A stretch of DNA of 33,753 bases, from assembly GCF_003946275.1 (NCBI RefSeq), contig NZ_RHNQ01000026.1, positions 1-33,753 on the forward strand, written 5' to 3'. A program made the position numbers and the translations under genes. The DNA comes from Loigolactobacillus backii (GTDB taxonomy: Bacteria; Bacillota; Bacilli; Lactobacillales; Lactobacillaceae). The notes beneath the pieces were generated by a model, which made no database searches, was not told the origin of the DNA, and saw nothing but the letters and a program-made list of their open reading frames with translations. This document shows positions 1-33,753 of this stretch, piece after piece (position 1 is the first letter of the stretch; the number at the start of each line of letters is the position of its first letter).

Positions 1-22
1 TTCATGTCTATTTTTGTATTAA

Positions 23-46
23 AATACCCCAGCAGACTGGGGTATT
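23..46 (-). terminator. Rho-independent terminator after the DUF2922 gene
   Basis: A perfect 10-bp stem (AATACCCCAG / CTGGGGTATT) with a 4-nt loop. Read on the minus strand it is followed by TTTTAATA, so it should end the minus-strand transcript that carries the DUF2922 gene about 90 bp upstream. Confidence 0.75.
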
Positions 47-136
47 GGGTAACTATTTAACTTTCAACCTTTAGTTAGAAGAAAACTAACCCAATTGGTA
101 ATTACTGTACTACTAGTTGTGCGTTAAACTACAAGC

Positions 137-382
137 TTACGCGTCCGCTTTTTCACTCTTTTTCTTATCACTGAAAATTGGTGTTACTGTGCGTTCAGTG
201 TAGCTGGCCTGAACTGGGTGGGCGTAGGGGTTGGCAAAATCGATTTCGAACATTTTTAGTTCGGCGATTGTCTGCATTGCCGTCTTGACAGTTGTTTCGT
301 CAAGATTCTGGGAAGCGTAATTCATTCGCAAATGCTTCTCTTTGCCGTTTTCACTGGTAAATTCCATATCAAGTTGTTTCAT
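137..382 (-). CDS. DUF2922 family small protein
   Basis: An 81-residue protein with the DUF2922 pattern: an N-terminal strand (MKQLDMEFTSENGKEKHLRM), a segment like N-LDE-TVKTAMQTI in the middle and an aromatic/hydrophobic end before a charged Lys/Glu tail. The ribosome site AAGGAGG lies 7-8 bases before the ATG. DUF2922 proteins are small cytoplasmic proteins of Bacillota with no established function. They are often encoded beside DUF1659 proteins, as here with the gene at 713-928. The gene is the last of a minus-strand group and is followed by a strong terminator. Family call is by pattern recognition only. Confidence 0.75.
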   Translation of the reverse strand: MKQLDMEFTSENGKEKHLRMNYASQNLDETTVKTAMQTIAELKMFEIDFANPYAHPVQASYTERTVTPIFSDKKKSEKADA

Positions 383-712
383 AGGTGGGACCTCCTTAAT
401 TCTTTAGGATCGATTTTACGCTAATCGCAAAATTTCAGTCACGGCGGCTGGTTATTTTTTCTAGTGTACCTAGAAAAAATAGCATCGCCTTAATGCTTAG
501 GCCGTTTTGGGATCGTCTGCGAGACTAACTGTAGTTTTCGATTAATCCGTGTATTTTTGCGCCTGAATTCTACAGTTAACCTATAGTCAGTGTGATCACT
601 AATTGGCAGTGGGACTCGTTAAATCAATGACTAAAACCGCATTTCATTAATTTAGGCGTGTTTGGAAAGGCATCCGGGGACTTATTTTTCAAACACGGTC
701 TAGTTCGCTGGA
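383..712. other. 330-bp non-coding spacer with inverted repeats
   Basis: No credible gene. The stretch holds a perfect 12-bp inverted repeat at 453-481 (arms TATTTTTTCTAG / CTAGAAAAAATA, 5-nt loop), a second one at 526-578 (TAACTGTAG / CTACAGTTA) and a minimal copy of the window's palindromic repeat at 658-696. The first has no clear GC-rich stem, so it is not a classical terminator. Confidence 0.6.
658..696. repeat. Minimal 39-bp palindromic repeat
   Basis: The left end GTGTTTGGAAAGGC and right end TTTTTCAAACAC form an inverted repeat closely matching the ends of the large modular repeats elsewhere in the window, but only a few bases lie between them. A similar 38-bp form is at 26277-26314. 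Confidence 0.6.
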
Positions 713-928
713 CTATTCCTCAATTCCGGGAAAGTCGTGGCGGCGGTAATAAACGGTAACGGCGGCGTTGGCACGCTGACCGGAGAGATTCTCAACAACT
801 TTGCCAAGACCAGTTAGCTGTTCTGGCGTTACTTCTTCTTTGCAGTCATGAAAAACCCGTGTCGCTTCGTTGGCGATGTCAGGTCCAGTGACCTTAATTT
901 CAACGTTCGTTTTAATCCAATCATCCAT
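713..928 (-). CDS. DUF1659 family small protein
   Basis: A 71-residue protein that I read as DUF1659. It shows an N-terminal strand (IKTNVEIKVTG), a conserved F-x-x-C/V turn, the segment TPEQLTGLGKVVENLSGQ and a final strand AAVTVYYRR. The ribosome site AGGAGGA is 8 bases before the ATG. DUF1659 proteins have no known activity; in Bacillota they are commonly encoded next to a DUF2922 gene, which is what is seen here (137-382). The 330-bp gap between the pair is unusually long and contains hairpins, so the two may be uncoupled transcriptionally. Assignment is by pattern only. Confidence 0.65.
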   Translation of the reverse strand: MDDWIKTNVEIKVTGPDIANEATRVFHDCKEEVTPEQLTGLGKVVENLSGQRANAAVTVYYRRHDFPGIEE

Positions 929-948
929 GAGATTGTCCTCCTGTTATA

Positions 949-1067
949 GAGTGCAGAAAAAGGCGGTTAAATTCTGAGGATTAGCCTAAGAAGGCGGATT
1001 GGCCGTGAAACGGCCGAGACGACTTCTGTAGCTAACCGCAGGAATTTGCCTTTTGGAGCACATTTAA
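949..1067 (+). repeat. Modular palindromic repeat, copy R1 (diverged)
   Basis: A 119-bp imperfect hairpin lying between the sigma-like gene and the DUF1659 gene. The outer stem is GTGC..AAAAAGGC / GCCTTTT..GCAC where other copies have GTGTTTGAAAAAGC / GCTTTTTCAAACAC. The inner arm is GGCCGT-GAA-ACGGCC where copy R4 has ATCTGT-GAA-ACAGAT. Both stems differ from the other copies by paired changes. Confidence 0.75.
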
Positions 1068-1176
1068 ACAATTTTACTACTTTTTCCGCACTCTAAATAT
1101 TTTGTAAGATCTAATCAGGTGGCCACCATTTTTACCCTTACATACTAATAACAATTTAGCGGCCGGATTTGTGACC

Positions 1177-1737
1177 TTAATCGCTGAACAGATTTTCAGC
1201 CTGGCGCCGAACTCGATCGCGAATTCGGTAAACACTGCGGCGATTAATACCTAACTCCTTGGCAATTTGGACCATGTTTTTATCGGCTCGGTAGGCGCGC
1301 CAGAGGTAATAGCGCTCATTTTCGCTAAGTCTAGTCATCAGCAGGTTAAAATGGTCATCGGCCTGAATTGTGGCAATCAGGTCACTGAATTGGCTGGCTT
1401 CTTTGGTGGTAAATTCGGCCATATCGTCAGGCTTTTCGGTTCGTTGCAGTAGTTCGCTAGAAACGCAGCAATTTTGTTGTTTACTAAAATTATTCCGGCG
1501 ATTTTTGTTTGCCCAAATAATGTGGGTGTAGATGTAACTTTCCCGGTTGAGCTGGCTACCACTTTGGTAGTAATCCACGAAGCCAGTGACGTAATCGAGG
1601 ACGCTATCTTGGTAATAATCGGCGAATTCCGAATGCCAGTAATAGATACCGGCGGCCTTGAGCGCACCGTAAATGATGCCAGGATTGGCGGCGAGGCAGG
1701 AAAAGGCTTGTTGTTCTAAATCAGTTTTTTGGGTCAA
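1177..1737 (-). CDS. Sigma-70-like regulator (SigH/ComX type suspected)
   Basis: About 187 residues. The C-terminus (AKELGINRRSVYRIRDRVRR) is a helix-turn-helix like sigma region 4. The N-terminal part (HSEFADYYQDSVLDYVTGF, then YIYTHIIWANKNRRN) resembles the degenerate region 2 of the short sigma-H/ComX-type factors of lactobacilli. Region 1.1 and region 3 are absent. I prefer the TTG at 1737, because the AAGGAG sits directly against the GTG at 1746 but 8 bases before this TTG. It heads a minus-strand group with DUF1659 and DUF2922 genes and lies 2.4 kb from a ComK-like gene. It could instead be a non-sigma HTH regulator. Confidence 0.55.
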   Translation of the reverse strand: MTQKTDLEQQAFSCLAANPGIIYGALKAAGIYYWHSEFADYYQDSVLDYVTGFVDYYQSGSQLNRESYIYTHIIWANKNRRNNFSKQQNCCVSSELLQRTEKPDDMAEFTTKEASQFSDLIATIQADDHFNLLMTRLSENERYYLWRAYRADKNMVQIAKELGINRRSVYRIRDRVRRQAENLFSD

Positions 1738-1746
1738 CAGAAACAC

Positions 1747-2144
1747 TCCTTTGCCGTGAAGGCAGAATTGTGTTTCCTAGCGCTAGAAAACGGTTTAAGA
1801 ATAACAAAATTAAAAATAACTATGTAAACGCTAACTTTAAGATGTGACAAGCAAATCATGAAAAATGTCGGCCAAGTATTGTTCGGCAAATCAATGATAA
1901 AGGCTATTGGGTGGGGAGACTTTTTGAATATTTGTGGGTATTTAATCGGAATTGGTATAAAGAAAGCCGAAGACAAGAAAATGTCTTCGACTATAGTTTA
2001 TGGGTGGCATAAAAGTGAGAGGTTAATCTAATTTGGCCCAATAATTGCAAAAAAGTAGGGGCCGTTTTACGCAGGTTATTCCGTTATGTAGTAGGAAATT
2101 TGTGCTATTAAACAGAGTTATTAATTTAAATTTTATTTCGTATC
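1747..2144. other. Non-coding spacer, minus-strand promoter region
   Basis: No convincing gene on either strand. It must contain the promoter of the sigma-like gene, and a CcpA-type site is at 1823-1836. The remainder is AT-rich and featureless to me. Confidence 0.5.
1823..1836. promoter_or_regulatory. Candidate cre (CcpA) site
   Basis: TGTAAACGCTAACT matches the cre consensus TGWAANCGNTNWCA at 13 of 14 positions. It lies about 85 bp upstream of the sigma-like gene's start, so carbon catabolite control is possible. One-mismatch sites arise by chance, hence the moderate confidence. Confidence 0.4.
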
Positions 2145-2160
2145 TTGATTGAATTTCTTA

Positions 2161-2169
2161 TGCTATAAT
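2161..2169 (+). promoter_or_regulatory. Extended -10 promoter of toxin mRNA
   Basis: TGCTATAAT is a perfect extended -10 element. No good -35 at standard spacing is seen. It would give a leader of about 95 nt before the holin-like toxin ORF, fitting the long structured leaders of type I toxin mRNAs. Confidence 0.65.
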
Positions 2170-2269
2170 CACATCAGCAAGGAAGTTGAGGCGGTTGGCA
2201 AATCCAATCTGAAAGTGAGATGGTCACTATGTGTGATGATCAAAATCCAGTAGGAAAGGGGGTGCCTAG

Positions 2270-2380
2270 TTGTCTGTAGTGGCAGCGTTGACGTTAATGT
2301 TGGGATTTGGGATGTTTGTAATATCCCTGATCAGCCTAGTCATCGCAATTGTTAAACTACTTAATGACAATAAAAAATAG
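2270..2380 (+). CDS. Holin-like type I toxin peptide
   Basis: A 36-residue peptide from a TTG start behind AGGAAAGGGGG. It begins (M)SVVAALTLMLGFGMF, continues as one hydrophobic membrane helix and ends with the charged tail LLNDNKK. This is the pattern of the 'putative holin-like toxin' family (Hol_Tox), small membrane-damaging peptides of type I toxin-antitoxin loci in lactobacilli and bacilli. The stop codon lies inside a hairpin (2374-2420) that can terminate transcription from both directions. A minus-strand promoter facing it is at 2501-2529. The 3' third of the gene and everything downstream is duplicated at 2541-2736. Toxicity itself is inferred from family and layout. Confidence 0.8.
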   Translation: MSVVAALTLMLGFGMFVISLISLVIAIVKLLNDNKK

Positions 2381-2420
2381 CCGTCCACTATACTTTTGAC
2401 CAAGTATGAACGACTATTTT
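2374..2420. terminator. Bidirectional terminator shared by toxin mRNA and antisense RNA
   Basis: An imperfect stem (AAAATAG-CGTC-ATACTT paired with AAGTAT-GACG-CTATTTT) spanning the toxin stop codon. It has a T-run after the stem on the minus strand (CTATTTTTTATT) and a shorter one on the plus strand, so convergent transcripts could both end here. Confidence 0.6.
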
Positions 2421-2494
2421 AGTCCAATAATACAATGTCAACCGTCTTAAACGGTTTTTGCGAGGGATCTGTTTGTGCAGATCCCGTTTTTTGT
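2375..2494 (-). ncRNA. Antisense antitoxin RNA of the holin-like toxin
   Basis: Predicted from a minus-strand promoter and a terminator hairpin overlapping the toxin stop codon. The RNA of about 120 nt would carry a 5' stem (GGGATCTG / CAGATCCC), a second stem (AACCGT / ACGGTT) and overlap the 3' end of the toxin mRNA. Convergent toxin and antitoxin RNAs overlapping at their 3' ends are the arrangement of Fst- and TxpA-type loci. Transcript ends are estimates. Confidence 0.65.
2464..2492 (+). terminator. Terminator downstream of toxin gene
   Basis: Stem GGGATCTG / CAGATCCC with a 6-nt loop, followed by GTTTTTTG on the plus strand. A smaller stem-T-run (AACCGT / ACGGTT then TTTTT) lies just before it at 2440-2459. 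Both are repeated downstream at about 2646-2698. Confidence 0.75.
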
Positions 2495-2500
2495 ATCTTC

Positions 2501-2529
2501 AATATAGCATAATAAGTGTCATTCATCAA
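2501..2529 (-). promoter_or_regulatory. Promoter of antisense antitoxin RNA
   Basis: On the minus strand: -35 TTGATG, a 17-nt spacer and -10 TATATT preceded by TGC (extended -10). The same promoter in the duplicated unit (2708-2736) has -10 TATCTT, one base weaker. Confidence 0.7.
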
Positions 2530-2540
2530 TGAATTATACC

Positions 2541-2736
2541 TCATCGCAATTGTTAAACTACTTAATGACAATAAAAAATAGCCGTCTACTATACTTTTGA
2601 CGAAGTATGACGACTAATTTTTATTAGTTAAAATATACAAAATGTCAACCGTCTTAAACGGTTTTTGCGAGGGATCTGTATGTGCAGATCCCGTTTTTTG
2701 TATCTTCAAGATAGCATAATAAGTGTAATTCATCAA
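2541..2736. repeat. Duplicated antitoxin unit lacking the toxin
   Basis: A direct repeat of 2340-2529. It carries the last 13 codons of the toxin, the shared hairpin, both terminator stems and the minus-strand antitoxin promoter, with scattered substitutions and a diverged 20-bp block (ATTTTTATTAGTT in place of the original). The toxin start, ribosome site and first two thirds are missing. It could therefore still make an antitoxin-like RNA but no toxin. Confidence 0.8.
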
Positions 2737-2840
2737 CAAATCTGCACTGCTCTGAGATTAATTTCACACCCAAATCAATTTGGCAGCGTCCTTATTTTTG
2801 GTTAAACTAAAAGTAGTCTGAAAACTGAAGGAAGAATGTT

Positions 2841-3725
2841 ATGCAAAAATGGCAGTATCACTGTACCGTGACCGCCGCGCAGTCGGGCCACCGGTTAAAG
2901 CAGTATCTGCGTCGTGATTTATTGATTCCGAAAACAATTTGTTATTATTTGCGAATTCGGCGCATAGTCCGGATAAATGGGCGTTATCAATCTGTTTACA
3001 CACCGGTAAAAACGGGTGATGATGTGCTACTAACTTTTTACGCGGGGGATTTCAGCACGCCACGGCCTGATTATCATGGTGGTGACGCTAGTTTGGTGCA
3101 CGTTTTATACGAAAATGACGACTTATTGGTGGTGGACAAGCCGGCGGGGATTAAAACGCACCCGAATCGGCCGGAGGAGCAGGGCACGCTGATGAGTCAC
3201 GTCACGGCTTATTTGCAGTCGCCGGCCTATGTGGTTCACCGAATTGATCGTGCTACTAGCGGGGCTCTTGTTGTTGCAAAAAATCCGGTGGTGCTGCCGA
3301 TTCTCAATTGTTTGATTAGTAGTAAGAAAATCACGCGGCAATACCGGGCCTGGGTTCACGGGCATTTGCCGGCTAGGGGTACGATCAATTTACCAATTGG
3401 GCGCGATCCGTTAGATAAACGCAAACGGCAAGTTGGTGGGCCGGACGCGCTAACGGCAGTCACACACTACCGCGTTTTGCAAGAAACACCGACCAAATCG
3501 TTGTTAGCGATTCAATTAGAAACCGGCCGGACCCACCAAATTCGGGTGCAGTTTAGTTATCTAGGTCACCCGGTGGTAGGTGATCCGTTGTACGATCCCC
3601 AGGCCGCGGCCTATTCCCGGTTATTTTTACATTCGGCAAAAATGCGTTTGTTGTTGCCCTTTAGTTTTACGCCAGTTATGGTAACGGCGCCGCTGCCGGA
3701 AAGCTTTTTAAGGCTTGCGGATTGA
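2841..3725 (+). CDS. RluA-family RNA pseudouridine synthase
   Basis: A 294-residue protein that converts uridine to pseudouridine in rRNA or tRNA. An N-terminal S4-like segment (about 15-70: HRLKQYLRRDLLIP, then VRINGR and TPVKTGDDV) is followed by the RluA catalytic domain. The catalytic Asp lies in HRIDRATSGALVVAKN (about 133-148), and the late motif GRTHQIRVQFSYLGHPVVGD is typical of the family. AAGGAAG precedes the ATG. It is a monocistronic gene between the toxin locus and the ComK-like gene. The exact modified position cannot be told from sequence; lactobacilli carry several RluD/YlyB-type paralogues. Confidence 0.92.
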   Translation: MQKWQYHCTVTAAQSGHRLKQYLRRDLLIPKTICYYLRIRRIVRINGRYQSVYTPVKTGDDVLLTFYAGDFSTPRPDYHGGDASLVHVLYENDDLLVVDKPAGIKTHPNRPEEQGTLMSHVTAYLQSPAYVVHRIDRATSGALVVAKNPVVLPILNCLISSKKITRQYRAWVHGHLPARGTINLPIGRDPLDKRKRQVGGPDALTAVTHYRVLQETPTKSLLAIQLETGRTHQIRVQFSYLGHPVVGDPLYDPQAAAYSRLFLHSAKMRLLLPFSFTPVMVTAPLPESFLRLAD

Positions 3726-3779
3726 AGGGCTGGTTAAGGTGGTCGTTGCTGGTTAATGATTGAATTTAATTTTTTGGTG

Positions 3780-3804
3780 GGATCTGTATTTGGGTCCTTT
3801 TTTG
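3780..3804 (+). terminator. Weak terminator after the RluA-type gene
   Basis: A short stem (GGATC / GGTCC with one G-T pair) followed by a run of six T. Marginal stem strength. Confidence 0.35.
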
Positions 3805-3974
3805 TTTGCCAAAATTAGTCTTTTAGATTGATTGCTGTCCTGAAAAATGGGTGAGCATAGTTTAACGTTAGGCGCCTAATTAAATTCTCTAACAGCACGG
3901 TGGCAACTAAATGACGATTACGCGAGATAGGAATTAGAAGATCGCGGTTTTAAATTAAAATTTTCCCACCTTTA

Positions 3975-4003
3975 TTTGTTAACGCTAACAAATTTGCTAT
4001 GCT
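3975..4003 (+). promoter_or_regulatory. Promoter with overlapping cre-like palindrome upstream of the ComK-like gene
   Basis: The palindrome TTTGTTA-ACGC-TAACAAA (3975-3992) contains TGTTAACGCTAACA, a 13 of 14 match to the CcpA cre consensus. A -35-like TTGTTA (3976-3981), a 16-nt spacer and -10 TATGCT (3998-4003) place the palindrome over the -35. A repressor bound here would block initiation. That it is CcpA rather than another regulator is inference. Confidence 0.5.
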
Positions 4004-4068
4004 GGAAAGGCATTATTTTTCGCAAATTGCGTAAAAGAATGCGAATTCAGTTATGGAGGGGTAAATTA

Positions 4069-4137
4069 GTGATTACTTTTGGGAATAAATTAGACAGTTG
4101 TTATTTTAAGCGGCAGGGTGGTGGCTGGGATGACTAA
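4069..4137 (+). CDS. Leader ORF overlapping the ComK-like gene start
   Basis: A 22-codon ORF from a GTG placed 7 bases after GGAGGGG, the best ribosome site in the region. It begins (M)ITFGNKLDSCYFKRQ and ends with Trp-Asp-Asp. Its TAA lies 5 bases beyond the ATG (4130) of the ComK-like gene, in another frame. The downstream starts have no comparable ribosome site, so the leader may feed ribosomes to the ComK-like gene by translational coupling. No family recognised; function is inference. Confidence 0.5.
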   Translation: MITFGNKLDSCYFKRQGGGWDD

Positions 4138-4888
4138 GCTACCGAACCTGATTGACGTGACGAACTTGGCGCAGTATTACGAGCAGGCGCGTTTTCACCA
4201 GCACAATGAGTTAGGCAGTAACGCGATGTTAGTGGCGGAACTGAATCCGGCGGTGGAACGCGCGGGGGAGCTGTATTATAGCGTTGTGGTCACGGTGGAA
4301 GGGCACCTGTATTTCTGTCCGGAAACTGTCGAAAAATTAGTCATGGGTTATTTTAATCAGCAATGCTTTCACTACGGCGATTCGAAACGGCTGGCCCGTT
4401 CAACTGGGCAAACGCGATTGGTGCCCTACACAATGGGACGCTTGGTGTTGGTGCCGCTGAGTCGTGAAAGGACTAAAGAGTTGTACTGGGTGGTTGGGCA
4501 ACATTTTGATAACGCCCAGCCAGTGGCGGCTGCGGTGAGTGATCTCGTTTTTACAACTGGCCTACAGGTGCGGGTTGGGGCCAAGGCTCAAACGATAATG
4601 CGGTCGATGCACAAGGCGGCCCGGCTGCGTTTCAATCTGCGCAAAGGCAGTGAGCAACTATTGCGGATGACTAGCGACTATCAGGTCACCATCAGTTATC
4701 CGGTCCCTAACGACGGCTACTTTTCCCGCACGATGGCCGATTTTGAATTAGAGCAGCCTGATTGGAAGGCCATTAAAGAAAACCTTGTCGATTTGAAAAG
4801 GGTTTACAAGTTTCTCGATGACCGTGATTACAAGCAGCTTAGCAAACAGATGCAGATTAGGGAACGGCGGTATTGTGGGCTTTCTTAA
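4130..4888 (+). CDS. comK: ComK-like competence transcription factor
   Basis: About 252 residues. The central part resembles ComK: CFHYGDSKRLARSTG (a Cys-x-x-[YF]-G-x-S-x-x-x-[R] segment as in Bacillus ComK CRFFGSSYAGRKAGT), then VPYTMGRLVLVPLSRE and LYWVVGQHF, corresponding to the ComK strand 'P-(I/V)-.-IFLFPT-..-C-W-I'. ComK binds AT-boxes and activates DNA uptake genes. The protein is longer than the roughly 190-residue Bacillus ComK, with extra N-terminal and C-terminal segments. I prefer ATG 4130; GTG 4118 and 4121 are in frame. The start overlaps a leader ORF and the promoter carries a cre-like palindrome, which suggests tight control. It lies near a sigma-H/ComX-like gene. Confidence 0.6.
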   Translation: MTKLPNLIDVTNLAQYYEQARFHQHNELGSNAMLVAELNPAVERAGELYYSVVVTVEGHLYFCPETVEKLVMGYFNQQCFHYGDSKRLARSTGQTRLVPYTMGRLVLVPLSRERTKELYWVVGQHFDNAQPVAAAVSDLVFTTGLQVRVGAKAQTIMRSMHKAARLRFNLRKGSEQLLRMTSDYQVTISYPVPNDGYFSRTMADFELEQPDWKAIKENLVDLKRVYKFLDDRDYKQLSKQMQIRERRYCGLS

Positions 4889-4940
4889 CTTTTTCTTTAA
4901 GGAGGTATTTTTAAAAATAAATTTTTCTTTTGCTACGGTA

Positions 4941-4989
4941 TGTTCCTTATGTACAACTAAATATGATATAATGTCGTATATAAGGAACA
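4941..4989 (+). promoter_or_regulatory. AbiE promoter with flanking inverted-repeat operators
   Basis: TGTTCCTTATGTAC (4941-4954) and GTATATAAGGAACA (4976-4989) form a 14-bp inverted repeat with one mismatch. Between them lies the extended -10 TGATATAAT (4964-4972). Known AbiEi antitoxins repress their own promoter by binding inverted repeats, so these are the likely operators. Confidence 0.75.
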
Positions 4990-5008
4990 ATAGAACGAGG
5001 GTGAAAGA

Positions 5009-5602
5009 ATGGTGTTAACCGACCAGGCGCAATTATTACTAACCAAGTACAATGGCATTTTTACGGCCAAACAAGCTCTTTTGGAAGGGATCGTCTCTTC
5101 TATTTTAAGTCGAATGGTTAAACAAGGGTTAATTGAACGCGTTGGACCGGGGGTGTACATTGATCCAACCTCTTTTGAGGATGAATTTGCCTTGGCACAG
5201 TTACGGTTTACAAAAGGAATTTTTTGTAGGGAGACAGCACTGCATCTGTACGACCTGACCGATAAAACACCAAACTTTTTAGAAATGACTTTTCCTAGAG
5301 GCTATAACTCACCACATTTTGAAGAATTAAGGATTAGGCCTTACTGGCAAATTGAAACTCTAAGAAGGCTTGGCGTTACAACTGTTAAGACAGAATATGG
5401 CAATCGAGTAGCGGTTTATGGGATTGAGCGAACACTATGTGATATTATTCGTTCACCACATATTGCGCAAGATGAAATTATTCGGAATGCCATGCAGGCT
5501 TACGTTAAACGGTCAGATAGAAATCTGATTCAGCTGATGCACTTTGCCAAGCTACTTAAGGTTGAAGAAAAAATGCGCACTTATATGGGAGTACTACTAT
5601 GA
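5009..5602 (+). CDS. abiEi: AbiEi-type antitoxin / transcriptional regulator
   Basis: A 197-residue protein of the AbiEi family, the antitoxin and autorepressor of type IV AbiE toxin-antitoxin (abortive infection) loci. The N-terminal winged helix (about 1-55: NGIFTAKQALLEGI, SILSRMVKQGLIERVGPGVYI) is followed by the AbiEi C-terminal domain (ALHLYDLTDKTP, the conserved YGIERTLCDIIRSP, then NAMQAYVKR). The family's antitoxin acts without binding the toxin. Its ATG follows GAGGGTG and its end overlaps the next ORF by 4 bp (ATGA), the usual AbiEi-AbiEii junction. The toxin is broken, so this gene survives as an orphan that probably still represses its promoter. Confidence 0.88.
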   Translation: MVLTDQAQLLLTKYNGIFTAKQALLEGIVSSILSRMVKQGLIERVGPGVYIDPTSFEDEFALAQLRFTKGIFCRETALHLYDLTDKTPNFLEMTFPRGYNSPHFEELRIRPYWQIETLRRLGVTTVKTEYGNRVAVYGIERTLCDIIRSPHIAQDEIIRNAMQAYVKRSDRNLIQLMHFAKLLKVEEKMRTYMGVLL

Positions 5603-5787
5603 AGGACCGTTTTACGAACGCCATGCAAATGAAGGCCTATGTGAAAAAACAGGCTAAGCTTAATAATGTTGATCCCAGGGAGTGCTCGGAGGATACTAGA
5701 CTTCCGTTTTTCCAAACCCGACCCAAACCAGCAAATAAGACGTTTACCGGTCGCAGGATCAAGATTTTCCAGTCATTTGCCAAATAA
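5599..5787 (+). pseudogene. Truncated AbiEii toxin (N-terminal stump)
   Basis: 62 codons overlapping the abiEi stop. The first about 45 residues look like the start of AbiEii (NAMQMKAYVKKQAKLNN, then PRE..ED....FFQT), the nucleotidyltransferase toxin of AbiE loci. The rest of the roughly 220-300-residue enzyme, including the nucleotidyltransferase motifs, is absent, and the frame ends before a strong terminator. Internal residues look degraded as well (ECSEDTRLP where a leucine-rich helix is expected). The toxin is therefore inactive. Confidence 0.75.
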
Positions 5788-5795
5788 AATTCACC

Positions 5796-5841
5796 AAAAA
5801 AAGGCGTCCGCCCGGCTAATTTAGTCAGGTGGACGCCTTTT
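5796..5841. terminator. Bidirectional terminator between convergent genes
   Basis: The stem AAAAGGCGTCC-CC pairs with GG-GGACGCCTTTT around a 16-nt loop. A-runs and T-runs on both sides let it terminate the abiE transcript (plus) and the LCP transcript (minus). Confidence 0.88.
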
Positions 5842-5902
5842 GAATTTACTTTCTTTCAATGAAAAACAGTTGCTAGTCAGTTTTATGTCCCGGTAGAACG
5901 CA

Positions 5903-7066
5903 CTACCAGTTAGCGCCTTGCTGGTTGGCGCTGTTATTTTGCGACCAGGTTGCAGTAGGACCACTGCTGCTCTGCTGGGTGTTACCTTGCGTTCCTGTGG
6001 TTCCTGTAGTTTCGTTAGTCCCACTAGATTCAGTACCTTCAGTGCCGGTGGCGTCGGTTTCGCTGGTGTCTGTTTCCACATTGTAGGTGGTGTAGTTGAC
6101 GCCATCAAAGTAAGGGTTCGCTTTATTCATGGAAACCTCCTTGTTGGCCACCTTGGCCGCGCTCAGCCCTAATTGGTTGCGCAACTTTTTGGAGACGCGA
6201 TTAAGTTCCTTAGTAGAAGCAATTTGGTAAGAGCCACCGTTAATCGTGGCGTCTTGGCCTTGCAGTTGATCGGACTTAATCGTGTCACCAGCTGCCCGGT
6301 AGCTTTTGGCCATGGCCGTCATGTCGCCAAAACTAATGTCGGTTCGAATGTTCTTTTTGACGATGTTCAAAACTTTTTGATAATTGGTCAAACTGTTGGC
6401 GGATAACAATTTATTTGCAACAGCCTTGATCACTTGTTGCTGGCGTAATTGCCGGCCGTAATCGCCTAAAGGATCCTGATAGCGCATGCGGGCGAAGGTG
6501 AGTGCCTGTTTGCCGTTTAAGTGGTGGGTGCCTTTAGTGATTGTGATGCCGTTGAAGTTAAAGGTGTACTTGCTAGTGACGGTGACGCCGCCGACTGCGT
6601 TGACCAGATCCTTCATGCCGCCCATGTTAATCGTTAAGTAATAGTTAATTGGCACGTTAAGTAAATTTTTAACGGTATTCTTGGCCGTGGTTGAACCGCC
6701 AATTTGGTAGGCGGCGTTAATCTTTTGAATCGAGCTTTCGCCATCAGCCTTCATTGAAGCTAAGGTATCCCGGGGAATACTCATTAAAGTTGTCTTTTTG
6801 GTTTTCGGATTGATCGTCGCGACCATCATTGTGTCGGAACGACCTTTATCGGTGCGACCATCGGAACCAGTATCGATACCTAATAGTAGGATCGAGATTG
6901 GCTTTTTGGCCTTAATTTGCTGGCTGGCTGATTTGCTAGCCGAATCGGCATTGGAATAAACATCATTGGCGGTTTGCTGAACCTTGTAGTAAGCCACCCC
7001 TGCGTAAACAGCGACGCCAATAAGCGCCAGCAACACAATTATGAGGACCCATTTCCATTTACCCAT
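5903..7066 (-). CDS. LytR-CpsA-Psr (LCP) family cell-wall ligase
   Basis: 387 residues as read from ATG 7066. LCP enzymes transfer undecaprenyl-linked glycopolymers (wall teichoic acid, capsule) to peptidoglycan outside the membrane. There is one N-terminal membrane helix (KWVLIIVLLALIGVAVYAGV), then the LCP domain: SILLLGIDTG, GRSDTMMVATINP, SIPRDT, KINAAYQIGG, HHLNGKQALTFARMRY and the RQQQV stretch. It ends in a Ser/Thr/Gln-rich tail. ATG 7066 has no ribosome site. A good one (AGAGGG) stands 6 bases before a GTG at 7092-7090, which opens VRRRKQK but is out of frame with the gene by one base at an A7 tract; see findings. Convergent with abiE. Confidence 0.9.
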   Translation of the reverse strand: MGKWKWVLIIVLLALIGVAVYAGVAYYKVQQTANDVYSNADSASKSASQQIKAKKPISILLLGIDTGSDGRTDKGRSDTMMVATINPKTKKTTLMSIPRDTLASMKADGESSIQKINAAYQIGGSTTAKNTVKNLLNVPINYYLTINMGGMKDLVNAVGGVTVTSKYTFNFNGITITKGTHHLNGKQALTFARMRYQDPLGDYGRQLRQQQVIKAVANKLLSANSLTNYQKVLNIVKKNIRTDISFGDMTAMAKSYRAAGDTIKSDQLQGQDATINGGSYQIASTKELNRVSKKLRNQLGLSAAKVANKEVSMNKANPYFDGVNYTTYNVETDTSETDATGTEGTESSGTNETTGTTGTQGNTQQSSSGPTATWSQNNSANQQGANW

Positions 7067-7118
7067 CCGTTTTTTTGTTTACGTCTTCTCACAAGCGACC
7101 CTCTTTCGTTGATCTAGA

Positions 7119-7358
7119 GTGTTTGAAAAAGCGGTTAGGTTCTACTCCGCAATTGGGGATTATTACTAGCCGCGCTTACGATGGCGATCGGACTAAGATG
7201 AATCGAAGTCCGAAGCGCAGCCCAAAACGCTAATAATCCTGATGCTACGGACGATGGCCATTCTTGTGGCAAAAGCCAAGGGACACAGTTATAAAGCCAA
7301 TAACTGCTTGCAACTAAGTTCATCTCAGTCACCGCAAGAAGCTGCTTTTTTCAAACAC
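7119..7358 (+). repeat. Modular palindromic repeat, copy R2
   Basis: A 240-bp element with ends GTGTTTGAAAAAGC and GCTTTTTTCAAACAC, directly upstream of the LCP gene. It contains the CGGACT...AGTCCG arm within a GATTATTA / TAATAATC stem, and an arm TGGC-AAAA-GCCA. A loose right end is repeated at 7392-7410 (AAGCTGCTTTTTCAAACG). Confidence 0.85.
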
Positions 7359-7725
7359 GTTTAAACTAAATTTGTCCGGGAAAGCATCGGAAGCTGCTTT
7401 TTCAAACGTATTTGGTCGGCGCTAAATTTATGGTTTGATTATTTAAATAATAATAGCACTAATTTCGCTGATAATTGTAAAGAAACTTTGAAGATTATGA
7501 AGTGCGGCTAAAAATGGCGGCGAATCTCGGGAAGCAGCCACTGCTGGATTGGTGTGGATTATTGAAAACTAGTCTAAGGAGCACAGCTGGCAGCAATGGC
7601 AAATAAGCCGATTGGCCGGTACTTATTTGGCGTGTTGAATTGCCTGATCATGACTCGTTGTGAAGGATAAGCGATCATGGAAAATCAATGAATGACTTTT
7701 TACTAAAACGAAATAGTGAACAAAA
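7359..7725. other. Non-coding spacer before the replication genes
   Basis: No supported gene. Contains a solitary right end of the palindromic repeat (7392-7410). The rest shows nothing I recognise. Confidence 0.4.
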
Positions 7726-7770
7726 CTTTTTGTAAAGTTTTTGTAAAGTTTACAAAAAGTTTACAAAAAA
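7726..7770. repeat. Array of four 10-bp half-sites upstream of the replication initiator
   Basis: TTTTTGTAAA at 7727-7736 and 7738-7747, then its exact reverse complement TTTACAAAAA at 7749-7758 and 7760-7769. Each is separated by a single G, giving an 11-bp period, about one helical turn. The array lies 110 bp before the initiator gene and resembles an iteron or operator block in an AT-rich stretch. Confidence 0.75.
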
Positions 7771-7878
7771 ACGCTTTTTGGGCGGAAATTTGGTCAATTT
7801 GGGTCACAAAATAGGCTGCTAAATTGTTATTAGTTCTGTTAGGTTTAAAAAAATAATTTAAAAAAGAGGTTTAAGAAG

Positions 7879-8919
7879 ATGATTCAACTACCAAATAACT
7901 TTTTAAACAGTCCTAAAATTCAATACCTATTTAGAAGTACCAACTTCAGTCAAGGAAAGAGTTACTATTTCTTATTTCAGGAACTGTTATTTGCGGCGGC
8001 CAAGGTAAATGATCATGGTGAAATCTATTTAAAAAAAAGCGAACCCATTCAATTGGCGCAGATCCGCCACTTTTGTCACAGCTATCGGTCCGAGTACCTG
8101 GAAGCGACATTAGCGGGTTTAATCGCCGCCAAATTAGTTTGTTGGACGGCCGAACAACACTTACAAATCCTGGATTGGCAACGTTACGTTATCCCCGAAA
8201 AGCAGGGGACCGCCGCAATGGCCGGGGCGAAGGCAGGTTTTCAAGTCGCTGAAACAACTGGGGGGAAAGCTGATTTTCAAAGTAACACTATTGCTGGAGA
8301 AAAAGCAGTCGCAAGGTTTAATCCAACAACTCGGCTAGGCTTAAATTCAACGTCCGGGGCAATGGCCAATTCGGCCACTAACGCATCAACCCCAACTTAC
8401 CAGCAGTTACTAGCGGTGGAAAAGCAGGCGGCCTTGAGACGGCAGCGGCTGCTTAAGTTGCAGGAACAGGCCCAGTGGGATGCTCTAGAAATTACGGCAA
8501 CGGAAAAGCAAGTGCTATTAAAATTACTGCGGGACTTTAATCAACTCACCGGCAAAAATTTTGGTGTCGCCATTGAAAATATTCAGCCGCTTTTAATTCA
8601 GTTGCGCAACGGTCATTCGCCTGCGTTGATCAAAAGAGTCATTCAGTACAAACAGCAGCAATGGGCTAATACCGATTTTCACGCCTACATTCGGCCGTTA
8701 ACTATTTGCGGGGCCAAATTTGCCCAATACTGTAACGAATTGCCCGTTCAACCTAGTAACGGCGCCAAACCGAAAATGATCCAGCACAGTCGTCAGGAGT
8801 ATTTAAAGTTAATCATTCAGCAAAATAACGGTGATTTAAGTAGAATCATGCGGGTGATTGAAGTTGAACACGCCAATTTTAGCCAAAAAGAAGTGGAGGC
8901 CGCCTTAAATGATGTTTGA
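7879..8919 (+). CDS. Phage-like replication initiator (replisome organizer)
   Basis: A 346-residue protein. The N-terminus (about 1-110) looks like a phage replisome-organizer winged helix (PKIQYLFRS, YYFLFQELLFAAAKVNDHGEI). A low-complexity linker follows (about 115-185). The C-terminal part (LLRDFNQLTGKNF, IQYKQQQW, FHAYIRPLTICGAKFAQYCNEL) matches the conserved C-terminal domain of phage replication proteins (Phg_2220_C type, DnaD-related). Such proteins bind the origin and load the helicase. The ribosome site is AGAGG. It overlaps the helicase gene by 11 bp and follows the half-site array. No integrase or structural phage gene is in the window, so this looks like a remnant or domesticated module. 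Confidence 0.7.
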   Translation: MIQLPNNFLNSPKIQYLFRSTNFSQGKSYYFLFQELLFAAAKVNDHGEIYLKKSEPIQLAQIRHFCHSYRSEYLEATLAGLIAAKLVCWTAEQHLQILDWQRYVIPEKQGTAAMAGAKAGFQVAETTGGKADFQSNTIAGEKAVARFNPTTRLGLNSTSGAMANSATNASTPTYQQLLAVEKQAALRRQRLLKLQEQAQWDALEITATEKQVLLKLLRDFNQLTGKNFGVAIENIQPLLIQLRNGHSPALIKRVIQYKQQQWANTDFHAYIRPLTICGAKFAQYCNELPVQPSNGAKPKMIQHSRQEYLKLIIQQNNGDLSRIMRVIEVEHANFSQKEVEAALNDV

Positions 8920-10192
8920 AATTCAGATTTGCGCCTATTTGTTGCTCCATCCAGAAGTGATTAAAACGAAACTAATTCAACCCAAGTGGCTGGGAGCTGA
9001 ACATTACCGGACGCTGCTGCGTTTTATTTTGGACAATCGTGGTGAGTTTAAAAGTGCTAACGAAATTCAGACGCGCTTTTTGGCCACTTTCCCGGCTGAA
9101 TTAGACGAGCAGCAGTGGCAGGAAATGCGCAGTGCCAAAGTTAGTGAGGCCAGTTTTAACGATGCGGTCCACGGCCTGCACTTTTGGTATTTGCAGGGTG
9201 AAATTCAGGCCCGGGCCAGTGAATACACGAAATACCCCAGTGTGGAAAATTTGGATTTCGTTTTGCAGTTAGGCCAAGAACTTCACGACATGAATTTGCC
9301 TGCGTTGCCCACTAAACCATTATCCGATTACGGGGCGGATTTGCTGCACTATTTGGACAATCCGCGGCCAACGGGCATTAAAACTTTTGCGGACGTCGAT
9401 TCTGTTTTGGGCAATGGCCTACACGGTGGTGTTTTGTGGACAATCGGCGCCCGGCCGGGAGTTGGTAAATCAGCGTTTGGCCTTAATTTAATTCAGAGCG
9501 CTTTACGGACAGATCCACAAGTGGTGGCTGATTTATTTTCCCTAGAAATGACCGGCGAAGATAATTTTTACCGCACGGTTTCGTACCACACGGGCATTCC
9601 AGTCAACAAGTTTAGCAATCCAGCGGGGGTTTTGACCGGCAACGAAAAAGCCAGCGTTAAAAAAATTGTGCCCACCGTGATCAAACAAAAAATGAATCTC
9701 CACGATAAGATTTTAGTTTTGCCACAAATCATCAAAGTGATTCGCGATAACGCGCGGCGGGCGCCAAAGGGTAAGTATTTTGCGGTGATTGATTATTTGC
9801 AAATCACTAGTTTGGAACGAGTGCAGGCCCGCTCTAGTGATCGCCGTCTGGAAATTGAGCAGATCACCCGGGAATTAAAACTGTTAACCAACGAGCTGGA
9901 TATCCCGATTGTGCTATTTTCCCAGCTAAATCGTGAGCTAGAAAAACGGCCAGACAAAACGCCGCAGCTGGCAGATTTACGCGAATCCGGCAGTATCGAG
10001 CAGGATTCCAACGTGGTGGCCTTTCTTTACTGCCCCAATCAGGCCGAAGAGCGCCAGACCGAGCGCTACGTGAACTTATTGTTTAAGAAAAATCGCTCTG
10101 GCAGCCTGGCCGAGCTCAGCTTTTTGTTTCTCCCCCGGCAGATGATCTTTTTACCCCAACACGGGGAGGAGCTGGAAAATAGGGTTAAATAA
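8909..10192 (+). CDS. DnaB-type replicative DNA helicase
   Basis: A 427-residue DnaB-family helicase that unwinds DNA at replication forks as a ring of six. The short N-terminal domain spans about 1-130. The RecA-like domain has Walker A GARPGVGKS (180-188), Walker B with FAVIDYLQI (291-299), the LFSQLNRELEKRP and DLRESGSIEQDSN motifs (336-368) and the arginine finger KNRSG (395-399). GGAGG precedes the ATG by 9 bases. It is coupled to the upstream initiator by overlap. Its pairing with a phage-type initiator and divergence from a housekeeping DnaB suggest a phage or mobile-element origin. Confidence 0.88.
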   Translation: MMFEIQICAYLLLHPEVIKTKLIQPKWLGAEHYRTLLRFILDNRGEFKSANEIQTRFLATFPAELDEQQWQEMRSAKVSEASFNDAVHGLHFWYLQGEIQARASEYTKYPSVENLDFVLQLGQELHDMNLPALPTKPLSDYGADLLHYLDNPRPTGIKTFADVDSVLGNGLHGGVLWTIGARPGVGKSAFGLNLIQSALRTDPQVVADLFSLEMTGEDNFYRTVSYHTGIPVNKFSNPAGVLTGNEKASVKKIVPTVIKQKMNLHDKILVLPQIIKVIRDNARRAPKGKYFAVIDYLQITSLERVQARSSDRRLEIEQITRELKLLTNELDIPIVLFSQLNRELEKRPDKTPQLADLRESGSIEQDSNVVAFLYCPNQAEERQTERYVNLLFKKNRSGSLAELSFLFLPRQMIFLPQHGEELENRVK

Positions 10193-10215
10193 GTGAGGGG
10201 CTGGCAGGTGTGAGT

Positions 10216-10547
10216 TGTACAAAATAGACCTAAAAGGCTAGGAGGTGCCATGTTTCGAGTGTGCGAACTTTGCACTAGGAGAATGCCACTAGCAGTCCAA
10301 GCTTGCTTGGCAACTGCTATGGACAACGTAAGCAAATAAAGGCAACGGTTCTAAGTTGCTAACAATACTTGTTGCGCTAGTGGCCATCATCCGTAAATAG
10401 GATTTTGTGCTTGCACAAAATAGACCTAAAAGGCTAGGAGGTGCCATGTTTCGAGTGTGCGAGCTTTGCACTAGGAGAATGGACATCATCCGTAAATAGG
10501 ATTTTGTGCTTGCACAAAATAGACCTAAAAGGCTAGGAGGTGATTTC
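10216..10547 (+). repeat. Triplicated leader of the Phd-type antitoxin gene
   Basis: A unit of 99 bp (clean period between 10402 and 10501) carries the palindrome ATTTTGTGC-TT-GCACAAAAT, the segment AGACCTAAAAGGC and the ribosome site TAGGAGGTG. Three copies of the ribosome-site segment begin near 10219, 10415 and 10514. The first lacks the left half of the palindrome. Copies 1 and 2 each open a short ORF at the same place, (M)FRVCELCTRRM..., of 29 codons (10250-10339) and 17 codons (10446-10499). Copy 3 opens the phd gene. Copy 1 is split by a 98-bp insert (10286-10383). Confidence 0.8.
10286..10383. mobile_element. 98-bp hairpin-rich insertion
   Basis: Present in the first leader copy but absent from the second, so it is an insertion or the ancestral sequence lost later. 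Ends CCACTAGC / GCTAGTGG form an outer stem. Inside are AGCAGT-CCAAGC / GCTTGG-ACTGCT (about 10292-10319) and GCAAC / GTTGC (about 10342-10359). MITE-like; no protein is encoded apart from readthrough of the short ORF. Confidence 0.5.
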
Positions 10548-10730
10548 ATGCAAGAATTAACCGTGACGGAGGCCAAAACGCAGCTCAACCGGCTAGTCCG
10601 CGAGGTGGACCGGAACAGCGGCAGCCTGCTAATTCGCAACACGCGTACCGGTGACGTGGTCGTTTTGCTGGCGGCCCATCACTGGCAGGCGGAACTACAG
10701 AATTTGCTAGGTGAAAAATTGAAACTGTAA
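10548..10730 (+). CDS. Phd/YefM-family antitoxin
   Basis: 60 residues from the ATG at 10548, 6 bases after AGGAGGTG. It opens MQELTVTEAKTQLNRLVREV, the Phd/YefM dimerisation and DNA-binding fold, and continues with LLIRNTRTGDVVVLLAAHHW, the usual 'NGKPVAVLVS' strand. Such antitoxins bind their promoter and neutralise a RelE/YoeB or Doc toxin. No toxin of these families follows; the next gene encodes an unrecognised protein. The palindrome repeated upstream (ATTTTGTGC / GCACAAAAT) is the likely operator. A longer in-frame start at 10506 lies within the leader repeat and is unlikely. Confidence 0.8.
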   Translation: MQELTVTEAKTQLNRLVREVDRNSGSLLIRNTRTGDVVVLLAAHHWQAELQNLLGEKLKL

Positions 10731-10806
10731 GGGATGAAATGTCAATTAAGGAATTAATTGCATAACTACTGCAAAATGTATCGATCCTAGAAGGAGGTTC
10801 TAAGCC

Positions 10807-11070
10807 ATGGCAGAAACAGAAACTAATAAGGTTGCACCTAGCAATCGTGTGGCGTCGGGGACATTAATGACAAGCCCACAAAGCTCAGCCTGGTGCCCCA
10901 AAGATTACTTAGATCGAAAGCTGTATCCAGATGAAAGGCTAGGGCGGCTTGGTCAGCTGTGGTACCGTCAAAGTGATAGGCTGAATTTTCTAGAATTTGT
11001 TCGTTTTCTATGCCTGAATCAGGCCAACGCGCAAGCTGTTTTAAAAATGTTAGGGGCGCAAGAAGACTAA
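10807..11070 (+). CDS. Hypothetical protein, 87 residues
   Basis: Not recognised. ATG 9 bases after a perfect AAGGAGG, so it is probably expressed. The first 30 residues are polar and disordered-looking; the rest (YLDRKLYPDERLGRLGQLWY, then LNFLEFVRFLCLNQANAQAV) is likely helical, with no membrane segment. It stands 76 bp after the Phd-type antitoxin, where a toxin would be expected, but it shows no RelE, Doc or HicA features. A role as the partner of Phd is only a positional guess. Confidence 0.5.
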   Translation: MAETETNKVAPSNRVASGTLMTSPQSSAWCPKDYLDRKLYPDERLGRLGQLWYRQSDRLNFLEFVRFLCLNQANAQAVLKMLGAQED

Positions 11071-11080
11071 TTTTGACCAA

Positions 11081-11219
11081 GCGTTGAAAAATACGGTTAC
11101 TAATACCATTCCTAGGTAGGTTGCGATTCGGACTTCGGTTCATCTTAGTTCGATCGACATCGTCAGCGAAGCCAATAATAATCCCCAATTGCGGAGTAGA
11201 ACCTAACCGCTTTTTCCAC
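11081..11219 (-). repeat. Modular palindromic repeat, copy R3 (degenerate, inverted)
   Basis: On the minus strand it reads GGAAAAAGCGGTTAGG, then the CCGCAATTGGGGATTATTA segment and the CGAACT...AGTCCG arm. Its far end is badly decayed (GTTGAAAAAT). No clear terminal inverted repeat is left. Confidence 0.65.
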
Positions 11220-11573
11220 CACTCCCACCACTATTTTAATAAAAATAGTTAAGAAACACGCTAGATGTGTCAATGAAACAGGGACCGGTAAATTTATTTT
11301 TGCTGTGTCCCTATTAGTATGTAAGCGGTATACTTGCATAAGCAACACTGATTCAGACATAGAAAGGCTTGCCTTGAAAAAGTGTCAAAAGACAAAAGAA
11401 AGTCACTGAAAACTTGATTTTTTTTATTTAGGAGTGGGACTATAATAGATTTTAATGAGGGCTATTTTAGTTAGTTGTGATTAAAAAATGGTTTTACATT
11501 TACTTGATCAATTTAATGTAAACGTAGTTGAAAAGGCAGTGTAACAGCATGAACTGCCAGTGATGGAGGGATT
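11220..11573. other. Non-coding spacer before the VOC gene
   Basis: No supported gene. A perfect -10 (TATAAT, 11441-11446) is about 130 bp upstream of the VOC gene; the nearest -35-like TTGATT is 21 bp away, which is too far for a normal promoter. Nothing else recognised. Confidence 0.4.
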
Positions 11574-12044
11574 ATGATGACGGCTCACAGCGCAATTTAT
11601 CCATATTTAACTTTTGCTAATACGAAGGAAGCACTGGCTTATTATCAAACCGTTTTTGATGCCCAGAATATTGTTCGTCTACCGGTAACGGCCGCGGCGG
11701 CGCAAGCCATGCAGGTTCCAAGTGGGGTGGATTTTTCCCAGTTAACGATGCACGCGGCATTTACCATTTTAGGTGAGTGGCTTTACGCGGCGGACAACTT
11801 TGAACAAAATCAGCATTTGACCAACAGTACCCGTCTATTGCTTGATATTGATAGCGATGATGCTCAGAAATCGGCGACTGCACAGGCTCTGTACGACCGC
11901 CTAATGCGTGAGCCAACCATCAAAATCGATATGCCTTTGGCTGATCAGGGCTGGGGCGCCAAACTGGGGATGTTCACCGATAAATACCAAATTCAGTGGA
12001 TGTTGCAACTGCGTTCTTGGTCCCAGCCTAACCCAGGGGCCTAA
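11574..12044 (+). CDS. VOC-superfamily (PhnB/glyoxalase-like) protein
   Basis: A 156-residue protein with the PhnB-type vicinal-oxygen-chelate pattern: IYPYLTFANTKEALAYYQTVFDA at the N-terminus, TMHAAFTILGEWLYAAD in the middle and the closing segment WGAKLGMFTDKYQIQWMLQL. Members bind a metal and act on small molecules or drugs, but many have no known substrate. The central strand reads MHAAFTI where PhnB proteins often have 'H..L.I.G'. GGAGGG lies 3 bases from ATG 11574 and 6 from ATG 11577; the second is the likelier start. A monocistronic gene upstream of the adhesin. Confidence 0.75.
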   Translation: MMTAHSAIYPYLTFANTKEALAYYQTVFDAQNIVRLPVTAAAAQAMQVPSGVDFSQLTMHAAFTILGEWLYAADNFEQNQHLTNSTRLLLDIDSDDAQKSATAQALYDRLMREPTIKIDMPLADQGWGAKLGMFTDKYQIQWMLQLRSWSQPNPGA

Positions 12045-12149
12045 TTGTAGTTAGACTGTAGGCGGCATTAGTTTTTTGAAAATAATTTTGGATTGGAACT
12101 AATTAGCGGGCACTCAAGAAAATAGTAAATTAAGTAAGGAGAGTGAATA

Positions 12150-15100
12150 ATGAAAATTCGTCGATTATTAAATGCGCAACGGGATGTTAAGCAACACTAT
12201 AAAATGTATAAGGCTGGCAAACGTTGGTTGTATACTGGTATTTCTATGGCAACGCTGGGTTCAGCGCTTCTATTTGGTTTGACAACTAATACGGAAGCGG
12301 CGACTAGTAACACTAGTGACGCAACTTCGGCCAGCACTGAGACGGCGACTTCTGCGGCCAATCAATTAACCGCTAAAACAGTGGCGTTGAAGGCAGGTGC
12401 CACCAGTTCGGCGGCCAGTCAGAGTACGGTTTCTAGTGCAGCCAGTTCTACGACCACGCAGAGCAGCGCTACCAGTGCGACCAGCACTGAGGCAAAGGCA
12501 AGTACAGCTTCCAGCGCGGCCAGTTCCGCTGCTAAGCAGAGCACCGCTAAAAGTACGGCCAGTTCAGCGGTAAATGAAAGTAGTGCCGCCAGTGCGACTA
12601 CAACTAGCAGTCGAACTACTGGTTCCAATGCAACGAGTTCGGCCGCCAGCAGTGTTGCTAGTTCCGCGCTAAAGCAAAGTGGCGGCTCAACTAATGATCA
12701 AAGCTTGGTTTCAGGTATTTCATCAACTACGCCGGCTGCTTCCAGTACGGCCACGCCACCAAGCAGTGTTGCTGGCTCAACGGCCAGTTCGGCCGAGAGT
12801 TCAGCGGTCTCAAATGACCCAACTAACGCTTCAAGTACCAGCAGTAGTGCAGCTAGCGATACTGCCGCCGTTACGGCTAGTGATGTGGCAAATGTTAGCG
12901 GGGCCACGGTAGTCGTTCCTAGCCCGGCAACCACAGATAACGCCGAGCAAGTGGCGGCAATTAATTTGGCCAATAATTTAGTGGCCAGTGGCGCCAACCA
13001 AACATTGATTTCTTCCGCCGCAACAGCTACTAGTGTGGTGGCCACCGCGGCTAAAATGGCCCGGGTGGTAACGGCTGCAGTCGCAACCAACATTACTATT
13101 GGCAATGTCAGCAAAACTTATAATGATCAGCCGGGTACACCAGTGACGTATCAGGTTATTTTGTCTTCTAATTTAAAGGCACCGGCCTCTTGGTACTTAT
13201 CGGGTACAAATAATACGATGATTGCTGGAGCATCTGGTGATATTGATTTAACGGCGGTGGCGCAGGATGCTGGGATTTACACGATTACGTTAACGGCGGC
13301 TGGCTTGGCGGAAATTCAGGCGGCTAATCCAGGCGTTGACGTTACCATGGCTGATGTGACAGCGGGAACGTTAACCATCAAACAGGCCCTAGTACCTTCC
13401 CAGGCAATTAAGGTTGTTTCGCAGTCAAAAGATTTTGATAATGACGCAACTAATATGCCGACTAACTATCAGGTCACGTTACCTAGTTTCTTAACGGCGC
13501 CAACAACTTGGACGCTAGATAGTAGTAATACTGCTGGTTCAACAACCCTTACATATGATGTGCCAGTTAGTACCGGTGATTTGACCAATGTCAGCAGTCA
13601 AAGTATTGGAACTTACCCGATTACGCTGAGCACGCAAGGATTGAGTGCTTTACAGGCCGCTAATCCAAATTACGCCGTGACGGCAGATGCAGTGGTCGCC
13701 GGCAACTTTACGATTATGGTCAATAACAAGGTGATTGTCGGGGCCGCAACAGCCACAACAAAATTACCAACAACGCTGAGTGTGACGTTAAATGACGGTT
13801 TAACTGCACCAACTGATTGGACGGTTTCTTACAACAATACAGGGCAGAATTCCATCGTCTATAATGTTCCAATTTCCTATTTTGATACTTCGAATGTTCA
13901 ATTAGGTGTGAATGGCAATTATAGTGTGACTTTGACGGCTGCCGCTTTAGACGCTTTAAAGGCGGACAACCCAACGGTAGCGTTTGATGGCAACAACGTT
14001 CAGGACGGCTCGATTACGGTCAATACCGCAGCTACAGCATCGACACATTTTAATCCAGGTAACTACTATGTCACTATCAAAGGTCAGAGTGAAGGTGAGG
14101 CATTCACGATCGCCGATGGTTCTGGCTTAACTTTAGAATTACGTCTATTGAATAATAACGCGGGTAAATTAACGGTTTCCAACTTAACTGAATTTGTTAT
14201 TATTCCCAGTGGCTTTGATATTGCAACGGTGAACGCTGCCAATCAGTACACGCAGTCAAGTACGCCGGCGGAAACGTTAAAAGCTGCCATTATTGCTGAA
14301 TTGGAAAGCGGAAATGTTGCTTATTCTGGTCTAACGGTAACCCAATTGACTGACTACAATGGTCGGCAAACTTTTGAAATTCAGTTTGGTTCAGTAAATA
14401 CGGTGGGTGGCCTGTTTGATCTACCTGTTGTTGCCAACAGCGATTCTGGGACAACATCGGGCTACGTTGGGACTAACGCTGGTTCACCTGACTCATCCGT
14501 AATGTATTTAACTAGTGACCCAGCGTATACGCAAGGTGACTATGCAGTTACTTTAAGCGGCTATTCCAACGTTGCAACTGTGGCCAACGCACTAGGTATT
14601 ACGGGTGCTTACGTGCTTAATTCTAGTTATACTAGTTTTATTTATCCTTACACGATTGTCACGGGCCAGGTCCAAGATACCTATAATTTGGTGGGACCAG
14701 CTAAGACTAATTTAGGAAGCGTGTCCTTTACTGGCGATTCCCAGACCACCTACGATCCGATGACGAAGCTGCAAGCAACGATCGTGCAAAATGGACATAC
14801 TTACGTTTTGGTGAATAGTTCCGTTACTACACCACAACTTTTCCCACAAATCGTTAACCCAATCGCCTCAGAAGCGACAGTTAGTACCGGTAATACTTAC
14901 ACGGTTTATTACCAAGAAGAGGTCAACGAAAGTGACGTGGCTGATCAGGTAACGGCAATTACGGTTCAAAATCAGGCCAAAGTTTATGATGGCTTGACTA
15001 GCACAGATCCAACCAGTTATTTAGTGTACGTACCGGCCGGTTATACCGTGCCCACTGACTGGATCGCCACTACTAAGGCGAATTATTACGAAGTTGCGAC

Positions 15101-18100
15101 GAGTTCTGGTGACTTGGATCTTTCAGGTATTACCAGTGAAAACATTGGTAGTTACGTGGTTAAATTAAGCGATCAGGGCTTGAACGATTTTGCCGCTGCC
15201 AATCCGCTGTACCTACTCGTTAAAGCAGTTGGTATTAGTGGCAACTTGGAGATTACACCTGTAGTGACAACTAAGTACGTTGATGCAACGACGGGCGCAG
15301 AAATTAAAACCGCCAACGTTGACGATACGATTTACAAAAGTGGTGCCGCGTATAAAACTAGTGCGGCCGTCATTGATGGCTATGTTTTAACAAGCACACC
15401 AGCAAATGCCAGCGGCACAATTGGTGGCGAGAATATCACCGTCACTTACCAGTACAGTCAAGTCGGTGACTACGTGGTAACACCGCCAAATGGTGGCACA
15501 CCAACGACCACGCCGTACCAAACTGACCCTAATGATCCAAGTACGGTGACAACACCAACCAACGATCCCAGTAATCCGGTGATTCCGTACGTTCCTGGTT
15601 ACACGCCAACAGGTCCTGATGGCACGGCTTTGATACCAGTTGACCCTAACGATCCGGAAGCGGGGTATACGCCGCCAACGCCAACCTCACCAACGGCGGA
15701 TACTGAAATTAATTACACTGCCGATACACAAACAGTAACGGTGAACTTAGTGGATGAAACGGGTAAAGCTGTCACTAACACGGCTGGCAAGAACAGTTAT
15801 ACCTTAACCGGTAAAACTGGCACGGCGGTGGACTTTAGCTCAGTTGGTAAAGTGGTTAATGGTTACGTCCTTAAAACCGATGGCACTAGTACAGCTTTAA
15901 ACTTTGATGGCGACGATGCCACCAACCAAACAGTCACGCTAGTTTACGCACAAGTCGGCGCTTATGTCGTAACACCGCCAAATGGTGGCACATCAACGAC
16001 AACGCCGTACCAAACGGATCCTAATGATCCAAGTACGGTCACAACACCAACCAACGATCCCAGTAACCCGGTGATTCCGTACGTTCCTGGTTACACGCCA
16101 ACTGGCCCTGATGGCACGGTTTTGACGCCAATTGACCCTAACGATCCCGAAGCAGGCTATACGCCGCCAGCACCAACGTCACCAACAGCGGATACGCCGA
16201 TTAATTACACCGCTGATACACAAAGTGCAACGGTGAACTTAGTGGATGAAACGGGTAAGGCTGTCACGAATTCTGCCGGCGAGAGTAGCTATACTTTAAC
16301 CGGTAAAACTGGCACGGCCGTAGACTTTAGCTCAGTGGGTAAAGTCGTTACTGGTTATGTATTGCAGACCGACGGCACCAGTACGGCCTTAAATTACGAT
16401 GGTGATGACACCACTAATCAAACGGTCACGCTAGTTTACGCTCAAGTCGGCGGCTACGTGGTGACACCGCCAAATGGTGGTACGCCAACGACCACGCCGT
16501 ACCAAACGGACCCTAATGATCCAAGTACGGTGACAACGCCAACTAACGATCCCAGTAACCCGGTGATTCCGTACGTTCCCGGCTACACGCCAACAGGTCC
16601 CGATGGCACGACTTTGACACCAGTTGACCCTAATGATCCGGAAGCAGGGTATACGCCGCCAACGCCAACCTCACCAACGGCAGAAACTGAAATTAGTTAC
16701 ACTGCCGATACACAAACAGTAACGGTGAACTTAGTGGATGAAACGGGTAAAGCCGTCACCAACACGGCCGGCAAGAGCAGTTATACTTTAACCGGTAAAA
16801 CGGGCATAGCTGTGGACTTTAGCTCAGTGGGTAAAGTCGTTAACGGGTACGTCCTTAAAACCGACGGCACTAGTACAGCTTTAAACTTTGATGGCGACGA
16901 TGCCACCAACCAAACCGTCACGCTAGTTTACGCTCAAGTCGGCGGTTACGTGGTAACACCGCCAAATGGTGGCACACCAACGACCACGCCGTACCAAACG
17001 GACCCTAATGATCCAAGTACGGTGACGACGCCAACCAATGATCCCAGTAATCCCGTGATTCCGTACGTTCCTGGTTACACACCAACTGGTCCTGATGGCA
17101 CGGCTTTGACACCAATTGACCCTAACGATCCGGAAGCGGGGTATACGCCGCCAGCACCAACGTCACCAACGGCGGATACTGAAATTAATTACACTGCCGA
17201 TACACAAAGTGCAACGGTAAGCTATGTCGATGATACAACCGGAAAAACGTTAATCGTTGATAACCTGACGGGAGTTAGTGGCGCCACTAGCAGCTACCAA
17301 ACGACCGACCGTGTTAACAACTATCTTTTGGCCGGTTATACGCTAGTCGGCAGCGACTATCCTGGTTCACAGTTTATTTTTGATAGTGACGGTGCAACCA
17401 CTCAAAGCTATCTGGTTCACCTTGTACACGGGACAAGCACGGCAACGGAAAGTAAAACCGTAAACCAAACAATTCATTACCAGTATTCGGATGGGACTAT
17501 GGCTTCAGCGGATGTTACTGATCACGTAACCTTCACCCGGACAGCAACCACGGACAAAGTAACGGGTAATACCACGTACACTGACTGGACTGCAGAAAAT
17601 GGTGACACTAGTTTTGCGGCTAAAGTTTCACCAGACATGACGGGCTATACACCTGATCAGAAACAGGTGGCGGCCGTGCTTGGTGTCACGGAGGCAGATG
17701 CCGATATTAACGTCACAGTCACGTACGCCAAAAATGACGCAACAGCACCGGGCAATCCAGGTTCAGCGGGCAGCTCAACAGCGCCGGGCAACCCAGGTTC
17801 AGCAGGTAGTTCAACGGCGCCAGGCAATCCAGGTTCAGCGGGCAGTTCAACAGCACCAGGCAACCCAGGTTCAGCGGACAGCTCAACAGCGCCAAGCAAC
17901 CCTGGCTCAGCAACGAGTTCAACGGTCCCTGAGAATCCTAGTACCGCCGCAACTTCAACGGCCGCAGGTGCCGCAACACCAACTAATTTGGCGACTGTGC
18001 CGCAACCGGCAAAGGCTGCAGAACAGACGGTCACAGTTAATAAGACCAACGTTAGTGCTAAAGGCTTGGCCCAGGCACAATCAGCCCAGTCACCACGGGC

Positions 18101-18236
18101 CAAGGCCAACAGTGCGCTGGGAATGGCGAAATTGCCGCAAACAGGCGCGGCCAATGATTCATTCCTTGCCGTAATTGGTGCGTTCTTAGTTGCTTTATTT
18201 GCGCCAATGGTAGCTTGGAGAAAGAAAAAAGAATAA
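12150..18236 (+). CDS. Giant LPXTG mucus-binding adhesin
   Basis: 2028 residues, secreted and anchored to peptidoglycan by sortase A. In order: a KxYKxGKxW-type signal peptide (K18-W26, then a hydrophobic stretch to about 45); a Ser/Ala/Thr-rich stalk (about 50-300), a likely glycosylation target; three MBG-like domains (about 310-630, each with a 'YQV.L....APT.W' and 'Y.ITL...GL..LQAANP' pattern); a beta-rich region of adhesin type (about 635-940); a further MBG-like and a MucBP-like domain (about 945-1100); three full and one partial 164-residue repeats (VVTPPNGGTPTTTPYQTD..., MucBP-like); Mub-type domains; five 12-residue PGNPGSAGSST-like units; LPQTG (1995-1999), membrane helix and KKKE tail. 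AAGGAGAG precedes the ATG. The probable role is binding to mucus or plant surfaces. Confidence 0.93.
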   Translation: MKIRRLLNAQRDVKQHYKMYKAGKRWLYTGISMATLGSALLFGLTTNTEAATSNTSDATSASTETATSAANQLTAKTVALKAGATSSAASQSTVSSAASSTTTQSSATSATSTEAKASTASSAASSAAKQSTAKSTASSAVNESSAASATTTSSRTTGSNATSSAASSVASSALKQSGGSTNDQSLVSGISSTTPAASSTATPPSSVAGSTASSAESSAVSNDPTNASSTSSSAASDTAAVTASDVANVSGATVVVPSPATTDNAEQVAAINLANNLVASGANQTLISSAATATSVVATAAKMARVVTAAVATNITIGNVSKTYNDQPGTPVTYQVILSSNLKAPASWYLSGTNNTMIAGASGDIDLTAVAQDAGIYTITLTAAGLAEIQAANPGVDVTMADVTAGTLTIKQALVPSQAIKVVSQSKDFDNDATNMPTNYQVTLPSFLTAPTTWTLDSSNTAGSTTLTYDVPVSTGDLTNVSSQSIGTYPITLSTQGLSALQAANPNYAVTADAVVAGNFTIMVNNKVIVGAATATTKLPTTLSVTLNDGLTAPTDWTVSYNNTGQNSIVYNVPISYFDTSNVQLGVNGNYSVTLTAAALDALKADNPTVAFDGNNVQDGSITVNTAATASTHFNPGNYYVTIKGQSEGEAFTIADGSGLTLELRLLNNNAGKLTVSNLTEFVIIPSGFDIATVNAANQYTQSSTPAETLKAAIIAELESGNVAYSGLTVTQLTDYNGRQTFEIQFGSVNTVGGLFDLPVVANSDSGTTSGYVGTNAGSPDSSVMYLTSDPAYTQGDYAVTLSGYSNVATVANALGITGAYVLNSSYTSFIYPYTIVTGQVQDTYNLVGPAKTNLGSVSFTGDSQTTYDPMTKLQATIVQNGHTYVLVNSSVTTPQLFPQIVNPIASEATVSTGNTYTVYYQEEVNESDVADQVTAITVQNQAKVYDGLTSTDPTSYLVYVPAGYTVPTDWIATTKANYYEVATSSGDLDLSGITSENIGSYVVKLSDQGLNDFAAANPLYLLVKAVGISGNLEITPVVTTKYVDATTGAEIKTANVDDTIYKSGAAYKTSAAVIDGYVLTSTPANASGTIGGENITVTYQYSQVGDYVVTPPNGGTPTTTPYQTDPNDPSTVTTPTNDPSNPVIPYVPGYTPTGPDGTALIPVDPNDPEAGYTPPTPTSPTADTEINYTADTQTVTVNLVDETGKAVTNTAGKNSYTLTGKTGTAVDFSSVGKVVNGYVLKTDGTSTALNFDGDDATNQTVTLVYAQVGAYVVTPPNGGTSTTTPYQTDPNDPSTVTTPTNDPSNPVIPYVPGYTPTGPDGTVLTPIDPNDPEAGYTPPAPTSPTADTPINYTADTQSATVNLVDETGKAVTNSAGESSYTLTGKTGTAVDFSSVGKVVTGYVLQTDGTSTALNYDGDDTTNQTVTLVYAQVGGYVVTPPNGGTPTTTPYQTDPNDPSTVTTPTNDPSNPVIPYVPGYTPTGPDGTTLTPVDPNDPEAGYTPPTPTSPTAETEISYTADTQTVTVNLVDETGKAVTNTAGKSSYTLTGKTGIAVDFSSVGKVVNGYVLKTDGTSTALNFDGDDATNQTVTLVYAQVGGYVVTPPNGGTPTTTPYQTDPNDPSTVTTPTNDPSNPVIPYVPGYTPTGPDGTALTPIDPNDPEAGYTPPAPTSPTADTEINYTADTQSATVSYVDDTTGKTLIVDNLTGVSGATSSYQTTDRVNNYLLAGYTLVGSDYPGSQFIFDSDGATTQSYLVHLVHGTSTATESKTVNQTIHYQYSDGTMASADVTDHVTFTRTATTDKVTGNTTYTDWTAENGDTSFAAKVSPDMTGYTPDQKQVAAVLGVTEADADINVTVTYAKNDATAPGNPGSAGSSTAPGNPGSAGSSTAPGNPGSAGSSTAPGNPGSADSSTAPSNPGSATSSTVPENPSTAATSTAAGAATPTNLATVPQPAKAAEQTVTVNKTNVSAKGLAQAQSAQSPRAKANSALGMAKLPQTGAANDSFLAVIGAFLVALFAPMVAWRKKKE
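15462..17200 (+). repeat. 492-bp tandem repeats in the adhesin
   Basis: Unit starts (GTCGG...GTAACACCGCC) at about 15462, 15954, 16446 and 16938, exactly 492 bp (164 codons) apart. The fourth unit is cut after about 260 bp. Differences are mostly synonymous third-base changes. Such arrays often change copy number by recombination. Confidence 0.9.
17745..17924 (+). repeat. Five 36-bp tandem repeats near the adhesin C-terminus
   Basis: Units of 36 bp encode APGNPGSAGSST or close variants at 17745, 17781, 17817, 17853 and 17889. This Pro/Gly/Ser stretch lies in the wall-spanning region before LPQTG. Confidence 0.9.
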
Positions 18237-18278
18237 CGACTATTTGGTGAATTGAACTTTGATTTGTAAATAGAAGTA

Positions 18279-18326
18279 AAATAGCTTGCTAAACGTCATT
18301 TCAACGTTTAGCAAGCTATTTTTTTT
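18279..18326 (+). terminator. Strong terminator after the adhesin gene
   Basis: Perfect 17-bp stem AATAGCTTGCTAAACGT / ACGTTTAGCAAGCTATT followed by a run of eight T. Confidence 0.93.
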
Positions 18327-18586
18327 ACGAATAAAATTGAAGCAGCGATGCGCTATTAAGGGGAAATAACCAGGCTGTGTTGATAGCTTCTCTGATTTAT
18401 TGGATGTAAGGAGCCGTAAAGCAAGTTGGCCAAATTTTTTAGGGAGATTATTTATGCAAAATTGGTAACAAAGTAATATAAAATTCAGCGTCATCGCTGC
18501 CAGTCGGTTTTTAAAAAAATGACGCAAGTAATTGGCAACATTAAATAATAATAAAGTACCGGCCAGGCTAGTTCTAGAACATGAGC

Positions 18587-18994
18587 TCATTCTTTAGTAG
18601 CTTCCAAAAAAATCGTCCGGATCGCATCGTAGGAAAACTCGGCCAACCAGGCAACGTCATAATCATAGACCTCGTAAGGCGACAGGTAGGCGGCCCGCAA
18701 TTTGTAAATGATTACCGGTTTGTGGTAAGCAATTGCCGCCGTGATTTGCCAGCCCACCCAGTAGGCGTTTTCCATTGTTTGATTGCCGATTAATAGGAGC
18801 AACGCCGAGCAGTCTTTGATGGCTTGCTCGTTGGCTGCTGGGACTGCGGCCAATTTTTCCGTTGGGGCCATGTGTTGTTCTTGAAAAGTGACACTGGGAA
18901 AATTGGGGTTTTGGCCCCATTTACGCAACAGGTAGATGTAACGTTGACATTCATCGTGATCGTTATCGTAGCTGACCAGTAATTGACTAGACAT
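18587..18994 (-). CDS. ThsB-like TIR-domain protein (DUF1863/MTH538 type)
   Basis: 135 residues, a single TIR-like domain. It opens LLVSYDNDHDECQRYIYLLRKW and has NPNFPSVTFQEQH, then AIKDCSALLLLIGNQTMENAYWVGWQ and AYHKPVIIYKL. This matches the MTH538/DUF1863 TIR-like family, which includes ThsB of the Thoeris anti-phage system (makes a cyclic ADP-ribose-type signal). The Glu-Asn-Ala-Tyr-Trp-Val-Gly-Trp-Gln segment occupies the place of the catalytic-Glu helix (usually 'S.WV.WEI'); here Gln stands where Glu is common, so activity is uncertain. No ThsA effector is nearby. AAGGGAG precedes the ATG and a -10 TATAAT is at 19043-19038 (minus). Confidence 0.75.
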   Translation of the reverse strand: MSSQLLVSYDNDHDECQRYIYLLRKWGQNPNFPSVTFQEQHMAPTEKLAAVPAANEQAIKDCSALLLLIGNQTMENAYWVGWQITAAIAYHKPVIIYKLRAAYLSPYEVYDYDVAWLAEFSYDAIRTIFLEATKE

Positions 18995-19151
18995 GAGCCG
19001 CTCCCTTGTGTGTTAAAATATGTCAATAACCTAACAAATTATATCCTACCACGTTTTTTACCGGCCCGTAAACGTTAAGCGCGGGCCCCTCATGAAATTC
19101 ACGGCAACTTCTTACGAAATTCTTAAACTTTAAATGGTTCAATGACATTAG

Positions 19152-19181
19152 TTGAATCAAGTTAATAAATTGCGGTAAAAT
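19152..19181 (+). promoter_or_regulatory. Candidate promoter, distal
   Basis: TTGAAT, an 18-nt spacer and TAAAAT. It is 450 bp upstream of the first polysaccharide gene with no ORF in between, so it may add a long leader or serve a small RNA. Confidence 0.4.
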
Positions 19182-19430
19182 GTGGTTATGCTAGTAAAGT
19201 GGGGTAAGCACAGGCAACGGCTTTTTTAAACCGGGTTACATTAAATTAGTCAGGTAAATATTTAGTCAGGGTATTTTCCCAATCTGACCTAAGAACGGTT
19301 TTGAAAATGGCCACTTGATTCCTACACCCGCGAAAATTCACGACCATTCGTTGTTGGTTAAAACAACTTAAAATAAATAGTGGTCAAACGTCATTTCAAA
19401 GCGGCAACTAGGTCGCTTTTTAAGAATGAC

Positions 19431-19459
19431 TTGTGTTCGTAGAAAATTTTGGGTATACT
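19431..19459 (+). promoter_or_regulatory. Main promoter of the polysaccharide cluster
   Basis: TTGTGT, a 17-nt spacer and TATACT. It lies about 165 nt upstream of the priming sugar transferase and begins a structured leader. Confidence 0.6.
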
Positions 19460-19502
19460 TGTTGCTGTTGTAATTAGGTTACGTAAGTAAAATGAAGCTA
19501 AT

Positions 19503-19614
19503 CAGTCGCCTAGCAGTTTTAAACGCTAGCGACCCGCGTTTCTTTGTAGTAACATGGCGCCGTTTTGTTGTTATTGAAAACTTACGCTGACTAAACTAAC
19601 GTCAGTTTTGGACG
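19503..19614 (+). promoter_or_regulatory. Structured 5' leader of the polysaccharide cluster
   Basis: Two stems are visible: GTCGC-TAGC / GCTA-GCGAC (about 19505-19533) and the perfect 8-bp CTAACGTC / GACGTTAG (about 19596-19618), directly before the ribosome site GGGGAGG. The second could mask or expose that site. No known riboswitch is recognised. Confidence 0.4.
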
Positions 19615-19632
19615 TTAGGGGAGGACCAACAA

Positions 19633-20349
19633 ATGGAAAAAAAGGAAACAGTTGGGCGTCGTTGGCATTCTGAGTTTTACCAGCAGGATGCTGACCCAAT
19701 ATTATTTCGTGGAGAACAACCAATGAGCAAATCAAAGACTTATTTAGCGATTAAGCGGCTTTGTGATATCGTCGTTTCCATCATCGCATTGATCTGCTTA
19801 ATTCCAGTGTTTGCGGTTATGTTCATCCTTTATCGTTTTGGTGAAAATCGTGGACCGATGATCTATAAGCAAGAACGAATCGGGAAGAACGGGAAGCCGT
19901 TCAAGATCTGGAAGTTTCGTTCGATGGTCGTCAATGCTGACAAAAAATTAAAAGCAAATCCGGCGTTATACAAAAAGTACCTCGCCAACAGTTATAAGCT
20001 ACCTGCCGAAGAAGATCCTCGGATCACGCATTTTGGACGAATTATCCGAAAGACGTCGATTGATGAGTTACCACAGTTCGTCAACATCTTAAAGGGCGAT
20101 ATGGCACTAGTTGGACCCCGCCCAGTTGTTCGGACGGAATTAAAAGAATACGGCGACAATGTGCGTAAGCTGTTATCCATGACGCCTGGTGCAATGGGTT
20201 ATTGGCAAGCAAGCGGCCGCAGCAACATTGGTTATCCCGAACGTTGCGATATTGAGATGTATTATATTGACCACGCTAATTTTTGGTTCGATGTCAAGAT
20301 CGTGTTCTTAAATATTATCAGTATTTTTAAGAGTACAGGTGCCTATTGA
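19633..20349 (+). CDS. Undecaprenyl-phosphate sugar-1-phosphate transferase (priming enzyme)
   Basis: A 238-residue bacterial sugar transferase (WbaP/EpsE C-terminal type). It starts repeat-unit assembly by moving a hexose-1-phosphate, often Glc-1-P or Gal-1-P, onto undecaprenyl phosphate at the membrane. The membrane hairpin is at about 43-68 (IVVSIIALICLIPVFAVMFI). Family motifs are QERIGKNGKPFKIWKFRSM, RITHFGRIIRKTSIDELPQ, NILKGDMALVGPRPV and TPGAMGYWQASGRS. ATG 8 bases after GGGGAGG; an internal ATG at codon 31 gives the commoner family length. First gene of the cluster and followed by a terminator, so it may be expressed more than the rest. Confidence 0.93.
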   Translation: MEKKETVGRRWHSEFYQQDADPILFRGEQPMSKSKTYLAIKRLCDIVVSIIALICLIPVFAVMFILYRFGENRGPMIYKQERIGKNGKPFKIWKFRSMVVNADKKLKANPALYKKYLANSYKLPAEEDPRITHFGRIIRKTSIDELPQFVNILKGDMALVGPRPVVRTELKEYGDNVRKLLSMTPGAMGYWQASGRSNIGYPERCDIEMYYIDHANFWFDVKIVFLNIISIFKSTGAY

Positions 20350-20366
20350 TTTTTATGTGTTTGTTG

Positions 20367-20404
20367 ATGTGCTGGTGATTGAGTCATCAGCACATTTATT
20401 TTTA
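20367..20404 (+). terminator. Terminator after the priming transferase
   Basis: Stem ATGTGCTG-TGA / TCA-CAGCACAT with a short loop, followed by TTATTTTT. It would reduce read-through into the Wzz-like gene. Confidence 0.8.
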
Positions 20405-20435
20405 TGGATTGAAATGAAGTTCAACGGAGGAAAAG

Positions 20436-21050
20436 ATGGAAGAATCAATTACATTAAAAAGCCTAGTAATGAGCGTTCTTAAACGCTGGTACGTCGTTAT
20501 TTTAGCAATGTTAGTCTTTGCTGCCGGCGGTTATTGGTGGTCAGGCCATACTTATCAGTCGGCCTATTCAGCGACCGCCTCGTTTATGGTTGAACCAACG
20601 CACCATACCGCGAAACGAATTGAGGCCGTGACCAAGACCGTACCAACTTACCAGGATCTTTTAGGTAATAGCTACGTCTTAAATGGCGTTCAAAAAAAGA
20701 TGAACAAGGTTGCTGGTTACAATAAATCAGTGGATTTCTTACAGCAGCACGTCCATTCACAGGCCAACATGGGTTCGATGATTATCAAAGTAACCGTTGA
20801 TGGCGATACAGCCAAGTTGGCAACTAAAACGACCAACACGTTAGTGGACGTTTTCCAATCGCGATTACATAAATTTACGAAAAAAGCAAAAGTTAGACAC
20901 TTGGCACCGGCCACAGTTAGCGAAGCGACTTTGATCAATAAGCGCTCAACCAAGAAGTATACGTTCTACGGTCTATTGTTAGGCTTGATCATTGGTTTGT
21001 GCCTGGCATTAGTTTTTGACCGCGTTGCTAAGCAAAGAAGTAAGCGTTAG
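20436..21050 (+). CDS. Wzz-like polysaccharide chain-length / export regulator
   Basis: A 204-residue protein with the Wzz/CapA layout: a short cytoplasmic start (MEESITLKSLVMSVLKRWYV), membrane helix (about 19-38), an extracytoplasmic loop, and a second helix (about 174-195: FYGLLLGLIIGLCLALVFD) before a basic tail. In Gram-positive clusters this protein activates a tyrosine kinase (Wze/CpsD) and controls chain length. No kinase or phosphatase gene is present in the window, and no fused kinase domain is attached. GGAGG precedes the ATG by 7 bases. A perfect 13-bp inverted repeat without T-run follows at 21060-21090. Confidence 0.8.
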   Translation: MEESITLKSLVMSVLKRWYVVILAMLVFAAGGYWWSGHTYQSAYSATASFMVEPTHHTAKRIEAVTKTVPTYQDLLGNSYVLNGVQKKMNKVAGYNKSVDFLQQHVHSQANMGSMIIKVTVDGDTAKLATKTTNTLVDVFQSRLHKFTKKAKVRHLAPATVSEATLINKRSTKKYTFYGLLLGLIIGLCLALVFDRVAKQRSKR

Positions 21051-21059
21051 GTAAATGAA

Positions 21060-21090
21060 CTAACTTAATTGACGGGTTCAATTAAGTTAG
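21060..21090. other. Perfect inverted repeat after the Wzz-like gene
   Basis: CTAACTTAATTGA / TCAATTAAGTTAG with a 5-nt loop. No T-run follows, so it may be a binding site or an mRNA end hairpin. A further stem CCACTTGG / CCAAGTGG lies at about 21208-21244 in the same 245-bp gap. Confidence 0.5.
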
Positions 21091-21328
21091 GTTAAACGTG
21101 TCTAAAAGGGCGGCTTGTAGAATTTAACACCAAATGGGCCACTACTGCCAAATGCGGTAATCGGGTTAGGTAGTCTTGCTGGGTTACTTTAAAAACTAGC
21201 AACTGACCACTTGGTTTCCGCCGAAATAAGTGCGGCCAAGTGGCAGGTATGACTTATTTGGTGCTTGTGGTTAATGCTCAAACGCATAGCGACCTTTGCG
21301 ACATTCTCTAGTTATGGGGTGTTTTTTT

Positions 21329-22705
21329 ATGGAATGGCTTCTGATTCCAATCAGCATGTTGATAAAAAATTTCAGCTTTTCCTTGCCAGGAATCATCGGA
21401 ACACTACCAGTGTACTTGTTTACCTTACTTTTATTTTTTAAATGGGTAACGCAACCCGATCTTTTCGGTCAGTTACTGGTTAGCCGGCGCGTTTTAATTG
21501 GGACCTTTGCTTTTGGCATTAGTCAACTGATCATGATTTTTTACAGTTATCAGATCACTAATCGTCCGCAAGACACCAGTGGTTTATCCACGGGCCCCGT
21601 TAACGTATTCTTGTTTATCGCCAATTTGTTCTTGGTCTATTATTTACTGCAAGTGGTGATTTCGGACCAGCATAAAGCGTTAGGTTTTATTCGCTCCTTA
21701 TTAATAACCTACGTCGTTTTTGGGATTTTAGTTTTAATTCCCCAAATTGTGGCGACGCGCAGTCACTTGATGGATGGCTGGGTTAACTTTCTTGGCCGGA
21801 TGTTTGAGGCTGAGCACCAGGGGCGGTTTGATTTTTACCGCCACGGCAGTTACGCTACGACCCAGCGCCGGGTTAACGGCTTTTCCCAAGAGGCATCTTT
21901 CTTGGCCGCAATGATTGGAATTGTTTTCTTGCCGATTGTGATGGCCGCGATTAAGAATCGTTACGATTATTTTTCAGGCAAATTACATCAACGCCAGTGG
22001 TTTTACTGGGTATTATTGATATTTAGCTTCATTGTTTTATTCTTTGCCAAAACATCGACGGGCTTCATCGTCATTGCTTTGGCAGTGGTGATCCTGTTTT
22101 TCGCCTCATCGGCCAGCGATCAACGGCGCTACTTAAAGGCCGGGGTGGTTGCCCTAGTACTGCTGGTAGTATTGTACATAGCGGACCCAGGTGTTCAGGC
22201 CATTTTACAAAAGTACGTTTTAAATAAACAGGGCACTGCTAACCGACTTGGCGGGACGATTGCGTTATTCTTAACCTTCCTGCATTACCCATTGTTCGGC
22301 GTGGGCCGGGGCTATACCAGTTACTACAGTTTCTTGTACGTACCCAAGTCAACCATCGCTAATCCCGAGTACTTTATGACTTTCGTTCAAACCGGCTACC
22401 CAGACCAAAGCGTGTGGGGTGAAATTTTTGCCAGTTACGGGTTAGTGACAATTGTGCCAACCTTTTTGTACTTGTACCATAAAGTGAAAACGGCGTTGAA
22501 TTTAAAACGATTTTTTGTGAAACAAACCGATTCAAGCAGTATACTGTACGTAACGATTCTTGATAGTTTCTTTTACACTTTAATCATGTTTGCCGTTTTA
22601 GCTATTTTCACCTTTTCGTGGAACGATGAAATCTACTTTGTCATTTTCTTCTTCTACATTGTGATTATTAATCGAGTTAGTGGGGAATTGAAAATTGAAC
22701 GTTAA
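21329..22705 (+). CDS. Putative polysaccharide polymerase (Wzy-like)
   Basis: About 458 residues with roughly ten membrane helices and a large loop (VNFLGRMFEAEHQGRFDFYR, then QRRVNGFSQEASFLAAM). The Gly-Phe-Ser-Gln-Glu-Ala-Ser motif and a later Gly-Val-Gly-Arg-Gly-Tyr segment are typical of O-antigen-ligase/polymerase-like proteins. It would join repeat units outside the membrane. I prefer ATG 21329 (GGGGTG 7 bases upstream); ATG 21314 and TTG 21296 are in frame but lack a ribosome site. Overlaps the next gene by 11 bp. Sequence divergence is normal for Wzy, so the call rests on topology and context. Confidence 0.75.
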   Translation: MEWLLIPISMLIKNFSFSLPGIIGTLPVYLFTLLLFFKWVTQPDLFGQLLVSRRVLIGTFAFGISQLIMIFYSYQITNRPQDTSGLSTGPVNVFLFIANLFLVYYLLQVVISDQHKALGFIRSLLITYVVFGILVLIPQIVATRSHLMDGWVNFLGRMFEAEHQGRFDFYRHGSYATTQRRVNGFSQEASFLAAMIGIVFLPIVMAAIKNRYDYFSGKLHQRQWFYWVLLIFSFIVLFFAKTSTGFIVIALAVVILFFASSASDQRRYLKAGVVALVLLVVLYIADPGVQAILQKYVLNKQGTANRLGGTIALFLTFLHYPLFGVGRGYTSYYSFLYVPKSTIANPEYFMTFVQTGYPDQSVWGEIFASYGLVTIVPTFLYLYHKVKTALNLKRFFVKQTDSSSILYVTILDSFFYTLIMFAVLAIFTFSWNDEIYFVIFFFYIVIINRVSGELKIER

Positions 22706-23468
22706 AATTTTAGTCGCAGCGCATAAAAATTACACGATGCCAACGGATCACGAGCTTTACTTACCTATTTTTGTGGGCAAGGCGCTACACCCGGACGTAA
22801 ACCACACTTTTCAGGGTGACAATACCGGCGATAATATTTCGGCGAAAAACCCACATTTTAACGAGTTAACGGCGATTTATTGGGCCTGGAAGAATCTGGA
22901 CGCCGACGCCATTGGGTTGGTTCATTACCGCCGTTACCTGAGTTTGCACCACGCAAAAGATTTGAATACGATTTTAACTAAAGCGGACGTCGATAATTTA
23001 TTGGCGCACCACGATATCATTTTGCCCAAGAAACGGCATTATTATATTGAGACCAATTTTTCACACTATGTGCACGCCCACCACGAAGAGCCGTTAGACC
23101 TGGCCCGAGACATTATTAAGACTGACTATCCAACTTACTTGGCGGCCTTTGACACAATGATGCAACGGCGTTCGGCCCACATGTTTAATATGTTTGTGAT
23201 GAAGAAACCAGCCTTTGATGCTTACTGTGCTTGGGTGTTTGACATCTTGTTTAAGGTTGAAAAACAACTGGACATCACTAATTACGATACTTATGAAACG
23301 CGGGTTTATGGCTTTATTAGCGAACGCCTGTTGGATGTTTGGCTGGAGGTCAACCGCCAGTACAGCACAACTGAGGTTAATTTTGTCTACATGGAACGGC
23401 AAAATTGGTTCGTTAAGGGTGGTAAGTTTATCGCCCGGAAGTTCGTTGGACGTAAGGCAGGAAGGTAG
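22695..23468 (+). CDS. DUF4422 glycosyltransferase-like protein
   Basis: A 257-residue protein of the DUF4422 family, found in capsule and exopolysaccharide clusters. Typical features are KILVAAHK at the start, GDNTGDNISAKNPHFNELTAIYWAWKN, then GLVHYRRYLS and the late FISERLLDVWL. The DNIS.KN..F.ELT..YW.WKN and HYRRY motifs define the family, which is thought to transfer a sugar in the cytoplasm. It starts at TTG 22695, inside the end of the polymerase gene, so translation is probably coupled. Repeat R4 begins 2 bp after its stop codon. Confidence 0.85.
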   Translation: MNVKILVAAHKNYTMPTDHELYLPIFVGKALHPDVNHTFQGDNTGDNISAKNPHFNELTAIYWAWKNLDADAIGLVHYRRYLSLHHAKDLNTILTKADVDNLLAHHDIILPKKRHYYIETNFSHYVHAHHEEPLDLARDIIKTDYPTYLAAFDTMMQRRSAHMFNMFVMKKPAFDAYCAWVFDILFKVEKQLDITNYDTYETRVYGFISERLLDVWLEVNRQYSTTEVNFVYMERQNWFVKGGKFIARKFVGRKAGR

Positions 23469-23469
23469 A

Positions 23470-23580
23470 GTGTTTGAAAAAGCGGTTAGATTCTGAGGAT
23501 TAGCCTAGATTGACGAATTATCTGTGAAACAGATGATTTGGCGATCGTAGCTAACCGCAGGAACCTGCTTTTTCAAACAC
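23470..23580 (+). repeat. Modular palindromic repeat, copy R4 (simple form)
   Basis: A 111-bp single hairpin. Ends GTGTTTGAAAAAGC / GCTTTTTCAAACAC are a perfect 14-bp inverted repeat, continued by GGTT..CTGAGGATTAGC against GCTAACCGCAGGAACC. The tip is ATCTGT-GAA-ACAGAT. It starts 2 bp after the upstream stop codon. Confidence 0.92.
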
Positions 23581-23592
23581 GTTTCCGCCAGA

Positions 23593-23904
23593 GTGCCTAA
23601 AAAGCGGTTAGGTTCTGAGGATTACTAACGATGTCGATCGGACTAGGATGAACCGAAGTCCGAATCGCAGCCTAGATTGACGAATTATCTGTGAAACAGA
23701 TGATTTGGCGATCGTAGCTACTATTCCGCAATTGAGGATTATTACTAGCTTCGCTTACGATGTCGATCGGACTAGGATGAACCGAAGTCCGAGTCGCAGC
23801 CTAAAACGCTAATAATCTTGATGCCTCACACGTTGTCCATTCAACTAAGGCGAAAATCGCCAAGTTGAAACATGGCAACCGCAGGAACCTGCTTTTACAA
23901 ACAC
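23593..23904 (+). repeat. Modular palindromic repeat, copy R5 (composite)
   Basis: A 312-bp element, 12 bp after R4. It carries, in order, the CGGACT/AGTCCG arm, the ATCTGT/ACAGAT arm, a second CGGACT/AGTCCG arm enclosed by GATTATTA/TAATAATC, and the TTCAACT-GGCGA/TCGCC-AGTTGAA arm, between the usual ends. The arms of other copies are combined here. Confidence 0.9.
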
Positions 23905-23986
23905 GTTTCCACCAGTTAGCCAAAGCTTCTAGTAGGATCACAGAAACAGATTCAATAAAAATTATTTTGTCAGATGAATTAAAAAG

Positions 23987-24823
23987 ATGGGTATTAAAAA
24001 AATGACGCAATTAGATGTTTTGCATAAAATTGAATTAAATTTATTAAAAACAGTGGTCGATATTTGTGAGCGACACCAAATCAATTATTTTATGATCGGC
24101 GGTTCACTTTTGGGCACCATCCGGCATCAGGGCTTCATTCCTTGGGATGATGACATTGATGTCGGCTTTTTGCGTCAAGATTACGAAAAATTTTTACAGG
24201 TGGCGGCAGGCGAATTACAGCCGGCGCAACGGCTAATGACAACGCAAAATACGAAGGATTACGGTTTTGCTTTTTCGAAGATTGTTGCTGAAAATACTGA
24301 AATGGTTGAAACGTACAACCTACCTAATAACGCGGTACATAGCGTTTACGTCGATCTATTTCCCTTTGACGCGATTCCGGCAGCTGTTCAGGCCCGGCAG
24401 AAGCAGTACAAGCAGTTTAAACTGTATAATCGTTTGGTAATTGAGCGGTTGAAGTACGGCCACGCGGATCCACCGGCAAAACGCGCGGTGATTGTGGCGT
24501 TAAACTTGGTGCACCGTTTTCAGTCCGTGGGCTACTTGAAACAGGAGCGGCGCGCAATTATGACTGCCTATCAGGCGCAGGCCGCCACATTAGATCAAAT
24601 CAACATGTGCTCGCAGTACGCTTACGGTAAGGAAATCATCAAACAAAGTGAACTCCACCAATTTATAACGCGTTCATTTTCCGGCCTGCAAGTGAAGGTG
24701 CCAGCGGCCTACGATGCCATTTTGACGCGAATGTACGGCGATTACATGCAACTGCCACCAAAAGACAAGCAAGTGGAAAAGCATCTGAGTGATTTCCGCG
24801 TTGATGGCCAGATTGTGGATTAA
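23987..24823 (+). CDS. LicD-family phosphotransferase
   Basis: A 278-residue protein of the LicD/fukutin-like nucleotidyltransferase-fold family, which move phosphocholine or phospho-polyols from CDP-activated donors onto glycans. The signature is MIGGSLLGTIRHQGFIPWDD (about 36-55) followed by DIDVGF; the two acidic groups bind metal. Later VYVDLFPFDAIP and YAYGKEI are also family features. ATG 23987 or 24002 are both possible; neither has a good ribosome site. With a TagD-like CDP-glycerol-forming enzyme in the same cluster, glycerol phosphate is a plausible group (inference). Flanked by repeats on both sides. Confidence 0.9.
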   Translation: MGIKKMTQLDVLHKIELNLLKTVVDICERHQINYFMIGGSLLGTIRHQGFIPWDDDIDVGFLRQDYEKFLQVAAGELQPAQRLMTTQNTKDYGFAFSKIVAENTEMVETYNLPNNAVHSVYVDLFPFDAIPAAVQARQKQYKQFKLYNRLVIERLKYGHADPPAKRAVIVALNLVHRFQSVGYLKQERRAIMTAYQAQAATLDQINMCSQYAYGKEIIKQSELHQFITRSFSGLQVKVPAAYDAILTRMYGDYMQLPPKDKQVEKHLSDFRVDGQIVD

Positions 24824-24973
24824 TTGCTAGCGGTGCGATAATGAAGAAACGATGGCGGTGATTGAAGCAGTGCTCCGCGAAGACAGTCCGGATTAAGTTG
24901 CCGTCTTCATTGAGCTACTACAGGCAGGGCCGTTATTTTTATATAAACTGAAAAATGGTCTGGTTACATAAAC
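24824..24973. other. Spacer with possible gene remnant
   Basis: A short open stretch at about 24837-24896 reads DNEETMAVIEAVLREDSPD and stops. It may be the tail of a lost gene but is too short to identify. Confidence 0.2.
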
Positions 24974-25240
24974 GTGAACGCAAAAGCAGTTTCCTGTGGT
25001 TGCCATGTTTCAACTTGGCGTATTTCGCCGTAGTTGAATGGACAACGTATGGCGCATCAAGATTATTAGCGTTTTAGGCTGCGACTCGGACTTCGGTCCA
25101 TTTTAGTCCGATCGACATCGTAAGCGAAGCTAGTAATAATCCTCAATTGCAGAATAGTAGCGCCAAAATACGTTTCGGCCGTTGCTCGGCTAAAGCCGCT
25201 TCTTAGGCCAATCCGCAGAAACTCCCGCTTTTGCATCGAC
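24974..25240 (-). repeat. Modular palindromic repeat, copy R6 (variant ends, composite)
   Basis: A 267-bp element inverted relative to R4. Ends GTGAACGCAAAAGC / GCTTTTGCATCGAC are a different end sequence from the main form, but the inner modules are shared: TTCAACTTGGCG arm, CGGACT/AGTCCG arm, TAATAATC stem, then a GGCCGTT-GC-TCGGC-like arm. Confidence 0.85.
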
Positions 25241-25247
25241 ATAAACG

Positions 25248-25356
25248 TGAAAGCAAAAGCAGTTTCCTGCGGTTAGCTACAGAATGCGTTTCGGCCGTTG
25301 TACGGCCCAAGCCGCTTCTTAGGCTAATCCGCAGAAACTCCCGCTTTTGTGTTCAC
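25248..25356 (-). repeat. Modular palindromic repeat, copy R7 (variant ends, simple)
   Basis: A 109-bp hairpin, 7 bp after R6. Ends GTGAAAGCAAAAGC / GCTTTTGTGTTCAC. The tip is GGCCGT-TGT-ACGGCC in the place where R4 has ATCTGT-GAA-ACAGAT. It ends 15 bp before the next start codon and just upstream of its GGAGG. Confidence 0.88.
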
Positions 25357-25370
25357 TCTGGAGGTAAATT

Positions 25371-26264
25371 ATGGTATCTGTTAGTGCTGTTGTTGTAACT
25401 TATAATCGATTGGATTTGCTTAAGGAATGCTTGGCGGCGCTTTTGGGCCAGTCTTATTCTTTGGCCCACTTGATTGTGATCGATAATCATAGTGACGCGC
25501 CTACACAAACTTATTTAAAGCAATTAGGCGCAAAGATCGATTATGTTCGTTTAAAAGAAAATATTGGTGGCGCCGGCGGCTTTTATTCGGGAATTAAGTA
25601 TTTTGCGGAAAAAACTAATGACGATTTTGTTTGGTTAATGGATGATGATACAATTCCGGATAAAAATGCTTTAAACGCTTTGGTGGCGGCTTACAAGGCC
25701 AAACCAGCGACTGGCTTTTTGGCTAGCAATCCCAAGTGGGTGGACGGCACACCTGCGATTATGAACGTGCCGGTGGTGGCGCATCCACTGTGGACGAGTG
25801 CCCTGAACGCCGACAGTCACTTAATCGAGATTAGTCGGGCCAGTTTTGTATCGGTGATGACGAGCCGCGCAGTTGTTTTGAAGTTAGGCTTGCCGATTCG
25901 CCAGTTCTTTATTTGGGGTGACGATACCGAGTACACCGAGCGAATTACGCAACAGTATAAGGCTTACTTGGTCCCCGACAGCTTGGTGACGCACAAAATG
26001 AAGCTGAATCGTGGCGTTAATATTCTGGAAGATGATTCTGCCCGGGCCGGTCGGTATTTTTACGCCTACCGGAATCGCTTATATAATTCCCGCCGGCGTT
26101 CCCGTAAAGAAGTGATTCATTATTACATTCAATTTACAAGTACAACGTTGCACTTATTATTTGGGCACTCAAAACACCGTTGGCATAAGCTCCGGGTTAT
26201 TTTTTCCGGAATGCTGGCGGGCATAACCTTCCGCCCAAAAATTGAATTTCCAAACGTAAAATGA
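25371..26264 (+). CDS. GT2 glycosyltransferase, galactofuranosyltransferase type
   Basis: A 297-residue GT-A fold enzyme. The N-terminal SAVVVTYNRLDLLKECL is the GT2 nucleotide-binding strand. KENIGGAGGFYSGI (62-75) and WLMDDDT (88-94) follow, with the metal-binding Asp triad 91-93; WGDDTEY (182-188) is the likely catalytic-acid region. The GGAGG-F motif and the DDD triad are characteristic of GlfT-like galactofuranosyltransferases and related rhamnosyltransferases. The UDP-galactopyranose mutase gene follows 560 bp downstream, supporting UDP-Galf as donor. GGAGG precedes the ATG by 7 bases. A 38-bp repeat begins 12 bp after the stop. Confidence 0.85.
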   Translation: MVSVSAVVVTYNRLDLLKECLAALLGQSYSLAHLIVIDNHSDAPTQTYLKQLGAKIDYVRLKENIGGAGGFYSGIKYFAEKTNDDFVWLMDDDTIPDKNALNALVAAYKAKPATGFLASNPKWVDGTPAIMNVPVVAHPLWTSALNADSHLIEISRASFVSVMTSRAVVLKLGLPIRQFFIWGDDTEYTERITQQYKAYLVPDSLVTHKMKLNRGVNILEDDSARAGRYFYAYRNRLYNSRRRSRKEVIHYYIQFTSTTLHLLFGHSKHRWHKLRVIFSGMLAGITFRPKIEFPNVK

Positions 26265-26276
26265 TAGATTATTAGA

Positions 26277-26314
26277 GTGTACAAAAAGCGGTTGCGGGAT
26301 GACTTTTTGAACAC
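26277..26314. repeat. Minimal 38-bp palindromic repeat (R8)
   Basis: GTGTACAAAAAGCGGTTGCG paired with GACTTTTTGAACAC. The ends match the large repeats, but nearly all the interior is missing. Placed right after a stop codon, it could act as a hairpin terminator. Confidence 0.7.
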
Positions 26315-26430
26315 GCTTAGTAATGGATTTTATTTGAAGAAAAAGTAGGCGTAATTGGCCGCGATTAATCGGCAATCTAGGAGTGTCTGGGACTACTTTC
26401 GCTAGTATTTTCCTGACTAACTTGGTGGAA

Positions 26431-26779
26431 ACGTGTTTGAAAAAGCAGATTCCTGACTAATTTAGCGAAAACGTGTTTGAAAAAGCAGGTTCCTGCGGTT
26501 GCCATGTTTCAACTTGGCGATTTTCGCCTTAGTTGAATGGACAACGTGTGAAGCATCAAGATTATTAGCGTTTTAGGCTGTGACTCGGACTTCGGTCCAT
26601 TTTAGTCCGATCGACATCGTTAGTAATCCTCAGAATCTGAACGCTTTTTCAGGCACTCTGTTGGAAACGTGTTTGAAAAAGCAGGTTCCTGCGGTTAGCT
26701 ACGATCGCCAAATCATCTGTTTCACAGATAATTCGTCAATCTATGCTAATCCTCAGAACCTAACCGCTTTTTCAAACAC
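26431..26779 (-). repeat. Cluster of palindromic repeats R9-R11
   Basis: Three inverted-orientation elements in a row: a lone end at about 26431-26455 (CGTGTTTGAAAAAGCAG then TTCCTG), a composite of 184 bp at 26473-26656 (TTCAACTTGGCGA/TCGCC arm plus CGGACT/AGTCCG arm), and a simple 111-bp hairpin at 26669-26779 (ATCTGT-TTC-ACAGAT tip) that is close to the exact reverse complement of R4. Each starts after TGG-AAACGTGTTTG or a similar flank. Confidence 0.9.
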
Positions 26780-26824
26780 TTTCTAATAACAAATACGTAT
26801 CTTAAGAATAGAGGAGAAAAGTTA

Positions 26825-27943
26825 ATGGCTCATTATGATTATTTAGTAGTTGGTGCTGGTTTGTTTGGCGCAACTTTTGCTTACGAAGCAGCGAAACGCG
26901 GTAAAACGGTTAAGGTAATTGAAAAGGAAGATCACATTGGTGGCCATATTTACACTAAGAACGTTGATGGTATTAACGTTCACGTTTACGGCGCCCACAT
27001 TTTCCACACCAGCAACAAGAATATCTGGGACTACGTTAATCAATTTGCGGAATTCAACCGCTACACCAACAGCCCCATCGCTAATTACAAAGGCGAAATC
27101 TTTAATATGCCATTTAACATGAATACCTTCAATAAAATGTGGGGCGTCATCACGCCAGCAGAAGCTCAGGCCAAGATTGACGAACAACGCCAAGAAATGG
27201 CCGGGAAAAAGCCAGCTAACTTGGAAGAGCAGGCAATCTCACTGATTGGCCGGGATGTCTACGAAAAGTTAGTTAAGGGCTACACTGAAAAGCAGTGGGG
27301 TAAAAAGGCAACTGACCTACCAGCTTTCATTATTCGTCGTTTGCCCGTTCGGTTAACTTACGATAATAATTACTTTAATGATGCGTATCAAGGCATTCCA
27401 ATCGGTGGTTATACGCAGATTATCGAAAAAATGCTGGCTGACGATAAAATTTCTGTTGAAACGGGCGTTGATTTCTTCGCTAATAAAGATCAGTACTTAA
27501 AGGATTCACCAAAGGTAATTTTCACGGGCATGATTGATCAATACTTCGACTATCAATTGGGTACGCTGGAATACCGGAGTTTGCACTTTGAAACCGAAGA
27601 ATTAGATCAACCTAACTATCAGGGTAATGCCGTCGTTAACTATACGGACGCTGAAACGCCATATACGCGGATTATCGAACATAAACACTTCGAATTTGCC
27701 CGTGGTAATAAGAAGAAAACGATTATCACTAAGGAATTTCCCAAGACTTGGCAAAAAGGCGACGAACCTTACTATCCAGTTAACAATAAAGAAAACAATG
27801 GTTTATTTGCGCAGTATAAGGAACTAGCGGCAACGCAGCCCAACGTCGTTTTTGGTGGCCGCTTAGGTCAGTACAAATATTACGATATGCACCAAGTGAT
27901 TCAGGCTGCTTTGACCACCGTCAAAAAGGAATTCAGTGATTAA
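26825..27943 (+). CDS. glf: UDP-galactopyranose mutase
   Basis: A 372-residue flavoenzyme converting UDP-galactopyranose to UDP-galactofuranose, the donor for galactofuranosyl transfer. The N-terminal FAD-binding motif is VVGAGLFGATFAYEAAKRGK, followed by VIEKEDHIGGHIYTKN and HVYGAHIFHTSN. Also seen are YTEKQWGK, LPVRLTYDNNYF, PIGGYTQIIEKML and the final GGRLGQYKYYDMHQVI, all typical of Glf. GGAG precedes the ATG by 8 bases. The next gene begins 3 bp after its stop, so the flippase is probably co-translated. It fits with the GlfT-like GT2 upstream. Confidence 0.96.
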   Translation: MAHYDYLVVGAGLFGATFAYEAAKRGKTVKVIEKEDHIGGHIYTKNVDGINVHVYGAHIFHTSNKNIWDYVNQFAEFNRYTNSPIANYKGEIFNMPFNMNTFNKMWGVITPAEAQAKIDEQRQEMAGKKPANLEEQAISLIGRDVYEKLVKGYTEKQWGKKATDLPAFIIRRLPVRLTYDNNYFNDAYQGIPIGGYTQIIEKMLADDKISVETGVDFFANKDQYLKDSPKVIFTGMIDQYFDYQLGTLEYRSLHFETEELDQPNYQGNAVVNYTDAETPYTRIIEHKHFEFARGNKKKTIITKEFPKTWQKGDEPYYPVNNKENNGLFAQYKELAATQPNVVFGGRLGQYKYYDMHQVIQAALTTVKKEFSD

Positions 27944-27946
27944 TTT

Positions 27947-29371
27947 ATGAAGGTCGTTAAAAACTATTTGTATAATGCGAGTTATCAGCTCTTTTTGATT
28001 CTCGTTCCCTTGATTACCACACCTTATATTTCCCGGGTTTTAGGTCCAGAAGGTGTTGGGATCAACGCCTATACAAATTCAATTATCCAGTATTTTGTCT
28101 TATTCGGTAGTATTGGGATCAATCTTTACGGTAACCGCGAAATTGCGTACCACCGGGATGATCCGGCTAAGCTAACCAAGACTTTCTGGGAAATTGAAAG
28201 TTTACGGATAATTGCCATTTTAGGGGCAATTGTCATTTTTATGGGCTACTTGGCCATTGTCCATAAGTACCATAATTATCTAGTGATGCAGTCTTTCCAG
28301 CTAATTGCGGCGGCGTTTGATATTTCCTGGTTCTTTATGGGAACCGAAGATTTTCGAACTACCGTTTTGCGGAACATGCTAGTTAAGATTTTATCCGTTG
28401 TTTTAATCTTTAGTTTTGTTAAAACGGCCAGTGATACCGCACTGTACATTTTAATTATCGGTGCTTCCCAGTTAGTTGGTAACATCACGTTGTGGCCGTA
28501 CTTACGCAAACGTCTGGTGCCGGGGATGTTCCACCATTTGAATATTTGGCGGCATTTTCGGCCGGCACTGGTTTTGTTTGTGCCTCAAGTGGCTACGCAG
28601 ATTTACTTAGTGTTAAACAAGACGATGTTGGGCCAATTTGACAGTGTTACGGCGGCCGGCTTTTTCGATAATTCAGATAAGATTGTTAAAATGGTGTTGG
28701 CTATTGTGACGGCAACGGGAACAGTAATGTTGCCGCGAGTTGCCCACACTTTTGCTCAAGGTAATATGAAAAAAGTGAATTCTTATTTGTACACGACTTT
28801 TGATTTTGTTACTTTTGCGTCAATTCCGATGATGTTTGGCTTGGCCGCAATTGCACCTAAGTTTGCGACGTGGTTCTTTGGACCTAAGTTTGCCGCCACC
28901 AGTACCTTGCTGATGTGTGAGGCGCCGGTTATCCTGTTCATTGCTTGGAGCAACGCCATTGGGACCCAGTATTTGCTGCCCACTAATCATAACCGCGAGT
29001 ACACGGTGTCCGTAACTATTGGTGCCGTTGTTAATTTACTACTTAACATCCCGTTGATTATTAAGTGGGGTGCCGTGGGGGCGGCGATTTCTACCGTTGT
29101 TTCCGAGGCCAGTGTTGCTTTTTACCAGCTGTACGTTATTCGCAAACAGGCGTCGCTTAGTCGGCTATTTACCAGCTTTTGGAAATATTTACTCGCTGGG
29201 ATAGTGATGTTTGCCGTTGTCTTTGCCATGAATTTACACCTGCCATTTGGCGCCGTTAACTTAGTTCTAGAAGTTGGTGTTGGCATTGTCATTTACGGAC
29301 TGTTGATGGTACTTTTACGGCCAAAGATTTTGACCACAGTGAAAGATTTCGTGGGTTCACGCCGCAAATAA
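27947..29371 (+). CDS. Polysaccharide flippase (Wzx)
   Basis: A 474-residue membrane protein of the RfbX/Wzx group (MOP superfamily) that moves lipid-linked repeat units across the membrane. About 12-14 helices are predicted by eye. The N-terminus NASYQLFLILVPLITTPYIS, then RVLGPEGVGINAYTNSIIQY and GNREIAYHRDD, is highly typical. The start lies 3 bp after the glf stop with no separate strong ribosome site, so it is likely translated by coupling. Repeat R12 starts 4 bp after the stop. Confidence 0.93.
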   Translation: MKVVKNYLYNASYQLFLILVPLITTPYISRVLGPEGVGINAYTNSIIQYFVLFGSIGINLYGNREIAYHRDDPAKLTKTFWEIESLRIIAILGAIVIFMGYLAIVHKYHNYLVMQSFQLIAAAFDISWFFMGTEDFRTTVLRNMLVKILSVVLIFSFVKTASDTALYILIIGASQLVGNITLWPYLRKRLVPGMFHHLNIWRHFRPALVLFVPQVATQIYLVLNKTMLGQFDSVTAAGFFDNSDKIVKMVLAIVTATGTVMLPRVAHTFAQGNMKKVNSYLYTTFDFVTFASIPMMFGLAAIAPKFATWFFGPKFAATSTLLMCEAPVILFIAWSNAIGTQYLLPTNHNREYTVSVTIGAVVNLLLNIPLIIKWGAVGAAISTVVSEASVAFYQLYVIRKQASLSRLFTSFWKYLLAGIVMFAVVFAMNLHLPFGAVNLVLEVGVGIVIYGLLMVLLRPKILTTVKDFVGSRRK

Positions 29372-29374
29372 AGA

Positions 29375-29495
29375 GTGTTTGAAAAAGCGGTTAGATTATG
29401 GAGTATAGCGAGTATAGCCTAGCTAGGCGAAAAGAGACGCGCAGCGGGTCGTTCGACTAGCGTAGCTATACTCTATAATCTGCTTTTTCAAACAC
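29375..29495 (+). repeat. Modular palindromic repeat, copy R12
   Basis: A 121-bp hairpin, 4 bp after the flippase stop. Ends GTGTTTGAAAAAGC / GCTTTTTCAAACAC. The middle stem is AGATTATGGAGTATAGC against GCTATACTCTATAATCT, a sequence different from R4 but still nearly fully paired. The tip is also different (TAG-CGAA / TTCG-CTA). Confidence 0.92.
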
Positions 29496-29606
29496 GTTTC
29501 CACCAAATTAGTCAGGTAAATATGAGCAAAGTTTTTTTCCTAACACGTAGCCGCAACTGCAAGCTTAAAGTGCGTGAAGAATCGTTAAAAGATAAGGGGA
29601 TTAGTG

Positions 29607-30746
29607 ATGATTAGAGTATTAGTGGTGGGTGACTTTATGCGTGGCAGCGGGTTAACCCGCTATCTGGTGGATACTTTTTCACACCTAGACCCAGCAAAGT
29701 ATCAGATTGACGTTTTGAAATATGGTGGTAAGACCGATATGGACGCGCAGTTGCGGGCGTTAGGCTGGCATATTTACGCGGTGACACCAATTACCAGCAA
29801 TCCACTACGCTATTGGTTGCAGTGGCGGCGTTTCCTGAAGCAACAAGGTCACGTTTATCAGATAATCCACTTTAATTATTCGGCGGCGTGGAATTATTTG
29901 CCGATTAAATGGGCTAGTCAATTAACGAAGGCCAAGATTGTGGTTCATTCGCACAACAGTTATTTCGGTAATGTTTCTAGTAAAAAAGCTGTCATGCAAG
30001 TTTTGTTGGCTTTGCACCAGCACGGCAAAAAAGTAATTGCCCGGCACGCTGATTTGATGTTTGCGACTTCAACGGCGGCGGCCAAGTGGCTTTTTCCACC
30101 TGAATTATTGAAAAAGGGCCAAGTTATGGTGCTACGCAACGGGGTTGATTTGGAAAACTTTGCTTATGCGCCGGCTGTTCGGGAAAAATTACGCCAGCAA
30201 GAACAGTTAACTGAGCATTTGGTCGTTGGTTTTACCGGCGTTTTGCTTGATCGCAAGAATCCGTTATTTGCGGTGGACGTTTTTCAGCAAATTCACCAAC
30301 AACGGCCTGATGCGGTTTTAGTCATGGCTGGTGCTGGGGGTCTAAAGCCTGAATTAGAAAAGCGAGTTGCCGCGGCTGGTTTAACCCAATCCGTTCGCTT
30401 TTTAGGCGTGGTGAGCAACATGGCCGAATGGTACCAAGCCTTTGATCTTTTCTTATTTCCATCGAAAGCAGAGGGCTTTGGTTTGGTAGCAGTTGAGGCG
30501 CAGGCTGCCGGCTTACCAACCTTTGTGTCGGAGGCGATTCCAGCAGAAGTCGTTGCTACTCCAATTTGTCACCAGTTGCCTTTAGCCGCTGGTGCAGAAA
30601 AATGGGCGCAACAAATTTTAACCAACTTGCCTGAGGCCCGTCAGTCTGAGGTTGCTACACTAACGGCCAAACATTTTTCGATTAGTGAGAGTGCACAAAC
30701 GCTGGATTCATACTATAATCAGCTATTAGGTGATCAACTTGGTTAA
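29607..30746 (+). CDS. GT4-type glycosyltransferase
   Basis: About 379 residues, GT-B fold. The N-terminal Rossmann domain begins MIRVLVVGDFMRGSGLTRYL and has IVVHSHNSYF. The C-terminal domain has VGFTGVLLDRKNPLFAVDVF, MAGAGGLKPELEKRV and the donor-binding KAEGFGLVAVEAQAAGLPTF (E-x7-E motif). These are retaining transferases acting on lipid-linked intermediates in the cytoplasm (EpsF-like). AAGGGG lies 7 bases before ATG 29607; GTG 29604 is closer than optimal. It overlaps the next gene's start. Confidence 0.88.
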   Translation: MIRVLVVGDFMRGSGLTRYLVDTFSHLDPAKYQIDVLKYGGKTDMDAQLRALGWHIYAVTPITSNPLRYWLQWRRFLKQQGHVYQIIHFNYSAAWNYLPIKWASQLTKAKIVVHSHNSYFGNVSSKKAVMQVLLALHQHGKKVIARHADLMFATSTAAAKWLFPPELLKKGQVMVLRNGVDLENFAYAPAVREKLRQQEQLTEHLVVGFTGVLLDRKNPLFAVDVFQQIHQQRPDAVLVMAGAGGLKPELEKRVAAAGLTQSVRFLGVVSNMAEWYQAFDLFLFPSKAEGFGLVAVEAQAAGLPTFVSEAIPAEVVATPICHQLPLAAGAEKWAQQILTNLPEARQSEVATLTAKHFSISESAQTLDSYYNQLLGDQLG

Positions 30747-31800
30747 AAAAATCGATATTCTCGCACCACATTTGTCCGGAAATGGTGGGATTGAGACCGT
30801 TATTCGGACGGTGATGTTGCATTTTCAAACGACTGAACAACAAAAAAAATACGCTTTTCGCCTAGTTTTGCCACAAGGGGCTACCCAAATGGACTGGACG
30901 GAAGAGATTAACGAGTTAGTGGTTAACCAAATTAAAAATCCGGGTAAAATTAAACGCCAATTATTTGGAACGTGGTACTTGTGGCAGTACGTTCGCCAAA
31001 CCAACGCCGAAATTATCATTTGCCCTAGTACGCGGTTGGTGAAAATGACGGCAATCTTTCGTAAATTACTGCACCGCCACTTTAAGATTATTTCTTGGAT
31101 TCACTTTTCCTTGTACCAGGAAGCGGCGGTCAAGCCAAAAGACCTGCACTACGCTGATTACCATTTGGCAATTAGTTCTGGTATTCAGAAACAGATGGTT
31201 GAGCTTGGTATTCCTGCGGCTAAGATTGCTTTGATTTATAATCCATTAACCCCCCCGCAGGAGCAAATTGTGCCAACAAAAAAGACGGAGTTTGTTTACG
31301 TTGGTCGTTTGTTGTTAGACGGTCAAAAAAATTTACGGGAACTTGTTCTGGCCACAGCCAAACTGCATGGTGATTGGCACTTAACTTTCTACGGTGCCGG
31401 TTCAGACCGCCAGGCTTTGGCCCAATTGATTGCGGATCACGGCCTTGAAGCGCACTATAAGTTTTACGGCTGGACCCAGCAACCTTGGCGGCAAATTACT
31501 GCTGCTTCTAGTTTTGTTTTAACGTCGAAGTATGAAGGCTTTCCGATGGCGCTACTTGAGGCCGTTTCCCGCGGGCTACCCAGCATTGCTAGCAATTGTC
31601 CAACCGGGCCCGATGATATTATTCAAACGGTTAATGGCCGCTTATACCAACCAGGAGATATTGCCGGACTGGCGGCCCAGATGCAAGCTGTAATTGACGG
31701 CAAGCTTCAATATGATCGCCAAAAAGTTCAGGCTTCCGCACGAAAATTTTATCCGGATGTTTATTTTGAACGGTTTGAAAAGGCACTAGAAATGAAATAA
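30739..31800 (+). CDS. GT4-type glycosyltransferase
   Basis: About 353 residues, GT-B fold. It opens KKIDILAPHLSGNGGIETVI and contains IISWIHFSLY, then FVYVGRLLLDGQKNLRELV, LTFYGAGSDRQALAQLI and the donor site TSKYEGFPMALLEAVSRGLP. I prefer TTG 30739, which follows AGGTG by about 6 bases; GTG 30730 is in frame. It starts inside the end of the previous GT gene, so the two transferases are probably coupled. The sugar transferred cannot be inferred. Repeat R13 starts 7 bp after the stop. Confidence 0.87.
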   Translation: MVKKIDILAPHLSGNGGIETVIRTVMLHFQTTEQQKKYAFRLVLPQGATQMDWTEEINELVVNQIKNPGKIKRQLFGTWYLWQYVRQTNAEIIICPSTRLVKMTAIFRKLLHRHFKIISWIHFSLYQEAAVKPKDLHYADYHLAISSGIQKQMVELGIPAAKIALIYNPLTPPQEQIVPTKKTEFVYVGRLLLDGQKNLRELVLATAKLHGDWHLTFYGAGSDRQALAQLIADHGLEAHYKFYGWTQQPWRQITAASSFVLTSKYEGFPMALLEAVSRGLPSIASNCPTGPDDIIQTVNGRLYQPGDIAGLAAQMQAVIDGKLQYDRQKVQASARKFYPDVYFERFEKALEMK

Positions 31801-31807
31801 GCTGAGA

Positions 31808-32218
31808 GTGTTTGGAAAAGCGGTTAGATTCTACTCCGCAATTGAGGATTATTAGCCTAGATCACTAATAATCTTGATGCTACGAACGATGGCCATTCTT
31901 GTGGCAAAGTAGCCGCAAGAAACATGGCTCTGAGGATTACTAACGTTGTCGATCGGATAAGATAAACCGAAGTCCGAATCGCAGCCTAAACAGACGAATT
32001 GCCTTTGAAAAAGGTGATTTGGTTGTTGTAGCTACTATTCCGCAATTGGGGATTATTACTAGCTTCGCTTACGATGTCGATCGGACTAAAATGGACCGAA
32101 GTCCGAGTCGCAGCCAAGATCACTAATAATCTTGATGCTTCAAACGTTGTCCATTCAACTAAGGCAAAATGCGCCAAGATGAAACATGGCAACCGCAGGA
32201 ATCTACTTTTTCAAACAC
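31808..32218 (+). repeat. Modular palindromic repeat, copy R13 (largest composite)
   Basis: A 411-bp element with ends GTGTTTGGAAAAGC and CTTTTTCAAACAC. Arms in order: GATTATTAG/CTAATAATC, GGCCA-TTCTTG-TGGC, CGGAT...AGTCCG, GCCTTT-GAA-AAAGG-like tip, CGGACT/AGTCCG inside GATTATTA/TAATAATC, and TTCAACT...GATGAA. The tip GCCTTT/AAAGG stands where R4 has ATCTGT/ACAGAT. Confidence 0.9.
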
Positions 32219-32340
32219 ATTTACACTAAATTGGCCAGAGAGAGACTAGTAGTTAGCTGACTAATTTGGTGTAAGCAGGTTTGCGATCCGCATTTAAACA
32301 GCGTTACTTAGCGTAATTGAGTGAAAAGGAGAAATTACTT

Positions 32341-32751
32341 TTGAAAACAGTTATAACTTACGGCACATTTGATTTATTGCACTGGGGTCACGTTCGTTTA
32401 TTGGAACGCGCCCGTGCTTTAGGCGACCAGTTAATTGTTGGTCTATCAACTGATGAGTTTAATACGATTAAGCATAAGGAAGCCTACCACAGTTACGCGC
32501 ACCGTAAGTACATTTTGGAAGCTATTCGTTACGTGGATAAAGTTATCCCCGAAAAGGATTGGGACCAAAAGATTCACGACGTTCAAGATAATAACGTGGA
32601 TATCTTTGTCATGGGTGACGACTGGAAGGGCCAATTCGACTTTCTGAAACCTTACTGTCAGGTGATTTATTTACCGCGCACAGAAGGCATTTCCACCACA
32701 AAAATTAAGCATGATTTGAATTTAATGGAAAATAAGAAAAACGCGCAATAA
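32341..32751 (+). CDS. tagD: Glycerol-3-phosphate cytidylyltransferase (TagD-like)
   Basis: 136 residues from TTG 32341, 9 bases after AAGGAG. The start KTVITYGTFDLLHWGHVRLL holds the HxGH nucleotide-binding motif (HWGH, 14-17) and the end has RTEGISTTKIK, the second signature. The enzyme joins glycerol-3-phosphate and CTP to make CDP-glycerol, used for teichoic acids and for glycerol-phosphate side groups on polysaccharides. An upstream in-frame ATG at 32317 lacks a ribosome site and adds residues not found in the family. It is the last gene of the cluster, with a LicD-family enzyme as possible user of the product. Confidence 0.92.
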   Translation: MKTVITYGTFDLLHWGHVRLLERARALGDQLIVGLSTDEFNTIKHKEAYHSYAHRKYILEAIRYVDKVIPEKDWDQKIHDVQDNNVDIFVMGDDWKGQFDFLKPYCQVIYLPRTEGISTTKIKHDLNLMENKKNAQ

Positions 32752-33040
32752 ACCATGTGCGTTTAAATGATTTTGTTGATTAAGCAATTAAATTGGATGC
32801 ATTAGGTATATGAGTTTGATGTAATTAAATTCATAAGTTAAACCCCTGTAAAATAGTTGCGTTATTTCACGACGGTATCAGTTGATTTTACCGACTTTGT
32901 CTTTAAAAGTGAGGTTGGAACAAAATTCCTAGCCTGAAGTGAACCCCTGGTATTAAATTTTAGTTCAATCCCAGGGTTCACTTCATTGGCCGGAAAGGTT
33001 AAAGTCGATCCCATTTTCTCTAATTATTAGCCAGTAAAAC
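32752..33040. other. Spacer with a long hairpin
   Basis: No gene. A hairpin at 32936-32984 has arms GAAGTGAACCC-TGG / CCAGGGTTCACTTC around a 21-nt AT-rich loop and no T-run after it. A weaker stem AAACGC / GCGTTT overlaps the end of the TagD-like gene (32739-32764) and may end the cluster transcript. Confidence 0.5.
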
Positions 33041-33047
33041 GGTTATA

Positions 33048-33056
33048 TGCTATAAT
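33048..33056 (+). promoter_or_regulatory. Extended -10 promoter of antitoxin RNA 2
   Basis: TGCTATAAT, identical to the extended -10 of the first toxin locus (2161-2169). No clear -35. Confidence 0.65.
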
Positions 33057-33062
33057 TTAAGT

Positions 33063-33180
33063 ATACAAAAACCACGATTGACCTCTGACAGTTAATCGTG
33101 GTAATGAAGTAAGGCTATGGCCTTGTTACAAGTTATTAAAGAACCGTGCAACTGGCGAAGTTACGAGCGGTTCTTTTTTC
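33063..33180 (+). ncRNA. Antisense antitoxin RNA of the second type I locus
   Basis: About 118 nt from the extended -10 to the T-run at 33180. It has a 5' stem ACCACGATT / AATCGTGGT (33071-33102) and the terminator stem. It holds TTACAAG (33126-33132), which is repeated at 33274-33280 over the start of the toxin ORF, so it can pair with CTTGTAA at the toxin start codon as well as with the shared 3' terminator region. Ends are estimated. Confidence 0.65.
33138..33179. terminator. Bidirectional terminator of toxin locus 2
   Basis: Stem AAAGAACCG / CGGTTCTTT with a 21-nt loop, followed by T-runs in both directions. It covers the toxin stop codon. Confidence 0.8.
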
Positions 33181-33274
33181 TTGCCTTTAAAACCTCTGCA
33201 TATGCTAAGATTATTTTTGCTACGCCACCTAAGATAGCAGGTAACGCGATAATCAAAGCAAGCAATAGTTCCAT
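33161..33274 (-). CDS. Fst-like type I toxin peptide
   Basis: A 37-residue peptide beginning MELLLALIIALPAILGGVAK, a single membrane helix, and ending in a basic tail (KARKKNRS). The ribosome site AAAGGA is about 11 bases before the ATG. A minus-strand extended -10 (TGATATAAT, TATAAT at 33369-33364) gives a leader of about 80 nt. The stop codon lies in a terminator shared with a convergent plus-strand RNA. Small hydrophobic peptide, convergent RNAs and a shared bidirectional terminator are the features of Fst/Ldr-type par loci. The peptide is unlike the holin-like toxin at 2270. Confidence 0.75.
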   Translation of the reverse strand: MELLLALIIALPAILGGVAKIILAYAEVLKARKKNRS

Positions 33275-33534
33275 TACAAGCGCAATCCTTTCCGAATGAA
33301 TTGATACACATAGGCATCACTTCTTTCTTGAAAATTGCCACCGCCGAACTTCCTTACTTAATTATTATATCATGTGTGCGGTTTTAATGGGTTGCACTTC
33401 GGCCTATATTCAGACGGCAAATGGTGTCAACTACTTCGCCGCATTCTAATTAAAATGGTAAACTATGTTAAAAAATAAATACTAAGATTAGTGAGAACAG
33501 CGCAATGAAGCAACTCCAACCAAGTCCTAATGAT

Positions 33535-33562
33535 GCTCGGCCGTTAATGGCTGGGCTTTTTA
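33535..33562 (+). terminator. Terminator
   Basis: Stem GCTCGGCC / GGCTGGGC (with G-U pairs), 6-nt loop, then TTTTTATTTT. Confidence 0.65.
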
Positions 33563-33714
33563 TTTTACTTGTATGACAATTACTACAATCTCTTTAATAT
33601 ACAATTTAAATCCTTTGGCCAGACCGGTCAGAACCCTTTCAAATGATAATAAGAAGTGGCACCAACAGACAACTAAGGGTCTCTGTCAAATCGTATTGGT
33701 GGAGATTTTGAACG

Positions 33715-33743
33715 GCACATTCACTTCGGTGAATGTGCTTTTT
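33715..33743 (+). terminator. Terminator
   Basis: Perfect 9-bp stem GCACATTCA / TGAATGTGC with a CTTCGG loop, then TTTTTG. Confidence 0.88.
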
Positions 33744-33753
33744 GTTTACTCAT

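Follow-up and report, generated by a model that had tools for sequence, protein, structure and literature searches.

Modular, structured intergenic repeats of Lactobacillaceae, often found just past stop codons

Introduction

Palindromic or double-hairpin repeats occur in the intergenic DNA of fungal and algal organelles, and some of them have been proposed to be selfish. Among bacterial repeats, BOX of Streptococcus pneumoniae and S. suis is described as a linear series of modules, boxA-boxB(n)-boxC, that spans 67-637 bp and is predicted to form stem-loops (PMC3049150). According to the same account, its end modules carry TIRs and target duplications, a burst of transposition has been proposed, and BOX elements and other repeat families are found nested within each other (PMC3049150). 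That account also places the terminator-like pneumococcal SPRITE elements near gene 3' ends and gives RUP a TIR, target duplications and IS630 as its proposed mobiliser (PMC3049150). REPs are 20-40 bp long (PMC3733652); 446 of 4,072 enterobacterial REPs are described as stop-adjacent, and ribosome stalling is reported for those no more than 15 nt from the stop (PMC12306157).

Here we describe a family of larger, modular hairpin repeats from a 33,753-nt stretch of Loigolactobacillus DNA (the window). Our literature searches found no description of this repeat family, which seems to be undescribed.

Results

Copies in the window

Eleven copies of a bulged hairpin lie in the window, ten of them clear and one decayed; the hairpin has a core of about 118 nt and appears either in simple form or in composites of up to 418 nt. 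An earlier note on this DNA had listed eleven places, all of which hold family sequence: five simple cores, five composites and the decayed copy. The simple cores lie at 948-1065 on the plus strand (102.8 bits with our covariance model, R1; fold z -6.5), 23467-23584 on the plus strand (130.4 bits), 25243-25359 on the minus strand (82.2 bits), 26665-26782 on the minus strand (130.1 bits; perfect outer stem, fold z -10.9) and 29372-29499 on the plus strand (100.4 bits), the last with another type of arm. Against dinucleotide shuffles, the five fold with z from -6.5 to -11.2.

The composites are more varied. The one at 7116-7413 (plus strand) has nested arms, with outer ends at 7119 and 7358 and a second 3' end that reaches 7413. 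At 23590-23908 (plus strand) lies the head-to-tail partner of the core at 23467-23584, with a match to an arm model, R2, at 23778-23876. Two composites are on the minus strand: 24970-25237, whose right boundary is approximate and which has a variant outer stem (R2 match 25002-25100), and 26469-26659 (R1 50.0 bits; R2 match 26501-26599). The largest, at 31805-32222 (plus strand), is multi-branched, with two 103-type arms at 31832-31928 and 32092-32190; this 418-nt composite has a fold z of -6.5, and 0 of 100 shuffles folded as well. The decayed composite, listed earlier as 11081, occupies 11117-11224 (minus strand) and retains a 45-nt arm and the start of a 103-nt arm. Further family fragments lie beyond the eleven places, namely a tail with an extra 3' half-element at 26396-26452 (minus strand), and 11477-11539 and 19205-19260.

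Several copies in the window sit between same-strand genes of a polysaccharide cluster. The 5' end of the core at 23467-23584 overlaps the TAG stop of a DUF4422 gene (22695-23468), the core at 29372-29499 begins directly past the stop of a flippase-like gene (27947-29371), and the largest composite begins 4 nt past the stop of the ORF at 30730-31800. The minus-strand core at 25243-25359 has its 5' end 11 nt ahead of the start of a glycosyltransferase gene at 25371.

Architecture and interchangeable arms

The core opens with AGAGTG and closes with CACGTTT; between them come an outer stem, a bulge, middle helices and an apical arm. The earlier note had proposed shared end sequences. The copies have AGAGTG and CACGTTT in common but no fixed terminal repeat at their ends; the stem between these motifs covaries between copies and between species. 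Because a tail of about 65 nt (GTTTACACTAAATTAGTCAGG..., length judged by eye) follows many Loigolactobacillus copies, the element is longer than first listed. The unpaired motifs are conserved, and wobbles on one strand are fixed across copies. In most Loigolactobacillus copies of alignment A1, an A-tract and a T-tract flank the inner hairpin.

The inner arms, which had been described as interchangeable, do recur as modules. The simple form measures 111 bp, and larger forms are sums of it with a 45 and/or a 103 module: 156 = 111+45, 214 = 111+103 and 259 = 111+45+103. By eye, the arms occupy internal loops and junctions, and they would therefore be added as branches that leave the core unbroken.

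Distribution

The window's genome contains roughly 100 copies. The 2.57-Mb genome has 99+98 matches to the shared end GTGTTTGAAAAAGC (at most 1 mismatch), versus 1+2 for the reversed pattern. The earlier note had named a lack of other copies in the genome as grounds for rejecting it, but the family extends beyond the window: the covariance model search found many other copies in the genome, in counts that include some opposite-strand matches of the same palindrome, and also copies in other Lactobacillaceae. R1 matched all 8 genomes of the genus, the window's own included (best 150 candidates or fewer scored per genome), 60 of 151 Lactobacillaceae genomes, in 17 of 40 genera (best 24 or fewer per genome), and 1 of 299 Bacillota genomes, which is the window's own (best 12 or fewer per genome). 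Only 1 of 174 clusters lies within an ORF of at least 90 codons. Of the 797 kb of sequence sampled, the family accounts for 40.0 kb, about 5%, a share biased upward because the stretches were chosen around copies.

Plasmid matches were confined to four Latilactobacillus curvatus records, with one copy on a mobilizable plasmid. For the plasmid copy in NZ_CP031004.1, other records covered only 10-27% of a query from the copy's own surroundings, which left no empty site to read; a wider search with this plasmid matched mostly a neighbouring IS and the relaxase region. Another match is in NZ_CP026117.1 (18 kb). Searches of phages and viral contigs with blastn and an exact pattern returned none. 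Three genomes used below, G114, G139 and G084, are taken as putatively Latilactobacillus-like, solely on the strength of the L. curvatus plasmid matches.

Comparison with 4227 Rfam families gave no family match, no element reaching a gathering threshold; the match to a described family that the earlier note had named as refuting it was thus not found in Rfam. The only matches in the window were to rli28 (2154-2340 and 33214-33379), outside the elements, and the best match at 31700-32320 was to a human lncRNA model (E 0.26).

Placement at stop codons

In two genera, the 5' end of the element is anchored a few nucleotides from stop codons. In three sets of clusters whose 5' end faces a stop, the distance to that stop is at most 15 nt in 30 of 38, 14 of 16 and 10 of 14 cases, against slide expectations of 2.6, 3.1 and 1.2. 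The corresponding counts for a 3' end that faces a stop are 2 of 36, 0 of 12 and 0 of 9. These counts use ORFs called by a simple longest-ORF rule and include only clusters flanked on both sides by a called gene; stretch L115, which duplicates L135, was left out.

Not every copy is placed in this way. In Loigolactobacillus, 30 of 60 clusters have no 5' end within 15 nt of a stop, and in 22 of 60 the 5' end points towards a start codon, with the copy antisense to the gene concerned; codirectional copies number 20 sense versus 21 antisense. A pure 3'-UTR role is thus incomplete, because start-facing, unanchored and antisense copies remain uncovered by it. In G114 and G139, 39 of 65 clusters are stop-adjacent and 26 are not. 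A terminator-like hairpin follows 26 of these 39 stop-adjacent arrays, starting 4-63 nt past the array, as compared with 95 of 375 open-frame ends without the element, a control that is low because it includes operon-internal and possibly spurious frames.

Host genes were common only to the close pairs G000-G007 and G114-G139, among the few copies with fetched flanks, and diverged species had no upstream gene in common in this small sample. We also asked whether copies favour one replication strand, as single-strand transposition might leave them. Among clusters of the listed matches in the two halves of each contig, with the origin not located, there was no such bias: G114 had 21 plus and 22 minus clusters in one half and 11 and 17 in the other, and G005 had 7 and 8, and 11 and 9.

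Covariation and strand signal

Pairing is conserved while the stem sequences are not. An alignment of 51 copies contains two-sided changes in 26 of 41 pairs; extraction of the copies was anchored on fixed motifs, whose columns therefore carry no evidence of pairing. G114, from another genus, has two-sided changes at 36 of 41 pairs, and 95.0% of cells are paired versus 69.7% when shuffled and 34-42% when slid, figures that come from an alignment fitted to the covariance model.

Paired columns contain 216 G-T versus 30 A-C combinations, a strand-specific signal. A small number of fixed wobble pairs account for most of this excess. When they are left out, the counts are 69 versus 29 in alignment A2 and, by subtraction, 25 versus 17 in A1; the A1 outer stem has more A-C than G-T.

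Nine pairs of orthologous units carry 18 unpaired and 14 paired substitutions, with 0 compensated; 9 of the 14 paired-site substitutions break the pair, as judged from the RNAfold structure of one copy. By eye, one two-sided change in situ is present, at L250:9206 versus L257. Paired changes could also arise in palindromes by template switching, without function.

Turnover at orthologous sites

Arms and tandem units change while the sites persist. From 40 listed gaps of at least 15 nt, nine gaps of 45, 78, 103, 158 or 188 nt fall at six orthologous sites, and one arm gap has flanks 99.7% and 99.99% identical. Such precise gain and loss of arms bears out the earlier description of a nested or exchanged modular design unlike that of ordinary MITEs. 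Whole units are also replaced: L141:7929 and L119 differ by 22 mismatches between flanks that are 99.75% and 91.2% identical. The nine orthologous unit pairs, restricted to pairs above 90%, average 97.0% identity against 93.9% for the flanks. Units are found in tandem, with partial units at array ends, and the congener G005 contains stand-alone tandem arrays of arms, in which stretches L228 and L229 match R2 and give no R1 match at E 1e-8.

Orthologous intervals were recovered for 25 of 87 and 26 of 71 clusters, and stretches L244-L263 lie within one syntenic region. None of the 25 intervals compared from G000 to G007 is a clean empty site, and by eye each of seven short intervals between G139 and G114 keeps a partial or another unit. 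The two close genome pairs thus gave no clean empty site at which a target duplication might be read, and recent MITE-like hopping is unsupported.

Candidate enzymes

None of the 17 ORFs scanned in the window has a transposase domain, as had been noted before. Y1_Tnp (PF01797) had no match in G000, G001, G002, G004, G005, G007 or G009, and the 43 of 151 genomes that do match exclude G064, G084, G114 and G139. A group II intron or another RT-linked retroelement was rejected: RVT_1 is present in only 4 of 11 carriers (G000, G004, G005, G007) and was not found in G001, G002, G009, G064, G084, G114 and G139. Neither domain, each considered as a common enzyme, tracks the element among carriers. Integron attC, a palindrome behind a stop, was dropped because its end motifs do not fit.

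Discussion

We put at about even chances the reading that these are small structured repeats spread across Lactobacillaceae, REP-like, folded as a single strand, often in the 3' UTR and remodelled by recombination. What is kept would be the single-stranded fold of one strand, most likely as RNA. Stop-adjacent copies would be transcribed as the start of the 3' UTR, where, by analogy with enterobacterial REP hairpins near stops, they would affect the terminating ribosome and mRNA decay from the 3' end. Arms and units may be gained, lost and swapped through recombination between copies, for which we favour, as a candidate route, cleavage of the hairpin and then repair with a paralogue as template; the original spreading machinery may no longer be active.

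A neutral or selfish palindromic DNA, in which template switching and gene conversion maintain pairing and gene ends merely tolerate insertion, is conceivable and in our judgement doubtful. It would fit the replacement of units, the exchange of arms and the tandem arrays with partial units at their ends, as well as the mostly pair-breaking changes in orthologous units and, in a small sample, the lack of common host genes in diverged species. Tolerance alone, however, predicts no polar anchor, and 5' but not 3' ends lie at stops; nor does this reading agree with the conserved unpaired motifs and fixed one-strand wobbles, or with orthologous units that, in the selected pairs, are no less conserved than their flanks. 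The earlier note had favoured non-autonomous elements, and a MITE whose ends are recognised by a transposase in trans would account for the dispersed high copy number, the palindromic ends, the intergenic location and the copy on a mobilizable plasmid. We now regard this as improbable: the ends vary as covarying stems with only AGAGTG and CACGTTT in common, the 5' end is anchored at stops, the 25 G000-to-G007 intervals lack a clean empty site and the seven from G139 and G114 keep units, and plasmid matches are confined to the four L. curvatus records, with none in phages or viral contigs.

Portable bidirectional intrinsic terminators of the form AAAAAGC-hairpin-GCTTTTT are very unlikely. The A- and T-tracts on either side of the inner hairpin in most A1 copies from Loigolactobacillus and the stop-adjacent placement do point that way, but many other paired letters occupy the tract positions in G114, 26 of 39 stop-adjacent arrays in G114 and G139 are followed by a terminator-like hairpin distinct from the element, and several copies separate same-strand genes of the polysaccharide cluster. 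We give still less credence to a REP/REPIN-type element moved by a Y1 transposase (RAYT or IS200/IS605) whose substrate is the folded single strand; the strand-specific fold, the high copy number and the stop-adjacency shared with some REPs are set against carriers that, where checked, have no Y1_Tnp match.

Beyond the REP-like reading given above lies one that we consider rather unlikely, namely an RNA device common to the lactobacilli, whose core would dock at the stop and sense terminating ribosomes while swappable arms, attached and removed in place, re-tune gene ends from one closely related strain to another. Under this RNA-device reading, the covarying core would be the first part of the 3' UTR; at least one arm is itself an independent repeat. 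If our account is true, the family would clearly exemplify genome-scale compensatory evolution in a dispersed bacterial repeat, in which the fold and not the sequence is preserved. What intergenic repeats do is an old open question, for which the stop-codon polarity would offer, in food bacteria, a function that can be tested directly, and arm gain and loss between flanks 99.7-99.99% identical would provide a live system for the assembly of multi-branched hairpins from smaller repeats.

The organelle hairpin repeats, likened here by description only, differ from the present family in being organellar. SPRITE and RUP are likewise small hairpin repeats, but neither is described as modular or covarying in the account cited here (PMC3049150). 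REPs (BIMEs, REPINs) resemble our family in being palindromic, intergenic and present in many copies, a fraction of them near stop codons; the present element, in contrast, is larger and multi-helical, its carriers, where checked, have no Y1 transposase match, and its stop-adjacent share is higher (30 of 60 clusters in Loigolactobacillus and 39 of 65 in G114 and G139, versus 446 of 4,072). The likeness to BOX is one of architecture only, BOX being set apart by description and not by sequence: both are modular small interspersed repeats of Firmicutes in which an internal module, here the 45- and 103-nt arms, is present or absent. Unlike BOX, the present family has no clean empty site that we found, receives its arms at several places inside a covarying hairpin, and is anchored with one polarity at stop codons.

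Copies and distribution of the repeat

The eleven elements named in an earlier note on this sequence proved to be real. That note had named absence of other copies in the genome, a 2.57-Mb draft of which the window is contig 63, as a result that would refute it; a pattern scan with at most 1 mismatch found the end 14-mer 197 times, versus 3 for the reversed control. Simple copies, which make up 25 of 59 bounded elements, measure 111-112 bp from the outer GTG to CAC, and composites carry extra arms, of 45 nt, 103 nt or more.

A covariance model of the core was built and searched in the host and other Lactobacillaceae, as had been suggested, and copies were found widely. With a limited number of candidates scored per genome, and some opposite-strand hits of one palindrome included, it matched all 8 genomes of the genus, the window's own among them (11 to 133 matches each among the candidates scored), at least 60 of 151 genomes and at least 17 of 40 genera in the family, and, among the candidates scored across Bacillota, 1 of 299 genomes, which was the window's own. 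In a pattern scan of named genomes, the family appeared in Loigolactobacillus (L. iwatensis, L. jiayinensis, L. zhaoyuanensis and L. rennini) and in Lapidilactobacillus concavus. Four plasmid records matched, all from Latilactobacillus curvatus; the size and gene content of two of them suggest pieces of chromosome. On a 61.6-kb mobilizable plasmid, one copy lies 9 nt past the stop codon of a DUF2188 gene. Phage records (blastn) and viral contigs (exact pattern) gave no match.

Within the window, elements occupy five gaps, in both orientations, of a polysaccharide cluster (19633-32751) encoding a sugar transferase, Wzz-like, Wzy-like, DUF4422 and LicD proteins, glycosyltransferases, UDP-galactopyranose mutase and a flippase-like protein. 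Other repeats are also present. A 2028-aa surface protein (12150-18236) with a KxYKxGKxW signal and MBG, MucBP, MucBP_2 and Muc_B2 domains has, in its DNA, four 300-nt repeat copies at 492-nt spacing and 36-nt repeats. Three copies of a 71-nt repeat, at spacings of 196 and 99 nt, lie immediately downstream of the gene for a DnaB-like helicase (10215-10580); the third copy is only 61% alike. Matches to Rfam rli28 at 2154-2340 and 33214-33379 (51 and 46.2 bits) are just over the threshold of 45, and one adjoins tandem repeats of ~200 bp at 2340-2741.

The element folds as a bulged hairpin

Alignment of 51 simple copies from several species (120 columns) gave a single long bulged hairpin. Its outer stem is followed by a bulge that is asymmetric (GCGNNYAG side), then by a second and a third helix with an internal loop between them, and the hairpin ends in an apical arm whose loop has three bases. 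RNAalifold found two-sided changes in 26 of its 41 pairs. Because these sequences were extracted by a pattern fixing AGAGTG, GCG, AG, GTAGC and CACGTTT, conservation of those columns is no evidence in this alignment; the core model recovered further copies without this anchor. In G114, a genome from a different genus, 72 units (70 of them distinct) showed two-sided changes in 36 of 41 pairs, and 95.0% of pair cells were paired, a figure inflated by fitting the alignment to the model, versus 69.7% with 3' letters shuffled and 34-42% with sliding. Units within one array were strongly divergent yet still paired.

Paired columns held 216 G-T versus 30 A-C combinations, mainly from a few fixed wobble positions; without these the counts were 69 versus 29, and in the 51-copy alignment 25 versus 17 (the latter by subtraction). 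Judged by this G-T excess, the fold seems to belong to one of the two strands. At the apex of the core arm, the loop was often GAA, GCA or GTA. GNA triloops are unusually stable in DNA, and such loops might indicate a single-stranded DNA role.

Arms and units change while sites are kept

We compared the window's genome with G007, the nearest genome compared (~86-99.98% identity in syntenic pieces). Among 87 clusters with usable flanks, an orthologous interval could be located for 25 within the stretches compared, and none of these 25 intervals was empty. Lengths were equal within 1 nt at 13 (seven with 100% identical flanks) and differed by 45-518 nt at 12. With the comparison reversed, an orthologous interval was present for 26 of 71 clusters. 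Two of these intervals were short (-32 and 11 nt); one adjoins another repeat's insertion, and the other consists of 41 nt from a second palindrome family. Some copies of that family (GTGCGCCAAAAGTC... / GGGACAAAAGTCC...; L037, L113:1228-1523, L143:1560-1824, L127) seem, by eye, to enclose the present element as one of their inner arms. A further insertion in an element's tail (L127:8167-8601 versus L142:18482-18735) starts GGCGTGTC, ends ACACTCC and, unlike the element itself, has an apparent ACTAG duplication (by eye).

Among 40 listed gaps of at least 15 nt, nine at six sites resemble complete modules, with sizes of 103 nt (flanked by sequence 99.7 and 99.99% identical), 103+45 nt, 103+45+78 nt, 45 nt, 158 nt nested within an arm loop, and 188 nt, an entire neighbouring element. 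At the three-arm site both strains share an unusual outer bulge and central arm. As the central arm and outer stem have hardly changed, a single gene-conversion tract cannot account for this site, which calls for several short events or for precise insertion/excision. At another place an entire unit differs by 22 mismatches, with one flank 99.75% and the other 91.2% identical.

The 103-nt arm is a repeat in its own right. A second model, in which only its terminal hairpin is paired, matched at least 10 of 151 genomes and at least 4 of 40 genera, fewer than the core. In the congener G005 it forms head-to-tail arrays of three (L228) and five (L229) hits, at loci with no core hit at E 1e-8, so composites can be nests of separate hairpin repeats. 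This supports the suggestion in the earlier note that modules were nested or exchanged.

In the close pair G139/G114, orthologous intervals were found for 16 of 16 and 15 of 18 tested clusters. By model count, unit number differs at 14 of 16 clusters, one of which (L250:9206) reflects a unit missed by the model. Judged by eye, each of seven short intervals listed retains either part of a unit or a different unit. Several tandem arrays (L245, L250, L254, L261) close at their 3' side with a partial 5' half-unit, which also persists at sites without a full unit (both by eye). Nine of 21 units with a counterpart were orthologous at >90% identity; their mean of 97.0%, versus 93.9% for flanks, is that of a selected subset and is read only as orthologous units being no less conserved than their surroundings. 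The best paralogues of eight of these units were 74-84% identical to them, and that of the ninth 97%. The 32 substitutions in these nine pairs comprised 18 unpaired, 5 pair-keeping and 9 pair-breaking changes. None was compensated, which gives no support for compensation on this short time scale; a two-sided change at L250:9206 (by eye) is the exception.

The 5' end of the element is anchored at stop codons

The gene context of the element is polar. Across 60 Loigolactobacillus clusters, a 5' end facing a stop codon lay within 15 nt of it in 30 of 38 cases, mostly at -2 to +7, versus 2 of 36 for the 3' end. The corresponding counts were 14 of 16 and 0 of 12 in G114 (16 of 21 for the 5' end in a separate set of stretches) and 10 of 14 and 0 of 9 in G139. 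Sliding clusters randomly within their own spacers gave means of 2.6, 3.1 and 1.2 for Loigolactobacillus, G114 and G139, and the observed value was never reached in 2,000 trials. In a second Loigolactobacillus class, the 5' end faces a start codon (22 of 60 clusters, ten of them 11-42 nt off), and several such clusters directly adjoin a Shine-Dalgarno-like sequence. Only 1 of 174 clusters lay inside an ORF of at least 90 codons, which we take to be spurious.

In G114/G139, a stop codon adjoins 39 of 65 clusters, and for 26 of the 39 arrays concerned a terminator-like hairpin begins 4-63 nt beyond the array. Such a hairpin followed 95 of 375 open-frame ends that lack an element, a control made low by operon-internal and possibly spurious frames. 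The stop-adjacent clusters and downstream hairpins thus suggest that in this genus the element is often the beginning of a 3' UTR.

Possible mechanisms and relation to known families

The most economical reading is a REP-like structured repeat. The terminating ribosome would run into a long hairpin that begins 0-7 nt past a stop codon, and this hairpin would shield or expose the mRNA 3' end. Hairpins are prone to recombination, and the many paralogous templates in the family could then drive change of arms and units. We infer both the action on ribosome or mRNA and the recombination-driven change. Alternatively, pairing could be upheld by template switching and the positions merely tolerated, but this would not predict the polarity.

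To the earlier note the repeats looked like non-autonomous elements, though with a design unlike ordinary MITEs. A MITE reading is weakened by the covarying ends and by the missing empty sites in the intervals compared. Mobilization by a RAYT is likewise weakened, as no Y1 transposase matched in the carriers checked, and a search for reverse transcriptase, matched in 4 of 11 carriers, weakened a link to that enzyme. We regard the family as small structured interspersed repeats, with a 3'-UTR function as the bolder reading.

No Rfam family matches the elements, a full-length match to a described family having been named in the earlier note as a refuting result, and we found no description of the family among open-licence papers. 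Ribosome stalling has been reported where a REP lies no more than 15 nt from a stop codon (PMC12306157, citing its reference 17). REPs are the nearest family in placement, and BOX elements (PMC3049150) are the nearest modular family.
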